Assembly: GCA_019359115.1 (NCBI GenBank) | Contig: JAHHHW010000087.1 | Span: 1 to 61,545, forward strand | Length of the DNA: 61,545 nucleotides | Direction of reading: 5' to 3' | From: Pelatocladus maniniholoensis HA4357-MV3 | Lineage (GTDB): Bacteria > Cyanobacteriota > Cyanobacteriia > Cyanobacteriales > Nostocaceae | Shown here: one piece after another, positions 1-61,545 of the stretch | Numbering within the stretch: the first letter of the stretch is position 1 | Layout of the letters: every line of letters starts with the position of its first letter | Position numbers and translations under genes: made by a program | Notes under the pieces: generated by a model | Told to the model about the DNA's origin: nothing | The model's database searches: none | The model's input: only the letters and a program-made list of their open reading frames with translations

Positions 1-55
1 TTAATCGCTTGGTTTCTTGAGGATTCTCCTCTATGTGATTTAGTACGTTACTCAT
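1..55 (-). CDS. Partial ORF cut by left edge, N-terminus only
   Basis: An ATG on the minus strand (complement of CAT at 53-55) opens a frame that stays open to the window edge. It gives 18 residues beginning MSNVLNHIEENPQETKRL. The segment resembles the N-termini of some cyanobacterial transposases with a 'PxETxRLxG' helix, but 18 residues cannot prove this. No clear Shine-Dalgarno sequence precedes the ATG. It could also be a chance ORF. Confidence 0.35.
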   Translation of the reverse strand, partial: MSNVLNHIEENPQETKRL

Positions 56-123
56 ATTTTGGTGTCAAAAAACTTCTATTGACGTTCTTTTACCACAAAA
101 TATACTATTTTGGAGATGTTTAA

Positions 124-147
124 TCAGTTATCAGTTATCAGTTATCA
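124..147. repeat. Heptanucleotide tandem repeat (TCAGTTA, about 3.4 copies)
   Basis: Three complete and one partial copies of TCAGTTA run head to tail, followed by an imperfect mirrored stretch. Short heptameric tandem repeats of this kind are typical of intergenic DNA in heterocystous cyanobacteria. Confidence 0.75.
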
Positions 148-236
148 AATTAAACTGATCACTATTAACTGATTCATGTCTAATCCTCATACTCTGTGAG
201 AAGCCGTTCACCCTTGGCCAGGTGCTTTATGTCGAG

Positions 237-294
237 GTAGACGCGTAGCGCCCCCACTGGCTCGCCCCCACTGGCTCACCGCTTGCGCGTCTAC
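237..294. repeat. Inverted repeat enclosing a 14-bp direct repeat
   Basis: GTAGACGCG (237-245) is complemented by CGCGTCTAC (286-294). Between the arms the 14-mer GCCCCCACTGGCTC occurs twice in tandem (250-263, 264-277). A related GCTTGCGCGTCTA piece occurs near 5743-5755, so this appears to be a dispersed GC-rich foldback repeat. The rest of 56-464 is A/T-rich and I see no other gene. Confidence 0.55.
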
Positions 295-464
295 ACGTAG
301 CGTCTCCTCTGGAGAATCGCCGATTTCCCAATCCCCATTACCCCTACCTTCCCCTTATCCCCAATCCGTATTCGTGAAGTATTAAGAAAAAGTTCTGACA
401 TATACTAACAATTAGGTATTTGAGATTTTAGATTTAAATAGGAATCTAAAATCCAACATCCAAC

Positions 465-3344
465 ATGCTTGAACTCTGGGGTGTCTTAGTTATTGTAATA
501 ATCTGCCCATTATTAGGGGCATTACCGTTAATTGCTTGGATCACGCAAGCTCTGACAGGGCAGCAATTAGCGGAAGTCGGTACTGGTAATATTGGAGTAT
601 CGGCTGCTTTTTATCACGGTGGTACATTGGTGGGAATTTTAGCAGTTTTATCAGAAGCAGCCAAAGGAATTATCGCCGTTTTGATTGCTCGTGCTTATTT
701 CCCCAATGGTTCGGCTTGGGAATTGGTGGCTTTAATTGCTCTAGTAATGGGCAGATACTTGATGGGAAGAGGTGCTGGGACTACAAATGTTGTCTGGGGA
801 TTTATGGTACATGACCCATTGGCAGCAGGATTTATATTATTAGTGACAGGCGTCAGCTTTACAATTTTGCGCGATCGCCAGTTAGCAAAAAATGTGGTTG
901 TGATCACAGTTCCGATCATTGTGGCGATATTGCATATGGAAGATCCATTTATGATCATCGCTGCGATTGGACTTGCTGCTTTACTAGGCTGGATTTACAA
1001 ACAAATACCTGATGACTTGGATCTTCCAGTGCAGAATGCAAAACCTAATTCCCAAGCAGTATTGCAGTTTTTGCGCGGAGATCAAGGTATTCTGTCGCTA
1101 GATGATGAACTAGATCCTGCGATTGTGGGAAATAAAGCAGCAAAATTATCTCAGATGAAACGTTGGGGTTATCCTGTACCTAAAGGATGGGTATTAATGC
1201 CCTATGAAGATCCTCAACAATTGATCGATTTTTTACAACCATCAGAATTATCTCCTTTGGTAGTGCGTTCTTCCGCAATTGATGAAGACTCAGAACAAGC
1301 CTCTGGTGCAGGACAATACGAAACTGTTTTAAATGTTACTACTAGAGAAGGTTTAGAAAATGCGATCGCCAAAGTCCAAGTATCCTACAACGAACCTCTA
1401 GCAGTTCAATATCGACGCGATCGCAACGTCACAGATACTGCGATCGCAGTATTAGTTCAACTACAAGTTCAATCAGTATTTTCCGGTGTAGCGTTTAGCC
1501 GCGATCCGATGACGCAGGAACAAGATGCAGTCGTGATTGAAGCTTTACCAGGAAGTGCTGTTCAAGTCGTGTCTGGACGAGTGACACCAGAACAATATCG
1601 GGCTTTTGTTGTGGATACAGACAATTTAGCGCTGATTCAATTAGAAGGACAAGGACGAGTACCAGCAGCGTTAATTAAACAAGTAGCATACTTAGCCCGC
1701 CGTCTTGAAGATCGTTATTACGGCGTTCCCCAAGATATTGAATGGAGTTATGACGGTCAAACTCTTTGGGTACTGCAAACCCGTCCAATTAGTACTTTAT
1801 TACCAATCTGGACACGCAAAATTGCTGCGGAAGTTATTCCTGGGTTAATTCGCCCTTTAACTTGGTCGATTAATCGTCCTTTAACGTGTGGTGTGTGGGG
1901 AGGAATTTTTGCTCTTGTTTTAGGCAAAAAAGCTGTGGGATTGAATTTCAATGAAACAGCAACACTGCACTATTCTCATGCTTATTTTAATGCCACACTC
2001 TTAGGACAGATATTCCGGCGCATGGGATTACCCCCAGAAAGTCTAGAGTTTTTAACGAGGGGAGAAAAGTTAAGCAAACCGCCGTTAAATTCTACATTAG
2101 AAAATTTGCCTGGACTGCTGCGGTTGTTAATGCGGGAGTTATGGTTAGGGAGGGAATTTAGGCGGGATTATCGTCAACATTTTGCACCTGGTTTATCGCG
2201 GTTATCTTCAGAACCACTTGAGCAGCTAGACTCACCAGAGTTATTAGCCAGAATTAACTATATTTTAGATTTGCTACACCGTGCCACTTTCTACAGTATT
2301 ATGGCTCCCTTGAGTGCAGCCATACGTCAAGCCATATTTAAAGTTAAAGACAGCAAGCTTGATAATAGTCTCACACCAGAAGTAGCAGCATTGCGATCGC
2401 TGCAAAATTTAGCCGCCAAAGCCAAGCAGCAATTTTCACGGTTCAAACCCGATACTGTGTTTGCGAACATGGCCGAGTCTGAATCAGGACAGGAGATTTT
2501 AGATGAATTTGATCAATTGCTGCAACGCTATGGTTATATGAGCGAAGTAGGGACTGATATTGCGATTCCCACTTGGAAGGAAGAACCCCAAGTGGTGAAG
2601 CAATTATTGGTGCAGTTTATGCAGGGAAATGAACCACCTAGAAGCCCAGAACACCAAGGGAAACGCAACAAAGGTTTTGTTCAAAGTCGTATGGATTTGA
2701 AAGGGCGAGTCACAGAAATATATTCTCAGTTATTAGCCCATTTGCGTTGGTCGTTTGTTGCACTCGAACAAATTTGGTTAAATTCAAGTTTGTTGAGTGA
2801 AGCTGGAGATATATTTTTTCTGGAATTTGCAGAAATCAAGCGCTTAATAGAGGGAATGGACACAGATTTAGTTGAGCAGTTATCTGAGATTGTGAAATTG
2901 AGGCGATCGCAACTTGTAGAACATGGTCAAATTAATCCAGTCTCCTTGTTAGTTTACGGCAATACTCCCCCGGCTCTACCTTTGCGAATTGCACCTCTGT
3001 CTCCTGATCAGGTATTACAAGGTATCCCCGCTAGTCCCGGACAAGCAGTCGGACGGGTAAAGGTGTTGCGAAATTTACAATCAATGACGGAGATTGACAA
3101 GGAAACAATTTTAGTAGTTCCTTATACAGACTCTGGTTGGGCGCCCTTACTAGTGAGAGCCGGAGGATTAATTTCTGAAGCTGGTGGTAGGCTTTCCCAC
3201 GGAGCAATCCTGGCTCGCGAGTATGGGATTCCCGCAATTATGGATGTGCATAATGCTACCTGGATTTTCCAGGATGGTCAGCAAGTACGGATAGATGGTA
3301 CTAGGGGTATTGTGGAAATATCCAATGATATAAGACCAGAATGA
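465..3344 (+). CDS. PlsY-like membrane domain fused to PEP-synthase-like phosphotransfer protein
   Basis: A 959-aa protein in two parts. Residues 1-190 are hydrophobic with several membrane segments and a PlsY-like motif (GTGNIGVSA, compare GSGNxGATN); PlsY makes lysophosphatidate from acyl-phosphate and glycerol-3-phosphate. The second PlsY glycine motif is degenerate here (GRGAGTTN), so catalysis is uncertain. From about residue 215 it resembles the ATP-binding domain of PEP synthase or pyruvate phosphate dikinase (GNKAAKLSQMKRWGYPVPKG, VVRSSAIDEDSEQASGAG, WVLQTRPIS). The C-terminus is a PEP-utiliser mobile domain with the phosphohistidine motif GGRLSHGAI (His912). No separate PEP/pyruvate barrel domain is obvious, so the substrate is unknown. 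The start follows a heptamer repeat (ATCCAAC twice) rather than a clear ribosome-binding site. The stop overlaps the next gene, indicating cotranslation. Confidence 0.8.
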   Translation: MLELWGVLVIVIICPLLGALPLIAWITQALTGQQLAEVGTGNIGVSAAFYHGGTLVGILAVLSEAAKGIIAVLIARAYFPNGSAWELVALIALVMGRYLMGRGAGTTNVVWGFMVHDPLAAGFILLVTGVSFTILRDRQLAKNVVVITVPIIVAILHMEDPFMIIAAIGLAALLGWIYKQIPDDLDLPVQNAKPNSQAVLQFLRGDQGILSLDDELDPAIVGNKAAKLSQMKRWGYPVPKGWVLMPYEDPQQLIDFLQPSELSPLVVRSSAIDEDSEQASGAGQYETVLNVTTREGLENAIAKVQVSYNEPLAVQYRRDRNVTDTAIAVLVQLQVQSVFSGVAFSRDPMTQEQDAVVIEALPGSAVQVVSGRVTPEQYRAFVVDTDNLALIQLEGQGRVPAALIKQVAYLARRLEDRYYGVPQDIEWSYDGQTLWVLQTRPISTLLPIWTRKIAAEVIPGLIRPLTWSINRPLTCGVWGGIFALVLGKKAVGLNFNETATLHYSHAYFNATLLGQIFRRMGLPPESLEFLTRGEKLSKPPLNSTLENLPGLLRLLMRELWLGREFRRDYRQHFAPGLSRLSSEPLEQLDSPELLARINYILDLLHRATFYSIMAPLSAAIRQAIFKVKDSKLDNSLTPEVAALRSLQNLAAKAKQQFSRFKPDTVFANMAESESGQEILDEFDQLLQRYGYMSEVGTDIAIPTWKEEPQVVKQLLVQFMQGNEPPRSPEHQGKRNKGFVQSRMDLKGRVTEIYSQLLAHLRWSFVALEQIWLNSSLLSEAGDIFFLEFAEIKRLIEGMDTDLVEQLSEIVKLRRSQLVEHGQINPVSLLVYGNTPPALPLRIAPLSPDQVLQGIPASPGQAVGRVKVLRNLQSMTEIDKETILVVPYTDSGWAPLLVRAGGLISEAGGRLSHGAILAREYGIPAIMDVHNATWIFQDGQQVRIDGTRGIVEISNDIRPE

Positions 3345-3676
3345 AACTGATATCCCTAAGCGAAATACCACAAGAGCCTGTTTCTCATAATCCTGAAATC
3401 AAGAAACAAGTAATGTTGCGGCTTGGTGAATTACCTGGTTTGACTAACTTTTCCCAAGCACGTTTTGCTCCCGGACAAATAGCTTCAGCACACGCACATG
3501 AGGATATGTGTGAAGTATTTTTTGTCGAAACTGGTTCGGGGATTATTCGTATTAATGATCAGGAATACCCTTTATTACCAGGAACTTGTGTAGCCGTAGA
3601 AAAATCAGAAACACACGAAATTGTCAATAATGGTACAACGGAATTAGTTCTCACTTACTTTGGTTTGCGAGCCTAG
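3341..3676 (+). CDS. Small cupin-domain protein
   Basis: 111 aa, single-domain cupin. Motif 1 is visible as HAHEDMCEVFFVETGSG (His, His and Glu metal-ligand positions) and motif 2 around GTCVAVEKSETHEIVNN. Such one-domain cupins bind a metal and act as small isomerases, dioxygenases or sensors; the substrate cannot be told. Its ATG overlaps the stop of the upstream PlsY/PEP-synthase-like gene (ATGA, 3341-3344), so the two are almost certainly translated together and may act in the same step. Confidence 0.85.
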   Translation: MKLISLSEIPQEPVSHNPEIKKQVMLRLGELPGLTNFSQARFAPGQIASAHAHEDMCEVFFVETGSGIIRINDQEYPLLPGTCVAVEKSETHEIVNNGTTELVLTYFGLRA

Positions 3677-3745
3677 AGGGATCGGGGAGCGCTTACAAGG
3701 GAAGGGGGACAAGGGAGAAAAATCTATACACTGTTGGGCAAGTAT

Positions 3746-4039
3746 TTATGGGTCAGCGTTTACAACAACTTTAATTGCCTTTTCAAGACACTGACTACTA
3801 CTGTTTACACATTCGGGTATTTCAATATCTGGTTGAACCCCTACACCTTCAATGGTGTTACCCTTGGGTGAAACTACTTGAACAGTCGGGACAATGAGAG
3901 CAAAGCCTTGCCATCTCAGTCTAAAAGCCTCACCCCCAAACAGTGCTCCCATGGTGCGGGTTCCCAGTATTTTGGCAGCACCGTAGTCTTTGATGATTCC
4001 TGTGAATAGGTCACACGATGAGCCGCACTGACTATGCAA
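3746..4039 (-). pseudogene. Remnant of C-terminal-processing peptidase (S41 family)
   Basis: About 97 codons encode only the last part of an S41 protease core: a serine-rich segment (CGSSCDLFTGIIKDYG), then ILGTRTMGALFGGE and the family-typical VVSPKGNTIEGVGVQPDIEIP. Full family members have several hundred residues including a signal peptide and usually a PDZ domain. None of that is present upstream, where the AraC gene starts divergently at 4095. There is no good start codon. It is best read as a decayed fragment, although translation from a non-ATG codon is not excluded. Confidence 0.7.
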
Positions 4040-4094
4040 TTTATAAAAATCTTTTGATTTTACGCTTTGTTATTTCACCAGTGAGGTCAAATTG

Positions 4095-4976
4095 ATGTCT
4101 TCCCCAGCAACCGCTATGTGTCCAGCAGACGTAATCAAAGAGGAGTGGGTGCTGTCCAGACACATCCTTCAGTCGGGTGGGCTAATTGTGGAACATCAAC
4201 TTCAGCCGTCCGGGGAGTGTGAAGTATCGTCCGGGCTAACTCATCATTTCCTGGTTTTTGAACTGGGGAATGTGACACGCCAAGTTTTCCGTATCGGGAA
4301 GCAAGAGTATGACGGATCTCTACTGCAAGGCGAACTACTTCTGATTCCGGCTAAAGCTCCTTTTTTTGGAGCTTGTGAAACGACTGATGAAATTTTGGCA
4401 TTGTTCATCGATCCAACTTTTCTACATCAAATGTCGTTGGAAGCAAATTGTCCCCACTCTGAGCAAGTTGAGCTTCTCAGCGTTATAAATACACGTGATC
4501 TGCAAATTGAATCTATTGTGCAGTCTATTCACAATGAAATCCAGCAAAACAGATGGGGAAGCAGATTGTACTTAGATTCTTTAGCAAACTTGTTAGTAAT
4601 TCATCTACTTAGAAACTACACTTCCAGCCCTCTTAAACTGCGAGAATACCAGGTAGGGTTAGGTGAATTTAGACTAAAACGGGTATTAGAATATATCAAT
4701 GCCCATCTTGAACAAGATATTGGGTTAGCCGATATTGCTGAAGTAGCAGACTTTAGCCAATGCTATTTTTCTAGTCTCTTTAAGCAATCAATGGGGATAG
4801 CTCCTTGGCAGTATATAGTACAGCAGCGAGTTGAACGAGCAAAGAAGTTGTTAAAACAGCGCAACAATTCAATTTCAGAGATAGCATTACAGTGCGGCTT
4901 CAACAGCCAAAGTCACTTTACACAGCAATTTCGTAAAATGACAGGAGTCACACCTAAGATATATCAAGAACATTAA
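4095..4976 (+). CDS. AraC-family transcriptional regulator
   Basis: 293 aa. The C-terminal ~100 residues form the AraC double helix-turn-helix: IGLADIAEVADFSQCYFSSL for the first unit and ISEIALQCGFNSQSHFTQQF for the second, ending in the usual MTGVTPKIYQ. The N-terminal ~170 residues would be a sensing domain with cupin-like strands; the ligand is unknown. The ATG at 4095 is preferred over a TTG three bases upstream because GAGG (4083-4086) lies at suitable spacing. It is divergent from the S41 remnant and has no obvious operon partner downstream. Confidence 0.88.
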   Translation: MSSPATAMCPADVIKEEWVLSRHILQSGGLIVEHQLQPSGECEVSSGLTHHFLVFELGNVTRQVFRIGKQEYDGSLLQGELLLIPAKAPFFGACETTDEILALFIDPTFLHQMSLEANCPHSEQVELLSVINTRDLQIESIVQSIHNEIQQNRWGSRLYLDSLANLLVIHLLRNYTSSPLKLREYQVGLGEFRLKRVLEYINAHLEQDIGLADIAEVADFSQCYFSSLFKQSMGIAPWQYIVQQRVERAKKLLKQRNNSISEIALQCGFNSQSHFTQQFRKMTGVTPKIYQEH

Positions 4977-5023
4977 GCCTTAAAGCTTGAACGTTGAGGT
5001 TTGAAACTAGAATTTTGAGGTTT

Positions 5024-5036
5024 GGGAGCATCCCAA
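5024..5036. repeat. Dispersed 'GGGAGCATCCCAA' repeat, copy 1
   Basis: GGGAGCATCCCAA is one of six related copies in this window. The others are at 6581-6600, 40754-40780, 40934-40946 (inverted), 41072-41093 (inverted) and 51234-51257; longer copies continue as AATGTTTAAAATCC. All lie outside recognised genes. Confidence 0.6.
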
Positions 5037-5070
5037 TTTTTTCAATATACTGCGCTTGGATTTAAATCCT

Positions 5071-5157
5071 TAGCTAATAGCACAAGTCGTCTGAAGACGA
5101 CTCAAACAAATCTCAAACAAATCAAGTAGTCTGCTTAAAGCAGACTTTCGCTATGAG
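5071..5157. repeat. Dispersed double-hairpin repeat, copy 1
   Basis: Two perfect hairpins in a row: AGTCGTCT-GA-AGACGACT (5085-5102) and AGTCTGCTT-A-AAGCAGACT (5128-5146), framed by GCTAATAGCACA and GCTATGAG. A second copy with the same frame and compensating changes is at 40986-41060. This points to a mobile or structure-conserved intergenic repeat. Confidence 0.7.
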
Positions 5158-5174
5158 ACTGTGATTGAAATCTA

Positions 5175-5290
5175 ATACCATTTCCATATGAAGATGCATA
5201 GAAAGAACCCCACCGCCTTCGGCACCTCCCCTTGGTAAGGGGAGGTTGGGAGGGGTTAAAATAATGTGCAGCTTCATATTTAATTGGTAT
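5175..5290. mobile_element. MITE-like insertion with TA target duplication
   Basis: A 116-bp element with imperfect terminal inverted repeats: ATACCATTTCCATATGAAG at the left, and ATACCAATTAAATATGAAG when the right end is reverse-complemented. TA flanks both ends (5173-5174, 5291-5292). The core holds a GC-rich foldback (CCTCCCC ... GGGGAGG). It interrupts a 44-bp repeat whose uninterrupted versions follow at 5291-5394. TA duplication is the signature of IS630/Tc1-mariner transposition; no transposase lies inside, so it would be non-autonomous. Confidence 0.75.
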
Positions 5291-5394
5291 TAGGCGAGTT
5301 TTGAACGTTCGCTATGAGACTGCGATTGAAATCTTAGGCGGGTTTTGAACGTTCGCTATGAGACTGCGATTGAAATCTTAGGCAGGTTTTGAAC
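5291..5394. repeat. 44-bp tandem repeat (about 2.4 copies)
   Basis: Units 5291-5334 and 5335-5378 are nearly identical (TAGGCGRGTTTTGAACG ... GCGATTGAAATCT), followed by a partial unit at 5379-5394. The end of a further unit (5147-5172) precedes the MITE-like insertion. Units lack variable spacers, so this is not a CRISPR array despite the ATTGAAAT ending. Confidence 0.7.
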
Positions 5395-5486
5395 TGATCC
5401 AAAATCTAAAATAGAATGACCAACTGATTGTTGTTAGTCTAGAAAAAACTTAAAGTGCAGTAATTTTGATCCGAAAGAGGGGAACT

Positions 5487-5714
5487 ATGCCACATACAAT
5501 TGTTACAGATGTCTGTGAAGGCGTCGCGGATTGCGTAGATGCTTGTCCAGTTGCTTGTATTCATGATGGTCCAAGCAAAAATGTTAAAGGTACTGATTGG
5601 TATTGGATCGACTTCGCTACCTGTATTGACTGCGGTATATGTCTCCAAGTTTGCCCAGTAGAAGGTGCGATCGTCCCAGAAGAAAGACCCGAATTGCAAA
5701 AAACGCCATTATAG
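5487..5714 (+). CDS. Bacterial-type ferredoxin (two Fe-S clusters)
   Basis: 75 aa from the ATG at 5487, preceded by GAGGGG at ideal spacing; a longer TTG frame from 5466 is less likely. Two cysteine clusters are visible: CEGVADCVDACPVAC near the N-terminus and CIDCGICLQVCPVEG (CxxCxxCxxxCP) further on. The pattern fits a 7Fe or 8Fe ferredoxin that carries low-potential electrons in the cytoplasm. It is separated from the next gene by a heptamer repeat tract, so cotranscription is uncertain. The redox partner cannot be told from context. Confidence 0.9.
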   Translation: MPHTIVTDVCEGVADCVDACPVACIHDGPSKNVKGTDWYWIDFATCIDCGICLQVCPVEGAIVPEERPELQKTPL

Positions 5715-5824
5715 TTATTTGTCCTACCCTGCGGGAAGCCGCTTGCGCGTCTATGTCATTCGTCACTTGTCATTTGTAAATCACAATTACTCTTGACGAA
5801 TGATTCATAATTAATGACTATTAA

Positions 5825-5852
5825 CCAATGACCAATGACCAATGACCAATGA
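5825..5852. repeat. Heptamer repeat CCAATGA (x4) placing four ATGs before a gene start
   Basis: CCAATGA occurs four times in tandem, putting ATG at 5828, 5835, 5842 and 5849. Because the unit is 7 bp each ATG is in a different frame from its neighbour. Only the last one opens the ABC ATPase frame. Confidence 0.75.
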
Positions 5853-6577
5853 CCATTGACTACTTACTAGAAGTTGATAATGTCCACGCTGGATATATTA
5901 AAGATGTTGATATTCTGCAAGGTGTAAATTTCCGTGTTTCTCCTGGGGAATTAGTCACGGTGATTGGCCCTAATGGTGCAGGAAAATCAACTTTGGCAAA
6001 AGCTATTTTTGGATTGTTGACACCTCATACAGGAACAATCACTTTTAAAGGAGAAAATATCACTGGTTTAAAATCAAACCAAATTGTGCAGCGAGGGATG
6101 TGTTATGTACCGCAAATCGCCAATGTTTTTCCCTCTCTATCTGTAGAAGAAAATCTGGAAATGGGTGCTTTTGTCCGCAATGTTCCTCTTCAACCACTCA
6201 AAGACAAAATATTTACCATGTTTCCTCGACTGCGCGATCGCCGTCGTCAACGTGCTGGTACACTCTCCGGTGGCGAACGCCAGATGTTAGCAATGGGTAA
6301 AGGCTTGATGTTAGAACCCAGTCTACTGCTTTTAGATGAACCTTCTGCTGCTTTATCTCCGATTTTGGTGACTCAAGTATTTGAGCAGATCAAAGAAATT
6401 AACCGGGGAGGTACAGCTATTGTCTTAGTCGAACAAAATGCTCGCAAAGCTTTAGAAATGGCTCATCGCGGTTGCGTACTCGAATCTGGACGCGATGCAA
6501 TCACAGGTCCCGGTCAAGAATTATTAAATGACCCTAAAGTCGGAGAATTATATTTAGGAGCAGGAAAAGGACATTAG
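5849..6577 (+). CDS. Branched-chain/neutral amino-acid ABC transporter ATPase (LivF/NatE type)
   Basis: 242 aa, a normal length for LivF-type ATPases. Walker A GPNGAGKST lies at residues 40-48, the signature LSGGERQM near 139, and Walker B LLLLDEP with the EPSAAL continuation near 160, followed by the switch region VLVEQNARKAL. The AGYxxxxDILxGVNF opening and the VEENLEMGAF segment are typical of LivF. In heterocystous cyanobacteria the N-I system has its subunits scattered (NatA-NatE), so an isolated ATPase like this may be NatE. No permease or binding protein lies beside it here. Exact substrate is inferred only from family. Confidence 0.85.
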   Translation: MTIDYLLEVDNVHAGYIKDVDILQGVNFRVSPGELVTVIGPNGAGKSTLAKAIFGLLTPHTGTITFKGENITGLKSNQIVQRGMCYVPQIANVFPSLSVEENLEMGAFVRNVPLQPLKDKIFTMFPRLRDRRRQRAGTLSGGERQMLAMGKGLMLEPSLLLLDEPSAALSPILVTQVFEQIKEINRGGTAIVLVEQNARKALEMAHRGCVLESGRDAITGPGQELLNDPKVGELYLGAGKGH

Positions 6578-6580
6578 ATC

Positions 6581-6600
6581 GGGAGCATCCCAAATGTTCA
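6581..6600. repeat. Dispersed 'GGGAGCATCCCAAATG' repeat, copy 2
   Basis: Begins five bases after the stop of the LivF/NatE-like gene and continues AATGTTCAAAAATCCC. It matches the 40754-40780 and 51234-51257 copies. Confidence 0.6.
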
Positions 6601-6640
6601 AAAATCCCACCTGCGTTCCCCGTTAAGAGTTCCCTGCTAT

Positions 6641-7132
6641 TTATAACCCACCGCGATCGCGTTCTAGGTCGTAAATCACCTTATCAACATACCAATCAGC
6701 CGTTTTATTGGGAAATTTTAGTTGGGCTTGGATGAAAAGGCGCTTTGCTACTTCTCTATCATCATGCAACAAAGTCATGAGTCTGTTTTGAAGTTTGCGG
6801 CTAGCTTGCTCAAAGCTAATAATACCAGTTTTTGAACTTGCAAATGAGGCGCTATCTGTAGTACTTGCTTGGCGATTTCCTCTGTCTTTTAAAGCTACAC
6901 CAAGAGCCACACCACCTACAACTGTTGCTACTAACCAAAGTTTGGATTGATTATCTTGTGGTGTTACGAGTGTGGGAGTTGTGGAACTAGAATCTGCAAG
7001 TTGTGTAACTGGTTGTTCAACTCGCTGTGCAATTGTGGGTGCGAACTGAAATACCAAAAGACTGGATACAACCCCAGTCGCCAAAACTTTCAAAGCATCT
7101 ACAGATTTGTGAATAGAAAAAGTGTGAAACAT
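6641..7132 (-). CDS. Hypothetical exported or membrane-anchored protein
   Basis: 163 aa with no family I recognise. A signal-like hydrophobic stretch (about residues 14-36, ending FAPTIAQ) is followed by a Ser/Thr/Pro-rich linker and a second hydrophobic segment (LWLVATVVGGVALGVAL). Then comes a soluble tail of about 80 residues with an FEQASRKLQNRLMTLLHDD helix and ending in DRDRGGL-like charge. The tail may sit in the cytoplasm or periplasm depending on signal cleavage. An AGGAG abuts the ATG directly, which is closer than usual for a ribosome-binding site. It is isolated on this strand. Confidence 0.6.
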   Translation of the reverse strand: MFHTFSIHKSVDALKVLATGVVSSLLVFQFAPTIAQRVEQPVTQLADSSSTTPTLVTPQDNQSKLWLVATVVGGVALGVALKDRGNRQASTTDSASFASSKTGIISFEQASRKLQNRLMTLLHDDREVAKRLFIQAQLKFPNKTADWYVDKVIYDLERDRGGL

Positions 7133-7365
7133 CTCCTAGAAAGAAAACTCAAAAATTATTATTATTTCTATAATTCTATTTTGCGCGATCGCTATGACAC
7201 AAATATGTCAATTTTCTGACGCTCATGCGATCGCCTGTGGATGTTGAACTAAGTTGAGCATAAATTTATTTGGCGTTGCATAATTGCGGGATGATTTTGG
7301 AATTTTCATCAACGGTGTGTCCCCGCGTCACCGTATTTCCTATCTTGCATCAGCTTTTCATTCCG

Positions 7366-7414
7366 CCAATAAATTTATTTATTGGCTAATAGCTAAAGTC
7401 AGATAAATCTGACT
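7366..7414. repeat. Pair of palindromes downstream of the haemagglutinin-type gene
   Basis: CCAATAAA-TTTA-TTTATTGG (7366-7385) and AGTCAGA-TAAA-TCTGACT (7397-7414) are perfect hairpins. The second, with its tail GACTAG ... TTTGAGTCC, recurs in altered form at 13635-13686, so this is a dispersed repeat. It lies at the 3' end of the minus-strand gene and could also help end transcription. The remainder of 7133-7441 shows nothing else. Confidence 0.6.
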
Positions 7415-7441
7415 AGGACGGTGTTTGAGTCCATTCGTGAA

Positions 7442-10204
7442 CTACCTACACTGACTGGGTACAGTAGTAAACGAGGAACTGTCAGGTGTCACAGTCGGTG
7501 TACTCGCTACTAAAACCACTTCACCATCGGGATTTATGACCCAGCCTTGAGCTTCTACAATCTGAGTCGGGGGATTTATAGAGTTGGCTTCTTGGGTTTG
7601 TTGTTCCTCAAGTCTGCTTCTGGGTTGGTTTTGAGTTTCTTCAGGAAGCAATATCCAATTACTCAGGACTTGATCAGTAATTAACGGTTCTGTGGGACTA
7701 GGTGGTATACCTCCACGTCCTGTGGCGATAAATGATCCCCTCATTTGCTTGTCATCTCTTTTGCAGCCAGTAGCAATTTGTTGGGAAGCATCAACGAGAT
7801 TGACGCGCAGTTGTTCTAATCCCTGACTAGGGTCAACATCAGGTGTATTAATTTGCACTGTACCACTTAGCTCTGGACTAGCGCCTGTGGCGGTGATGTC
7901 GCTGTCTGAGGTTGGTGATTGTCGGAACTGGATACCAAAAAAACCTTGGGTATTGATTATTACCCTTCCTCCCAGAAAGTTATCGGAATTAGCACTGATA
8001 TCGCTATTTGCAAAAGCAGCGAGAACATCAGTATCAATATTGATGTTGCCACCGATATTATTGCTACCTGTGGCGTTGGTAGTAATGCTGCTGTTCTTAC
8101 CTAAAATTATCTCGTGCGATCGCAGTGTAATATTACCTGCACCACTAAGAGTATCTGCACTAATTTTGCCTTGGTTCAAAAGACGAATTGAGTCAGCATC
8201 GACTTTTAAGGAACCTGCAACTCCCGAACCTGCACTGCTAACTGTTACTTGCGCCTGATCACGAATATTTAACTTGCCAGTATTAATGATTAATTCTCCT
8301 CCCTGACCTGTGGAAGTATTAGAAGTATTGGCAAACAATCCACTGCTAGGGCTGACATTGGGAACTATAACTGGAGTGTATTGGCGAAGTCGAGTCAAAT
8401 AGGTAGGGTCTGTACCAGCAAGAGTAATCCTGTTGCTGATATTGAGAGTAATACTACCAGCCTTACCACTGCTAAAACTAGTAGTAAAAACTTGTCCACC
8501 GTTAGTAGCTTCTAAAGTTTCGGCGTCAACGATAATGTTACCTCCATCTCCTTGACCACGAGTTCTCGCACCCACAACAGCACCATTTGTGATACTTAGG
8601 GATCTAGTATTGATGTGAATATTGCCACCCTTGCCTATACCTGTATTTTCCGTACTGCTAACCGCGCCGCTAGAGTAGCCATTGAAACTATAACCGTCAA
8701 ATACAACGCGATCGCGAGCCTGTATATTTATATTACCTGCGTCACCACGTCCAAAAGTATTGGCAACCAGTCGCGCGCCATTTGTGATAAACAGTGACCC
8801 AGTTGTGATATTCAGACTAGCAGCATTACCTACGGCTGTTGATACGGCTGTTGAACCAACAGAACTAGCAGCCCCACTAATGTTTTCTAAATTAAAACTA
8901 ACGCCATCAAAGGAAACGGTATCGCGAGCAACTATATTGATATTGCCTGCATTTCCCTGTCCTTGGGTTCTAGCTAGGATTGCAGCAGCATTCTTGACAA
9001 AAAGTGACCCAGTGATGATATTTATATCACCACCATCGCCTACGGCTTTTGGGTCTACGGTAGTGTACGCCCCAGTAGAAAAATCACTACGCATTCGGTC
9101 AAAAATAACTGTATCACGGGCAAATATATTAATGTCGCCTGCATTTCCTTGTCCAGAAGTTGTGGTTCTCAGTTGACCGTTACTTGTCAAAGCCAGCGAT
9201 CCAGTGCTGATATTAATATTGCCACTATAGCCTATAGCTTCGGTTTGCACTGTATTAGAAATAATACTTCTATCAACATTAATTGCTTCTGTGGCGTTAA
9301 GATCAATATCCAGCGCCTTTGTGGCAACAGAACCTTTTCCTGACTCTATCCCTGCTTGCACGGTACTTGCATCCGACAGAGTTAAATTGCGAGCATTGAT
9401 GGCAATGCTACCACCACCACCAGCAATAACACTGACTTGAGCCGCATTATCGAGAAATACATCTTTTCTTTGCCCATCATTAGGCAAACTTAAACTGAGA
9501 AATGAATTATCAGCATTGAGTCCAATACTATTATTTTCTGCAATTCCTGCCAATTCAACTCGACCGCCGGGGGCTAGTATTTGCCCGCCGTTAAGCTGTA
9601 AACTGCCACCGACAAGGGCTAAAGTCTTACCGGAATTCACCTGTAGTTCAGAACCTTGTACTTGAATATTTCCGGTATTGTTGCCGTATTGCAAACCAAT
9701 CGGTAGACTGACGGTTAGTAAAGTTGTTGCTGTGTTATTTGGTATAGCACTAAACTCTTTGCCATCAGCAAATTTAAAGCTACTAGCTGTAGTTGCCAAA
9801 AATGAGCCACCAATATTTAACCGTGCATTTTGACCAAAAATAATGCCATTAGGATTAATTAAAAACAGGTTTGCTGTTCCGTTTGCTCTGATTAAACCAT
9901 CAATATTAGAAATTGAAGCACCTGTGACTCGTGTCAGAATATTTTGAATATTTGCAGCATTGTTGAAAAAAGCCGTGTCACCAGTGGGAAGAGAAAATTC
10001 TTGAAAGCTATGGAATAAGTTGCTACCCGCTTGGGTTCCACCTGTGATGTTGAAAGTGTTATCTTCTTTGGTGACATTGGAGTTATTCGGTAAAGTGCGA
10101 TCGCCAGTAATTTGAGCAACTGCATAGTTTGCAGAGAAAATATGTGTGATTGCGATCGCCATACCCAAAAACTGAGTCAAACAACTACTCCCAAAACTAG
10201 TCAT
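7442..10204 (-). CDS. Large exported protein with filamentous-haemagglutinin (TPS) N-domain
   Basis: 920 aa. A signal peptide (about residues 1-30, ending SANYAVAQ) precedes the two-partner-secretion domain. Its hallmarks are visible: ITGDRTLPNNSNV, SNLFHSFQEFSLPTGDTAFF and the NLFLINPNGIIFGQNARLNI motif around residues 115-135. The rest is a long run of beta-helix-like repeats (GNAGDINI-, GSLFITNGA-type units), then a Pro-rich C-terminal region ending VTPDSSSFTTVPSQCR. Such proteins are secreted through a TpsB/BamA-like pore and act at the cell surface. No TpsB gene is present in this window. AGGGAGAG sits well upstream of the ATG. It is isolated, with its promoter region shared divergently with the nitroreductase gene. 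Confidence 0.88.
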   Translation of the reverse strand: MTSFGSSCLTQFLGMAIAITHIFSANYAVAQITGDRTLPNNSNVTKEDNTFNITGGTQAGSNLFHSFQEFSLPTGDTAFFNNAANIQNILTRVTGASISNIDGLIRANGTANLFLINPNGIIFGQNARLNIGGSFLATTASSFKFADGKEFSAIPNNTATTLLTVSLPIGLQYGNNTGNIQVQGSELQVNSGKTLALVGGSLQLNGGQILAPGGRVELAGIAENNSIGLNADNSFLSLSLPNDGQRKDVFLDNAAQVSVIAGGGGSIAINARNLTLSDASTVQAGIESGKGSVATKALDIDLNATEAINVDRSIISNTVQTEAIGYSGNINISTGSLALTSNGQLRTTTSGQGNAGDINIFARDTVIFDRMRSDFSTGAYTTVDPKAVGDGGDINIITGSLFVKNAAAILARTQGQGNAGNINIVARDTVSFDGVSFNLENISGAASSVGSTAVSTAVGNAASLNITTGSLFITNGARLVANTFGRGDAGNINIQARDRVVFDGYSFNGYSSGAVSSTENTGIGKGGNIHINTRSLSITNGAVVGARTRGQGDGGNIIVDAETLEATNGGQVFTTSFSSGKAGSITLNISNRITLAGTDPTYLTRLRQYTPVIVPNVSPSSGLFANTSNTSTGQGGELIINTGKLNIRDQAQVTVSSAGSGVAGSLKVDADSIRLLNQGKISADTLSGAGNITLRSHEIILGKNSSITTNATGSNNIGGNINIDTDVLAAFANSDISANSDNFLGGRVIINTQGFFGIQFRQSPTSDSDITATGASPELSGTVQINTPDVDPSQGLEQLRVNLVDASQQIATGCKRDDKQMRGSFIATGRGGIPPSPTEPLITDQVLSNWILLPEETQNQPRSRLEEQQTQEANSINPPTQIVEAQGWVINPDGEVVLVASTPTVTPDSSSFTTVPSQCR

Positions 10205-10305
10205 TTTCTCTCCCTAGCTCCATAGCAGTAGCACAAGTCTTAGCACAATTAAGTACTATCTAGGATATCAGAGTCGAAGATATTGATTTTATAGGATAAC
10301 AAAGT

Positions 10306-10917
10306 ATGGAAAAGCCTGCTAATTCCCAATATCCAATTCATGAGTTGCTACAACGACGCTGGAGTCTTCTAGCATTTTCTCAACAGCCAGTTGAAAAAGA
10401 AAAACTTTGTAGTTTACTAGAAGCTGCGCGCTGGGCTGCTTCTTCGTATAATGAACAACCTTGGCATTTTATTGTTGCAACTCAGGAAAATCCTGAAGAA
10501 TTCAAACGTTTGCTTAGTTGTCTGGCTGAAGGAAATCAAGTTTGGGCGCAACATGCACCTGTCTTGATGCTTTCGGTAGCAAAACTCTACTTTGAGAAAA
10601 ATCACACTGAAAACCGTCATGCATTTCACGATGTCGGTGCAGCAGCTTGTAGTTTAGCAATTGAAGCAACTTCTTTAGGTTTGTTTATCCACCAAATGGC
10701 AGGCTTTGATGTATCAAAAGCACGGAAATTGTACAATATCCCTGAAGGCTATGAACCAGTAGCAGCGATCGCAATTGGTTATCAAGGCGATCATGAAGCA
10801 TTACCAGAACAATACCGACAACGTGATTTTGCTCCCCGTCAGCGCAAACCTTTAGAAACCTTTGTGTTTACTGGAAATTGGGGAAACACTTCGCCTATAA
10901 TTTCGTTGGATTCTTAA
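10306..10917 (+). CDS. Nitroreductase-family flavoprotein
   Basis: 203 aa, typical nitroreductase length. The N-terminal FMN-binding arginine motif is present (LLQRRWSLLAFSQQPVEKE), followed by LLEAARWAASSYNEQPWHFIVA and the C-terminal glycine segment VAAIAIGYQGD. These enzymes bind FMN as dimers and use NAD(P)H to reduce quinones or nitro compounds; the physiological substrate is unknown. The ATG at 10306 has an AGGA-rich leader. It is divergent from the haemagglutinin-type gene and is followed by a repeat-filled gap. Confidence 0.9.
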   Translation: MEKPANSQYPIHELLQRRWSLLAFSQQPVEKEKLCSLLEAARWAASSYNEQPWHFIVATQENPEEFKRLLSCLAEGNQVWAQHAPVLMLSVAKLYFEKNHTENRHAFHDVGAAACSLAIEATSLGLFIHQMAGFDVSKARKLYNIPEGYEPVAAIAIGYQGDHEALPEQYRQRDFAPRQRKPLETFVFTGNWGNTSPIISLDS

Positions 10918-10983
10918 AGATTTCTAGTACAAAAAATTGATCTGTAGAGACACATAGCAAGATCCCGCAGGGTAATTTCCTTT

Positions 10984-11249
10984 AGACCTCTTGCAAAAAT
11001 ATTTTTACCCCACCCTAACCCTAAGCGTTTACCTGCGGTGTACACATAAATCCTCTGATCCCCCTAAATCCCCGCGCTGACGCGCCGCTACGCTAGAAAA
11101 AAGGGGGAGTTTGATTCTAGTTCCCCCTTTTTTAAGGGGGGTTAGGGGGGGATCAAAACGCTACTAGGCAACTTTGTAAGACTTCTGTGTACACCGCAGG
11201 CGTTCACGGGGGGATTGAGGGGGGTTCATTCGACTTTTGCAAGAGGTCT
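10984..11249. mobile_element. 266-bp foldback element with 15-bp perfect terminal inverted repeats
   Basis: AGACCTCTTGCAAAA (10984-10998) is perfectly complemented by TTTTGCAAGAGGTCT (11235-11249). A second, nested inverted pair CCTGCGGTGTACACA (11032-11046) / TGTGTACACCGCAGG (11186-11200) lies inside, and the middle is C-run against G-run, so the whole element can fold on itself. No ORF is inside. This is the organisation of a MITE; TTT flanks both ends, a weak candidate 3-bp target duplication. The ends resemble those of some IS5-type elements, but family is not proven. Confidence 0.7.
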
Positions 11250-11251
11250 TT

Positions 11252-11281
11252 TGTAGAGACGCGAAATTTCGCGTCTCTACA
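11252..11281. repeat. 30-bp perfect palindrome (GTAGAGACG family)
   Basis: TGTAGAGACGCGAAA is followed directly by its exact reverse complement. A related palindrome TAGAGACGTTGCA-G-TGCAACGTCTCTA lies at 53228-53254 inside another element. The shared GAGACG...CGTCTC arms with different centres identify a dispersed hairpin family. Confidence 0.75.
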
Positions 11282-11523
11282 TAGGATTGTGGGCTAATAC
11301 GATTCCTAAATTATTCACCTTTTGCCGCAAGGAGGCTCCCACTGTACCTGTACGGCTGTCAGTGGTGAGAGGAATTGCGGGTTGAAAACGAGGTACACCC
11401 CCGATTGATAGCAACCGTAGGTTGTTGAAGAAGAGGGGTGTCTGAGTTTTCAACAATCTCCGGAAACAAACAACGGAGAATTGTAGTCTATAATTGCAAT
11501 CACATGGTGAGTAGGTCGAACTC

Positions 11524-12741
11524 ATGGAACAAGTACTGACGCTAGTTTGCAAACTCAACCCCACGCCCTTACAGTCGGAGAAATTGGAAGTAGTGCTTCA
11601 TGCTTTTGCTGAAGCTTGCAACTATACCAACCAAATAATTAAGCCGGATATAACGAGCAAGTTAACCATCCAGGGCATTGTCTACGAAGACTTAAGAACT
11701 AAGTTTGGGTTGCCTGCTAATTTAGCTGTCAGAGCTTGTGCCAGAGTTGGGGCTAACCGTAAAACAGCAAAACAGAAGAATAAACCTGTTATTGCGTTTA
11801 AACCCACATCTGCTGATTATGATGCTAGGATTTTTGCTTTCAGGGAGAAGGATTGGACTGTCAGCTTGACCACGTTGTCTGGTCGAGAACATATTAAAAT
11901 CAATGCTGGCAATTATCAACGCGGAAAACTTGTTGGACGGAAGCCCACAAGCGCTCAGTTATGTAAGCACCGCGATGGTCAGTATTACATCCACATTCAA
12001 TTAAAAGATGAGGTTCCTGACCCGCAGCCAAGTAAAAAAGTAATCGGCGTTGATTTTGGACGCCGCGATATAGCCGCAACTAGTAACGGTGATTTTTGGG
12101 ACGGGAAACAGTTAACCAAGACGAGGGATAAATACAGCAAGGTCAGAGCGTCTCTCCAACAAAAAGCTTCCACACGCACAAGGTCTAGTCGGCGTAGATG
12201 TCGGCAAGTCTTGGCACGGCTATCGGGGCGAGAGAGACGATTTCAAGCGTGGGTAAACCACAACATTAGCAAGACAATCATCCAGCAAGCCAAAAGTGAA
12301 AAAGCACTTGTAGCAATCGAGGATTTGACAGGCATTCGTGAACGAACAAACCAAAAGCCGCGTAACAAGACAGAACGCCGCAGAAGTAACTCGTGGGCGT
12401 TCTACCAGTTGCGGATATTTATGGAATACAAAGGACTACGGGACGGCGTAGAAGTTGTTGCCGTCCCTCCTGCCTACACAAGTCAAACCTGCAATCGTTG
12501 TCTACACATTGGCTTGCGCTCGCAGAAGTTATTCAAATGCGGCAACTGTGGGCTATCTTGCGATGCTGATTTGAATGGAGCGAAGATGATTGCATTGTTG
12601 GGGCTGTCTGTAAACCAGCCTGGAGGCAAGCGCGGAGCGCAGGCTTCGCCAACGAACGGTTTGTGCTGTAATCTCAGCACGGACTCTTCAGGGCTACTGA
12701 AAGCCCACACTGTATTCGGTACTCCGAATCAGTGTGGGTAG
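11524..12741 (+). CDS. tnpB: TnpB RNA-guided nuclease of an IS200/IS605-type element (copy 1)
   Basis: 405 aa, normal TnpB length. The split RuvC site looks intact: GVDFGRRDIA (motif I Asp, near residue 175), VAIEDLTGI (motif II Glu, near 262) and CDADLNGAKMI (motif III Asp, near 343). Between II and III lies a zinc-finger pair CNRC...CGNC. A basic Arg-rich helix (TRTRSSRRRCRQVLARLSGRERR) precedes motif II. TnpB cuts DNA using a guide RNA that begins within its 3' end and reads past the element's right end. No tnpA is next to it, so mobility would need a TnpA in trans. The stop TAG is one base away from the stop of the convergent DUF6671 gene. Confidence 0.92.
   Translation: MEQVLTLVCKLNPTPLQSEKLEVVLHAFAEACNYTNQIIKPDITSKLTIQGIVYEDLRTKFGLPANLAVRACARVGANRKTAKQKNKPVIAFKPTSADYDARIFAFREKDWTVSLTTLSGREHIKINAGNYQRGKLVGRKPTSAQLCKHRDGQYYIHIQLKDEVPDPQPSKKVIGVDFGRRDIAATSNGDFWDGKQLTKTRDKYSKVRASLQQKASTRTRSSRRRCRQVLARLSGRERRFQAWVNHNISKTIIQQAKSEKALVAIEDLTGIRERTNQKPRNKTERRRSNSWAFYQLRIFMEYKGLRDGVEVVAVPPAYTSQTCNRCLHIGLRSQKLFKCGNCGLSCDADLNGAKMIALLGLSVNQPGGKRGAQASPTNGLCCNLSTDSSGLLKAHTVFGTPNQCG
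12704..12738 (+). repeat. Right-end hairpin of the tnpB element (copy 1), likely guide-RNA scaffold end
   Basis: CCCACACTG...ATTCGG pairs with CCGAAT-CAGTGTGGG across a short loop, immediately before the tnpB stop and GGGTAGTTTAC. The second tnpB gene ends with an equivalent hairpin (57996-58027) and GGGTAGTTCAC. IS200/IS605 right ends carry such hairpins, and the guide RNA extends through them into flanking DNA. Confidence 0.65.
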
Positions 12742-12742
12742 T

Positions 12743-13606
12743 TTACGGATTGCAATAATTACAATTTACTGGCTCTGCGTATTCATTTCCATATGGAAAT
12801 AATTCTTCTTGAGTAAAACCACATTTTTGACATTCATATATAACAGCACGAGTCAAAGAAGTTGGCAGATAACACAATGCACAAGGTAAACCCCTAATTA
12901 TTTTGTTGATTTCAAAGCCGGGTGTAGAACATTTTGGACAACAGTTATTAATTTTTTTTAATAAGTTATGCGTGGCTTTGGCAATATTTTTCATGCGTGT
13001 GGGATTATACATTGCCCGCATATCTGTTTCTACATGTGCTTTACCTGTTGACGAATTTTTCAGGACAAAATTTACAGCTTCTATGAGTTTTGCTTCTGTA
13101 ATAATTCCTTTAATTACTTCAGTGCTATGTTTTGGTGATTCATCAAACATGACTATTAGACCATGTTCAGGGAAACCTACTTTTTGAGCGAATTGTAAGG
13201 CTTGCTCAACACTTTCTACAACTAAATAATCATGGTTAGTTTTGGTAGATAATTCTTCACCAATAATTTCTAAATCATGTATTTGGTCTAATAAAATGAG
13301 AACTTCTCGATTACTGGAAATAAAAGGGATTTCAGGATGAGGGCTAAAACTGCCTTCACTGGCGATCGCTAAAGTTTCACCAGTTAGTTCTAATACTTTT
13401 TTTGCCTTCAACCTTGCAGCTTCAATTTGATTTCCTGGACGTTTTACTTCTCTAGTAAATGTACCAAAAGCATCAGTATCAAAATTGTCAGGCACTATAA
13501 TTTTTATTCCTAATTCTGCTTCTAAGATAGGAGCAATTACTTTTTCTTTTTGATGCTTCGTAGCCAGTACAGCAATTCTATTGGTAAATAATGTTTTCTG
13601 TTGCAT
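12743..13606 (-). CDS. DUF6671-like protein with C-terminal zinc ribbons
   Basis: 287 aa. The opening FTNRIAVLATKHQKEKVIAPILEAELGI and the central IASEGSFSPHPEIPFISSNREVL match what I recall of the cyanobacterial DUF6671 family, of unknown function. The C-terminal ~70 residues are cysteine-rich with CxxC pairs (CCPKC, CALC, CQKC, CNYC), which suggests one or two zinc ribbons and possibly nucleic-acid contact. Its stop codon (complement of TTA at 12743-12745) lies against the right end of the tnpB element, but the C-terminus ends naturally in CNYCNP, so it does not appear truncated. Confidence 0.7.
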   Translation of the reverse strand: MQQKTLFTNRIAVLATKHQKEKVIAPILEAELGIKIIVPDNFDTDAFGTFTREVKRPGNQIEAARLKAKKVLELTGETLAIASEGSFSPHPEIPFISSNREVLILLDQIHDLEIIGEELSTKTNHDYLVVESVEQALQFAQKVGFPEHGLIVMFDESPKHSTEVIKGIITEAKLIEAVNFVLKNSSTGKAHVETDMRAMYNPTRMKNIAKATHNLLKKINNCCPKCSTPGFEINKIIRGLPCALCYLPTSLTRAVIYECQKCGFTQEELFPYGNEYAEPVNCNYCNP

Positions 13607-13634
13607 TCTTTACCTGGTCAAATAATTTTGAAAG

Positions 13635-13718
13635 TTAAAGTCCGATAAATCTAGATAGAAAAGTATTTGAGTCCGTTTTAACGGACCTATGCTATTAGCC
13701 TGAGAATAAATTCTCAGG
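13635..13718. repeat. Dispersed hairpin repeat between DUF6671 and hemJ
   Basis: AAAGTCCGATAAATCTAGA (from 13637) parallels the 7394-7414 repeat. It is followed by GTCCG-TTTTAA-CGGAC (13671-13686) and CCTGAGAA-TAAA-TTCTCAGG (13699-13718). The hairpins sit between a gene 5' end and the next gene's 3' end, so the last one may serve as a terminator for hemJ on the minus strand. Confidence 0.5.
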
Positions 13719-13746
13719 CGGGATTGGACATAGATGCAAGATGTCA

Positions 13747-14331
13747 CTAAACCTGCTGCTGAGGAATCTGTGTCATTTCTGCAAGTTGCTTTTCTTTATC
13801 AAGTCTGCGCTTTCTAGCATAAAGTTGGATTGTCACCGCCATTAGAAGTACCAAGCCGAAAATTACCCAAGCAGTCAAGTCTGTGGGCAAACTATTCTTA
13901 AAGACAACCAACATCACAATCACCACTAGCAAGACAGTTGGTGCTTCATTCATCGCTCGCATCTGTTTGCTTGTCCATTTGCATCTATTTTCTGCCAACT
14001 GTTTCATCAAACGGGAGCAATAATAATGATAAACAAGTAAAAGTGCCACAAATCCGAGTTTATAGTGCAACCAAGTTTGTTTTAAAAATTCTGGTTGCGT
14101 CACCAGTAAACCAATTGCACAAGCTACCGTCACCAGCATTCCCGGAGTGGTGATGATGTTGTAGAGGCGCTTTTCCATGATTTGATATTGATTTTTGAGT
14201 ATCGTTTTTGCTGGTTCTGGTTCTTGTTCAGCTTCGATGTGATAGATGAAAAGACGCACTAAGTAAAACAGTCCAGCAAACCAAACGACAACGCCGACAA
14301 TATGAAATGCTTTAAACCAAGAATAAGCCAT
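13747..14331 (-). CDS. hemJ: Protoporphyrinogen IX oxidase HemJ
   Basis: 194 aa, within the usual HemJ range. The N-terminal SWFKAFHIVGVVVWFAGLFYLVRLFIYH carries the conserved histidine of helix 1. The segment IMEKRLYNIITTPGM is family-diagnostic, and LHYKLGFVALLLVYHYYCSRLM and MRAMNEAPTVLLV follow. Four to five membrane helices are visible. HemJ oxidises protoporphyrinogen IX to protoporphyrin IX at the membrane, upstream of both haem and chlorophyll. It is isolated between a repeat region and the DUF6671 gene. The basic C-terminal tail lies outside the membrane. Confidence 0.92.
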   Translation of the reverse strand: MAYSWFKAFHIVGVVVWFAGLFYLVRLFIYHIEAEQEPEPAKTILKNQYQIMEKRLYNIITTPGMLVTVACAIGLLVTQPEFLKQTWLHYKLGFVALLLVYHYYCSRLMKQLAENRCKWTSKQMRAMNEAPTVLLVVIVMLVVFKNSLPTDLTAWVIFGLVLLMAVTIQLYARKRRLDKEKQLAEMTQIPQQQV

Positions 14332-14542
14332 AAATTCTAACTTGTGTTTCTACTCTCAAATATCCAGGTTACGGCAATTGGTGGGAATGGGGATCACAGA
14401 TAAAGAACTGTAAAGTATGAAGACGGAGATTGAACAACCTGAGTATTTTCTGGCGATCGCTTGCTCACCACTAAGAATTAATGACACAGAAATGGACAGA
14501 CACACCGGATGTGCAGAGGTTTGAACCATAAGCTATTAAGCT

Positions 14543-14731
14543 TCTTGTTTCAAGTGAGAAGTTTGTTGTTTCAACCCAGAATTTTCTTGTTTCAAGTGAG
14601 AAGTTTGTTGTTTCAACCTAGAATTTTCTCGTTTCAAGTGAGAAGTTTGTTGTTTCAACCTAGAATTTTCTCGTTTCAAGTGAGAAGTTTGTTGTTTCAA
14701 CCTAGAATTTTCTTGTTTCAATTGAGAAGTT
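14543..14731. repeat. 42-bp tandem repeat (about 4.5 copies) with heptad coding potential
   Basis: Units of 42 bp (two 21-bp halves) repeat with few changes. Read on the minus strand, each half encodes seven residues, giving alternating LKQQTSH and LKRENSR blocks within a 93-codon frame (14536-14817) that starts at GTG: a textbook coiled-coil heptad with Leu every seventh residue. The plus strand also stays open. There is no convincing start signal, so I list it as a repeat rather than a gene. The rest of 14332-14882 shows only HIP1 sites. Confidence 0.65.
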
Positions 14732-14882
14732 TCATGTTCTGAACTTGGGTGGTGAACCTTAAAGCTTGAAGAGTGAACTTTTGAGGTTGGATGATGGTGT
14801 TGCAGAGGCGATCGCACTACTCAAACTCAACATCCAATGCGATCGATCGCATAGTGGCTCCTAATACCTCCAGCACGCTTAT

Positions 14883-15713
14883 TTAAGACTGTTGCTGTGC
14901 TATTTGTCTAACCGCTTCAATCTCAACTTCCAACTGTTGAGCTATTTGTTCGACACTCACTCCCGCTTTTAGCAATAGCGGTACAGCAGCTAACTTACCT
15001 TCTTCTTGTCCTTGTTGTCTTCCTTCTTCTAATGCTTCTTGGTAAACTCTAGTTTGTTTTAGTTGGCTCAATTTCAGCATATCTTCCACCTCTTGACGGC
15101 TTAATTGTGGAAATTTGTAGACTATGATTGTCTCGATTAAATCTATTATCGCTCTTACAGATAAACGATTTGCGATTTCTTGGCTTGCTTGTGTAATTAG
15201 TTGTCTAGCAAAGTTAGCAGCATTTTCTTCTGGTTCTACTACTAACTTCACAACACCAATACCCAAAGACTTGTTTGTTGAGGATTCAAGTTGATCAAGA
15301 TAAACTCGTTGGACTTTTGAGCTTTCTAGCAAAACCTCATGAAGTCTGGTTTGATCTGGTTCCAGACTCCGTTTTGGGTAAATAATTACAGCGTACCAGT
15401 CATAGGTAGATGGATTCTGGTCTAAATATAGAAATAATTCCGCAAACACCCGGTGATAGAGAAATTGGTCTTTTTGAAACTGTACTTCACACAGATATAC
15501 TGTTTTGTCTGGACTGTCTTCTGGTGGTAGAAATACACCGTCAATACGAAAAGCAGTTTGTTTAATTTCTACTGAACGGAACTGATAATCTTGACTATTG
15601 CTAGGAGAGTGTCCAATCAACTCAAAGAAAATACTGGGAAATTCTGCGAATAGTTGGTAAAAAAGACTGTCTGTTTCACTTTTGCCGTTGCTGCAAAAAT
15701 ATAATTTTTGCAT
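14883..15713 (-). CDS. DUF2887/Rpn-family PD-(D/E)XK nuclease-like protein, copy A
   Basis: 276 aa. FYQLFAEFPSIFFELIG and the core FRIDGVFLPPEDS...VYLCEVQFQKD provide the Asp, Glu and Gln of a PD-(D/E)XK-like fold typical of Rpn/DUF2887 proteins, which are related to recombination-promoting nucleases and often called transposase-like. A central helical region (QEIANRLSVRAIIDLIETII) and a Glu/Gln-rich tail (EALEEGRQQGQEEGKLAA) follow. Copy B downstream in coordinates is almost identical. The role in cyanobacteria is unclear; such genes are numerous and change copy number often. Confidence 0.82.
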   Translation of the reverse strand: MQKLYFCSNGKSETDSLFYQLFAEFPSIFFELIGHSPSNSQDYQFRSVEIKQTAFRIDGVFLPPEDSPDKTVYLCEVQFQKDQFLYHRVFAELFLYLDQNPSTYDWYAVIIYPKRSLEPDQTRLHEVLLESSKVQRVYLDQLESSTNKSLGIGVVKLVVEPEENAANFARQLITQASQEIANRLSVRAIIDLIETIIVYKFPQLSRQEVEDMLKLSQLKQTRVYQEALEEGRQQGQEEGKLAAVPLLLKAGVSVEQIAQQLEVEIEAVRQIAQQQS

Positions 15714-15829
15714 ACTACGTTCTGAATTTACAATGCGATCGCATACTGGCTCCCTTGGAGCATTGCACTGTTTTTATTTGAATCAAAATGCGATCGCATA
15801 GTGGCTCCTAATACCTTCAGCACGCTTAT

Positions 15830-16672
15830 TTAAGACTGTTGCTGTGCTATTTGTCTAACCGCTTCAATCTCAACTTCCAACTGTTGAGCTATTTGTTCGA
15901 CACTCACTCCCGCTTTTAGTAATAGTGGTACAGCAGCTAACTTACCTTGTTGTCTTCCTTCTTCTTGTCCTTGTTGTCTTCCTTCTTCTAATGCTTCTTG
16001 GTAAACTCTAGTTTGTTTTAGTTGGCTCAATTTCAGCATATCTTCCACCTCTTGACGGCTTAATTGTGGAAATTTGTAGACTATGATTGTCTCGATTAAA
16101 TCTATTATCGCTCTTACAGATAAACGATTTGCGATTTCTTGGCTTGCTTGTGTAATTAGTTGTCTAGCAAAGTTAGCAGCATTTTCTTCTGGTTCTACTA
16201 CTAACTTCACAACACCAATACCCAAAGACTTGTTTGTTGAGGATTCAAGTTGATCAAGATAAACTCGTTGGACTTTTGAGCTTTCTAGCAAAACCTCATG
16301 AAGTCTGGTTTGATCTGGTTCCAGACTCCGTTTTGGGTAAATAATTACAGCGTACCAGTCATAGGTAGATGGATTCTGGTCTAAATATAGAAATAATTCC
16401 GCAAACACCCGGTGATAGAGAAATTGGTCTTTTTGAAACTGTACTTCACACAGATATACTGTTTTGTCTGGACTGTCTTCTGGTGGTAGAAATACACCGT
16501 CAATACGAAAAGCAGTTTGTTTAATTTCTACTGAACGGAACTGATAATCTTGACTATTGCTAGGAGAGTGTCCAATCAACTCAAAGAAAATACTGGGAAA
16601 TTCTGCGAATAGTTGGTAAAAAAGACTGTCTGTTTCACTTTTGCCGTTGCTGCAAAAATATAATTTTTGCAT
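15830..16672 (-). CDS. DUF2887/Rpn-family PD-(D/E)XK nuclease-like protein, copy B
   Basis: 280 aa from the ATG at 16672, matching the start of copy A. A 29-codon upstream extension to 16759 runs through intergenic HIP1 DNA and lacks support, because copy A has no equivalent. The sequence is the same as copy A except for four extra residues (GRQQ) in the Glu/Gln-rich tail, an expansion of a 12-bp repeat. The same nuclease-like core (FRIDGVFLPP...CEVQFQKD) is intact, so both copies may be functional. Confidence 0.82.
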   Translation of the reverse strand: MQKLYFCSNGKSETDSLFYQLFAEFPSIFFELIGHSPSNSQDYQFRSVEIKQTAFRIDGVFLPPEDSPDKTVYLCEVQFQKDQFLYHRVFAELFLYLDQNPSTYDWYAVIIYPKRSLEPDQTRLHEVLLESSKVQRVYLDQLESSTNKSLGIGVVKLVVEPEENAANFARQLITQASQEIANRLSVRAIIDLIETIIVYKFPQLSRQEVEDMLKLSQLKQTRVYQEALEEGRQQGQEEGRQQGKLAAVPLLLKAGVSVEQIAQQLEVEIEAVRQIAQQQS

Positions 16673-16765
16673 ACTACGTTCTGAATTTACAATGCGATCG
16701 CATACTGTCTCCCTTGGAGCTATCCCACTGTTTTTATTTGAATCAAAATGCGATCGCAACTTGGA

Positions 16766-18445
16766 TTATTTACTTGTTTTTGGTTTGAGAGCTAACAACA
16801 TCTCCATGTGAGTGGTAGATTTATCTGGACTGGTAGCAGTCAGACTAACGCCATGAATAGAATTCATGATGGCACTGACTTCAGGCGGTAAGGATCGATT
16901 ATAGGTTGCAAAACGATTTATTACGGACGCGGTTTTGTCCATATCCAGGTAGAAGTAACCGCCATTTGGTTTCTGTAGAGAACCTGTAACTGTTTTGAAG
17001 TTTTCGCTGTCGTTGAGAGATTTACCATTAGGAGTCGCGATCGCATCAGTTATTGGCCCACCCATAGCGAAAAAAACTGTATCTTGATCGAGCCAACCAT
17101 GTGCAAATAAAGCGCCTTGTCCGGGAATTTGCCATTCGGTAACATCTTTATTACCGATATTTCTTTGAGCAATGTTAACTTGCTGTGTTTTGGCTAAGGT
17201 ATCCAATTTTGTTAAGGTGGTTTCGGCTGTCTTGCGATCGCTTGTATGAAATATAAATGCTCCTCCAAAACCAAGCTGTGCGAACAAACCTTGATTCAAT
17301 GGAATCGCAGCGACACCAAATTCTCCATCCATCCACCCAAAAATTTCTTTATCCAAATCGAGATTTGCAAATTTGAATTGGGCGCGCGCTTGCTCAATGG
17401 CTTGTTTAAATTCGGGATAATCTTGAGACTGTTCTACTAATGTTGACCACCAGGTGCTAATACCTTGACCGTTAACCAGAGCCATTGTTTGAGCAGGTAA
17501 TTGCGATATTACTTTACTAGGGCTATTTTTATACTCAAATTTCACGAGTTGGGGATCTAAGTTGGCGATCGCTTTCATCCGCACTCCCGCGTCATCAATT
17601 CCCACACCCGCTACCATTGATTTCACTTGCTTTAACTGTGCTAGAGTTTGCGGCGGAATTTGCTGTGCTTGCGGATTTAAATTGATCAATTGCTGTACCA
17701 TACCTGCATAGTCAGGTACATAAATTTGTGCCACTGTGTTTTCTACTGCACTTTTGCTGAGAATAGTGTTTGCACTTTGTTTATTGGCAAAAGAAGGCTG
17801 TCCTTTAAAGGTGTCAATCGTTTGTTCTACAGTTTGCTTTTCGGGAGCAAACACCAGATAATTATTCAACACAGCACTATATGTGGGTTGACTCCCAGAG
17901 GAAGTTTCTGTTATTTTCAGACCTTTGTAGTCAATTTCCTTAGTTGTGACGCCTTTTTGACCTTTTAATTTGTTTGCAAAATTCAAGGCGTTGATTTTAT
18001 CCTTGATTCCTACCACCACCAATAAGTTTGGTTCCTGGGTGGTAACTGCTGGCGAATTGGGATTTGCTGAAGGTAATCTTAACTGAGCAGGTTTTGTTGA
18101 AGTTGGTGGTAACATGGCAATCATCACACCACCAACCCAAGGTTTTAAGTCTTTTTCGTAGGAAATATTACTATCAGTTAACACATCTTTGTTAAAGTCC
18201 TCCAGACCTTTTGCAACTATCTTTTGCGCTTCTGGAGTGCCAAACTGCTCCAACTTTGCCCACACTTTAGGATCTGTAGAAATATATGTTGCCATAAATG
18301 CTTGTTCTGGTACAACTTTGGCACTTCCAGCAGCACCTGAAATGTCTCCAGCAGGCCCACCCTTCAAATAAATGTAAGCGGCTACGCTTCCCACTACAAC
18401 TACAGCAGCGCCAACAGCAGGTATTAAAATTTTGGTTTTAGACAT
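16766..18445 (-). CDS. DUF3352-family exported or membrane-anchored protein
   Basis: 559 aa. A single N-terminal membrane segment (ILIPAVGAAVVVVGSVAAYIYL) is followed by a Gly/Ala linker and a large soluble domain with features of the cyanobacterial DUF3352 family (VPEQAFMATYISTDPKVWAKLEQFGTPE near the start, GWMDGEFGVAAIPL in the middle, YFYLDMDKTASVINRF near the end). The function is unknown. The body would lie in the periplasm or thylakoid lumen, anchored at the N-terminus. No ribosome-binding site is obvious. It is on the same strand as glpK upstream, about 97 bp apart, so cotranscription is possible. Confidence 0.8.
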   Translation of the reverse strand: MSKTKILIPAVGAAVVVVGSVAAYIYLKGGPAGDISGAAGSAKVVPEQAFMATYISTDPKVWAKLEQFGTPEAQKIVAKGLEDFNKDVLTDSNISYEKDLKPWVGGVMIAMLPPTSTKPAQLRLPSANPNSPAVTTQEPNLLVVVGIKDKINALNFANKLKGQKGVTTKEIDYKGLKITETSSGSQPTYSAVLNNYLVFAPEKQTVEQTIDTFKGQPSFANKQSANTILSKSAVENTVAQIYVPDYAGMVQQLINLNPQAQQIPPQTLAQLKQVKSMVAGVGIDDAGVRMKAIANLDPQLVKFEYKNSPSKVISQLPAQTMALVNGQGISTWWSTLVEQSQDYPEFKQAIEQARAQFKFANLDLDKEIFGWMDGEFGVAAIPLNQGLFAQLGFGGAFIFHTSDRKTAETTLTKLDTLAKTQQVNIAQRNIGNKDVTEWQIPGQGALFAHGWLDQDTVFFAMGGPITDAIATPNGKSLNDSENFKTVTGSLQKPNGGYFYLDMDKTASVINRFATYNRSLPPEVSAIMNSIHGVSLTATSPDKSTTHMEMLLALKPKTSK

Positions 18446-18542
18446 TGTTTTTGTTTTTTCTTTGAAATGTCATTGATTCTGATACAAGCTTCATTGTGGA
18501 GTTTTCGGGATTATTAACCAAATTTTGCTCGTATCTTAAATT

Positions 18543-20030
18543 TTACTTTGCCCAATATTTCGCCCGTTCCACCGCCTTTTGCCAAGTAACGAAATTGGCT
18601 GTTGCATATTCACTCCCCACACCAGGCGAAAAGCAACGATCAATTTGTCGTTTCTGAACCAAGGTTTCATAACTATGCCAAAATCCCACCGCCAAACCAG
18701 CGGCCATGGCAATACCCTGCACAGTAGTATCACGCATTGCTGGACGTTCAACTGATATATTTAACACATCTGCCTGGAACTGCATGAGGAAGTTGTTTTC
18801 ACAGGCTCCACCATCTACTATTAATTTCTTTACTGCTGCGCTGTAAGATCCACTGATGGCTACCACAACTTCTTTGACTTGATAGGCGATCGCTTCTAAG
18901 ACAGCCCTGACTAAATGCTGTGGTTGAACGGCGGCGGTAATGCCAAAAAAGGCTCCTCTAGCGCTCATATCCCAGTGAGGAGCGCCCAGTCCACTAAATG
19001 CTGGGACAAAATATACACCGCCGTTATCTGTAACTTGATTGGCGATCGCTTCTGTTTCCGCAGCTGTTTGAATCAGCTTCATGCTATCCCGCAACCATTG
19101 GATACACGCCCCACTGATAAACATGCTACCTTCCAAGGCATAGCCAACATCTAAACTACCGTTACGAATTTGCGTCCATGCGACTGTAGAGATGAGGCGA
19201 TTTTGCGAACGGACAATTTCTGAGCCAGTGTGAGCAACTAAAAAGCTACCAGTACCATAAGTACATTTCATTAAACCAGGGCGATCGCACCCATGACCAA
19301 ATAAAGCTGCTTGTTGATCTCCCAAAATAGCAGTGATGGGAATTTCCACACCTAGTAAAGTGCTATGAGTAACACCAAATTTTCCTAAGCTGGGTTGAAT
19401 CTGAGGCAAAATATGAGCAGGTATTTTAAATAATTCCAGTAAAGTTTCATCCCATGCACAGCTTGTCAGATTCATCAGCATTGTCCGACTGGCGTTGCTG
19501 TGGTCGGTAGCATGAACTTTCCCACCTGTGAGTTTCCACAAAATCCAGGTATCAATTGTTCCAGCTAAAACATTTTTGAGATCAATACCTGTGACATGAT
19601 CTAACAGCCATCTGAGCTTTGTAGCAGAAAAATACGCATCGATAACTAAACCAGTGCGATCGTAAATCTCATTAGCATAACCTTGGGTTTGTAATTGATT
19701 ACACAAAGGAGCAGTGCGGTGATCTTGCCAAACAATCGCTTTATGTAGAGGTTTCCCAGTGGTTTTGTCCCAAATTAAACAGGTTTCTCGTTGTACGGTT
19801 ACTCCCATTGCTACAATTTCACTAGGGATAATTTTGGCATTGGCGATCGCAGTTTGTATTACCCAACAAGTATCTTGCCAAATTTCTTCGGCATCATGTT
19901 CTAACCATCCGGGTTGTGGATAATACTGTGTTAGTTCTTTGTATGCTTGCCCAACAATTTTACCAAGAGCATCAAACACAAAAGCACGGTTGCCTGTTGT
20001 ACCTAAATCTAATGCCAAAATGTAACTCAT
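18543..20030 (-). CDS. glpK: Glycerol kinase
   Basis: 495 aa, the standard length. It opens with the phosphate-binding LALDLGTTGNRAFVFD and has GVTVQRETCLIWDKTTGKPL and AIVWQDHRT, followed by the ASRTMLMNL and GLMKCTYGTGSFL segments and the C-terminal VDGGACENNFLMQFQADVL adenine-binding loop. It phosphorylates glycerol to glycerol-3-phosphate in the cytoplasm. A fragment of an aquaporin/glycerol-facilitator gene lies 570 bp upstream on the other strand, which suggests a former glycerol uptake unit. No glycerol-3-phosphate dehydrogenase gene lies nearby. Confidence 0.95.
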   Translation of the reverse strand: MSYILALDLGTTGNRAFVFDALGKIVGQAYKELTQYYPQPGWLEHDAEEIWQDTCWVIQTAIANAKIIPSEIVAMGVTVQRETCLIWDKTTGKPLHKAIVWQDHRTAPLCNQLQTQGYANEIYDRTGLVIDAYFSATKLRWLLDHVTGIDLKNVLAGTIDTWILWKLTGGKVHATDHSNASRTMLMNLTSCAWDETLLELFKIPAHILPQIQPSLGKFGVTHSTLLGVEIPITAILGDQQAALFGHGCDRPGLMKCTYGTGSFLVAHTGSEIVRSQNRLISTVAWTQIRNGSLDVGYALEGSMFISGACIQWLRDSMKLIQTAAETEAIANQVTDNGGVYFVPAFSGLGAPHWDMSARGAFFGITAAVQPQHLVRAVLEAIAYQVKEVVVAISGSYSAAVKKLIVDGGACENNFLMQFQADVLNISVERPAMRDTTVQGIAMAAGLAVGFWHSYETLVQKRQIDRCFSPGVGSEYATANFVTWQKAVERAKYWAK

Positions 20031-20600
20031 CTTTAAGGATGTATGCGTGACTAATAATTTACCATTATGCTTTGTGAGAATTGCAGAGCTTAGCTCTCAG
20101 ACAACTCCTGCTAAGTTGGGAATCTTGTCTGGAGCGAATGATTTAGGAATCTTATATAAAAATGTTTATTTAATTGTTATTTTATTATTATTTTATTCTT
20201 ATTTTTTGAGCTTAGGCTGAATTTAACCAGATTAAACTATCAATACTATAAATTGGATAAGCATTTTTGATTTTCTAAACAATCTTGTAAACAATCGCTC
20301 TTATCAAGAAAGCAAAAAACTTATTTATTTCAGAAACAATTCAGCATAAGATTTATGTTCAAAGTCAAATCATGTATCAAATAAGCAGTTGATATGCGTC
20401 AGAATATGTCTTAACCTGTCATACTGTCAAATGTTTTTTGAATAATCTACTTAACTGGCTTAACTGTCATTGAAACTAACTGTGTAAATTGACAAATTTA
20501 ACGATAGTTAGCACTCAAATACAAGCTAACAAACCGCAAAAATTTTCTCAGCGCTTGACTCATAACACTTTCAATTTGTTGATTAAGCAAGGAGCTAATT
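20031..20600. other. 570-bp A/T-rich gap between glpK and aquaporin remnant
   Basis: Strongly A/T-rich with runs such as TTATTTTATTATTATTTTATT. It must hold the glpK promoter on the minus strand, but I cannot fix its elements. No ORF of note and no clear hairpin beyond short A/T palindromes. Confidence 0.5.
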
Positions 20601-20798
20601 ATGGTGTCACTTTTTACGCGATGCCTTGCAGAATTTGTTGGTACATTTGTGCTAGTTATTGGTGGATGTGGCAGTTCAGTTTTTGCTGTGGCATTTCCTA
20701 ATGCAAAAATAAATGAATTGGGAATTGGCTTTTTAGGTGAGGCAGAACCTGAATTTTCACGACGAGATGTGGAGAAAGGGGGTTATTCGCGACGATAG
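20601..20798 (+). pseudogene. Truncated aquaporin (AqpZ-like) gene
   Basis: The first ~48 codons read as an aquaporin N-terminus: [27 protein letters not shown]...LGIGFLG, the first membrane helix and start of the second of AqpZ-type channels. After GIGFLG the frame goes into an unrelated charged tail ([15 protein letters not shown]) and stops. No NPA motif or later helix appears in any frame before the next gene at 20905, so about 80% of the gene is missing. A GGAGC ribosome-binding site still precedes the ATG. The remaining peptide would not form a channel. Confidence 0.8.
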
Positions 20799-20904
20799 TT
20801 TGTGAACTGCTTAGGAGAGCAGGTTTAAACAATGGAAGCTGTTCTCCAAGTAAAAAAACTTAGTTAGTAGTGTGGACGGATAAAGGTAGTGGGGTGCATT
20901 TGCT

Positions 20905-21111
20905 ATGAGTACATCTATCGATGAAAAATATCTGGAATATCTTGATCAAGTATTTGATCATTTACACAATGGTCGTTGGCATGAACAAAAGCTTAAAGAA
21001 CAGATTTCTCTTTTGCTAGAAGCCGGATATCTAAGATATTTCCAATGGAATGACATGAAGGATTTGATATCAAATCTCGAAAATATCACTGGATTAAAGT
21101 GTGAACTCTGA
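20905..21111 (+). CDS. Small hypothetical protein, 68 aa
   Basis: A short acidic and aromatic-rich protein (EYLDQVFDHLHNGRWHEQKLKEQ, then YLRYFQWNDMKDLISNLENITG), predicted mostly helical. I recognise no family. A GGGGTG stretch lies ahead of the ATG. It stands between the aquaporin remnant and the PstS-DUF4912 gene on the same strand, 200 bp ahead of the latter, and might be transcribed with it. Confidence 0.5.
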   Translation: MSTSIDEKYLEYLDQVFDHLHNGRWHEQKLKEQISLLLEAGYLRYFQWNDMKDLISNLENITGLKCEL

Positions 21112-21312
21112 ATCTATATTCCTGAATTATTTCATTACAATTGTAGCAAATATCGAGTTCGTAAGGCTCTTAACAGAAAGATTGTAGCCATGCTTTTAAT
21201 GCTGAATATATTGCATAAAAATTTCTGAAATTTAATAATTTCAAAAAATTCAATAATGTCATTAATTAACAAAAAAGATCGAGAAAAACATTTGAAAATA
21301 GGATGAATTAAG

Positions 21313-23730
21313 ATGCTTAGTCAAACAAAATCACTAAATTCATTAGTCATACTATTTGCATGTAGTGCTGTTTCTACTCCTTTAGTAGTCTCTTTGATTG
21401 TTCGTCCTTTGCTTGCTCAGTCATCGGATGTTAGTACTTCTTTCCCTTCTTTTCCTATGCCACAATCTGTTCCTAGTGGTACACAAGTTCAGATCAATGG
21501 TACTACTAGCATGGAAAAGATTAATCAGACATTGGCGCAGAGCTTCAAAGCGAGGTTTCCTGGTACAGAGGTCAAAATAGCTTACGACGGAACGGATGCA
21601 TCTTTAAAAGCATTACCAAATGGAAAAATTGATTTGGCTGCTATTGGTCGTCCACTAACAGAGGTGGAGAAAGCGCAAGGGCTTGTCACAATTCCTTTAA
21701 CCCGTAATAAAATTGCTGTAATTGTCGCAAAGGACAATTCGTTTAAGGGTAGCTTAACTTCCGAACAATTTGCCCAAATTTTTCGAGGTGAGATTACTAA
21801 CTGGTCACAAATTGGCGGTTCTTCCCAAGCAATTCGCTTGGTAGATCGTCCAGGAAATAGTGATGTGCGTCAAGCGTTTGAGAATTATCTCGTTTTTCAG
21901 AAAGCCCCATTTCAAACGGGTGCAAATGCTGTCAAACTTTCGCAAGACAGTACACAAGCAGTAATTAAACAACTAGGAACAGATGGTATTGGATATGCGA
22001 TCGCAGATCAAGTAATCAATAACCCAAATGTGCGAATGATCCCCATGCATGAGGTTCTTCCCACCGATCCTCGTTATCCATTCTCCCAACCTTTGCTGTA
22101 TGCTTATCGCAGATCTAATCCTAGTCCCGCAACAGTTGCATTTTTGGGCTATGCAACAGCTGCCCAAAACAAGCAAATCATAGAAAAAGCCACAGTTGCC
22201 ACAACAGGTAGTGAAATCGCCGCACAAAATCAAAATGCATCTCCTCAAAACACATCCTCACCTGGAGCAAAAACTTCACCTGGTATAACAAATACAGTTG
22301 CAACTGAATCTTGGCGGGGATCTCCTTGGTGGTGGTTATTATTACTTCCGTTTCTGGGTGGATTTGCCTGGTTGTTGCAGAGAAATAGGGGTTCGCAAGC
22401 TAAAACTGTTGCTGCTCCCGTTCCAGCATCAGTTAGTATCCCTGAAAGTCGTATTATCCTAACACCCAGAAATTGTAGGAATGCTTATGCTTATTGGGAA
22501 GTTCCAGATCAGGTGAAAGCAGATTTGCAAAGACAAGGTGGACATAATTTGAAGTTGCATCTCTACGATGTCACCAATATAGAGATGAATAGTAAAAGAC
22601 CACACAGCGTCAAAGAATTTGATTGTAATCCAGGAGAACAAGATTTACACATTCCGATCACAGTAGACAATCGTGATTACATAGTTGAGCTTGGCTATAC
22701 TACATCCAACGGTCATTGGCTGACAATTGCTCGTTCAGCTCACGTGCGAGTTCCTGCCTGTACAGGAGTTGATAATATCCATACAACAAAGGCAGATAAT
22801 CATATTTTGGTGAGCGATCGCCCAGTAGTTACACAAGATGAAAGTCGCGTCATACTAGTACCTCGGAACTCTAAGAATGCCTATGCTTACTGGGAAATTC
22901 CAGAAACACACAAAGCAGAACTGCGACGACAAGGTGGACAGAAACTGGCGCTACGTATTTATGACACAACAAACATTGATTTAGAGCGACAAACTCCTCA
23001 TAGTCTTTGGGAGTTTGATTGTGATCAGCAAACATCTGATTTGCATATTCCTATTAACCAGAGCGATCGCGACTATGTAGCAGAATTAGGCTACCTTACC
23101 AACGATAATCGCTGGCTCAAACTAGCTCGTTCAACTCCTGTAAAATTTCCATCTACTACTTCGGTGGAAAGTACAGTCAAACCCTCATCCGATGTTGTCA
23201 CAACCTTAGCAGGACTTATTTGCGAACAAGTTGAAAGTCCATCTCAAACAACAACAACTAATCTTACTGGAGATGTAACAAATACAGTCAATAAAACAAT
23301 TGCAAGAATGGAAGCAACAGCTCGATCATACCTGGAGAGAGAAAAGTCCTCTCCTGATAGCGATCGCACAACAGATGATTCGTCAACCATGAAAAATGAT
23401 TGCCGGATTATCTTAGTACCTCACAACTCTCAAGATGCTTACGCCTATTGGGAAGTTTCAGATGACTACAAAGCAGCTAAACGACAGCAAGGCGGACGTA
23501 GGTTTGTACTCCGAGTTCATGATGTGACAAATCTTGACATTGATCGTCAGCCAGCACACAGCACCCAGCAGTATACATGTGATGAGCATGATCAAGACAA
23601 GCATGTTTTAATTCCAGTCAGCGATCGCGACTACATCGCAGAATTGGGTTACTACACAGATGATAATCATTGGCTGGGGATAATTCGTTCGCTTCATGTT
23701 CACGTGCCAGCAGATACCACTTCGCGCTAG
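21313..23730 (+). CDS. PstS-like phosphate-binding domain fused to three DUF4912 domains
   Basis: 805 aa. A signal-like N-terminus (ending RPLLAQSSD) leads to a periplasmic-binding domain of the phosphate type at about 60-280: INGTTSMEKINQTLAQSFKARF, DLAAIGRPLTEVEKAQGL, FRGEITNWSQIGGSSQAI. A membrane helix near 340 (WWWLLLLPFLGGFAWLLQ) is followed by three DUF4912 repeats, each opening with R-I-I-L-x-P-x-N and NAYAYWEV/I and carrying an RDYxxELGY core (about 375-485, 515-620, 695-800). DUF4912 is of unknown function. The layout puts the binding domain outside and DUF4912 on the other face of the membrane, as expected of a sensor or adaptor rather than a transport subunit. No pst permease gene is adjacent. 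Confidence 0.85.
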   Translation: MLSQTKSLNSLVILFACSAVSTPLVVSLIVRPLLAQSSDVSTSFPSFPMPQSVPSGTQVQINGTTSMEKINQTLAQSFKARFPGTEVKIAYDGTDASLKALPNGKIDLAAIGRPLTEVEKAQGLVTIPLTRNKIAVIVAKDNSFKGSLTSEQFAQIFRGEITNWSQIGGSSQAIRLVDRPGNSDVRQAFENYLVFQKAPFQTGANAVKLSQDSTQAVIKQLGTDGIGYAIADQVINNPNVRMIPMHEVLPTDPRYPFSQPLLYAYRRSNPSPATVAFLGYATAAQNKQIIEKATVATTGSEIAAQNQNASPQNTSSPGAKTSPGITNTVATESWRGSPWWWLLLLPFLGGFAWLLQRNRGSQAKTVAAPVPASVSIPESRIILTPRNCRNAYAYWEVPDQVKADLQRQGGHNLKLHLYDVTNIEMNSKRPHSVKEFDCNPGEQDLHIPITVDNRDYIVELGYTTSNGHWLTIARSAHVRVPACTGVDNIHTTKADNHILVSDRPVVTQDESRVILVPRNSKNAYAYWEIPETHKAELRRQGGQKLALRIYDTTNIDLERQTPHSLWEFDCDQQTSDLHIPINQSDRDYVAELGYLTNDNRWLKLARSTPVKFPSTTSVESTVKPSSDVVTTLAGLICEQVESPSQTTTTNLTGDVTNTVNKTIARMEATARSYLEREKSSPDSDRTTDDSSTMKNDCRIILVPHNSQDAYAYWEVSDDYKAAKRQQGGRRFVLRVHDVTNLDIDRQPAHSTQQYTCDEHDQDKHVLIPVSDRDYIAELGYYTDDNHWLGIIRSLHVHVPADTTSR

Positions 23731-23777
23731 CACATCACCAATTCTTTTAAGATCAATTTTGAGTAAGGATATTCTTT

Positions 23778-24302
23778 ATGGGATTATTTTTTGATATTCT
23801 CAGTGCAATTAACAATCCCAATCAGCAGGGAAATGTTGCTCAACTAGAGTCAATCACCAACTCGATTCAGGAATTGGCAACAAGTCGAGGAATTCAGCCA
23901 TCTCAAATACAACAAGCGATGTCAGTAGTGGGTAATATGCTTCGTCCTGCACTTCAGAAACAGCACTCAAGTCTAGGTAGCAGTCAATTACAGAATCTCA
24001 TTGGTCAAGCAGTTGCTACTGGTGCAAGTACATCTGGACAACAATCTATGTTATCACCTCAGTTGCACCAGCAAATCGTTCAAACAGTATCGCAAAGGAC
24101 AGGACTAAGTCCCAACACCATTCAGGCTGCTTTGCCAACCCTTACTTCGGCAGTGATGAATCTGCTAAATATGGGCGCTACTAAACCTGGTGTTCAAGGC
24201 TCAAATTCGATCTTAAGTGCGTTTTTAGATAGCGATCGCCACACAGATTTGGGCGAAGTTCTGAAATTTGCCAATCGTTTTGTGAATCCGTCTACTGTTT
24301 AG
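23778..24302 (+). CDS. DUF937/YidB-like protein
   Basis: 174 aa. The opening MGLFFDILSAINNPNQQGN and the helical Gln/Ser-rich body with two similar halves (LATSRGIQPSQIQQAMSVVG... and VSQRTGLSPNTIQAALPTLTS) are typical of DUF937-type proteins, whose role is unknown. No membrane segment or signal peptide is visible. AAGGATA lies upstream of the ATG. It starts 47 bp after the PstS-DUF4912 gene, so the two are probably cotranscribed. Confidence 0.72.
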   Translation: MGLFFDILSAINNPNQQGNVAQLESITNSIQELATSRGIQPSQIQQAMSVVGNMLRPALQKQHSSLGSSQLQNLIGQAVATGASTSGQQSMLSPQLHQQIVQTVSQRTGLSPNTIQAALPTLTSAVMNLLNMGATKPGVQGSNSILSAFLDSDRHTDLGEVLKFANRFVNPSTV

Positions 24303-24360
24303 TTGATTTATTGTTCTATTTTTTGCAATATATCTGCTAAAGGACACTTAATAATGCGTA

Positions 24361-24771
24361 TTATTGCGAGGGAGTTAAAGTAAAAACAGCAACTAGTGTA
24401 ACTAAACCAAATAAAATGACAGAAACGACAAAGACAGATAGATTAACAATATAAGTCGATTTATGTGAGTATTCCTGTTGCTCTAATGATTTGACTTTGA
24501 TTAGGTATCCAATCATCGCCAAAATCAATAGAAAAATGCCTAAAGCGATCGCACTCAAGCCAATAATGTGAGTCAGTTGCATAGCAATGCGTGGATTATG
24601 CTGAGAAATCGACTCATTCAGTGCATTAAAAATGCGATCAAAGGCAATACCAAAACCAATCAAAGATAAGCAATTCTGAATCCAACTTGTCAATGTCCGT
24701 TCAGCAGCAGCGCGATTACGCTCTTTTGCCAATTCGTTGGTAGTATTAGTCGGTTTTTGAGAAGGACTCAT
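24361..24771 (-). CDS. DUF202 (YidH-type) small membrane protein, last of three
   Basis: 136 aa. It contains the DUF202 signature LAKERNRAAAERTLTSWIQNCLSLIGFGIAFDRIF at residues 14-48, though the usual MAWIRT is altered to TSWIQN. Three membrane helices follow (one in the signature, then LSAIALGIFLLILAMIGYLI and VNLSVFVVSVILFGLVTLVAVF). The function of DUF202 is unknown. The gene starts 3 bp after the stop of the preceding DUF202 gene, so it is translationally linked to it and to the DUF202-BASS fusion. Confidence 0.85.
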   Translation of the reverse strand: MSPSQKPTNTTNELAKERNRAAAERTLTSWIQNCLSLIGFGIAFDRIFNALNESISQHNPRIAMQLTHIIGLSAIALGIFLLILAMIGYLIKVKSLEQQEYSHKSTYIVNLSVFVVSVILFGLVTLVAVFTLTPSQ

Positions 24772-24774
24772 AGC

Positions 24775-25203
24775 CTACATGCTATTTTGGTGAGTGAATG
24801 CACTTACCAAAATACTAATAAAGGCAAAAACAGCAATGCAAACTAAGGCGATCGCAACTGTCAATGCTAAAGAGTGACGGGGAGTGTAGAGATATTCCTG
24901 GTCGCGTCGGATATGATACAGTTCTTGCTGGTGTTGGATCATTGCCACAATCATCGCATAAATACCCAGACCAATAAAAGCAAGACCGAGAATCCGAGAA
25001 AGACGCGCAGGATTGATGTCTTGAACAACTTGAAAGCTACGGATAGCACTGACGATGACATCAATCCCAAAACCAAAGCTGATCAGAGTAAGACTGGTGC
25101 GAATCCATGCCATGAGAGTGCGTTCGGCCGCAGCTCGGTTGCGCTCTTTGGCAAGTTCGGCTTGAATATTAGATGTTTTGCGAGCAGGAATAAAGTCATT
25201 CAT
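24775..25203 (-). CDS. DUF202 (YidH-type) small membrane protein, middle of three
   Basis: 142 aa from the ATG at 25203 (MNDFIPARK), which lies 4 bp beyond the stop of the upstream fusion gene; a longer frame into that gene is unnecessary. The signature LAKERNRAAAERTLMAWIRTSLTLISFGFG is perfect. Two further helices follow (ILGLAFIGLGIYAMIVAMIQ, LALTVAIALVCIAVFAFISILV). It is closer to the N-terminal domain of the fusion gene than to the third copy, suggesting serial duplication. Confidence 0.88.
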   Translation of the reverse strand: MNDFIPARKTSNIQAELAKERNRAAAERTLMAWIRTSLTLISFGFGIDVIVSAIRSFQVVQDINPARLSRILGLAFIGLGIYAMIVAMIQHQQELYHIRRDQEYLYTPRHSLALTVAIALVCIAVFAFISILVSAFTHQNSM

Positions 25204-25207
25204 TTTC

Positions 25208-26611
25208 TTAAAAAGATACAGATGATGCTTCAATTGGTTTTGCTTGCGATTGAGCAATTTTTTGCTTCATCCACACCGAGTAAGGAAGTCCAGCCACAAT
25301 ACCCACAATCAAAAGGGCGACAATAATTGGAACTAACTGAGCCTGGCCGTTTTTAGTAGCAATGAAAATTGCCAACCCCACATTGCGAGCAATGGTTGTA
25401 ACCGCCAAACCAGACTGAATATCTGCCTCATAGCCACTAGCTAACACATGTCCAACCATTAGTCCCAGCAAAGTTATAAAAATAGCAACCAGGAGCGGAA
25501 CTATACCCAATCCAGGAATCAGATTCAAACCAACGACCAAAGCAAAAATCGATAACACAATAAATAGTGTATTGGCGATCGCTTTGAGGAAATTGTTAAT
25601 CTCCTCTGCTAACTCAAGCCAAATTGTCCGAATAGCTAACCCAATGCTGAGAGGCAAAAACTGCACCAAGGCAACTTGCTTTGCTACCAGTAAAACATTG
25701 ACATTTTCATTAGTATATGGTAGCAAAATACTAAATAACTTCAACATTAAAGGTGTCACCATAATAGCCAAAAGAGCTAATGTTACCTGTAGGCTAAGTA
25801 CGTAATGAAAGCTTGCTCCTGCCATTGAGGCACGTTTCGTTAGCAGTGCAGGGCCTGGTGAAGCGATGAGTAGCACCAGCGCGATCGCAAAAGTTTTAGG
25901 CAGATGAAAAACTAACAATACCAATGTAATCACAATTGCAGGTATCACAATCACAGCCAAGAGCGATCGCGCCAACAAACCTGGTTTTTTCCAGAAATCA
26001 AGCAATTCCTTAAAAGGTAGTTCTACACCCAGAGTCAGCATAATTGAGAACACAGTTAATGATGCAAGGTTCTGAATAATTTGACTATCTAAATTAATAA
26101 AATCCATGAGCTTGACGTCCTGTATCAGGAGTGGAATATAGCTAGCCAATCCAATAAACACCAGTACAATTGCCACTGTGATCCCTAAAGACCAGCTAGA
26201 AATGTATCTGAAATTGCGTTGTTCAATCTTTTTCAACGTCCGCCAATGACTTACCATTGCTGCTGCTAGGGCGAAAACTCCCAAAGTAATCAGACTGAGA
26301 CCGAGAATTCGTTCTTCGCTGAGTTGATCAACAGAAGCGTCCGTTTTCACTATTTTCAAATAATGGAAGAAGCGATCAATACCGAATCCAAAGGTAATCA
26401 TTGATAGCGATGTCCGAATCCATGCCATGAGAGTTCGTTCTGCTGCCATGCGATTACGCTCCCTAGCAAGATCTGTCCGTATTTCAGCTAAATCAGTGCG
26501 GACAATTGATAGTTCGGTGTTACCTAAACCAGCAAACTGTGAAGTATTTTGAGTAAATTTCTCAGTTGCTTCTGCATTGGAATTAGAAGGTATTTCAAAA
26601 GCTTCACTCAT
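25208..26611 (-). CDS. DUF202 domain fused to BASS-type sodium/solute symporter
   Basis: 467 aa. Residues 45-165 form a complete DUF202 domain (LARERNRMAAERTLMAWIRT, then two helices). From about residue 180 a ten-helix transporter of the bile-acid:sodium-symporter superfamily follows: SLTVFSIMLTLGVELPFKEL at its start, LLIASPGPALLTKRASMAGASFHYVLSLQ in the middle and SGLAVTTIARNVGLAIFIA near the end, equivalent to the paired crossover regions of BASS carriers. BASS proteins move organic anions including sulfonated or sulfated compounds with Na+. The ATG is at 26611; two DUF202 genes follow within 5 bp each. Confidence 0.85.
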   Translation of the reverse strand: MSEAFEIPSNSNAEATEKFTQNTSQFAGLGNTELSIVRTDLAEIRTDLARERNRMAAERTLMAWIRTSLSMITFGFGIDRFFHYLKIVKTDASVDQLSEERILGLSLITLGVFALAAAMVSHWRTLKKIEQRNFRYISSWSLGITVAIVLVFIGLASYIPLLIQDVKLMDFINLDSQIIQNLASLTVFSIMLTLGVELPFKELLDFWKKPGLLARSLLAVIVIPAIVITLVLLVFHLPKTFAIALVLLIASPGPALLTKRASMAGASFHYVLSLQVTLALLAIMVTPLMLKLFSILLPYTNENVNVLLVAKQVALVQFLPLSIGLAIRTIWLELAEEINNFLKAIANTLFIVLSIFALVVGLNLIPGLGIVPLLVAIFITLLGLMVGHVLASGYEADIQSGLAVTTIARNVGLAIFIATKNGQAQLVPIIVALLIVGIVAGLPYSVWMKQKIAQSQAKPIEASSVSF

Positions 26612-26763
26612 ATCATGTTTGCTTAAACACTTGTATTCTCGATAAGTCTCAGTAACGAAAAATTGGTTATTAGGATACTAACTAAATAGTTATGATGGTC
26701 AAATACCGCTCATAATCTGCGATCAACTGACGTGACGGAGCATCGTGATATACTAAAATAGTA

Positions 26764-28197
26764 TTAGTCAACACCCACTTCTTCAAGCGATCGCCCTGTC
26801 GTCTCGACTCGAAATATGTATGTAATCACACCTGCTACTACGCAACTTAGAGACAGCAGCGACAGCACAATAGGCGCTCCCAGCGATTTTTGCAGAACTG
26901 GCAATCCAAACGTGCCAAATACCGCTCCGGCTTTCGCAAAGGCGGCAGCAAACCCTGCACCACTGGCTCGAATTGAAGTTGGGAACACTTCTCCCGATAA
27001 TAAAAATGTAGTGGAGTTGGGACCAGCATTCATCATCAGGTTGAAAACTAAGAATCCCATGAAGACAAGAGCAACGTTGGGTTCTTTACTCAAGGCTAAA
27101 ACACTGGCCGCTGCCAGAATTAAAAGTCCAACCGCCATCCCCAAAAAGCCAGCAATTTGCAGCTTGATGCGTCCGAATCGGTCAATTAACAGCACCGCAA
27201 TCAAGAAACCCACAATCAAAAACAAATCCACAAATGCAGAGCCTTTCGCAGAAGCCATTTCCTTGGCTATAAAACTCTCTTTGCTGGTAAAAGCCAAAAG
27301 ACCAATAATAGTGGGTGTGAAAATCCCAATTCCGTAAGTAGCAATATCTTGTAGAAACCAAGGAACTGAAGCTAAAATTGTGTGCCTGCGGTACTGAGGA
27401 GAAAATAATGCTCCGTATGACAAGCTTGGTTCACGCTCTGGGGGGTCTGTCTGTGGGGTAATATTAACTGGTTCCTCCAGTAGTGTAGATGCTGCCTTAG
27501 AAGCAGCTTCATAATCACCTTGAGCAATGTAATAACGGGGACTTTCCAGCAAAAAACTAAAACGTAAAATCCCAACTGCGATCGCTAACACTAACCCTAC
27601 CCCAAGCATCCAGCGCCAAGCATACTGAATTGCAAGTACAGTCGATTCTGGATAAAGGGTCTGGAATAGATGAATTACTACTATCCCAGTCACCGCACCC
27701 AAAAGAGCGCCAACAGCCTGGAAAGTAAAAGCTCCAATCACCATTCGACCCCGCAATCGAGAAGGGACATTTTCGGTAATGTAAGACACACTGATGGGAT
27801 AATCAGCGCCAATACCTACACCAACCAGGAAACGAAATGCAATCAGTGAGGCTGCATTCCAAGCAAGTGCAGTCCCTGCGGTAGCGATCACAAAAATCGC
27901 AACATCCACTATAAGCATTACCTGACGCCCGATTTTATCAGTAATCGGGCCTAAAATTAGCGACCCCAACAATGATCCCGCCACCGAAGCCACAGCGACA
28001 GATCCGATTTCCACAGAACTCAGCCCAAAGTCCCGCTTTAGAAAAGGAAGGGCGACACCAATGATAAAAAAGTCAAAACCATCCAAAGCAATCAATCCGG
28101 CGGACAATGCCCAGAGTAACCACATGACACGGGTGATCTTGGATGCATCCAGGCGTTGCTCAAAAGACGGTGGTTGGGCGGTTGCAATTGTTGTCAT
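26764..28197 (-). CDS. MFS transporter (sugar-porter/aromatic-acid type)
   Basis: 477 aa, twelve membrane helices. Family marks are LIALDGFDFFIIGVALPFLKRDFG in helix 1, GPITDKIGRQ in the loop 2-3 motif, RFLVGVGIGADYPISVSYITENVPSRLRG and LLESPRYYIAQGDYEAA in the central loop, and the second-half LIDRFGRIKLQ. These place it among proton-coupled organic-acid, sugar or phosphate carriers. The substrate is unknown; position inside the sulfatase block suggests a product or substrate of ester cleavage. It is 152 bp from the DUF202-BASS gene. Confidence 0.85.
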   Translation of the reverse strand: MTTIATAQPPSFEQRLDASKITRVMWLLWALSAGLIALDGFDFFIIGVALPFLKRDFGLSSVEIGSVAVASVAGSLLGSLILGPITDKIGRQVMLIVDVAIFVIATAGTALAWNAASLIAFRFLVGVGIGADYPISVSYITENVPSRLRGRMVIGAFTFQAVGALLGAVTGIVVIHLFQTLYPESTVLAIQYAWRWMLGVGLVLAIAVGILRFSFLLESPRYYIAQGDYEAASKAASTLLEEPVNITPQTDPPEREPSLSYGALFSPQYRRHTILASVPWFLQDIATYGIGIFTPTIIGLLAFTSKESFIAKEMASAKGSAFVDLFLIVGFLIAVLLIDRFGRIKLQIAGFLGMAVGLLILAAASVLALSKEPNVALVFMGFLVFNLMMNAGPNSTTFLLSGEVFPTSIRASGAGFAAAFAKAGAVFGTFGLPVLQKSLGAPIVLSLLSLSCVVAGVITYIFRVETTGRSLEEVGVD

Positions 28198-28294
28198 TTT
28201 TGAGATTCTCCCTCATCTGAAGCTACCTAAACGCTAAATTACCTAAATTCATAGAGAAACTCTGCATTACTCACAAGTCTTACGCAAAGCTGTA

Positions 28295-29260
28295 CTAAAA
28301 CCTTAAAAGACGCTGTATGACAAGGACTTCTATTTCAATTGCAGATAAAATCAGTTCAATTCCCAGCGCTAGCTGCATCACCCCAAGGACAAACCCTGAT
28401 ACACGTAAGGTGACGGGTTTGATAAAAGTCAGAATTGGTCTAGCTGCCAACATGCAAACTAGATTCAAACCCATGACCAGCAACAGTAATAGCAGAACAA
28501 AGCCTTGATTGATACCGATTATACGGGCCATCACCATCATCATCAAAGCAATGGCAATACCAAAAGGAGTCAAAATCGTGGGAAAAGCCAGGGGAGCGAT
28601 CGCCTCTTTTAAGGAAGGTTCTTCAGCAATCTCAACTTTGCTAGCAGACGCATATTGAGCCATCACAATTTCCAAAGCTACCAAGAACAGCAAAATCCCG
28701 CCTGCAATCATTAATGCTGGTAATTCAATTCTCCAGATATTCAGCAGATTTTGACCGATAATGGCAACCAAAACAATAGTGATTGTTGAGATCAAAGAAC
28801 TACGAAAAGACAGTTCCCGACGCAGCTTTTGATCTGCCTTTTCAGTTAGTTGCACAAATACCGGAATCACCTTAAGTGGCCCAAGTGTGACAAAAAAGAT
28901 AATAAACAAGTTGAAATATCCAAACTTGGACTGTAAAGGGGTATTAGCAATTTCTTTAGCAACTTGTTGCTTTGGGATTAATATCGGAGTTGTATCAGAA
29001 ACCTGGGCAACTATCTGGCGATCGCATACTGATTGATTTGCTGTGAGACCAAACTTGGCACAACTTACCGCACTGAAGTTGCTAGACCCGAGTGCAGGTT
29101 CAGCAAAGTTAAGCCAGATTGCTACAAGTGCAATCCCAACTACACCTATCCATCGCGGTGTCCATTGTAGAAGACAGGAGGAGAAATTGCTATCTTGCTT
29201 CCTTGTTTCATTTACCATCAAGACTGCATCTTTTTTCATTAATTGTGCTGGCTGTTGCAT
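28295..29260 (-). CDS. MarC-family membrane protein with exported N-terminal extension
   Basis: 321 aa from the ATG at 29260, which has a strong GGAGGAG ribosome-binding site; a frame from 29350 adds 30 residues without one. Residues from about 115 form a six-helix MarC domain (FGYFNLFIIFFVTLGPLKVIPVFV, LAFPTILTPFGIAIALMM). Family members are usually ~200 aa; here about 110 extra residues include a hydrophobic segment (WIGVVGIALVAIWLNFAEPALG) and a Cys-containing stretch that would lie outside the membrane. MarC proteins are of uncertain function, and their old link to antibiotic resistance is not supported. Confidence 0.82.
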   Translation of the reverse strand: MQQPAQLMKKDAVLMVNETRKQDSNFSSCLLQWTPRWIGVVGIALVAIWLNFAEPALGSSNFSAVSCAKFGLTANQSVCDRQIVAQVSDTTPILIPKQQVAKEIANTPLQSKFGYFNLFIIFFVTLGPLKVIPVFVQLTEKADQKLRRELSFRSSLISTITIVLVAIIGQNLLNIWRIELPALMIAGGILLFLVALEIVMAQYASASKVEIAEEPSLKEAIAPLAFPTILTPFGIAIALMMMVMARIIGINQGFVLLLLLLVMGLNLVCMLAARPILTFIKPVTLRVSGFVLGVMQLALGIELILSAIEIEVLVIQRLLRF

Positions 29261-29365
29261 GGAATTCTCCTCCTGCAAAGAGATTAGTTTGTTTTTACTG
29301 GTCAACCAAAGCAGCTTTGCTAGGATAAAAATCTTCGCGTCAGTCTTCATTCGTCAAAATGACCA

Positions 29366-31120
29366 CTAGTCTGAGGCTCTTCGCTCTGTAGACGATTGAG
29401 AATTTGTCGAAGGTGAAGTTGGATTAATCAAGTTGATCAAAGGTAAAAGCGGATTCACTCGAATACCTGGAGCAGTGTAATCACCAGAAACATACTCACT
29501 GGGAATGGTAGTTTGATTACCGTCACGAATAGCAGAGTAATGGGGTGAGCAGATTTCAATGTTTGCTTCATTACACTTATCTTGAATATTTTGGTGTAAT
29601 TCTGAATAAATTCTCTCTAGTATTATTGGATGGTTTGTGTAGGCTCTGAGTTCATAACTTACGTAGAAGTCGTTGAGTGCAGTTTGCCAGACAAAGGGAT
29701 AGGGTTGCGACAAAATATCAGTAGTCGCAAGAGCTGCTGCAATCAGGGTTTCATGCACAGTTCGCCAAGGGGCATCATAGCCCAAAGTTACTGTTGTATG
29801 GACAATAATTGGGGTTTGCTTCTCTCGTAACAACATACTGTAATTGGTGACTTTGCTCGACAACAAAACAGAGTTGGGAATTGATACTAAAACATTGTTC
29901 AGCGTGCGAATTCGAGTTACTAGCAGATCTTTGTCCTCCACAAAACCCATGAGATCTTCAACCTGAAGGCGATCGCCAATCTGAAATGTACGGGCGTATA
30001 ACAAAAGCCAACTAGCAATAATATTTGCGAATAATTTTCCTGAACTCAGGGATATTAACGCCCCTATAACAATGAAAATAGCTTGAAAAGCGGGGGAATT
30101 AGAACCAGGTAAATTAGGAAAAGCAATGATAGCCGCTAGGGCGATGGTAAGAAACTTCAGCAACTGGTAGGTTGGTTCTGCCCACTCTGGATAAAACCCT
30201 TGTATTGAGAGTGTTCTACCCTCTATATTTTGAAAAATAAATTTTAAAAAACTCAGGAAATAGCGAGTCAAGAGGATGATTAAAGTAATAATAAATAGAT
30301 TTGGTATATACCCTAAAAGTTCTTTCCATACTGTTAATAATAGGGTTGTTAAAGATGTGAATAAGTTGTCTGCTAAGTGCTTTGTCTGGGGAAAAAAACT
30401 CAAAACAAAATATAAATAGAAAAAAAGCAAATTCATTACAAAAATTAGGTTAATAATTCTTACGAATCCCTGTAAAATTGCAGAAATTTGTTGAGACGAT
30501 AACAAATAAAAATTTTGAATGCGAATATTAGGAATCCATCGCTCATGCAGCACATCTAACCAATGATAGAAATGTGGCATCACATTCCCAAGCACACACA
30601 ACATTATAATTAATATAATTGTGCTAACAAAAGCCAAAATTGTAGCACGGATTAAGTAGATAGCACTGCGCTCCTCTCGATACTGAGTAATGGCATTTTT
30701 AATAATTTGCAAATATTGATTAGCAAGTGCTTGCCGAGTTAATTTTACAACTTTGGCATCCGTATCAGAAACTGACAAAATCGCAACGTCTTGAGCATAA
30801 ATGATTGTAGTTGCTTCAGCTTCAACATCACTAGTTCTCAACGCATCAACTGGAATGGCATAATTGTTAGCCACTTGCTGAATTCTGGACGAAATTCTCT
30901 CTGCACGCTCATTTAGTGAAGGTGAAAAAAACTTGTCTTGAATAAAAAATAGTGTTTGATCTCCCAACTTGATAGGTGCTTGATTTATAAGTATGTCATC
31001 AGGAGAAGGGCTTTGAGAAGCAGCAGATAAGGGATTAATTACAATCAGCAATGCTACAATAGTAGACAAAATAACTGTCAAAAACGGCTGATTTTTTCTT
31101 CTTACTAAGTTACATAGCAT
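29366..31120 (-). CDS. MscS-family mechanosensitive channel
   Basis: 584 aa. A signal-like N-terminus (residues 1-35) precedes a periplasmic stretch of about 100 residues, then four to five membrane helices. The MscS pore and beta domain lies at about 345-440: SLSSGKLFANIIASWLLLYA, FQIGDRLQVEDLMGFVEDKD, TRIRTLNNVLVSIPNSVLLS. The C-terminal domain ends in a Pro/Ser-rich tail. It would release solutes or ions when membrane tension rises. It stands between the sulfatases and the transport genes, 341 bp downstream of the second CSPTR sulfatase. Confidence 0.88.
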   Translation of the reverse strand: MLCNLVRRKNQPFLTVILSTIVALLIVINPLSAASQSPSPDDILINQAPIKLGDQTLFFIQDKFFSPSLNERAERISSRIQQVANNYAIPVDALRTSDVEAEATTIIYAQDVAILSVSDTDAKVVKLTRQALANQYLQIIKNAITQYREERSAIYLIRATILAFVSTIILIIMLCVLGNVMPHFYHWLDVLHERWIPNIRIQNFYLLSSQQISAILQGFVRIINLIFVMNLLFFYLYFVLSFFPQTKHLADNLFTSLTTLLLTVWKELLGYIPNLFIITLIILLTRYFLSFLKFIFQNIEGRTLSIQGFYPEWAEPTYQLLKFLTIALAAIIAFPNLPGSNSPAFQAIFIVIGALISLSSGKLFANIIASWLLLYARTFQIGDRLQVEDLMGFVEDKDLLVTRIRTLNNVLVSIPNSVLLSSKVTNYSMLLREKQTPIIVHTTVTLGYDAPWRTVHETLIAAALATTDILSQPYPFVWQTALNDFYVSYELRAYTNHPIILERIYSELHQNIQDKCNEANIEICSPHYSAIRDGNQTTIPSEYVSGDYTAPGIRVNPLLPLINLINPTSPSTNSQSSTERRASD

Positions 31121-31289
31121 ATTTGCAGCAAGTATTTTCTAGTAAGATTTATTTATTGGAATCTGGTTTGATTTATAAACCTACGATGAACACGGGTAAC
31201 TCTTAACAGGGAACAGGGAAGAGAAATTTTACCTACCTTCACAAGAATCAAATAGTAATCCTATATAATGCCAAAATATATTGAAAAGA

Positions 31290-31317
31290 GGGAGAAAAAG
31301 GAAAAGAAAATTCTCCC
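31290..31317 (-). terminator. Possible intrinsic terminator after the sulfatase genes
   Basis: On the minus strand GGGAGAA pairs with TTCTCCC across a pyrimidine-rich loop, followed by TCTTTTC. It lies in the only long gap (31121-31461) of the eleven-gene block and could separate the sulfatase half from the transporter half. The stem is only 7 bp, so it may be weak. I see nothing else in this gap. Confidence 0.4.
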
Positions 31318-31461
31318 TTTATTTTCTCCCTTTTATCTAACCTAACTAACTTTTAATCTTTCTATATTTTTGTTTGATTGTCACTCCGATTATTTAGTTG
31401 GTTAAGACCAAATTGTCACTTCAGCAGTCTTCAGACAGGAAATTTCTAGCTGACAGTACTT

Positions 31462-33852
31462 TTACTTTAAATCAACGTTGACTTTCTTCACATTACCAGT
31501 GAACGCAAATGGTGTTTCGTAAGTTTCAGCAACAGGTGTACCTGTGTCAAAACCAACGTCGAGAGTTTCGTCAAGAGAAATGCGGTTGGGTAAAGTTTTT
31601 CCTACCTGTCCTTCGCCAATTTTCTTGTTATTGGCATAAAGGGTGACAGTACCGCCAGCACCTGCTTGATCAGCTTTTGTCTTGTATACAGCTTTTAATA
31701 TTACATTACCTGTAGGTAACATCTGGTCAGAAGTTATATTAAAGCGATCGACATTAGCCAGGTTGTAGTGATACACCAGCTTACCGTCCTGCACAAATAA
31801 ACCGTAGCCACCAAAGCGACCACCATGTGTCAACAGCATCCCTTCTGCACCTTGAGCCGGAATCACAACATCAGCTGTAATTGTGTGATTCTTATGCTTG
31901 AGATCAGGAGCGGCTCCTTCAGTTACGCGTATATGATCGGGGTAGCTGAAGGTGTTACGCCCTTGGGTTAGGCTTGGTCGATTTTCGACGCGGAAGCGTT
32001 CAGTGCGGCGATCATCCAGAGGTAGCACATTATATTTAGCAGTCTCAGCATAGAAGAGATCTTTCATCTGTTGCAGTTTTTGCGGATTTTGCTCGGCGAG
32101 GTCGTCTACTTGGGTAAAGTCATTATTAATATTGTAAAGTTCCCATTTCAAGTTCAGTAGATCAGCTGGCTTTGGGTAAGCATCCCAAGGAATTGATCGC
32201 AAAGCACTGGCCATCCAACCATCATGATAGATTCCCTGGTTTCCAAACATCTCAAAATACTGAGTTTGATGACGAGTTGGCGTCTTGGGATTGTCAAAGG
32301 TGTAAACAAAGCTGACACCTTCAATGGGTTTTTGTCCAATACCATTGACCTCAACTGGTGCGGGAATATTCAAAGCTTCCAAAATAGTAGGAGCAATATC
32401 GATGACGTGACTAAACTGATCACGCACACTTCCCTTATCTTTTATACGGTTAGGCCAGGAAACCACCATACCATTACGGGTGCCGCCAAAGTGCGACGCA
32501 ATCTGCTTTGTCCACTGGAAGGGTGTATCCATTGCCCATGCCCATCCCGCCGGAAAGTGGTTGAAATACAAAGGGCCACCTAGTTGATCAACGGCTGCCA
32601 GTTTGGTTTCTAAAGGTTCAGGGATGGCATTAAACATGGTATTTTCATTCAATAAGCCTTCTAAACCACCTTCCGCACTGGAGCCATTGTCGCCTGCAAT
32701 ATAAAAAACCAGAGTGTTATTCAGCTTGTTGAGGTCGTCGATCGCATCCAGCACCCGACCCACTTCATGATCTGTATGAGCAGTAAAACCAGCAAATACA
32801 TCCATCATGTGGGCATAGACATTTTGCTCCTCTGGTGACAGAGAATCCCAGGCGGGTAGGGCCTCCGGGCGTGGCGTCAATTTCGCATCCATCGGAATCA
32901 CCCCCAGTTTTTTTTGTCGCTCGAAGGTTTCTTCGCGGTATTTATCCCAACCCATATCAAACTGACCCTTGAACTTGTCAATCCACTCTTTGGGAACCTG
33001 GTGGGGTGCATGGGTTGCACCCGTTGCCAAGTAGACAAAGAAGGGTTTTTCCGGTGATATGGCGTTTATCTGACGGATATAGTTGATGGCGTGGTCTGCG
33101 AGATCGGTAGTTAGGTGATAAGGTGAGCCATCTGCATTGGTTTTGGGTGGTTCGAGGCGGGTGGTATTTTCAACAAGGGCTGGGGTGAACTGGTCTGTAT
33201 CACCGCCTACAAATCCGTAGAAGTAATCAAATCCAAGTTTATTGGGCCAATGGTCGAACGGGCCAGCCATGCTGGTTTCCCAGTCGGGAACGTTGTGATT
33301 CTTACCAAACCAAGCTGTGGCGTAACCGTAATCCTGGAGAACTTTGGCAAATGTGCCTGCGCTTTGAGGAATCTCCCCACTATAGCCAGGAAAGCCAGTT
33401 CCTAGTTCTTCAATGATGCCTGTACCAACAGAGTGGTGGTTACGCCCAGTCAACAACGCCGCACGAGTAGGTGAACACAGAGCCGTTGTGTGGAACTGGG
33501 TGTACCGCAATCCATTTTTCGCCAATTTATCCAGAGTTGGGGTGGAAACAGCGCCGCCAAAAGTACCCATCTGTCCATAGCCAACATCATCAAGCAACAC
33601 TAGCAAGATATTGGGCGGATTTTTCAGATCATAGGTAGATGGCAACTTCAGTTGGGATTTTACTGGTTCAGAGTCTTTGTAAGTTAAACCGATTTTACCA
33701 GTGAAGGGTTTGTCGGGATGAGGAATAAGTTCCTGTGCCAAGGCAGGTAAGGGAAAAAAGTTGATGCTGACAAAGAAAGCAACTAACAAAGATATAGCGA
33801 TCGTCCTTGTGATTATCATCCCCTGCGAAACAATTGAACGGATTCTTAACAT
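31462..33852 (-). CDS. Exported arylsulfatase (CSPTR type), copy 1
   Basis: 796 aa. A signal peptide (about residues 1-40, ending PLPALAQ) indicates export. The sulfatase core holds the metal site (LLVLLDDVGYGQMGTFGG), the FGly consensus TALCSPTRAALLTGRNHHS with Cys126 as the residue to be converted, then WFGKNHNVPDWE, TGATHAPHQVP and YIAGDNGSS, which together supply the calcium and sulfate contacts. The C-terminal ~170 residues (ITADVVIPAQGAEGMLL, then AFTGNVKKVNVDLK) look like a lectin-like sandwich. It hydrolyses sulfate esters, substrate unknown. It is paralogous to the next gene. Confidence 0.93.
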   Translation of the reverse strand: MLRIRSIVSQGMIITRTIAISLLVAFFVSINFFPLPALAQELIPHPDKPFTGKIGLTYKDSEPVKSQLKLPSTYDLKNPPNILLVLLDDVGYGQMGTFGGAVSTPTLDKLAKNGLRYTQFHTTALCSPTRAALLTGRNHHSVGTGIIEELGTGFPGYSGEIPQSAGTFAKVLQDYGYATAWFGKNHNVPDWETSMAGPFDHWPNKLGFDYFYGFVGGDTDQFTPALVENTTRLEPPKTNADGSPYHLTTDLADHAINYIRQINAISPEKPFFVYLATGATHAPHQVPKEWIDKFKGQFDMGWDKYREETFERQKKLGVIPMDAKLTPRPEALPAWDSLSPEEQNVYAHMMDVFAGFTAHTDHEVGRVLDAIDDLNKLNNTLVFYIAGDNGSSAEGGLEGLLNENTMFNAIPEPLETKLAAVDQLGGPLYFNHFPAGWAWAMDTPFQWTKQIASHFGGTRNGMVVSWPNRIKDKGSVRDQFSHVIDIAPTILEALNIPAPVEVNGIGQKPIEGVSFVYTFDNPKTPTRHQTQYFEMFGNQGIYHDGWMASALRSIPWDAYPKPADLLNLKWELYNINNDFTQVDDLAEQNPQKLQQMKDLFYAETAKYNVLPLDDRRTERFRVENRPSLTQGRNTFSYPDHIRVTEGAAPDLKHKNHTITADVVIPAQGAEGMLLTHGGRFGGYGLFVQDGKLVYHYNLANVDRFNITSDQMLPTGNVILKAVYKTKADQAGAGGTVTLYANNKKIGEGQVGKTLPNRISLDETLDVGFDTGTPVAETYETPFAFTGNVKKVNVDLK

Positions 33853-33955
33853 ACGTTAATTACCCCTAAATTGCTCATTTTTTGAGATTTCTCGCTGAAA
33901 AATCTGGATTTTTTGAGTTTATAATTGCAGCCTCAAAAATTTTTTCTACCTATAA

Positions 33956-36337
33956 TCACGACTTCAGATCAATGCTGACTTTTTCAATCGAGCCAGTAAA
34001 GGCGAAGGGTGGTTTATATGCGTTGCTAACAGGAGCTTGCAAATCCATCCCCACATCCTGACTATCTACACCAAATCGTCCCGGAACAGTCTTTTCTATT
34101 CGACCCTGACCGACTTGGCGACCGTTAATAAACAACTTGCCAGTACCGCCTTTACCAGCACCGCCGCCATCGTAGTCAAAGTCAAAGCGCACCTTGACCT
34201 TACCAGTAGGTACAGAAGTTGACGAGGTAATGGAGGTGCGATCAAGGTCAAACCAGTTGTAGTCGTAGGTGAGTTTGCCATCTTTGATATAAAGGGTGTA
34301 ACCGCCTGTAGTTCCCCCCAATGCCAAAATAACTCCTTCAGCACCTTTGTCTGGAATTACCAAATCAGCTGTGATGCTGTGGGATTTATTTTTCATATTC
34401 GGTGCGATTCCTTCTGACAGACGGGTCATCCCCTGATATAAATCAAAGTGGTTACGACCCGTTGTAAAGCTGGGACGTAAGTTGACATCTAGCCTTTCAG
34501 CAAAACGATCATCTAGAGGAAATACGTTGTACTTCTCACCTTCTAGGAGAAAAAGCGCTTGCATTTCCTTTAATTTTTCAGGATTTTTTGCTGACAAGTC
34601 ATTAGCTTGGGTGAAATCCTCATTCAGGTTGAACAATTCCCACTTATCTTGGTCAAAGGGAACTGTACCAGCATTAATCCAAGGCATGCGGTTATGGAAT
34701 GCCGATGCCATCCAGCCATCGTCGTAAATTGCCCGATGCCCAAACATCTCGAAATATTGAGTATCGTGTTGTTCATCTGCCTTATTAGCTCCTTTATCAA
34801 AGGTGTAAGTCAAGCTCACTCCTTCGATAGGCTTTTGAGCAATCCCGTCAAAGAATCTTGGCTCTTCGATGCCAGCGACTTCTAACAGAGTTGGTGCAAT
34901 ATCAATTACATGGTGGAATTGTTGTCGCAGTCCATTTTTATCTTTAATCTGCTTTGGCCAAGAAATCACCATCGCATTACGAGTGCCGCCAAAATGGGAA
35001 GCTACTTGCTTTGTCCAGCGAAATGGCGTGTCCATTGCCCAAGCCCAACTTACAGCATAGTGCGGTGAGGTTTCGGGACTGCCCCAGATGTCATAACATT
35101 TCAGATTATCTGCCATTGTCAGATTCAATCCGTTGAGATTGAGAAGCTCGTTACAGGAACCAATCAGACTACCTTCGGCACTAGCGCCGTTATCGCCTAC
35201 GATGTAAATAATCAATGTATTGTCCAGTTTTTCGAGGTCTTTGATCGCATCTACTACTCGTCCAACTTCGCGATCAGCATATTCCAAATAACCCGCATAG
35301 GTTTCCATCTCCCGTGCCAAGATTGTTTGCTCCTCTGGGCTGAAGCTATCCCAAGCAGGCATTTGTTCCGGTCGTGGTGTAAGTTGGGCATCGTTAGGAA
35401 TTACACCGAGCTTCTTCTGGCGTTCAAAAATAATTTCTCTTTGTTTGTCCCAACCGTGGTCAAACTTACCTCTGTACTTTTCTGGATATTTTGGTGGTGG
35501 TTGGTGAGGTGCGTGGGTGGCTCCTGGTGCAAAATAAGCGAAGAAAGGGCGATCAGGTGCGATCGCTTGTTCGTAGTTAATCCAGGCAATGGCTTTGTCT
35601 GCTAGGTCGTGGGTCAGATTATAGCCTTCTTCTGGTGAAGCGGGTTGGTTAACAGGGTTCTGGTTCTCATATAGCGTGGGATACCACTGGTCGGTTTCAC
35701 CACCAATAAAACCGTAGAAATAGTCAAAACCCAAGCCATTGGGCCAGCGATCAAATGGGCCTACCCCACTGGTTTGGTTATCTGGAACATTGTGATTTTT
35801 ACCAAACCAAGCGGTGCTGTAACCGTTTTGCTGTAAGATTTGTCCAATTGTTGCGGTACTCTTGGGAATCAAACCTGTATAGCCTGGATACGCTGTTGCT
35901 AGTTCCTGAATTGTTCCTGAGCCAACAGAGTGATGATTGCGACCTGTAAGCAGTGCTGCACGAGTGGGTGAGCAAAGTGCCGTGGTGTGAAAGCGGTTAT
36001 AGCGTAAACCATTGGCTGCTAATCGATCTAGGGTAGGGGTTTCAATCGAACCACCAAAGGTTTTGGCGGCTCCAAAGCCAACATCATCTAACAATACTAG
36101 AAGAATGTTGGGTGCGTCTTGTTTGGCTTCAGGTGCTTTGAGGACAGACGGATCTGGTTTGGCAGTCTGGTAAGTAATTCCAATCTTCCCATCAAATTTA
36201 GGATCGGGTTGGGGTAGAAGTTCAGTGGCGGATGCAAAAGGTGCGATCGCCAATAATACAAACAAAATGCTGAGTATGAAGAGGATTAATCTCCTCAGCA
36301 TTGCATTGAGTTTGAGTAATAAAGTTGCGTGCATCAC
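33956..36337 (-). CDS. Exported arylsulfatase (CSPTR type), copy 2
   Basis: 793 aa, clearly a paralogue of the neighbour at 31462-33852 with the same layout. An N-terminal signal (LFILSILFVLLAIAPFASA) is followed by LLVLLDDVGFGAAKTFGG, the FGly motif TALCSPTRAALLTGRNHHS (Cys122), WFGKNHNVPDNQ, PGATHAPHQPP and YIVGDNGAS. The C-terminal lectin-like part ends FAFTGSIEKVSIDLKS. A second ATG at codon 13 (MLRRLIL) would give a more normal signal peptide. The two sulfatases differ in the variable substrate-facing loops (for example SCNELLNLNGLNL here), so they may cleave different esters. Confidence 0.93.
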   Translation of the reverse strand: MMHATLLLKLNAMLRRLILFILSILFVLLAIAPFASATELLPQPDPKFDGKIGITYQTAKPDPSVLKAPEAKQDAPNILLVLLDDVGFGAAKTFGGSIETPTLDRLAANGLRYNRFHTTALCSPTRAALLTGRNHHSVGSGTIQELATAYPGYTGLIPKSTATIGQILQQNGYSTAWFGKNHNVPDNQTSGVGPFDRWPNGLGFDYFYGFIGGETDQWYPTLYENQNPVNQPASPEEGYNLTHDLADKAIAWINYEQAIAPDRPFFAYFAPGATHAPHQPPPKYPEKYRGKFDHGWDKQREIIFERQKKLGVIPNDAQLTPRPEQMPAWDSFSPEEQTILAREMETYAGYLEYADREVGRVVDAIKDLEKLDNTLIIYIVGDNGASAEGSLIGSCNELLNLNGLNLTMADNLKCYDIWGSPETSPHYAVSWAWAMDTPFRWTKQVASHFGGTRNAMVISWPKQIKDKNGLRQQFHHVIDIAPTLLEVAGIEEPRFFDGIAQKPIEGVSLTYTFDKGANKADEQHDTQYFEMFGHRAIYDDGWMASAFHNRMPWINAGTVPFDQDKWELFNLNEDFTQANDLSAKNPEKLKEMQALFLLEGEKYNVFPLDDRFAERLDVNLRPSFTTGRNHFDLYQGMTRLSEGIAPNMKNKSHSITADLVIPDKGAEGVILALGGTTGGYTLYIKDGKLTYDYNWFDLDRTSITSSTSVPTGKVKVRFDFDYDGGGAGKGGTGKLFINGRQVGQGRIEKTVPGRFGVDSQDVGMDLQAPVSNAYKPPFAFTGSIEKVSIDLKS

Positions 36338-36410
36338 TTAATATTTATATAGTTAATAGACTTAGTAGCATTAGTCGAGGGAAATGCAAGGAAGAAGGTT
36401 AAAGGGAGTG

Positions 36411-37472
36411 TCAACTTCCCAATTCCAGATCCCCGATTCCTTTGACCAAGCGAAATCCAATATGTGTGGTTCCAGTATCGGGGGCTTGAGATTCCCGTGC
36501 TGCTGGACGGTAGCGACTGCAATAGTTTTTTGCACACAGGTAAGAACCGCCTTTGACAACATGCAATGCACCTTCTTGAGGTTTCTTCGGATCAAAGCTC
36601 TGATTCTGTGCTGGACCTGTAGGATTGATACTGTGGGCTTTGTTAGCGTGTCCTAAACTATACCAGTCGGAAGTCCATTCCCAGACGTTGCCCGTCATGT
36701 CGTATAATCCATAACTATTGCGTGGAAAAGAGCCGACCGGAGCTGTACCTATATAACCATCCGCTTTTGTGTTGAAAAACGGGAAGATTCCCTGCCAGGT
36801 GTTGGCATTTTTTGCAGAATACTGTTTGCTACGAATATAATTCTTGTTATCTAAGTTGCCAAGAGCAGCATATTCCCACTGAGCTTCCGTAGGTAGTGAT
36901 TTACCAGCCCATTGAGCGTAGGCGATCGCATCTTCGTAGGCAATGTGAACTACTGGGTATTTTTCTTTACCTTTGATATTGCTGTTGGAGCCAAAGGGAT
37001 GCTGCCAATTTGCACCCGGAACCCAGTGCCACCAACTTAGGTAAGCTACTTGCTTGGTATTCTCATCTGGTGGCTGAAAGACTAGAGAACCAGGAGCGCG
37101 CTGTTCATCGGGTAAGTCGGGAAACTGTGCTTGAGACAAGGGACGCTCCGCAACTGTCATATATCCTGTTGCTTTAACAAACTCAGTAAACTGGGCGTTT
37201 GTTATTTCGTATTTGTCGATGCAGAAGCTACTGACAACTACATCCTGGGCTGATTGCTCTTCGACAAAACCCGAATTATCCGAACCGATGTGGAAACTTC
37301 CTCCAGGAATAAACACCATCTTCTCTGGACAAGAGAATTCTGTTAATGATGAGTTTGCTGTTCTCGTTGTAGCTGCAATTGCAACTGGGGTGATTGACAA
37401 AACAGCGATCGCGAACATGCAGATTAATGCTGATATCAGCCAATCATGATGTTTCTGATTATGGATGCCCAT
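36411..37472 (-). CDS. Formylglycine-generating enzyme (FGE/SUMF1 family)
   Basis: 353 aa. The FGE-sulfatase domain covers about 50-345 (MVFIPGGSFHIGSDNSGFVEEQ, FCIDKYEITNAQFTEFV, LPTEAQWEYAALG, DMTGNVWEWTSDWY). The active-site segment GGSYLCAKNYCSRYR carries two cysteines (Cys313 and Cys318) at the spacing of the copper-binding pair of authentic FGE, so this is a real oxidase and not just a family relative. It converts the sulfatase CxPxR cysteine to formylglycine using O2. The N-terminus (ISALICMFAIAVLSITPVAIAATT) looks like a Sec signal. The gene overlaps the DUF1269 gene by 14 bp and precedes both CSPTR sulfatases. Confidence 0.93.
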   Translation of the reverse strand: MGIHNQKHHDWLISALICMFAIAVLSITPVAIAATTRTANSSLTEFSCPEKMVFIPGGSFHIGSDNSGFVEEQSAQDVVVSSFCIDKYEITNAQFTEFVKATGYMTVAERPLSQAQFPDLPDEQRAPGSLVFQPPDENTKQVAYLSWWHWVPGANWQHPFGSNSNIKGKEKYPVVHIAYEDAIAYAQWAGKSLPTEAQWEYAALGNLDNKNYIRSKQYSAKNANTWQGIFPFFNTKADGYIGTAPVGSFPRNSYGLYDMTGNVWEWTSDWYSLGHANKAHSINPTGPAQNQSFDPKKPQEGALHVVKGGSYLCAKNYCSRYRPAARESQAPDTGTTHIGFRLVKGIGDLELGS

Positions 37473-38037
37473 ATTTGCAAACCATGTACTCGTGGTTTAA
37501 TCTATTTACGTTCTCAAAATCAGCATCAATAGCGATCGCCACAGCTACTTCATCCTTTAGACGCTGACAAGTAATCTTGGCTCCTAATTCGGTGAGAGTA
37601 TCAACCAGTTCTCTGACCCACTTGTGTTCAATAATGGCAATGATGGCAGAACTATCAGCACCCAGAGAGTAACCAATTTCCCTAAATTCTTGTTTGTCAA
37701 ACCCCAGATCCATGAATTTTCCGGAGAGAGTGCCAGATGTGCTACCCAGCACAATACCTGCAATCGGTCCACCAGCCAAAATACCGATAATAGCCCCTAA
37801 TATCCCACAAATACCTACACTTCGTTTGATTCCTACTGTCTGAACTGTCTGTTTGAAGAATAGCTTACCGTTTTCATCCTTAGTTATGACTGCTGCATTC
37901 CAAAGCCCGATCATTTTTTCCTTTTTGAGATGCTTTAGCTCCTCAAGCACTTCAACAGCCTGTTCTTGATTTGCAAATCTAGCAACAATTAGGTTAATAG
38001 GATTTTCAGCAACATTTTTCATAACGTATGACCGCAT
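37459..38037 (-). CDS. DUF1269-type protein
   Basis: 192 aa, or 187 from the second ATG at 38022. The N-terminal NLIVARFANQEQAVEVLEELKHL and WNAAVITKDENGKLFFKQT resemble DUF1269. A glycine-rich hydrophobic hairpin follows (GICGILGAIIGILAGGPIAGIVLGSTSG), then a C-terminal domain that repeats the first fold (GADSSAIIAIIEHKWVRELVDTL). These proteins are probably membrane-associated, possibly linked to stress; the function is unknown. Its 3' end overlaps the FGE gene, so the two are translated together. Confidence 0.78.
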   Translation of the reverse strand: MRSYVMKNVAENPINLIVARFANQEQAVEVLEELKHLKKEKMIGLWNAAVITKDENGKLFFKQTVQTVGIKRSVGICGILGAIIGILAGGPIAGIVLGSTSGTLSGKFMDLGFDKQEFREIGYSLGADSSAIIAIIEHKWVRELVDTLTELGAKITCQRLKDEVAVAIAIDADFENVNRLNHEYMVCKYGHP

Positions 38038-38129
38038 CTAATAGTGTTGATTAGTGTTGATTGACAGGTTTAATTGCTCTAAAGGGATGTTAGTACTGAT
38101 ACTAAATATCTAGTCCTCAACAACCGAGA

Positions 38130-39926
38130 TTAATCTTTTACTGGTTTTGTCTGTAGCTTCTCTAGTACCTGATCCACAGTAAAAGAAGCTGCTTTTTGAC
38201 GTGGTGGGAAGTCTTTAAAGCTTTGTAAGAAATCGCCAACATAACCCTGAGCTGGTACTAGTAGAAAAATATGTCTGAATAACCAGTCAGCATAGTTGTT
38301 TGCTTCATAGCTGGCTTTCTCAAATGGGTCACGTCGTAAGTTGTAAAGTTTTGGTACTCGCAGCTTGACTAACGGCTCACTCCAGACATCAAAACCTGTG
38401 GCTCGTTGTTCTAGGAACAAAGCTTTCCAATCTTGATATCGAAGTGCAGCCAAGTCACCATCGTCACTGAAATAAAAGAACTCTTTGCGAGGACTTTCTT
38501 TTTCTTGAGTTGTAAGGTATGTCAGGAAGTTGTAGCCATCAAGATGATTTTTGAATACTTTTTTGTCAACACGGTAGCCTTTGAGAAGTTTCTCCTTAAT
38601 ATCAGGTACACCAGCTACAGCTAAAAGCGTGGGAAACCAGTCTTGAGCGGACATAATTTCATTGGACACTACACCCGCCGGAATATGACCAGGCCAGCGC
38701 ACCATTGCAGGAACACGAAAGCCACCTTCCCAGTTTGTATCTTTTTCACCGTGGAACGGAGTCATACCACCATCGGGCCAGGTGAACACTTCGGCTCCAT
38801 TATCAGTAGTGTAGACAACAAGTGTATTATTTGTGATACCCAAGTCATCGAGTTTTTTCAGTAATTGTCCTACATGACCGTCATGTTCTACCATGCCATC
38901 GGCTTCAACACCCTGACCCGTGACGCCTTGAGACTCTGGCTTCAGGTGAGTAAAGACGTGCATTCGTGTGGAATTAAACCAGACAAAGAAGGGCTTACCT
39001 TGTTCATGGGATTGATCAATGAAGTTTGTAGTGGCGTCCATAAACTCCTGATCGATGGTTTCCATACGCTTGGTGTTTAGGGGTCCAGTATCCTCAATTC
39101 GTCCATCAGCATAACTGTGAAGCACTCCACGAGGACCATACTTTTTACGGAATTCTGGATTTTTAGGGTAGTCGGGGTTTTCTGGTTCTTCTTCTGCGTT
39201 TAGGTGATAGAGATTGCCGAAAAACTCATCAAATCCGTGATTGGTGGGTAGAAACTCATCGCGATCGCCCAGGTGGTTCTTGCCAAATTGTCCGGTGGTG
39301 TAACCCAGTGGCTTGAGTAATTCTGCAATAGTTGGATCTTCTGGACGAATTCCTAAGTCTGCACCAGGTAATCCCACTTTTGTCAATCCCGTGCGGAAGG
39401 GGCTTTGACCAGTGATAAAAGCTGCTCGACCTGCGGTACAGCTATTTTCACCATAGTAGTCAGTGAACATCACACCTTCCTTGGCTATACGGTCAATATT
39501 AGGTGTTTGGTAGCCCATGATGCCTCGGTTGTAAGCGCTAGTGTTAAACCAGCCAATATCATCGCCCATGATCACCAAAATATTAGGATGTTCAGGCTGC
39601 TTTGGTACTCCTAAAGGCGTTGGGGTTGCTGTAGGTAATTTAGTTTCTCCAGGTGTTGGATTAACTGATTTATAGTAACCATAGGACGAGGAATTAGCTG
39701 CTAGGGCAACACTATTGCCAAAGAAATTTGACAACAAAAAAATGATTATTACTGCTATCACTTTGGCTGCATAGAGAAATTGCGTGTGTAACTTATCATG
39801 ATTCGCTTTAACACACAAAACCTTTGAATTAGGATTTAAAACTGATTTTTGATAGAGCATAGTAATCAAGATAGAGATAGGACCAAATAATTTTAGATTT
39901 TGGATTTCATCGTGACATTTCGGCAC
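38130..39926 (-). CDS. Exported sulfatase with CxAxR activation motif
   Basis: 598 aa. An internal hydrophobic segment (VIAVIIIFLLSNFFGNSVALA, residues 56-76) suggests a signal peptide with a long leader, so the true start may be the ATG at codon 23. The core has ILVIMGDDIGWFNTSAYN, the motif NSCTAGRAAFITGQSPFRTG with Cys163, QFGKNHLGD, NSTRMHVFTH and YTTDNGAEVF. The residue two after the cysteine is Ala instead of Pro. CxAxR is better known from substrates of the radical-SAM maturase, but no such maturase gene is in the window. It lacks the C-terminal lectin-like part of the other two. Confidence 0.9.
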   Translation of the reverse strand: MPKCHDEIQNLKLFGPISILITMLYQKSVLNPNSKVLCVKANHDKLHTQFLYAAKVIAVIIIFLLSNFFGNSVALAANSSSYGYYKSVNPTPGETKLPTATPTPLGVPKQPEHPNILVIMGDDIGWFNTSAYNRGIMGYQTPNIDRIAKEGVMFTDYYGENSCTAGRAAFITGQSPFRTGLTKVGLPGADLGIRPEDPTIAELLKPLGYTTGQFGKNHLGDRDEFLPTNHGFDEFFGNLYHLNAEEEPENPDYPKNPEFRKKYGPRGVLHSYADGRIEDTGPLNTKRMETIDQEFMDATTNFIDQSHEQGKPFFVWFNSTRMHVFTHLKPESQGVTGQGVEADGMVEHDGHVGQLLKKLDDLGITNNTLVVYTTDNGAEVFTWPDGGMTPFHGEKDTNWEGGFRVPAMVRWPGHIPAGVVSNEIMSAQDWFPTLLAVAGVPDIKEKLLKGYRVDKKVFKNHLDGYNFLTYLTTQEKESPRKEFFYFSDDGDLAALRYQDWKALFLEQRATGFDVWSEPLVKLRVPKLYNLRRDPFEKASYEANNYADWLFRHIFLLVPAQGYVGDFLQSFKDFPPRQKAASFTVDQVLEKLQTKPVKD

Positions 39927-40429
39927 TTCGGAAAGCTCAGTGCGAAACGCTCAGTCGAACGATTGTGGATTGGCTCCACTGATAAATCTGCTTACTCTGT
40001 AGCATCATCGTCATTTGTCTTTTTTCATTGCTTAGGGTTTCATAGCCATAAACTTTTCTAATAGTTGTCATTAATAAGACTCCTTGTTTCTAAATTAAAT
40101 GTAGATTAAACTACATTTATTCTTTATTGTTAGGTTTAATCCTAGCTTATAAAAATAAGATGCAAATAATAAATTTATAAGAACAAAATAACCTAATATT
40201 ACTGTTAAAAACTAGAACGTTTTGAGTGAGAAGTATTTGGTTAATATTATGAAAGTATTTGTAAATTGATGAGGGGTATCACCCTACAACTGAGAAAAAG
40301 TTTCTCATGATCATGACTTTATTAATAAAAATCAAAAATTTTCTTCGTTAAATCTCAATATGCTTCAGTTAAGATTTTTCACTTTTAGAAAAAAGCATAT
40401 AGCTATGTAGTATTCCGTCATTCTCTGAA
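39927..40429. other. 503-bp A/T-rich gap upstream of the sulfatase block
   Basis: No gene is recognised. The left part holds an imperfect foldback (TTTCGGCACTTCGGAAAG-like). The sulfatase promoter should lie here on the minus strand, but I cannot point to its elements. Confidence 0.45.
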
Positions 40430-40612
40430 CTCGACTTTATCCAAAATTAAGAATTCAGCTTTCTAGCTTTCTTTATTCGGCAAAAACCCTAGCTTTTTGG
40501 CAAATACTTTTTCCATATCACTGATTCTCGATAAATTTCAAAAACTAAAACTACCGTCCCACAATGGTTTCAGGGTCAGGTTTTGGGTTTAGTAAAAATG
40601 GATAAAGTCGAG
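40430..40612. mobile_element. 183-bp segment with 13-bp perfect terminal inverted repeats
   Basis: CTCGACTTTATCC (40430-40442) is exactly complemented by GGATAAAGTCGAG (40600-40612). There is no ORF inside. The arrangement suggests a non-autonomous mobile element, though no target duplication is evident. It is directly beside another inverted-repeat element at 40617-40707. Confidence 0.5.
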
Positions 40613-40616
40613 CTAA

Positions 40617-40707
40617 GGGACTTGCGTGAAAATAAAATACCAGTCAGGTAATTGATATAAAGCAGAAAAGTCATAAATGATTGGTACATTATTAAATTGC
40701 AAGTCCC
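40617..40707. mobile_element. 91-bp MITE-like element with GGGACTTGC ends
   Basis: GGGACTTGC (40617-40625) and GCAAGTCCC (40699-40707) are perfect inverted ends; TAA lies on both sides (40614-40616, 40708-40710). Beyond the nine base pairs the arms stay loosely complementary (AATAAAATAC against AATAATGTAC). It is A/T-rich inside and has no coding capacity. Confidence 0.55.
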
Positions 40708-40753
40708 TAACAGGATTTTGGATTACTCTGTCTTGAAGCTGCGATCGCATCAG

Positions 40754-41093
40754 AGAGCATTCCAAATGTTTAAAATCCCCACAGACTGGAAGTCTGGGAC
40801 TAGACAAACTAAGTCTCCTGAGCGGGCTAATTGTAGCCTGCGTAGGGTAGCCTGATGGCAAATGGGAAGCCCGTTCTACAGGCGCCTATGTTTTTCTAAC
40901 GGCGACTTCTAGTCGCTCTTGTTTTTTCAAAAATTGGGATGCTCCCCAATATACCGCTAACGGTTTAAACCGTTAGCTATTAGTTAAGCTAATAGCACAA
41001 GTCGTCTTCAGACGACTCAAAAAAATCAAGCAGTCTACTTAAGCAGACTTGAGCTATGAGCAGGTGGGTTTTTTGGACATTTGGGATACTCCC
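40754..41093. repeat. Cluster of dispersed repeats (copies 3-5 of GGGAGCATCCC, a 22-bp palindrome, second double-hairpin)
   Basis: Copies of AGAGCATTCCAAATGTTTAA (40754-40773) and, inverted, TTGGGATGCTCCC (40934-40946) and TTGGGATACTCCC (41081-41093) surround two structures. One is the perfect palindrome GCTAACGGTTTAAACCGTTAGC (40956-40977). The other is the second double-hairpin repeat (40986-41060), with AGTCGTCT-TC-AGACGACT at 41000-41017 and AGTCTACTT/AAGCAGACT at 41032-41049. Short CTCCCACACC/CTCTACACC repeats follow at 41101-41155. Confidence 0.65.
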
Positions 41094-41345
41094 GTTGTTA
41101 CACCCCTACACTCCCACACCTCTACACCTCTACACCTCTACAACACTCCCACACTTTGATTCATCTGCCTTTGTTGATTTCGCAGCTGTATCGGCAGTGT
41201 TTGATAACCATATGCTATGGTTTGTCATTTTTTCGTGTTGAGATTTTATTGAAAAATGACAAAAAAATATCTTATACACTTCAACTCTTGGCTGCTAAAT
41301 ACCGTTATATCCTTTGCTCGTAACTCTTTTTAGCACTAGATTCAC

Positions 41346-41478
41346 AATTAACCCCGGTGTGACCGGGGTTAATTTTTACCCATCTTTATGGGTGAAATTC
41401 ACTGTTTCGGAATAATCACTACGTGACTATAGTGACATAGGAAACGTTCAACCCAGCCCCAGTATCACTGGGGTTTTT
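41346..41478 (+). ncRNA. Candidate small RNA made of four hairpins with terminator
   Basis: Four stems lie in 130 bases: AATTAACCCCGGT-GTG-ACCGGGGTTAATT (41346-41374, then TTT), ACCCAT-CTTT-ATGGGT (41378-41393), CACTA...TAGTG (41417-41434) and CCCCAGTATCACTGGGG (41457-41473) followed by TTTTTCTTAT. The last has all features of a Rho-independent terminator on the plus strand. No ORF explains it, and the nearest plus-strand gene is far upstream. The first stem could itself end a shorter transcript. No known RNA family is claimed. From 41479 to 41895 I see nothing else. Confidence 0.4.
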
Positions 41479-41895
41479 CTTATGAAAGCATTAATACTAA
41501 CGCCAATCTGTAATATCGTCAATCTGTTAGCTTGTCTCGTAGGTTTTACTTCAAACTGATTTTAGTTTTGGAGTTTGCTAAACAATTTCAATTTACTTCT
41601 CAAAAAAGTATCTCTGATTAGAAAAAAATTTACTAGTGAAGATCACTATTTTTATATTCAACTTAACTTTTTAATTATTGAGGTATTTAGTTGCAAACTT
41701 GATTGCAATTTAATCCAGCAAATACATGATACTTGATATTGAGATAATGTTGAACTAGCTTAGAGTTAATGACAAAATAATTAACATTTTAGTAACCTGA
41801 TAAAAAGCCCTGTATTGAAAATCGGTGTGAGGATGTAAAGAGGAGAATCCATCAAAATTTTCCCTATATCTCTATCACCCCGATTCCCAGTCCCC

Positions 41896-42165
41896 TTATT
41901 GTTTTAACTGGCGAATATTGGCTTTACCAGCAGTCTTGTTTGTTTTGCGTATTCGCATAAGCACCGCTTGCTGGAAAATGCTTAGTAACTCAGCATCATC
42001 TTCATATTCTTGAATAAGATCAACCGTTACCTGTTGAGCATAGTAATCGCAGTCATTAATATTTTCTTTGTCTAAAGAGTTATGCAGAAATTGCATTTGC
42101 GTCTCGTCACTGTTACAAAGCAATTTTCCAGTTAGTTTGTTAAAAGATGATATTAGCTTGTTCAT
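41896..42165 (-). CDS. Small hypothetical protein, 89 aa
   Basis: An acidic N-terminal two thirds (NDCDYYAQQVTVDLIQEYEDDAELL) and a basic C-terminal tail (MRIRKTNKTAGKANIRQLKQ). Predicted helical and soluble; no family recognised. It lies upstream (in coordinates) of the receiver genes on the same strand, 247 bp from the nearest one, without a clear operon link. Confidence 0.5.
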   Translation of the reverse strand: MNKLISSFNKLTGKLLCNSDETQMQFLHNSLDKENINDCDYYAQQVTVDLIQEYEDDAELLSIFQQAVLMRIRKTNKTAGKANIRQLKQ

Positions 42166-42412
42166 TGCAGATATCTCTAATCAAAAGTAATGTATTAAAA
42201 GTATTTCTGATTTTGCATGAAAAAATAGCCATCTCTAAACTGTCATAAATCAGGTTAATTATACCTAGTAAATCAATTAACCAAGAGACTGTTTAAAAAG
42301 ATGAACATGTCAAATCTATGAATAATTTAGCAGCAAAAAATAAGCAGAAAATAAGCAATTAATAAAAAAAGAGTCAAAAATAGGATTATTCTGAAATCAT
42401 AATCAAGATATT

Positions 42413-42820
42413 TTAAGTTTGCTTAGATTTCCATTTCAAGAGTTCAGCTATTTGTTCTGGTAGTTGGGTTGGGTTAAAAGGCTTGGCGATCGCTCCAACA
42501 ATATTCATCTCTTGCAGCTGTTGACGCGAAAACCAACTTGCTTTTGTGGTGATCAAAAGAATTGGAATATCATCAATGAGTGGATGTTGTATGAATTCTT
42601 GAACAATCCCAAGACAATCTGTTTCCAGCATCGGCACATCTAGAACAATAGCATCAGGTTTTCTGAGCAATAATGCTTCTTTAATAGTTAAAACTTCCAA
42701 CCCTTGATTGAGAGAAGAAACTGATAGCACATCCCAACCACCAAGACGGCTTAAGCAAACTTGTAAAATCGCTCGGATAGAAGCTTCGTGATCGATGAGC
42801 AAAATCAGCTTACGGGACAT
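42413..42820 (-). CDS. Stand-alone response-regulator receiver with altered acidic pocket
   Basis: 135 aa from the ATG at 42820; an extension to 42892 adds an unrelated leader. The receiver fold is complete: LILLIDHEASIRAILQVCL, phosphoacceptor Asp in DAIVLDVPM, the threonine in ILLITTKAS and the lysine in AIAKPFNPTQL. The acidic pair normally written DD or ED reads DH (LIDHE), so Mg2+ binding may be weaker. It has no output domain. It is on the same strand as the kinase cluster, about 270 bp downstream of the CheY-like gene. Confidence 0.85.
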   Translation of the reverse strand: MSRKLILLIDHEASIRAILQVCLSRLGGWDVLSVSSLNQGLEVLTIKEALLLRKPDAIVLDVPMLETDCLGIVQEFIQHPLIDDIPILLITTKASWFSRQQLQEMNIVGAIAKPFNPTQLPEQIAELLKWKSKQT

Positions 42821-43087
42821 GACTAAATTAATTTTGGGGCGTTCAAAAGCGCACCCAAAGGTATATTTGGAAGATAGATTACACTCTGACACTAGGCTTT
42901 TCCAAGATTAAACTCACTCAAGACAGAGCATAAAACCGAAAAGTAAGACACTTATAAGCAATCTATAAGAGTATCTAATCTTTATTATTACATAGAGTCT
43001 ATGATTAATATTGAATAAAACCTATGGTTTGGTTATACAATTCTACAAAATTCTTTATACAGATCCTCACCGCTTGTCCCTCTTATT

Positions 43088-43462
43088 CTACCAGCCCAAA
43101 ATTTCAGCAACTTGTTTCCAAACACTCATGGGATCAAACGGTTTGGTGATGACACCAGCAACTCCCATCTTGGCAAAGCGTTGGCGATCGCTTGGTAACA
43201 CTTTAGCTGTAAGCAGTATCACAGGAATGGATTGCGTTGCTACATTTGAGCGAAGGCAATCAAAAACCTGAAATCCATCCATCTCTGGCATCGACACATC
43301 TAAGAGAATAGCATCTATGGGTTTGTTAGTTTTTACTTTCAGTAACCCTTCCTCTCCTGACTCAGCTAGGACTGCTTTCCAGCCTGCAAAATTTTCCAGC
43401 GAGATTTGAACCACTCTACGAATGTCCTTTTCGTCGTCTACAACCAGAATACGTTTGTTCAT
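43088..43462 (-). CDS. CheY-like response regulator paired with the kinase
   Basis: 124 aa, a single receiver domain. All key residues are present: acidic pair in LVVDDEKDIRRVV, phosphoacceptor in ILLDVSMPEMDGFQV, LLTAK and VITKPFDP. The ATG at 43462 overlaps the stop of the 1677-aa kinase as ATGA (43459-43462), which couples their translation; a TTG at 43474 is less likely. It is therefore the first candidate to receive phosphate from that kinase. There is no output domain, so it would act by protein contact or as a phosphate shuttle. Confidence 0.92.
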   Translation of the reverse strand: MNKRILVVDDEKDIRRVVQISLENFAGWKAVLAESGEEGLLKVKTNKPIDAILLDVSMPEMDGFQVFDCLRSNVATQSIPVILLTAKVLPSDRQRFAKMGVAGVITKPFDPMSVWKQVAEILGW

Positions 43463-46400
43463 GCCAGTTGACAATCCTCCTCTTTCATGATTGGCAATGT
43501 GAAATAAAACGTACTCCCTTCTCCCAACACACTCTCAACCCAAATATGTCCACCGTGTTGCTGAACAATGTTCTTACAGATGGCTAATCCTAGCCCAGTT
43601 CCCCTTTTTTGACGACGATCAGAGACATCAACTTGCTGAAAGCGTCCAAAAATGCTTTCCAGCTTTTCTGGAGGAATACCACGTCCTTGATCGCGGACTT
43701 TAAATAGGATCTTGGAAGGTAGGGGAGACAAAGGGGACACGGGAGCAATTTGTTCTCCATTTCCTCCACTTCCTCCACTTCGTCTCATCCCCGCGTCCTC
43801 TTCTGGACTCATCAACTCTGCACTCAACCAAACAGTACCACCCACAGGCGAGAATTTAATCGCATTACTTAACAAATTGATTAATGTTTGAATAATCGAG
43901 TCTGCTGCTGCCGAAATTTGCATATTTGGAACCATTACGGAAAGTTTAATCTCAGCTTCGTTAGCGATCGCCTGCACAGTCTCAATTGCTTGTTGTACTA
44001 AATTAGCAATCTCGCATGTTTCCATCACAAGCTGAATTTTGCCAGACTCTAGTCGTTCGAGATCAAGAATGTCGTTCACCAAACGCACGAGGCGATCGCT
44101 ATTATTAAAAGCTATTTGCAACATTTCTTTGGCTTGTTTGGGTTCATTATCAAAGACACCCGTTTCTAAAATTCCCACAGAACCGCGAATAGCAGTTAAT
44201 GGGGTGCGGAGTTCGTGACTCACAATCGAAATAAATTCATTTTTGATGCGGTCAACTTCGTAGCGATCGCTAATATCTTGAATTTGAGCAATAAAATACA
44301 GGGGTTGTCTGTGTTGATCTTTGACGAGCGATACATTTAAAAGAGTATGGATCGTATCTCCTCGGTTGTGCAAATATCGTTTCTCCACCTGAAACACACG
44401 AATCTCATTTGCCAATAATTTTTGCATGAGTTCTAAATCAGCCTCTAAATCATCAGGATGGGTGATCTCTATCATGGTGAGATTGAGCATTTCTGCTTCG
44501 GTGTATCCGACAATTTCGCATAGGGAACGATTCACCATCAGGAATTTTCCTTGGGGTGAAACTAGTGCTACACCAATTGGTGCAGCATCAAAAGCCTTGC
44601 GGAAGCGTTCTTCGCTCTCACGCAAAAAATCCTCTGTTTGCTTGCGTTTGGTGATGTCAAGTGATGTGCCAATTAACTGAATCACTTGCCCTTGTGTATT
44701 AAATACAGGTTCTGCACGAGAATCCAGGTAACGAATTGAACCATCCGGCCACACAATTCGTAGATCAAAAGTGTAGGTAATTCCTTTTGTGATCGCTTGT
44801 TCAACGTATTGTTGTAGAACTTCTCGATCTTCAGGATGAACTCTTTCAAGCAGTTGAGCAAAGCTTGGTTCACCTTTGACTGGTTCTATTCCCCAGTGAT
44901 GAAATGTTGTTTGTGAGCAACTAATCTTCTGGCTGTTCAAATCAAATTCCCAACTACCGATTTGGGAAACTTTTTGAGCCATGGCCAAATGAACTTGATT
45001 TTGGCGCAAAGCTTTTTCAGTTTGTTTGCGTTCAGCTAGTTCAATTTGCAACTGATGGTAGAGATTTGCTTGATGAAGGGCGATCGCTAACTGATTGCTG
45101 ATTTGCTGCAAAAACTCTGCTTCAGATGCTCGCCACTGGCGATAATCGGAGCAGGCGTGAACTATAAGCAATCCCCAAACCCTGGTTGAGGAGTCTTCCA
45201 AGGTTTGAACAATGGGCGCAACCACTTTTGATTTGACGCCGACTTGTTCCATAAATTCAACCAGACACTCTGCCCACTCATCTTTTGCCACGTCTGGTAA
45301 AATGCGGGGATTTCCCTGGCGATAGTAGTCGTAGCAGTCATTTGGGAAACATTCATCAGTCCAACGCATCTGATTTGTGATCAGATACTCTGGAAGAACA
45401 GCTTCCTTAATAATCTCTCCCGAACCATCCTGATTTAAACGGAAAATCAATACTCGATCAGCCTGGAGAGTTTTTTGTACCTCAACCACTGTAGTTGCCA
45501 GAATTTGTTCCAAATCCAGTGATTGGCGGATGTGCTGGGTAATGGTAGCGAGCAAGCTTTCGTGATCTGCTTGCGATCGCAAAGATTGCTCCAACTTCTT
45601 GCGTCTTGTGATGTTGAAGCAACTACCTATCAAACGATAAATTTGTCCATTTTCTCTGTAAATAGGAGTTAAGACATTAATCCACCAAGTTTCTTTATCT
45701 CTGATTACCAGACGTTCTTCATAAGTGATTCGTTTTCCGGTTGTGGTGCAAGCCTGAAATCTCGCACTCATCACCTGTGCATCCTCTGGTGGAAAAACCT
45801 GCTCAGGGGTTTTTCCAGCCATTTCTGATGAGAAAAGTCCAGACATCCACTCATGGGCGGGGTTAATGTCAACATAACGAAAGCCACCATCTTCTTGCAC
45901 ATCAACGATAAAAATCGCAGCAGCCGTGCCTTCATATATACTCCGTAAAAACAGTTCGCTTTCTCGCAAGGCTTGTTCTGCGCGTTTACGCTCAGTGATA
46001 TCTTCTGTTAATCCGATATAGCGTAAAAGGTTTCCATCTGGATCAAAAATTGGAAACACTTCGGCAAACATCCAACGAATTGTGCCATCGGATTTAATAA
46101 TCCGATATTCACGCCAAGCAGATTTACCTTGAGACTGTTCATTAAGAGATTGCCATACTGATTTACGGTCATCTGGATGTATTGCATTTAGCCAAGATTT
46201 GGGATTTTGATAGAGGCTCTCACAACTCAATCCATAAATTTTTTCATATCCAGGACTGATATAAAGAAACTGCTCAGAATCAGCAGACCAGACAAAGAAA
46301 ATTTGATTGATATTTTCGGCAATCTCACGAAATCGCTCTTCACTTTCTCGCAAGGCCGTTTCAGCTAGTTTGCGAGCAGTGATGTCAACTCCAACCATAG

Positions 46401-48492
46401 TGACTATCCAGCAATCTCCTGCTTGATCCCAGCGAGAGGTTAAGGTGTGTGCAATCCAGCGCAGAGAGCAATTTTTATGATAAAAGCGATACTCCACTGT
46501 AGTTGCTTGTTCTTGGGCGATCGCTGCGAAAGCTTGTTTAGTAATGGCTGCCAAATCTTCTGAAGGAACTCGTGATAACCAAAGTTCCGAAGTTAATTCT
46601 TGGGGAGTATAACCAAAAACGGTTTCACAACCCAGGGAGTGATACTCATTCTCCCAAGTGCAGTCAGGGTAAACGCGGAAACTGGTAATTGAAGCACCTG
46701 CGGAGTTAAGAATATCGTTAAGTTTTGCTTGTGATGCTTGCAAAGCCTTTTCTAGTTGTTTGCGATCGCTTATATCTTGTCCAATCCCAATGATTTGACC
46801 TGTACTGAGGCGAATATTTGCCCAGGTCGTGTCTACATAGCGACCATTCCGACACCTAGTTCTAAAATCCAACCATTTTCCTGTCGCCGCTTGAATATGT
46901 TCCCTTGTCTGTTGACGTTGTTTTGTATCGGGATAGCACTTTGCCAACCAATCAACGTCTCGCAGTTCGTCTAAAGTCCAACCGAGAACACGCTCATATT
47001 CTCGGTTAATTACTAACGTTTGATCTGCTTGATCACGAAGTTTTAACATTACAGGAATGTGGTCAAACAGAGCTTGTAAAATTTCGTTTTGCTGCTGTAA
47101 TTTTTCTGTCCGTTCTGCAATTTGAGTTTCGAGAGTTTGATTGTATTCGGCTAAGAGTTTCTCTGATTGTTTGTGTTCGGTGATATCCCTAAAAGCCGCG
47201 ATCGCATAAATAATTGCGCTTGTTTCATCAAAAATTGGAACTGTCAAAACTTCCAGAGGAATAGTTTGATCGGCTTGACGCAATTCCATATCATCAATCT
47301 TCACCGATTCACCTGCAAAAGTGCGTACAAGCGGAAGTTTATCGATGGGATAAAGTTGGTCAGTTCCCGCTTGATATGCTTGAAAAACCTCTGGCAATTG
47401 CTCTGTTTTAATTTCTAGTGGAATTTTAATCCCAAGTAGTTGCTGTGCCTTTAGATTGTTATAAATGAATCTTCCAGTGGGGTCATGTGCAGTTACCGCA
47501 ATCGGAATGGCATCAAGAATCTGATTTACTCGCCTTTCCTTGGCGCGTAATTGCTTTTCACTCTCACGCAATTGGCTATATATTTTGGCATGAGAAATCG
47601 AAATTGCTGCTTGTGCAAATAATAATTTCAATACATCTAATCGCTTGTTTGTAAATACTCCATTAGTAAGATTATTTTCCAGATATACTATCCCAACCAG
47701 TTGTCCTTGATTGAGCAGTGGCGCACACAATATCGATTTAGTTTGATGTTGTCTAATATAAGGATCATGAATAAATTTACCCTCCCAGCTAGCATCATCC
47801 ACAACTACATTTTTTAAAGTGTGGATTACATCATTAATCACTGATATTGGGATATAATAATCAATGGGAAGAGACTGTACACTAATTTTGATGACAGGTT
47901 TTCCTAAAGCATCTTCGCTAGCTTCAGTATCTACGGTGCCAGATGCTAAAATTTGCCATTCTTCCCCATTTTCTAACGTTTTTGGGGAAGGCAAAATTAA
48001 ATATCCTGTTTGTGCGTCAGCATTCTCAATCAGGATTTTCATCAAAACTTTCAGTAGCCGTTCTAGTTCAATTTCGCTCGAAATAGCTAGATTTGCTCTA
48101 ATGACAGCCTCTAGTAATTCCAAAGCTTCTTCTGATGAGCTACTACTGAGTTTTGGGCTGGTTGAGTGCGTATAATTGTTGCTGTTGACTGATAATCCTA
48201 ATAGTAGCTGTGGATATTTTGTTTCTAACTCCTTTACCTTTGCTGTTGCATTCAAGCGTGTGTAAGCATAGTGTGCCTCTTTCATGTAATTCCGAGCAAA
48301 TCTTAGTCTACCGCGTTCTAGATAATACTGAGCGGCTAATTCATACGCGAAAGCCTCTTCTTCTAAAGAATCATTTGCTTTCGCTGTGTCAATCGCTTGC
48401 TCATAATATTCTTCTGCTGCAATTACTTGGCCCAGAACTCGCGCTTTCTCTGCTTCAACAATTAAGTGTGATAGGAATATGATCATTTTCAC
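43459..48492 (-). CDS. Multi-PAS/GAF sensor histidine kinase with DXCF cyanobacteriochrome-like GAF
   Basis: 1677 aa from GTG at 48492 (ATG at 48486 is equally possible). In order: TPR-like helices (15-95), GAF1 (about 145-305), five PAS domains (about 320-965), GAF2 (about 985-1145), two more PAS domains (about 1165-1410), HisKA with SHELRTP (His1426), and an ATPase domain with NLLSNAIKFSP, DQGRGIP and GTGLGLAIC. GAF2 has the chromophore marks of a DXCF cyanobacteriochrome: TDECF with Cys1048, then WAECL with Cys1076, 28 residues apart. The usual His after the second cysteine is Leu. GAF1 and the TPR-like segment resemble the tail of large Ser/Thr-kinase/AAA sensor proteins. It is translationally coupled to the CheY-like gene. 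Confidence 0.9.
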   Translation of the reverse strand: MKMIIFLSHLIVEAEKARVLGQVIAAEEYYEQAIDTAKANDSLEEEAFAYELAAQYYLERGRLRFARNYMKEAHYAYTRLNATAKVKELETKYPQLLLGLSVNSNNYTHSTSPKLSSSSSEEALELLEAVIRANLAISSEIELERLLKVLMKILIENADAQTGYLILPSPKTLENGEEWQILASGTVDTEASEDALGKPVIKISVQSLPIDYYIPISVINDVIHTLKNVVVDDASWEGKFIHDPYIRQHQTKSILCAPLLNQGQLVGIVYLENNLTNGVFTNKRLDVLKLLFAQAAISISHAKIYSQLRESEKQLRAKERRVNQILDAIPIAVTAHDPTGRFIYNNLKAQQLLGIKIPLEIKTEQLPEVFQAYQAGTDQLYPIDKLPLVRTFAGESVKIDDMELRQADQTIPLEVLTVPIFDETSAIIYAIAAFRDITEHKQSEKLLAEYNQTLETQIAERTEKLQQQNEILQALFDHIPVMLKLRDQADQTLVINREYERVLGWTLDELRDVDWLAKCYPDTKQRQQTREHIQAATGKWLDFRTRCRNGRYVDTTWANIRLSTGQIIGIGQDISDRKQLEKALQASQAKLNDILNSAGASITSFRVYPDCTWENEYHSLGCETVFGYTPQELTSELWLSRVPSEDLAAITKQAFAAIAQEQATTVEYRFYHKNCSLRWIAHTLTSRWDQAGDCWIVTMVGVDITARKLAETALRESEERFREIAENINQIFFVWSADSEQFLYISPGYEKIYGLSCESLYQNPKSWLNAIHPDDRKSVWQSLNEQSQGKSAWREYRIIKSDGTIRWMFAEVFPIFDPDGNLLRYIGLTEDITERKRAEQALRESELFLRSIYEGTAAAIFIVDVQEDGGFRYVDINPAHEWMSGLFSSEMAGKTPEQVFPPEDAQVMSARFQACTTTGKRITYEERLVIRDKETWWINVLTPIYRENGQIYRLIGSCFNITRRKKLEQSLRSQADHESLLATITQHIRQSLDLEQILATTVVEVQKTLQADRVLIFRLNQDGSGEIIKEAVLPEYLITNQMRWTDECFPNDCYDYYRQGNPRILPDVAKDEWAECLVEFMEQVGVKSKVVAPIVQTLEDSSTRVWGLLIVHACSDYRQWRASEAEFLQQISNQLAIALHQANLYHQLQIELAERKQTEKALRQNQVHLAMAQKVSQIGSWEFDLNSQKISCSQTTFHHWGIEPVKGEPSFAQLLERVHPEDREVLQQYVEQAITKGITYTFDLRIVWPDGSIRYLDSRAEPVFNTQGQVIQLIGTSLDITKRKQTEDFLRESEERFRKAFDAAPIGVALVSPQGKFLMVNRSLCEIVGYTEAEMLNLTMIEITHPDDLEADLELMQKLLANEIRVFQVEKRYLHNRGDTIHTLLNVSLVKDQHRQPLYFIAQIQDISDRYEVDRIKNEFISIVSHELRTPLTAIRGSVGILETGVFDNEPKQAKEMLQIAFNNSDRLVRLVNDILDLERLESGKIQLVMETCEIANLVQQAIETVQAIANEAEIKLSVMVPNMQISAAADSIIQTLINLLSNAIKFSPVGGTVWLSAELMSPEEDAGMRRSGGSGGNGEQIAPVSPLSPLPSKILFKVRDQGRGIPPEKLESIFGRFQQVDVSDRRQKRGTGLGLAICKNIVQQHGGHIWVESVLGEGSTFYFTLPIMKEEDCQLA

Positions 48493-48664
48493 TTACTATT
48501 CGATACACAAGAAAATTGGCGCTTTCGTAGAATTTGGTTGTTATAGCCATATCAAATAGGGAAACTTTAAGGAAGTCGGCACAAATCAAGTCATTTGTCA
48601 TTTGTCAGGGTTTGGTACATGTTTACTTTTCGTAACATAATTATATTTATTTCTGCCGACTTAT

Positions 48665-51085
48665 TTACAACGAGTATAAACAGTAGCTATTAAATCCTCT
48701 TGCTTTTGCTGTATAAAGAGCTTGCTTGGCGATCGCAATCAAATCTTTATGAGAATTATCTTGACTTGTTACAGAACCTGTGATCCCCAAACTCAATGTG
48801 ATGTAGCCATTGGTAGAAGGGGATTGATGAGGAATTTGGAGAGTGGCGATCGCTTGCTGAATTCGCTCTACGACCTGCAACGCCCCTACTAAGCTTGTAT
48901 CCGATAAAACAATCATAAATTCATCTCCACCTGATCGTGCCACTAAATGATGACTAGAGTCAATGCATTGGCGAATTGTATTAGCTACTTGTTGCAAACA
49001 ATTGTTTCCAGCTTGATAGCCGTAGCGATCGTTATAAGTCTGGAAATGATCAATATCACAAATTATTAAACAAAGTGAAGTTTGTTTAGAGATCAGGCGT
49101 TGCCATTCCCGTTCGAGGAATTCATCACAATGGTAACGAGTTGCAACTTGAGTTAATGAATCAATCTTGGCTTCTCGTTGAGATATTTGCAATTGCTGTT
49201 GCTGACATCGCAGCAGTTGTTGCTGCATATGCGTTAGTCTTGCGCCTTGTACTCGCGAAGCTCCTTCAATCCTACTCAACACACGAGTTACGAGTTCTGG
49301 ACCAACAATCGGCTTATTAATAAATTCATCTGCTCCGGCTGCAAACACTTGTTGAATAGAGTCAACACCAGTATGAGCAGTGACAATAATTATCGGTAAA
49401 TCTGCGTATTTTAAATCTTGCCGCACCACACGACATAATTCAATTCCATTGAATATAGGCATTTCCAAGTCTAACAGCAACAAATCCGGCTCAGTAAAAG
49501 TTAGCACTTGCCAAAACTGCTCCGGATTGCCAACAGATGTCACCTCAAGCCCCCAAGGTTGTAACATAAGTGCTAGTGTTTTCAGCTGCACTGGGTCATC
49601 ATCAACAACCATGACTCTGGGACTCGGTGGGGTGGTTGGTGGGATAAATTGAGCGATCGCCTCAAATATTTCTTCTGTTGTAATGGATTTGAGAAGATAA
49701 CTCTCACTTCCCAAACTCGCAATACTAATTCGAGTATCTAAACAATCTTGTTCAGCCAAAGTCAGCACTGGAATCCCAGGAAAGTGTAATTTTAACTTTT
49801 CCAATAGAGTTAGCTTGCCTGGCATGGAAGCAGGATTCAGACTGAGTAAAATTATACTAGGAGGATGACTCGCCACTTGCTCCAATGCAATTGACTCCTC
49901 AGCAATCACCTCTACTTGTAGTCCTCGCACTGGTGCAGCTTGGCACAATGACTCTGTGAAAGAATGATCATCATCATCATCAATGACCAACACCAAAGGT
50001 ATAGCAACTGTTGGTAGGCTTGGGATGATGGGAGAAACAGGTGGCTTGGCGATTTCCTGCTGCAACTGTGTTAGCAATTGCAGAAATTGGGTAAATTGCT
50101 GCTCTCCCAACTTAGATTGATCACTAAATAAGTGTTCGATCGCTCGTGCTAACTCTGACCCTTTGGCATATCCAAACGTCCCTAAAGCACCTGCCAATCG
50201 GTGTGCTTCTTCTTTAGCACGCTCTCGTTGTGTAGAATCGAAATAATCAACTTGGAGCGATCGCGCGGCTGTTTCCAAAACTTTAATTCGTTCTGGTAAG
50301 GAAGCCTGAAAATCCTGTGTAGCTTCCTCAATTAATACTAAGCCTTCTTGCTCTGGATCACTTGGCTTTTGCTGTTTTGTTTCTGCTTCCTTCTGTTTTT
50401 CTTTCTGTAGCGCTACCTTTAACCGATATCCCAAGCGATACACCGTCTCAATTAGCTCCTCCACCATCCCTGCACTCTTGAGTTTACGTCGCAGGTCTTT
50501 AATCAAGTTTGTCACCGCAGCATCTGTAGGGGATTCATCAATTGACCAGAGATGATCAATAATGTTGCTACGGCTGAAGATCCGTTGAGGATGCCGTAAA
50601 AAAAGCTCCAGTAAGCTATATTCCTTGGGGCTAAGAGCAATGAGTTGTTGTTTATAGGTTACTTGTATTAAGTTTGGATCGAAACACAAATTTCCCCATA
50701 TCAATACTGAATAAGACATTGCACTTACCTGACGACGCGACAAAGCACGAATTCGCGCTATTAGTTGAGAAGATTCACAAGGCTTCGTCACATAATCATC
50801 TGCTCCCACATCCAGACCCATGACAATATCCTCAGCTGAGTCTTTTGCTGTCAGCATGAGGATTGGAGTTTGGCATTTATGATCGCGTAATTGACGACAT
50901 ATGCTCAACCCATCGAGTCTGGGAAGCATAACATCAAGCAAAATGACACAATATTCTCCTTGAAGAGCTAATTCCAAACCAAGTTTACCGTCCGTTGCAA
51001 TATCTACTGTGTATCGATAGGCGGTTAGTGTACCAGAGAGAAATTCACATATAGATAGATCGTCTTCAACTAATAGGATTTTCAC
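48665..51085 (-). CDS. REC-wHTH-HPt-REC-REC-GGDEF hybrid regulator
   Basis: 806 aa. Domains in order: receiver (1-118, Asp51 in VILLDVMLPRLDG), OmpR/PhoB winged helix (128-225, LSPKEYSLLELFLRHPQRIF and VYRLGYRLK), HPt (about 255-345, His294 in EEAHRLAGALGTFG), a degenerate receiver (about 363-480, with IILLSLNPAS where the Asp should be), an intact receiver (488-605, LLLLDLEMPIFNG), and a diguanylate cyclase with SGGDEF (GGDEF at 719-723). It thus joins DNA binding and cyclic-di-GMP synthesis in one chain. It lies 172 bp upstream of the multi-PAS kinase on the same strand. Confidence 0.93.
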   Translation of the reverse strand: MKILLVEDDLSICEFLSGTLTAYRYTVDIATDGKLGLELALQGEYCVILLDVMLPRLDGLSICRQLRDHKCQTPILMLTAKDSAEDIVMGLDVGADDYVTKPCESSQLIARIRALSRRQVSAMSYSVLIWGNLCFDPNLIQVTYKQQLIALSPKEYSLLELFLRHPQRIFSRSNIIDHLWSIDESPTDAAVTNLIKDLRRKLKSAGMVEELIETVYRLGYRLKVALQKEKQKEAETKQQKPSDPEQEGLVLIEEATQDFQASLPERIKVLETAARSLQVDYFDSTQRERAKEEAHRLAGALGTFGYAKGSELARAIEHLFSDQSKLGEQQFTQFLQLLTQLQQEIAKPPVSPIIPSLPTVAIPLVLVIDDDDDHSFTESLCQAAPVRGLQVEVIAEESIALEQVASHPPSIILLSLNPASMPGKLTLLEKLKLHFPGIPVLTLAEQDCLDTRISIASLGSESYLLKSITTEEIFEAIAQFIPPTTPPSPRVMVVDDDPVQLKTLALMLQPWGLEVTSVGNPEQFWQVLTFTEPDLLLLDLEMPIFNGIELCRVVRQDLKYADLPIIIVTAHTGVDSIQQVFAAGADEFINKPIVGPELVTRVLSRIEGASRVQGARLTHMQQQLLRCQQQQLQISQREAKIDSLTQVATRYHCDEFLEREWQRLISKQTSLCLIICDIDHFQTYNDRYGYQAGNNCLQQVANTIRQCIDSSHHLVARSGGDEFMIVLSDTSLVGALQVVERIQQAIATLQIPHQSPSTNGYITLSLGITGSVTSQDNSHKDLIAIAKQALYTAKARGFNSYCLYSL

Positions 51086-51598
51086 GAAGGACTAACCTTC
51101 ACTTACAAGGAATTAAAACAACTCCTTAGCAATTTATCTAATAAATCCTCCAATCGTGAATCTCTCGTTAGAATACTTTTTTGTAACAAATCGCTGTAAT
51201 TAAAATCACAAATGGGATTGGGGATTGGGTATAAGAGCATCCCAAATGTTTAAATCCGCCTTATGTATATTAATTAATCTTAAGTAAATCATTAACTGCC
51301 TTAACTGGCTTATCTGGTATGGAATTAACTATTGTTATAGCTAAATAATTATGTTAAAGCTCTAGATTTTTGCATTTAGTAGCCATCATGAACTGTATAT
51401 GCCAATAATGGATGAAAATATCACTTCTCCTACATACATACTTACACTCCTAAACCCTTATAGCCATTTTACAGACAGGTTTATCAAAATATATAATCAT
51501 TTTTCTCATCAAATGTGCTGCTATTAGTTAATGTGTTATTAATACTTTTATTACGGCTATTAGAAAATTCTGTAAACAGGTAAAAGTATCTCAAAGAT
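51086..51598. other. 513-bp divergent promoter region with repeat copy 6
   Basis: Lies between the hybrid regulator and pcxA, which diverge. The only repeat recognised is AGAGCATCCCAAATGTTTAA (from 51234), the sixth copy of the dispersed repeat. Otherwise A/T-rich with no ORF; promoters for both genes must lie here, but I cannot place them. Confidence 0.5.
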
Positions 51599-52975
51599 AT
51601 GAATTTAAATTTTAATAGACTAAATTTTCATCGATTAAATAATTGGTTTAATCAGCGACAGTTGGATTTACTCGAAGAAGCTTATCAAGGAGCGCAAAAG
51701 ATTAAGGCGATAGAAGATAAATATTATAACGGAAATAAGATTGTATATACGCTCGACCAAAGTAAAACAGTTTTTGATTACATCAAAAGTTTACGCGATC
51801 GCCAACTCTGGAGAGTCCGTTATAATTTAGCTCAATTTCGTCTGGGTAGCTATTTTTGGCGCCATCAATCTAGACATCAAGATTCTAGGCCCAATCATTT
51901 AGAACAAACTCTTGTAATCACCTCAAGTGGCGAAGAGCAACAATCTCGCCATCCAAACAATAGTGTAGAGTCTGTAATTTTTGAAAAGCTGAATTATATT
52001 GATTCAGTTGTGAGCAAATATCGAGAAGAAGCAGATATCAAAGAGGAAATTAATACAATCAATCCTACAGTTCCGAAGTCAACTACCACTGACCCTGAAC
52101 TACCTTCTGATTCTAATCAAGAAGTCAGTCAACAAGCGTTTAGCAGAACAATTGATACCCCAACTGTTGAAGCTGATTCAGTTCCTAATAAACGAAAACG
52201 TTCTGGCTTTTTTTTGGGAGGATTTTCCTTAAATCAGGAACTTAATCCAGAATATGAGCAACAAGTAGTCAGAGAAATCAGACTGCGCCGTAAACAAGAT
52301 AGAATGGCCATTCGCTGGTTATTAATATTATTAATAGTACCTCTATTAGTTCAAATCATTACTAAAAATTTGATTTTTGAACCAATGCTTGGTAATTACA
52401 GTAATAAAAATCCGACTAAAGTTGAACTAAGTCAAGAAATTAAACAAAATTTTGTCAGAGAATTTGTTGGTATTAAAGAGAGCCTGGAAATTGAACAATT
52501 GCTTGGGTTAGCACCACCAATGACTCCAGATGAACAACATAAAATGCTTGAGGAAAAAGCAATCGATCTCTGGCGAGAGTCACGCAATGAAGCTCAGAAT
52601 GGACTTAAAAATCTTCTAGCTGATGGTATAGCTTTAGTTGCTTTCACTGCGCTTGTTTACTTTAATCGAACCAAACTCACAACAATCAGAAGTTTTTCCA
52701 ATCGTACTTTTCTGAGTTTGGGTGATCCTACTAAGGTGTTTCTCTTCATCTTAATTACCGATATGTTTGTAGGATTTCACTCTGCGGAGGGATGGAATGT
52801 GCTGTTGCAAAGCTTTACTCATCATTTTGGACTTCCAGAGAATGAAGCAGTTATTAAAATGTTTATCGCTACAGTCCCCGTTATCATAGATTCCTGTATT
52901 AAGTTTTGGATTTTTAGCTATTTAACACGCTTTTCGCCTTCTGCTTCTGCTATTTACGAGCGGATGAATACTTAA
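51599..52975 (+). CDS. pcxA: Proton extrusion protein PcxA (CemA/CotA family)
   Basis: 458 aa, normal for cyanobacterial PcxA. An N-terminal soluble region (residues 1-235) with family-typical EEAYQGAQKIKAIEDKYYNG is followed by four membrane helices in the CemA core: MAIRWLLILLIVPLLVQIITK, LLADGIALVAFTALVYFN, KVFLFILITDMFVGFHSAEGW and FIATVPVIIDSCIKFWIF. The HSAEGWNVLLQ segment is conserved in chloroplast CemA. It supports light-dependent proton release across the cytoplasmic membrane and inorganic carbon uptake. It is monocistronic by context. Confidence 0.93.
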   Translation: MNLNFNRLNFHRLNNWFNQRQLDLLEEAYQGAQKIKAIEDKYYNGNKIVYTLDQSKTVFDYIKSLRDRQLWRVRYNLAQFRLGSYFWRHQSRHQDSRPNHLEQTLVITSSGEEQQSRHPNNSVESVIFEKLNYIDSVVSKYREEADIKEEINTINPTVPKSTTTDPELPSDSNQEVSQQAFSRTIDTPTVEADSVPNKRKRSGFFLGGFSLNQELNPEYEQQVVREIRLRRKQDRMAIRWLLILLIVPLLVQIITKNLIFEPMLGNYSNKNPTKVELSQEIKQNFVREFVGIKESLEIEQLLGLAPPMTPDEQHKMLEEKAIDLWRESRNEAQNGLKNLLADGIALVAFTALVYFNRTKLTTIRSFSNRTFLSLGDPTKVFLFILITDMFVGFHSAEGWNVLLQSFTHHFGLPENEAVIKMFIATVPVIIDSCIKFWIFSYLTRFSPSASAIYERMNT

Positions 52976-53185
52976 TCCAAAATATCTTGTTATTACTAGC
53001 GCTTTCGTAGGAAGTCGCTAACATTAACTATAAATGAATATGCTTGCTGATAAGATAATTTATCCACCACATATCACAACAAAATAATTAATTAAAATAC
53101 TTACTTTAGCAAAACATATAAATAATAACAAAGTCTCTGGGAATAAATATATTTAATTACTTGTTGATTTAATTTACATGTAATC

Positions 53186-53296
53186 CAATACGATTCAGTT
53201 AAGGTTATTGGTAGGTTTTCCGATGTGTAGAGACGTTGCAGTGCAACGTCTCTAAAAAGGTTATCGGTAGTAAATTATCTTATCTGAACCGTATTG
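53186..53296. mobile_element. 111-bp MITE-like element with 10-bp direct repeats on both sides
   Basis: ACATGTAATC occurs exactly at 53176-53185 and 53297-53306, flanking a segment whose ends are inverted: CAATACGATTCAGTTAAG at the left against CAATACGGTTCAGATAAG (right end, reverse-complemented), 16 of 18 matching. The core is the palindrome TAGAGACGTTGCA-G-TGCAACGTCTCTA (53228-53254), related to the one at 11252. A direct repeat of this length is what transposition leaves behind. There is no coding capacity. Confidence 0.75.
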
Positions 53297-53344
53297 ACAT
53301 GTAATCGCAAAAATATTTCTGTTTTTTTGTATAAAAATGATAGC

Positions 53345-53428
53345 CATGTGATTCATTTAAGATACTCAAATGAATCACATGTAGTTGAATATATAACGAA
53401 TTTTATAAAATCATCATCTGATGATTTT
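53345..53428. repeat. Two perfect hairpins upstream of the AAA-like gene
   Basis: CATGTGATTCATTT (53345-53358) pairs exactly with AAATGAATCACATG (53368-53381), and AAAATCATCA-TC-TGATGATTTT (53407-53428) follows. Both lie 140-225 bp ahead of the gene at 53570, with no T-run typical of a terminator. They may be operator-like sites or mRNA-leader structures, or simply A/T-rich repeats. Confidence 0.45.
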
Positions 53429-53569
53429 AATCATCTCTAAACTTTTTATTTTTTTAGTTTTAAAATTATTTACTAAGGTCGCTTGAAATTAAAATGAGTG
53501 TGTACTGAAAACTCAATTAATTTCAGGATTTATTTCAAGTTAAGTAGATAAACATCTATCTACAGATAT

Positions 53570-55054
53570 ATGGAAAACCAAAAAACAAAACGTATTCGGG
53601 GTGTCATCTTAACTGCTATAGGACTGAAGCGTTTACAAGCTGCGATTGAGTTAGCAGAAATACAAGAAAACAATGGAGAGCGTTTTACTCAAGAAAAACT
53701 CAGTGAGCGAATGAAAGTATCTACTAAAAGTATCAGCCGCCTATGGTCTGTCACTACTGGACTAGATCAACGTACTCTGAAATTTTGCTTCAGTGCTTTT
53801 AATCTCGATTTAAGAAAAGAAGATTACACCTGTTGCGACAAAAGTGGCGAATTTTATCGAGGATTTGACTATATTCATCTGTTAGATAACCAAGAGATCA
53901 TAGATATTGATTCTGATCAGGATCATGTGGTTGAAATAGAACGACGACAAATACACAATTCAACCAAAAATTCTTGTGTTTACTCATCTCTATCTACTGT
54001 TCTGAAATATCCTAGTGGTCCTGTACCTCTGGATTCAATATATTACATTCCTCGCCCTCCAATTGAAGAGTTGGCTTATCGAGAAATCACTCTACCAGGA
54101 TGCGTTATTCGCATCAAAGCTCCCAAAGAAATGGGAAAAACCTCCCTAATGTTCAGAATTTTGGCACGCTCTAAAGCTTTGAGCTATCGGATTGTCAGTT
54201 TAGATTTCAATCAAGTTGATGTCGCTATTCTGAGAAATCTTGATAAATTCTTGCGGTGGTTCTGTAAAAGTGTATCTGTGCAATTAAATTTAGAACCCAA
54301 GCTAGATGAATACTGGGATCAAGAAACTGGTAGCAAGGTAAGCTGTAGCTCATACTTCAAAAATTATCTGTTAGAGTCTGTTGAAACTCCTGTGGTTTTG
54401 GCATTCAATGAACTAAACCGGATTTTTGAACATTCTGAACTAGCTCAAGAATTTGTGTCCTTGTTACGTTCCTGGAATGAGGAAGCTCAACAAGAGGAGA
54501 CTTGGCAAAAACTACGCCTAATCATGACTTACTCTACAGAGTTTTACATACCCCTAAATCTGTGTCAATCTCCATGGAACGTAGGGCTACCATTGCATTT
54601 ACCTGAGTTTACTCGTTCACAAATCGAGGAATTAGCAGTACGTCATGGACTCAATTGGCAGCAAAACAGGGAAGTTGAACACATGATGGAAATGGTTGGT
54701 GGACATCCAGCTTTGGTGCGGATTGCTCTTTACTACCTTTGCCGTCAAAAAATAACATTATCGGAACTTTTGCGCGAAGCAGCTACAGACTTAGGGATAT
54801 ATCGTACTCATTTGCGGCGACTTCTGGTAACACTACAAGAAAACGCTAACCTCGCAGAGGCTTTTGAAAGTTTAATTGATTCAGAACGTAGTATTTCTCT
54901 AGAACCTACGATCGCTCATCAATTAGAAAGTATGGGATTGGTGAAGTTTCAAATGGATGGAATAACCATTAGTCGTCAATTGTATCGCATCTATTTTAGT
55001 CAGCACTTGTTTAACAATCTGACTTTTCCTGGTATCCGCAAAACTAATGCATAA
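53570..55054 (+). CDS. HTH and AAA-like (AAA_35-type) ATPase protein
   Basis: 494 aa. The first ~65 residues form a helix-turn-helix-like segment (RFTQEKLSERMKVSTKSISRLWS). From about 150 the AAA-like domain of cyanobacterial proteins begins: PLDSIYYIPRPPIEELAYREI, then RIKAPKEMGKTSLMFRIL as the Walker A-like loop, LSYRIVSLDFNQVD, and the Walker B-like VVLAFNELNRIF. The latter lacks the usual final acidic Asp-Glu pair (NEL), so ATP hydrolysis is uncertain. The C-terminal part (EHMMEMVGGHPALVRIALYYL) is the helical lid. Such proteins are often regulators of unknown output. Two hairpins and a MITE-like insertion lie upstream. Confidence 0.8.
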   Translation: MENQKTKRIRGVILTAIGLKRLQAAIELAEIQENNGERFTQEKLSERMKVSTKSISRLWSVTTGLDQRTLKFCFSAFNLDLRKEDYTCCDKSGEFYRGFDYIHLLDNQEIIDIDSDQDHVVEIERRQIHNSTKNSCVYSSLSTVLKYPSGPVPLDSIYYIPRPPIEELAYREITLPGCVIRIKAPKEMGKTSLMFRILARSKALSYRIVSLDFNQVDVAILRNLDKFLRWFCKSVSVQLNLEPKLDEYWDQETGSKVSCSSYFKNYLLESVETPVVLAFNELNRIFEHSELAQEFVSLLRSWNEEAQQEETWQKLRLIMTYSTEFYIPLNLCQSPWNVGLPLHLPEFTRSQIEELAVRHGLNWQQNREVEHMMEMVGGHPALVRIALYYLCRQKITLSELLREAATDLGIYRTHLRRLLVTLQENANLAEAFESLIDSERSISLEPTIAHQLESMGLVKFQMDGITISRQLYRIYFSQHLFNNLTFPGIRKTNA

Positions 55055-55212
55055 TATACCTAATTATGCAATATATCTTACAAAATATTTATTTTAGTTT
55101 TTTTGTATCAATCAATACAGTAAACTTGAGATTTTTATAAAAATACTAAATATTGGTAGGCAAATAGTAGTTAAGATTACGTATACAGATACTTAAGCAA
55201 AATTGATTAATT

Positions 55213-56232
55213 ATGGGCATTGCAGTAGAAAATGTCTCCAAGCACTATGGGAGTTTCCATGCAGTTGACGATGTAAGTTTGGAAATTAAAACTGGATCTT
55301 TAGTAGCATTACTAGGGCCTTCTGGTTCCGGTAAATCCACCTTACTACGAATGATTGCTGGTTTGGAAATACCAGATGCAGGTCAAATTTGGTTAGTGGG
55401 CGAAAATGCTACTCATCGCAGCGTCCAGGAACGTAACATTGGTTTTGTTTTTCAACATTACGCGCTGTTTAAACACCTGACAGTGCGAGAGAATATCGCC
55501 TTTGCAATGGAACTCCGCAAAGCTAACAAACACCGTACTCGCCAACGAGTCGAGGAACTTTTGGAATTGGTGCAGTTAACGGGATTTGGCGATCGCTATC
55601 CTTCTCAGCTTTCTGGGGGTCAACGACAACGGGTAGCTTTAGCACGGGCGCTAGCTGTGCAACCACGCATCTTACTCTTGGATGAACCTTTTGGAGCTTT
55701 AGACGCCAAAGTCCGCAAGGATTTACGCACCTGGTTACGTAATCTGCATTCCGAAGTCCATGTCACCACTGTATTTGTCACCCATGACCAAGAAGAAGCA
55801 ATGGAAGTTGCAGACGAAATCGTGGTGATGAATCAGGGACGAGTCGAACAAGTTGGTAGCCCAGCTTACATCTACGACAACCCAGCCACACCCTTTGTGA
55901 TGAGCTTTATTGGCCCGGTGAATGTTCTACCAGGTAATGCAGGTATTGCACCCAACAGAGGTACAGTTTCTCCCACCGATAAAGTATTTTTACGACCACA
56001 TGATGTATTAATTGCAATAGAAGCAAGTGATGATACTACCTCTGTGATTGTTGACCGCATCATTCATCTAGGTTGGGAGATTCGAGCTGAGTTAGCTTTG
56101 CAATCTGGTGAAAGAATCAATGCATTCCTCAGTCGAGAACAGTTTCGTCAACTTGATTTACAAGAGGGTCAACGCGTCTATGTGAAACCAAAGCAAGCAA
56201 AAGTCTTTTCTGGTGCTTATGTAATAACCTAA
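55213..56232 (+). CDS. cysA: Sulfate-type ABC transporter ATPase
   Basis: 339 aa. Walker [10 protein letters not shown] (35-43), Q-loop [18 protein letters not shown], signature [16 protein letters not shown] and Walker [15 protein letters not shown] are all present. [21 protein letters not shown] and the C-terminal regulatory domain ([23 protein letters not shown]) are typical of CysA, which energises sulfate/thiosulfate uptake at the inner membrane. No CysT, CysW or sulfate-binding gene is beside it, so it must work with permeases encoded elsewhere or be a paralogue with another substrate. Its presence in the same window as the sulfatase block fits a sulfur-supply theme, though 15 kb separate them. 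Confidence 0.88.
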
Positions 56233-56341
56233 GACAAACGATAAAATAGAGCGATCGCGTCTTGGTGTGAGGATGCGATCGTATTCTGTTTAAGTAACTT
56301 AAGATTCGTTACTGTTTCTTGTTAACTAATTCGCGCCCTCG

Positions 56342-56525
56342 TCCCGCACTATAACGGTAGTCCGTTTAGTGTCGGGATATAAGGCGGACAATGACGATTG
56401 CATCTTTGACCAATTCTTACCGCAGGTCACGCATTTGGCGTGAGTGTAAAAGAGGGGAGGCATAAGATTGAGAGATCCAATTGGCCCATTTATTAATAAA
56501 GGGGCTTTAAGCCTCCCCTCTTTTT
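56342..56525 (+). ncRNA. Candidate structured RNA with intrinsic terminator
   Basis: Three structures follow cysA. First is a long imperfect stem TCCCGCACTATAACGG-TAGT-CCGTTTAGTGTCGGGA (56342-56377). Next is TCACGC-ATTTG-GCGTGA (56427-56443). Last is GGGGCTT-TA-AGCCTCCCC (56501-56518) followed by TCTTTTTC. Also AGAGGGGAGGC (56451-56461) can pair with GCCTCCCCTCT (56511-56521), competing with the last stem, as in an attenuator-like switch. No ORF explains the region. It could alternatively be a degraded mobile-element end. Confidence 0.4.
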
Positions 56526-56556
56526 CTAAGATTTGCCTCGTAAGGGGTTATGTAAA

Positions 56557-56653
56557 AATAAGTTGGTCAACCTTATATTTATTCGGCTCATTCAAGTTCT
56601 CGAGTAGAGGGGGCAGCGCCGGGTACGGCGCTGCCAAGGTTGACCAACTTATT
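56557..56653. mobile_element. 97-bp MITE-like foldback with 18-bp perfect inverted ends
   Basis: AATAAGTTGGTCAACCTT (56557-56574) is exactly complemented by AAGGTTGACCAACTTATT (56636-56653). The centre has a GC-rich hairpin, GGCAGCGCC-GGGTAC-GGCGCTGCC. It lies just upstream of the second tnpB gene but outside its coding region; it could be an independent element. Confidence 0.7.
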
Positions 56654-56767
56654 CCTACATGGATGCTAAGAGAGGAAAAAGATGTATGAGGAATTGTCAA
56701 TTTTCCCGGAACGCTATTACTAAAAAATGTATATAATAGTAACAGGTCGATATTTGGAGAAGTTTAG

Positions 56768-58030
56768 ATGAGACGACAAGCTGTCAAAGTCAGGTTGTAC
56801 CCCACAAAACAACAAGTTGAAATACTTGCACAGCATTTTGGATGCGCTCGGTGGTGGTGGAATTATGGGTTGAACAAATGTATTGAAACTTATAAAGCAA
56901 CCGGAAAAGGCTTGTCTCAGTCTGGTCTAAATTCTTTGTTGCCGGCACTCAAAAAAGACGAAGAGACGGAATGGCTAGGAGAATGTTACTCGCAAGTTTT
57001 GCAATCTGTTAGTCTCAACCTTAGCCGTGCATATCAAAACTTTTTTGAAGGTAGAGCGCAATATCCTAAGTTCAAGTCAAGACATCATCGACAGTCAATT
57101 CAGTATCCACAGAAGGTAAAACAAGTCAACGATTGTTTGAAATTTCCTGGAAAGCTAGGTGTTGTAAAGGCTAAAATACATCGTCTACTTGATGGGACTA
57201 TCAAGACTGTTACCGTCAGTAGGTGTCCTTCTGGTAAGTACTACGCTTCTGTGTTGATGGAATATGTAGACGCGGAGCGGCGCTGTCCGTTGGTGGGTGA
57301 TTACTCAACATCAAACGATAAAGATAAGATTGTTGGTGTTGACCTAGGAATAAAAGATTTTGCGATTACTTATGACGGTGAAAAAGTTTCCAAATATCCA
57401 AACCCGAAACACTTAGCCAAATATGAAAAGAAATTAGCCAAAAAACAGCGTATTGCTGCACGTAAAGTAAAAGGCAGTAATCGCCGTAGAAAGGCAACAA
57501 AGATTGTAGCTAGGGTATACGAACAGGTTAGCAATGTCCGTCAAGATTACTTACACAAGCTATCTAGAAAGATAGTTGATAACAATCAAGTAGTTGTAGT
57601 CGAAAACTTAAACGTCAAGGGCATGGTTCGTAACCACAAACTAGCGAAAGCAATATCTGATACCGGGTGGGGAACCTTCGTCAACTTTTTGTCTTACAAG
57701 TTAGAACGAGATGGTGGGAAATTGGTTGAGATAAACCGATGGTTTCCTAGTTCCAAGCTTTGCTCTAATTGCCATTATCAAATCAACGTGTTGCCGCTAG
57801 ATATCAGGACTTGGACTTGTCCAAGTTGCGGGACACATCACGACAGAGATGGTAATGCTGCTATGAATATTAGGGCAGAAGGAATCAGAATGCTGTCCTC
57901 CTCTGGGACAGGGGAGGCTAACGCCAATGGAGAGGAAGTAAGACCAAATCGTGGGCGTAAGCCTGTGATGCGGCATTCCTCCGTGAAGTTGGAAGCCCAC
58001 ACCAACCCTACCGGGTATGGTGTTGGGTAG
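56768..58030 (+). CDS. tnpB: TnpB RNA-guided nuclease of an IS200/IS605-type element (copy 2)
   Basis: 420 aa. It starts with the usual MRRQAVKVRLYPTKQQVEIL and the GCARWWWNYGLN helix. The RuvC residues are present: VGVDLGIKDFAITYDG (motif I), VVVENLNVKGM (motif II), zinc finger CSNC...CPSCG and HHDRDGNAAMNI (motif III). It is clearly a different lineage from the copy at 11524 but ends in an equivalent hairpin and GGGTAGTTCAC. Upstream, TATAAT (56732-56737) and GGAGAAG (56756-56762) look like a promoter and ribosome-binding site. No tnpA lies beside it. The stop is one base from the stop of the convergent LuxR-type gene. Confidence 0.93.
   Translation: MRRQAVKVRLYPTKQQVEILAQHFGCARWWWNYGLNKCIETYKATGKGLSQSGLNSLLPALKKDEETEWLGECYSQVLQSVSLNLSRAYQNFFEGRAQYPKFKSRHHRQSIQYPQKVKQVNDCLKFPGKLGVVKAKIHRLLDGTIKTVTVSRCPSGKYYASVLMEYVDAERRCPLVGDYSTSNDKDKIVGVDLGIKDFAITYDGEKVSKYPNPKHLAKYEKKLAKKQRIAARKVKGSNRRRKATKIVARVYEQVSNVRQDYLHKLSRKIVDNNQVVVVENLNVKGMVRNHKLAKAISDTGWGTFVNFLSYKLERDGGKLVEINRWFPSSKLCSNCHYQINVLPLDIRTWTCPSCGTHHDRDGNAAMNIRAEGIRMLSSSGTGEANANGEEVRPNRGRKPVMRHSSVKLEAHTNPTGYGVG
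57996..58027 (+). repeat. Right-end hairpin of the tnpB element (copy 2), likely guide-RNA scaffold end
   Basis: CCCACACCAACCC-TACC-GGGTATGGTGTTGGG folds into a long stem right before the TAG stop, sharing AAGCCCACAC at its left and GGGTAGTT at its right with the copy-1 right end (12704-12738). The inferred guide would come from the sequence just beyond, inside the LuxR-type gene. Confidence 0.6.
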
Positions 58031-58031
58031 T

Positions 58032-58703
58032 TCACCCCATCACATCTTGTAACTTCGCGACCATCTCCGCTCGCGCCGAAACCCCCAACTTACGAAACAT
58101 CCTCTTCAACGCTTGCTTCACTGAATTTTGGGTAATAAAAAGCTTTTCCCCAATTTCCCCATTGGTTAGCCCTTGCGCTACTAACTCAGCAATTTCTAAC
58201 TCTCGTGGTGTCAGGCGACCAACTAACGGGGAATTGAAGGTTTTTGGTTTCACCCTCAAAGTCGCAAGTTTAGCCGACAAATGTAAACACAAAGCACTCA
58301 AATCAGCTAAATCGTTGGCGTCAAAGGGAGGATAACCATCAGCGCGAGCGAGATTGAGTGTTCCCACCAAACGCCCGTCACAGACAATCGGCCCACTCAT
58401 GACGTGGGCGTGATCATGGCGTGGGCAAATATCTTGCCAATCTCCTGGCGCTAAAATCAATTGTTCATGGGCTGGTGCATGGCGTTCAACGACATAGCGC
58501 CCAATCGGATTTCCTTCTAAACAGACCTCTGGAATTTTTTGCAGTTCAACGTTTTCTCCTGTAGACAGGTCATCACAGAGATATAGACCCCAACGTTCGA
58601 CACCAAAATGCTTACCGACTGTGTTCTTGACAGCAAGTTGTAGTTCTTGTTCATTATTAGTTTTGGCGATCGCATCAAGTAAACTGTGGAGAGAACTAAC
58701 CAT
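58032..58703 (-). CDS. GAF-LuxR transcriptional regulator
   Basis: 223 aa. A GAF-like sensing domain covers residues 5-145 (HFGVERWGLYLCDDLS, MSGPIVCDGRLVGTLNLARADG). A LuxR-type helix-turn-helix forms the last ~65 residues (LTPRELEIAELVAQGLTNGEIGEKLFITQNSVKQALKRMFRKLGV). It probably senses a small molecule or redox state and binds DNA as a dimer. Its C-terminus meets the right end of the second tnpB element, without obvious truncation. It is divergent from the DUF3386 gene, which it may control. Confidence 0.87.
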   Translation of the reverse strand: MVSSLHSLLDAIAKTNNEQELQLAVKNTVGKHFGVERWGLYLCDDLSTGENVELQKIPEVCLEGNPIGRYVVERHAPAHEQLILAPGDWQDICPRHDHAHVMSGPIVCDGRLVGTLNLARADGYPPFDANDLADLSALCLHLSAKLATLRVKPKTFNSPLVGRLTPRELEIAELVAQGLTNGEIGEKLFITQNSVKQALKRMFRKLGVSARAEMVAKLQDVMG

Positions 58704-58811
58704 AGAGTGTACCCACTTGGGGACTAGGCGGTCTTGAGAATTACTTCTATGCTAACTAATAGCAGCAAAGCTAAAAAACTAACATAGACTAACAAAATAT
58801 AGGAGAAACCA

Positions 58812-59468
58812 ATGACTGCAACACAAGTATCTGCTCAAGAACTCTTCCGGGCTGCCTACGAAAACCGATACACTTGGGATAAAAAATTTCCTGGCTACAC
58901 CGCAGATATCACTTACAAACAAGATGATCAGGTGTTTACAGGCAAAATTCGCGTTAGCGCTAATCTCAAAGCGGAAGTGCTTGAGGTAGAAGATGAGCAA
59001 GCCAAGCAGGCGATTAATAATCAAGCTTGGGAAATTGCTATTCATCGTGTCCGTCGCACCTTTGAAGAAACCCACAGTGCAAATAATTTTAGCTATGGTG
59101 ACACTGATGAAACAGGGGCGGTTGAAATTATAGTTGCTGGTAAGTCTACAGGCGACAAATACAAAGTCCGCAATAACATAGTTAGCCTCGTTCATCGTCA
59201 TATCCACGGTGTTGTTGTCACAATTCACACCTTTAGCGTTCATGAAACTGGGGAAGGCTACTTACCTCACACTTATGATTCCGTATACCACGACCCGCAA
59301 ACAGGTGAACAAAAAGGTGGTAGAAGTGAATTTGACGATCAATATGAAAAAGTTGGCAATTACTTTATTATGAATCGTCGGTTCATCAGTACTGATACCA
59401 AAAACCAACCTTCAACTCAAGAATTTATCTTTTCTAACATTCAGTTGTTGGAACCTGTAGCGGGTTAA
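58812..59468 (+). CDS. DUF3386-family protein
   Basis: 218 aa. AQELFRAAYENRYTWDKKFPGYTADITY opens the domain, and VRNNIVSLVHRHIHGVVVTIHTFSVHETGEGYLPHTYDSVY with FIMNRRFISTDT matches the cyanobacterial and plant DUF3386 family, whose function is unknown. No signal peptide or membrane helix is present, so it is soluble. AGGAG lies at good spacing ahead of the ATG. A strong terminator follows at 59514-59546, so it is a single-gene unit. The divergent GAF-LuxR regulator is a plausible controller. Confidence 0.85.
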   Translation: MTATQVSAQELFRAAYENRYTWDKKFPGYTADITYKQDDQVFTGKIRVSANLKAEVLEVEDEQAKQAINNQAWEIAIHRVRRTFEETHSANNFSYGDTDETGAVEIIVAGKSTGDKYKVRNNIVSLVHRHIHGVVVTIHTFSVHETGEGYLPHTYDSVYHDPQTGEQKGGRSEFDDQYEKVGNYFIMNRRFISTDTKNQPSTQEFIFSNIQLLEPVAG

Positions 59469-59513
59469 GTCGATAGGAATGATCACGTCTCGTAAAAATT
59501 GAGAGATTTAGAT

Positions 59514-59546
59514 CTCCGACTTCTTTAATTAGTCGGAGGTCTTTTT
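59514..59546 (+). terminator. Intrinsic terminator of the DUF3386 gene
   Basis: CTCCGACT (59514-59521) pairs with AGTCGGAG (59531-59538) across a 9-base loop and is followed by GTCTTTTT, 45 bp after the stop codon. Confidence 0.8.
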
Positions 59547-59613
59547 ATTCAAGATTGATTTAGGAATCTTAGTAATTCAAACATCAAATGGGAAATGGGA
59601 TGGCTATAGTATT

Positions 59614-60309
59614 TTACAAACTTGTCATTGCTTGAATTAATTCATCAGATAAATCAACTTTAACTTCTTGACATTTTTTGAATAAAACACCAGCCAAGAA
59701 GTAATAATTGTCCGAATAAAAGGCCATTTTTTGCTTGCGTAATTCTTCGATGTGTTTTTTGACTTTGGGTTCAGAGCTATAGTAGCCAAATTGCAAGGGT
59801 AAAATCAGAAAACTACTCACACAATAACCATTTGCTGTGGCATGGTCTACTGTACTTTTAGGATTGGAAAAGCTAGAAATTAAAAGTACAACATTTTCAT
59901 AGTCAAGTGACAAAAGTTCATTCGTAACTGCGGCTCCATCTATACCCCCAAATAAGAGTGGCATGTAAATATCATTATCTGGTGCAGGAATATAAGGTGG
60001 ATTGGCAACTAAATATTCTGCTTCTGGCTGAGACGACTCAAAAAAAGATGAGTTGTGAATGACGTATTTATGAGCTAGATTGTATTCGTCAATTGTTGAA
60101 TTTGCAACTTTCCAAGCAGAGGTATTTAATTCAAAACCTTGGATCATGCCATCAAATTTATTTCTCAATAGAGAATTGATGATTGGACTACCATCTCCTG
60201 AGCCGAACTCGACTATACATTCAGATTTTTTGCAATTTCTGAGAGCAAAATTTTCTAAACAATTTGAATAGAAGTTAGATTCTTCTGGACAAAAAAATAT
60301 GTCTTTCAT
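59614..60309 (-). CDS. Class I SAM-dependent methyltransferase with NPPY motif
   Basis: 231 aa. The SAM-binding loop is VEFGSGDGSPIINSLL (about 34-49), with the acidic ribose-binding Glu in GFELNTSAW. The catalytic motif IV reads LVANPPYIPAP, the signature of N-methyltransferases acting on glutamine, adenine or related planar nitrogens (HemK/PrmC type). The C-terminal part is short and lacks the usual N-terminal substrate domain of PrmC, so the target is unknown. It is on the same strand as the diiron gene upstream, about 108 bp away, and might form a pair with it. Confidence 0.82.
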   Translation of the reverse strand: MKDIFFCPEESNFYSNCLENFALRNCKKSECIVEFGSGDGSPIINSLLRNKFDGMIQGFELNTSAWKVANSTIDEYNLAHKYVIHNSSFFESSQPEAEYLVANPPYIPAPDNDIYMPLLFGGIDGAAVTNELLSLDYENVVLLISSFSNPKSTVDHATANGYCVSSFLILPLQFGYYSSEPKVKKHIEELRKQKMAFYSDNYYFLAGVLFKKCQEVKVDLSDELIQAMTSL

Positions 60310-60417
60310 TGGTATGTGAAATTAGGGAAAATAGAATATTTGTAGGTAAGGCATATGCTTTACCTACTTGCTTGCAAAATGTAAATAAAAGTATTGAGCG
60401 TCTTGCAGAGATGAATT

Positions 60418-61416
60418 TTAAGAATCGGTTTGTTCTGCTTGACGTATAGCTTGCACCACAGCTTTAGCAGCGCGATCGCTCATGATTTTTTCTTGGTCGT
60501 ACCCCAAAACTATTTCCCACGCCAAATCACGGTACATATCTACTAAAGGTAAAGCCACATCATCTAACATCCAACGACCATGACGTTCATCCTCACGGAT
60601 ATGCAACTCCCAATAACCCATTGCTGCATCCGATAATCCCAATCGTTGCGCTGCTGCAAGATAATTTTTGTAAGCCGCAGGGCCAGCCACTTCAAAGTAT
60701 GTTAGTCCGCCACCGTAACGCAAATAATGACGCTTGCATTCTGTCATCAAAAAGTTGTGGTTGGCACAAGCTAATACTTGCCAAGGTACTAAGTCAAAAT
60801 ATCCTTCTGGTTCGGTGTTCATGCCGAATTCGTTGAGCATTTGAGCAAAAAATGTCGAATGCTTGCGAGAGAAGCGACCATTGCCGTATTCTTCTAGTAG
60901 TACCCGTATGAGTGTACATTGGACTTCATTCGCTGTACCACCAAGAATGCGGGAAAGGCGACTACCTTCAACTAAGCCATCAAAGGAAGCAATAGCTAGC
61001 AAATGCCGATAGCCAGCCTCGCTCATTTGTTCACGCAGATAACGGCTTTCTGGAGACAGTGGTGGATCTAAATCTTCAGCAGCATGATCTATGAGTGCTT
61101 GCTTGACATCCAATTTTTGCAATTCTACAACGTCGATTTGGTCGAGTTCCCATTTTTGCCAAGCAGTCTCTATTTGATTCCGTACCTGAGATAAATAGAG
61201 CGATCGCTCATTCGTATAGTGCCGTAAATCGTCATACCAAAATAAATTTAGGCGATTTATTCGGTAGAGTATACGTTGGAGAAAGCTATGAGCCGCATCA
61301 TCACCAGAATCATTTTGGTAAGCAGCGTTAATTGCTACAAAAAGTGCATGTTCAAATTCACTTCTGAGGGCAGGTTCTTTCTCCAGTTTTTTGTCTAAAT
61401 TATCTTTTGCCAGCAA
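60418..61416 (-). CDS. Haem-oxygenase-like diiron protein (iron-containing redox enzyme family)
   Basis: 332 aa, all-helical. Two diiron-type motifs are visible: LLEEYGNGRFSRKHSTFF (Glu and His positions near 190-205) and ELHIREDERHGRWMLDDV (Glu-x-x-Asp-x-x-x-His near 270-285), as in haem-oxygenase-like diiron oxidases and oxygenases. Such enzymes use two irons and O2 on varied substrates, including amino acids and fatty acids; which one applies here is unknown. The methyltransferase gene lies 108 bp downstream on the same strand and may act with it. The ATG is at 61416. Confidence 0.8.
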   Translation of the reverse strand: MLAKDNLDKKLEKEPALRSEFEHALFVAINAAYQNDSGDDAAHSFLQRILYRINRLNLFWYDDLRHYTNERSLYLSQVRNQIETAWQKWELDQIDVVELQKLDVKQALIDHAAEDLDPPLSPESRYLREQMSEAGYRHLLAIASFDGLVEGSRLSRILGGTANEVQCTLIRVLLEEYGNGRFSRKHSTFFAQMLNEFGMNTEPEGYFDLVPWQVLACANHNFLMTECKRHYLRYGGGLTYFEVAGPAAYKNYLAAAQRLGLSDAAMGYWELHIREDERHGRWMLDDVALPLVDMYRDLAWEIVLGYDQEKIMSDRAAKAVVQAIRQAEQTDS

Positions 61417-61484
61417 TTCGTAACTCCCCAGGTAGGACTGTAAGGATCATTCCATTGAGAGAAGAATTATGGTAGTGTTCACAC

Positions 61485-61545
61485 ATGAGTCCAGAAGAAA
61501 AAGATCGAAAAATCGAGAGGTTAGAACAAGAAAACCAAGCGCTGC
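61485..61545 (+). CDS. Partial ORF cut by right edge, N-terminus only
   Basis: ATG at 61485 opens MSPEEKDRKIERLEQENQAL and remains open to the end. The Leu/Glu-rich start is coiled-coil-like, as in the N-terminus of IS66-type transposases and many other proteins. It is divergent from the diiron gene. Twenty residues do not allow a family call. Confidence 0.45.
   Translation, partial: MSPEEKDRKIERLEQENQAL

Follow-up and report, generated by a model that had tools for sequence, protein, structure and literature searches.

A cyanobacterial gene block of formylglycine-type sulfatases, a signal-bearing FGE, DUF202 proteins and a divergent BASS carrier: a candidate organosulfate-use system

The window analyzed here is a 61,545-nucleotide stretch of contig JAHHHW010000087.1 from Pelatocladus maniniholoensis HA4357-MV3. 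Its positions 24361-39926 hold a block of eleven successive open reading frames, all on the minus strand, with neighbors that overlap by as much as 50 bp or lie up to 341 bp apart. Every one of them scores above the Pfam gathering threshold (Sulfatase, DUF1269, FGE-sulfatase, two Sulfatase, MscS, MarC, MFS, DUF202 plus SBF, and two DUF202), which bears out the gene families named in a first-pass annotation of this DNA. In the order of the minus strand, the genes are as follows.

38130..39926, minus strand: Sulf1, CTAGR sulfatase with a signal-like N-terminus (Pfam Sulfatase, 183.5 bits)
37459..38037, minus strand: DUF1269 protein (PF06897, 47.8 bits)
36411..37472, minus strand: FGE with a GGSYLCAKNYC site and a hydrophobic, signal-like N-terminus (PF03781, 259.5 bits)
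33956..36337, minus strand: Sulf2, CSPTR sulfatase with a hydrophobic, signal-like N-terminus (PF00884, 236.6 bits)
31462..33852, minus strand: Sulf3, CSPTR sulfatase with a hydrophobic, signal-like N-terminus (PF00884, 208.4 bits)
29366..31120, minus strand: MscS-family channel with two domains (PF00924/PF21082)
28295..29350, minus strand: MarC-family membrane protein with an N-terminal extension (PF01914, 87.6 bits)
26764..28197, minus strand: MFS transporter (best-scoring family Sugar_tr, 194.1 bits)
25208..26611, minus strand: DUF202-BASS fusion carrier (PF02656, 64.7 bits; PF01758, 58.5 bits)
24775..25257, minus strand: DUF202b, VTC1-like three-helix protein (PF02656, 68.4 bits)
24361..24771, minus strand: DUF202c, a second stand-alone DUF202 protein (PF02656, 53 bits)

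The true start of DUF202b probably lies inside the overlap with the gene upstream. A promoter could be present within the 341-bp gap ahead of MscS; a promoter and terminator scan of the block returned 26 promoter-like sites against a shuffled mean of 33.5, which is no excess. The same gene order is found in Fischerella sp. PCC 9431, with a DUF202-BASS protein that is 92% identical and a Sulf1 that has shrunk to a 97-aa remnant. Together with the wider distribution of the core genes in other cyanobacteria and other phyla described below, this removes the concern that the genes occur together only in this strain.

All three sulfatases carry the C-x-P/A-x-R motif (CTAGR, CSPTR and CSPTR) that marks formylglycine-dependent S1 enzymes within PF00884, and arylsulfatases (7all and the 1hdh group) are the top solved matches to residues 75-592 of Sulf2. 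These sequence features mark Sulf1-3 as formylglycine-type sulfatases, with predicted sulfate ester hydrolysis. The Sulf1 family is present in 22 of 386 cyanobacterial genomes. The window FGE shares its catalytic domain and cysteine pair with SUMF1-type FGE: both active-site cysteines are kept in alignments with solved FGEs, and the C-x4-C pair that accompanies PF03781 in FGE is carried by all 59 FGE ORFs of the loci compared, while the pattern was not found at the 7 other main PF03781 loci of the genome. What sets the window protein apart from the SUMF1 type is its signal-like N-terminus, which the first-pass annotation had not described; its word "exported" referred to the sulfatases.

Signal sequences of FGE and sulfatases were called from hydropathy alone. 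By this measure, a signal-like N-terminus is shared by the window FGE and 27 of its 29 relatives of at least 57% identity; the called ORFs of the other two are without the N-terminus. FGEs with a signal adjoin signal-bearing sulfatases in 28 of 31 cases and FGEs without one adjoin unsignalled sulfatases in 20 of 25, counts that omit 3 edge-cut sulfatases, 3 beside an FGE without its N-terminus and 2 duplicates. Mismatches include two loci where an unsignalled Sulf1-type enzyme is paired with a signal-bearing FGE (L055, L079), and five sulfatases that score as signal-like although the FGE next to them is unsignalled (L073-L076, L150). Matched compartments would fit with modification of the cysteine preceding folding. 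A 2015 study, in the part available to us, assigns prokaryotic FGE to the cytosol (PMC4505483); the hydropathy of the window FGE does not agree with this placement, and the signal-bearing clade as a whole appears to run counter to it.

The carrier domain of the fusion protein shares its fold with BASS/SLC10 carriers such as ASBT and NTCP by both profile and model. Its SBF domain scores 58.5 bits against a cut-off of 24.3, and the predicted structure matches an ASBT homologue (Foldseek E 1.2e-8), but the NCBIfam model TIGR00841 (bass) gives only 49.7 bits against a cut-off of 326.3. It differs from these carriers in the DUF202 domain fused in front, an arrangement found across several lineages, and in its cation site. 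Glu254 of ASBT-Yf and the Gln four residues on, which we take to be Na+ ligands of the cation site, align with Thr405 and Arg409 of the window protein, so this Glu/Gln pair is missing. Arg occupies position 409 in 77 of 79 relatives and Glu occupies 405 in none, while Arg at this site is also seen in 2 of 6 alignable SBF controls that are not linked to sulfatases. This altered site is a further addition to the first-pass annotation.

Both the DUF202 profile and a single-chain model find their best solved match in the subunits of the VTC complex (Vtc1/3/4), which contain DUF202 and form a polyphosphate channel. Like these, the block's DUF202 proteins have a domain of three helices, the first of which begins with basic residues, and the Arg of their ERT motif is aligned to Arg31 of Vtc1, which belongs to the channel according to the portion of the structural work consulted (PMC9911596). 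A second Arg, seven residues ahead, is found in 156 of 180 motif-bearing clade-A proteins (clade A being those that score at least 80 bits against a profile of the DUF202 proteins on the sulfatase side) and also in 17 of 18 other DUF202 proteins, so it is a general DUF202 trait. VTC is a eukaryotic polyphosphate system, whereas its SPX and polyphosphate polymerase domains are absent from the block by Pfam, and its channel is pentameric, whereas the block's DUF202 was compared as a single-chain model only. In a quick DUF202 tree, the label of being near or far from a sulfatase needs 10 changes compared with 19.0 in shuffles, which indicates clustering of sulfatase-side DUF202 rather than one origin; DUF202c clusters there with counterparts from other cyanobacterial families.

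The recurring core is a formylglycine sulfatase, a maturase, a divergent BASS and DUF202, in cyanobacteria and in other phyla. Our independent anchors were Sulf1 and the gene places of 66 cyanobacterial genomes, 46 of which had been picked for carrying FGE. Rows removed ahead of these counts were 32 for sulfatase (at or below 64.4 bits), 14 for DUF1269 (below cut-off) and 3 for MarC (two second halves and one weak match). Of the 82 DUF202 genes in these genomes, 41 have a sulfatase at a distance of 10 kb or less, where 0.67 would be expected; expected numbers here and below take genomes as 4.5 Mb. Among the SBF matches listed, from which the weakest rows are missing, the same is true of 45 of 65 low-scoring genes and of 0 of 85 high-scoring ones. 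The genomes with DUF202 near a sulfatase (n = 30) belong to 19 genera and 8 families, and the Fisher tests ignore their relatedness. In the Sulf1-anchored control, DUF202 lies within 10 kb of 17 of 22 copies and within 15 kb of 19.

The other loci were drawn via FGE (L040-L079), via DUF202 or sulfatase places (L080-L119) or via DUF202-BASS (L120-L198), and the 110 DUF202 loci contain four repeat pairs from the same stretch or genome (L044/L117, L067/L133, L072/L119 and L095/L149). Among 79 named loci, a sulfatase, FGE or anSME accompanies 29 of 34 with BASS compared with 4 of 45 without; the remaining 5 BASS loci lack both a sulfatase and a maturase within reach, and 41 of the 45 clade-A DUF202 loci without BASS also have neither. 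Outside cyanobacteria, all 7 DUF202-BASS loci found (6 genomes) have a sulfatase or maturase nearby. Clade-A DUF202 lies within 10 kb of all 27 unsignalled CTAGR sulfatases (25 after removing two duplicates) and BASS within 10 kb of 24, although 19 of the 27 were found via DUF202-BASS and one more, L119, was drawn via a DUF202 place. The link extends beyond unsignalled enzymes, since BASS (37/64) or DUF202 (30/64) is frequently close to non-CTAGR sulfatases as well.

The four remaining families are optional partners that recur in some lineages, and the neighborhood counts rule them out as obligatory ones. With the window included, the MscS subfamily lies near a core gene in 6 of 16 cases (0.48 expected) and MFS in 3 of 8 (0.24 expected), while in the 66 genomes MarC is near a sulfatase in 2 of 32 cases and DUF1269 in 2 of 27. 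MFS relatives occur in the G170 cluster (712 bits) and in L124-L127, L129 and L130, and MarC relatives near DUF202 or BASS in L124, L127, L129 and L138. In Chlorogloeopsis (L203), MarC directly precedes Sulf1 and the 15 kb read there contain no DUF202, and in Westiellopsis (L172), DUF1269 adjoins a DUF202 pair. Within reach of some DUF202 loci without BASS are MscS (L146, L173), MFS (L156, L161, L175) or DUF1269 (L172). The earlier proposal of a sulfatase system with all these membrane partners, to be checked by comparing gene neighborhoods across cyanobacteria, thus holds for DUF202 and BASS, which are strongly linked and conserved near sulfatases or maturases, and is weakened for MscS, MFS, MarC and DUF1269.

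We favor, with a probability of roughly 55%, the reading that the block is an organosulfate-use system in which DUF202-BASS acts as an organic-anion carrier, with transport, substrate and sulfur regulation all predicted. In its favor are the gene linkage, the FGE features, the matched compartments, the folds and the E. coli parallel described below; the clade-A DUF202 loci with neither BASS nor a sulfatase, the BASS loci with no sulfatase or maturase, the compartment mismatches, the Arg in unlinked SBF controls and the link to non-CTAGR sulfatases speak against it. Once exported, FGE would oxidize the cysteine of the sulfatases in the periplasm, a compartment in which oxygen and copper are available. 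The sulfatases would release sulfate from organic esters, and an organic anion would cross the inner membrane through DUF202-BASS. In the window, this anion could be the ester or its desulfated product; in relatives with an unsignalled sulfatase only the intact ester would be possible, because the enzyme is inside. If the window sulfatases do act outside, then an ester importer would no longer be needed there. DUF202 may be a Vtc1-related subunit that forms a ring or a scaffold, and MscS, MFS, MarC and DUF1269 may be extras, perhaps for product exit or membrane stress. The block differs from a sulfatase-rich polysaccharide utilization locus in that Pfam found no glycoside hydrolases and no TonB/SusD uptake genes among the eleven. 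A Synechocystis sulfur-starvation array was of no help, as in the part available an arylsulfatase comes up for Chlamydomonas alone and sulfatases are named for P. aeruginosa (PMC2491639).

The strongest competitor, which we rate as appreciably less probable than the favored reading, holds that sulfatases, FGE, BASS and DUF202 alone cooperate and that MscS, MarC, MFS and DUF1269 are bystanders, for instance envelope-stress genes traveling with DUF202. The low sulfatase linkage of MarC and DUF1269 is in its favor, as are the MscS, MFS and DUF1269 genes in reach of some DUF202 loci without BASS, which may partner DUF202 rather than sulfatases. Yet MFS, MarC and MscS recur within sulfatase-DUF202-BASS clusters of separate lineages, and the Chlorogloeopsis MarC sits directly ahead of Sulf1 in a stretch where no DUF202 was read. 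That DUF202 is instead a helper of sulfatase maturation or export seems quite improbable: it is near every unsignalled CTAGR sulfatase sampled, including 3 without BASS in range, mostly at DUF202-anchored loci, but several lineages carry it as a fusion with BASS, and it has a sulfatase or maturase at just 4 of 45 loci without BASS.

The target itself might be different. PF00884 includes phosphatases as well, 10 of the 110 loci have a HAD family close to DUF202 (neighbor clusters had one Pfam-scanned member each, and two for UPF0114, HAD and an unassigned family), the G170 cluster contains a 5'-nucleotidase, and the solved relative of DUF202 is a polyphosphate channel; the HAD, 5'-nucleotidase and PF00884 enzymes could all be phosphate-ester enzymes. 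We nevertheless give little credence to phosphate esters or phosphonates as the target in place of sulfate esters, given the CSPTR and CTAGR motifs alongside FGE with catalytic cysteines or an anSME-like protein and the sulfatases that are the closest solved enzymes. Only slightly better placed, and still improbable, is a role in remodeling or recycling the cell's own sulfated exopolysaccharide, with DUF202-BASS exporting rather than importing. The consulted part of a microbial-mat study, in which all cyanobacterial sulfatases bear signal peptides and are tied to cell envelopes (PMC9723792), speaks for it, but by Pfam none of the eleven genes encodes a glycosidase, glycosyltransferase or sulfotransferase, and the unsignalled sulfatases of many relatives would be unable to reach an outside polymer.

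Beyond the favored organosulfate reading, we tentatively, and with more doubt than belief, raise an organosulfate carrier of a class not described before: a BASS that works independently of sodium, has Arg in place of its cation site and relies for gating or scaffolding on a ring of DUF202 subunits, bacterial cousins of the eukaryotic polyphosphate channel. Its partner sulfatases would have changed compartment in step with their maturase in the course of evolution, the maturase being an exported or a cytosolic FGE or a radical-SAM anSME, and the reading would include a bacterial FGE active in the periplasm. The DUF202-BASS linkage and the signal-bearing FGE point to an unrecognized route by which cyanobacteria and certain other bacteria would use organic sulfur or carbon. 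No function for bacterial DUF202 was found in the portions of the literature consulted, and its place beside sulfatases and BASS offers a testable role for this family.

DUF202 is distributed from E. coli to yeast, and the E. coli yidFGHIJK region resembles the block in having the DUF202 genes yidG and yidH, the unsignalled sulfatase YidJ and the sodium:solute symporter YidK side by side. It differs in that the SSF symporter replaces BASS and FGE is absent from the region; yidI lies in between on the opposite strand, and YidF and YidI are without a Pfam match. The literature found on these genes, as far as the portions seen extend (including PMC10299036), gives them no organosulfate or carrier function. 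YidH as a D-alanine exporter was a screening candidate whose overexpression barely altered intracellular D-alanine in the part of that study consulted (PMC10299036), and we made no use of it. The tree placement of YidG/YidH and of L098 was set aside on account of long branches. The sulfatase domain of YidJ starts at residue 4.

The first-pass annotation had described a one-strand block joining sulfatases, their activating enzyme and several kinds of membrane protein; this observation stands, and the families it named for the eleven genes are borne out by Pfam. The block and its surroundings are as follows:

24361-39926, minus strand: eleven ORFs in a row (a CTAGR sulfatase, Sulf1; DUF1269; FGE; two CSPTR sulfatases, Sulf2 and Sulf3; MscS; MarC; MFS; a DUF202-BASS fusion; DUF202b; DUF202c)
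21313-24302, plus strand: a PBP-like protein carrying fused DUF4912 repeats, plus a DUF937 protein, transcribed toward the end of the block
42413-48492, minus strand: a response-regulator gene and a PAS/GAF histidine kinase of 1677 aa, upstream of the block

Neighboring genes of the block overlap by as much as 50 bp or lie up to 341 bp apart, and the widest gap separates Sulf3 from MscS. Among the named relatives recovered in a scan of species genomes, Fischerella sp. PCC 9431 is the nearest (92% identity in DUF202-BASS). It keeps the gene order, but its first sulfatase survives as a 97-aa remnant of the N-terminus (2806-3099 of L202, the Fischerella locus); the genes that follow are intact in the stretch read.

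Conservation of the neighborhood across cyanobacteria, by which the annotation had proposed to judge its reading, holds for a core of sulfatase, maturase (FGE or anSME), divergent BASS carrier (SBF domain) and DUF202. A close relative of the window FGE is present in 46 of 386 cyanobacterial genomes; a sulfatase lies within 10 kb of 50 of the 53 matches, and the 40 of these whose regions were inspected mostly have a sulfatase alongside, often with BASS and DUF202. In 66 genomes for which Pfam places were collected, 46 with the FGE and 20 without, 41 of 82 DUF202 genes have a sulfatase within 10 kb, against 0.67 expected for 4.5-Mb genomes, and the sulfatase-side cases span 30 genomes, 19 genera, and 8 families. 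Among the SBF matches listed for these genomes, 45 of the 65 scoring below 90 bits are this close to a sulfatase (0.60 expected) and 0 of the 85 scoring at least 90 bits, so the SBF proteins that accompany sulfatases belong to a divergent class, and the link does not hold for BASS carriers as a whole. MarC (2/32) and DUF1269 (2/27) are rarely near a sulfatase in the 66 genomes, and, with the window counted, a core gene is near 6 of 16 members of its MscS subfamily and 3 of 8 MFS proteins of its type.

As an independent anchor, the 386 genomes were searched with a Sulf1-type sulfatase. Of the 22 found, 17 have DUF202 within 10 kb and 19 have it within 15 kb; the window is among the two that fall between these distances. 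One of the other three sits at a contig end (genome G322), one has DUF202 far off only (G011), and one has none (G360). At loci L214-L216 (genomes G105, G255, and G262), an unsignalled Sulf1-type sulfatase is accompanied by BASS and DUF202, and no FGE or anSME-like gene was found in the 20 kb read around it.

Species genomes were also scanned with four DUF202-BASS fusions, giving 79 loci as the best of 328 relatives. Clade-A DUF202 (at least 80 bits to a profile from sulfatase-side DUF202) is present in 79/79. Within this best 79, a sulfatase, FGE or anSME lies within 10 kb in 29 of 34 loci with BASS at that distance and in 4 of 45 without it (Fisher p 4e-12, relatedness ignored). The maturase varies, being FGE in some loci and in others a radical-SAM/SPASM protein that we read as anSME. 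Outside cyanobacteria the set includes seven loci with BASS, from six genomes: five of the loci are from Pseudomonadota, one is from Planctomycetota, and one is titled Deltaproteobacteria. Each of the seven has a sulfatase or maturase nearby, two of them (both Pararobbsia) by a maturase gene truncated at a contig end. Two Acidobacteriota loci have DUF202 and sulfatase without BASS, and one Rhodospirillales DUF202 locus has neither. Genome G170 holds a near-complete version of the window block (Sulf1, Sulf2, Sulf3, MFS, three DUF202, fusion, and FGE), with a very weak DUF1269 relative lacking a Pfam call; Halomicronema, Leptolyngbya, Nodosilinea, and Phormidium have the block in part. In the accessible portion of the open-access literature, no description of a sulfatase-FGE-BASS-DUF202 module was found under DUF202, yidG/yidH/yidJ, sulfatase with bile-acid symporter in cyanobacteria, or FGE with cyanobacteria or periplasm/signal peptide, a scope that does not prove absence; matches to DUF202, alone or with sulfatase, were, in the text available, other DUF numbers sharing the prefix.

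Besides three short pieces, the window genome (6.7 Mb) contains eight main matches to PF03781 (L001-L008), and among the eight only the window locus carries the GGSxxCxxxxC catalytic pattern. Its FGE aligns with solved FGEs across the whole domain with both cysteines present, and the pair occurs in 59 of 59 FGE ORFs of the loci; OCTIN proteins are described in a published study as exported FGE-domain proteins without the catalytic cysteines. Of the 30 FGEs that share 57% or more identity with the window FGE (counted among the 30), 28 have a strongly hydrophobic N-terminus, and in the remaining two the called ORF is missing its N-terminus; a hydrophobic N-terminus of this kind is seen in 3 of 29 more distant FGEs. 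According to a 2015 study (PMC4505483), prokaryotic FGE is located in the cytosol, and FGE requires copper. Judged by hydropathy, sulfatases have a signal-like N-terminus in 28 of 31 cases beside signal-bearing FGEs versus 5 of 25 beside unsignalled ones (Fisher p 8e-8, relatedness ignored). A twin-arginine motif occurs in one sulfatase adjoining an unsignalled FGE (L064), which would fit folding inside the cell. There are exceptions in both directions: an unsignalled Sulf1-type sulfatase with a signal-like locus FGE (L055, 2349-3869; L079, 13458-14948), and signal-like sulfatases with an unsignalled FGE (L073-L076 and L150, with borderline values for L073 and for one of the copies at L150).

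The sulfate-ester scavenging proposed in the annotation is a candidate mechanism. Among the CTAGR sulfatases of the sample, most (27 of 37 usable copies) are unsignalled. DUF202 lies within 10 kb of 27/27 of these and BASS of 24/27. The 27 copies, 25 once two duplicates are removed, come from the DUF202-BASS scan (19), one DUF202 place, and the FGE-anchored loci (7), and all 7 of the last have both DUF202 and BASS; BASS is also often near non-CTAGR sulfatases (37/64). If the sulfatase is intracellular, its ester would have to be imported, and BASS is the recurrent candidate carrier. E. coli follows the same logic with other parts, namely unsignalled YidJ, the symporter YidK, and two DUF202.

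The predicted fusion structure (mean pLDDT 80.7) best matches ASBT homologues (E 1.2e-8). Its Thr405 and Arg409 align with Glu254 of ASBT-Yf and with the Gln four positions further along, which we take to be sodium-binding residues. Arg409 is retained in 77 of 79 relatives, with one His and one gap; among ten SBF control loci, six were alignable, with Glu and Gln in four and Arg in two. DUF202-BASS may thus work independently of sodium, if the aligned ASBT residues have that role.

For DUF202, Vtc1 chains are the best PDB hits of the clade-A profile (whole-sequence E 0.0016-0.005, single-domain E only 0.14-0.28). The top Foldseek hits of the DUF202b model (mean pLDDT 74.4) are five VTC complex chains, three of them about 100 residues long and two about 600, at E 0.03-0.28 and probability 0.97-1.00; for this predicted structure the E-values are weak, but the agreement is not. 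The DUF202 ERT arginine aligns with Arg31 of Vtc1, which lines the polyphosphate channel together with Lys24 (PMC9911596). The residue seven before the ERT arginine is Arg in 156 of 180 motif-bearing clade-A proteins and also in other DUF202 (17 of 18), and so marks DUF202 in general.

Other families that recur as neighbors, with their counts among the 110 DUF202 loci, were:

DUF1622, small membrane family: 24 (L124, L125, L141, and 21 others)
MscS: 13
A further family, one member with a weak outer-membrane barrel match: 13
MFS: 12
AraC-type regulators: 11
HAD: 10
UPF0114: 7

Many loci within L141-L194 (e.g., L146, L166, L172, and L180; Nostocales and others) have DUF202, often paired, without BASS or sulfatase, and some of these genes adjoin MscS, MFS or DUF1269; this is a second context for clade-A DUF202. 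In Chlorogloeopsis fritschii, MarC stands immediately ahead of Sulf1, downstream of an FGE end (L203, 5065-7676), and MscS-DUF202-DUF202 (L146) is on a different contig.
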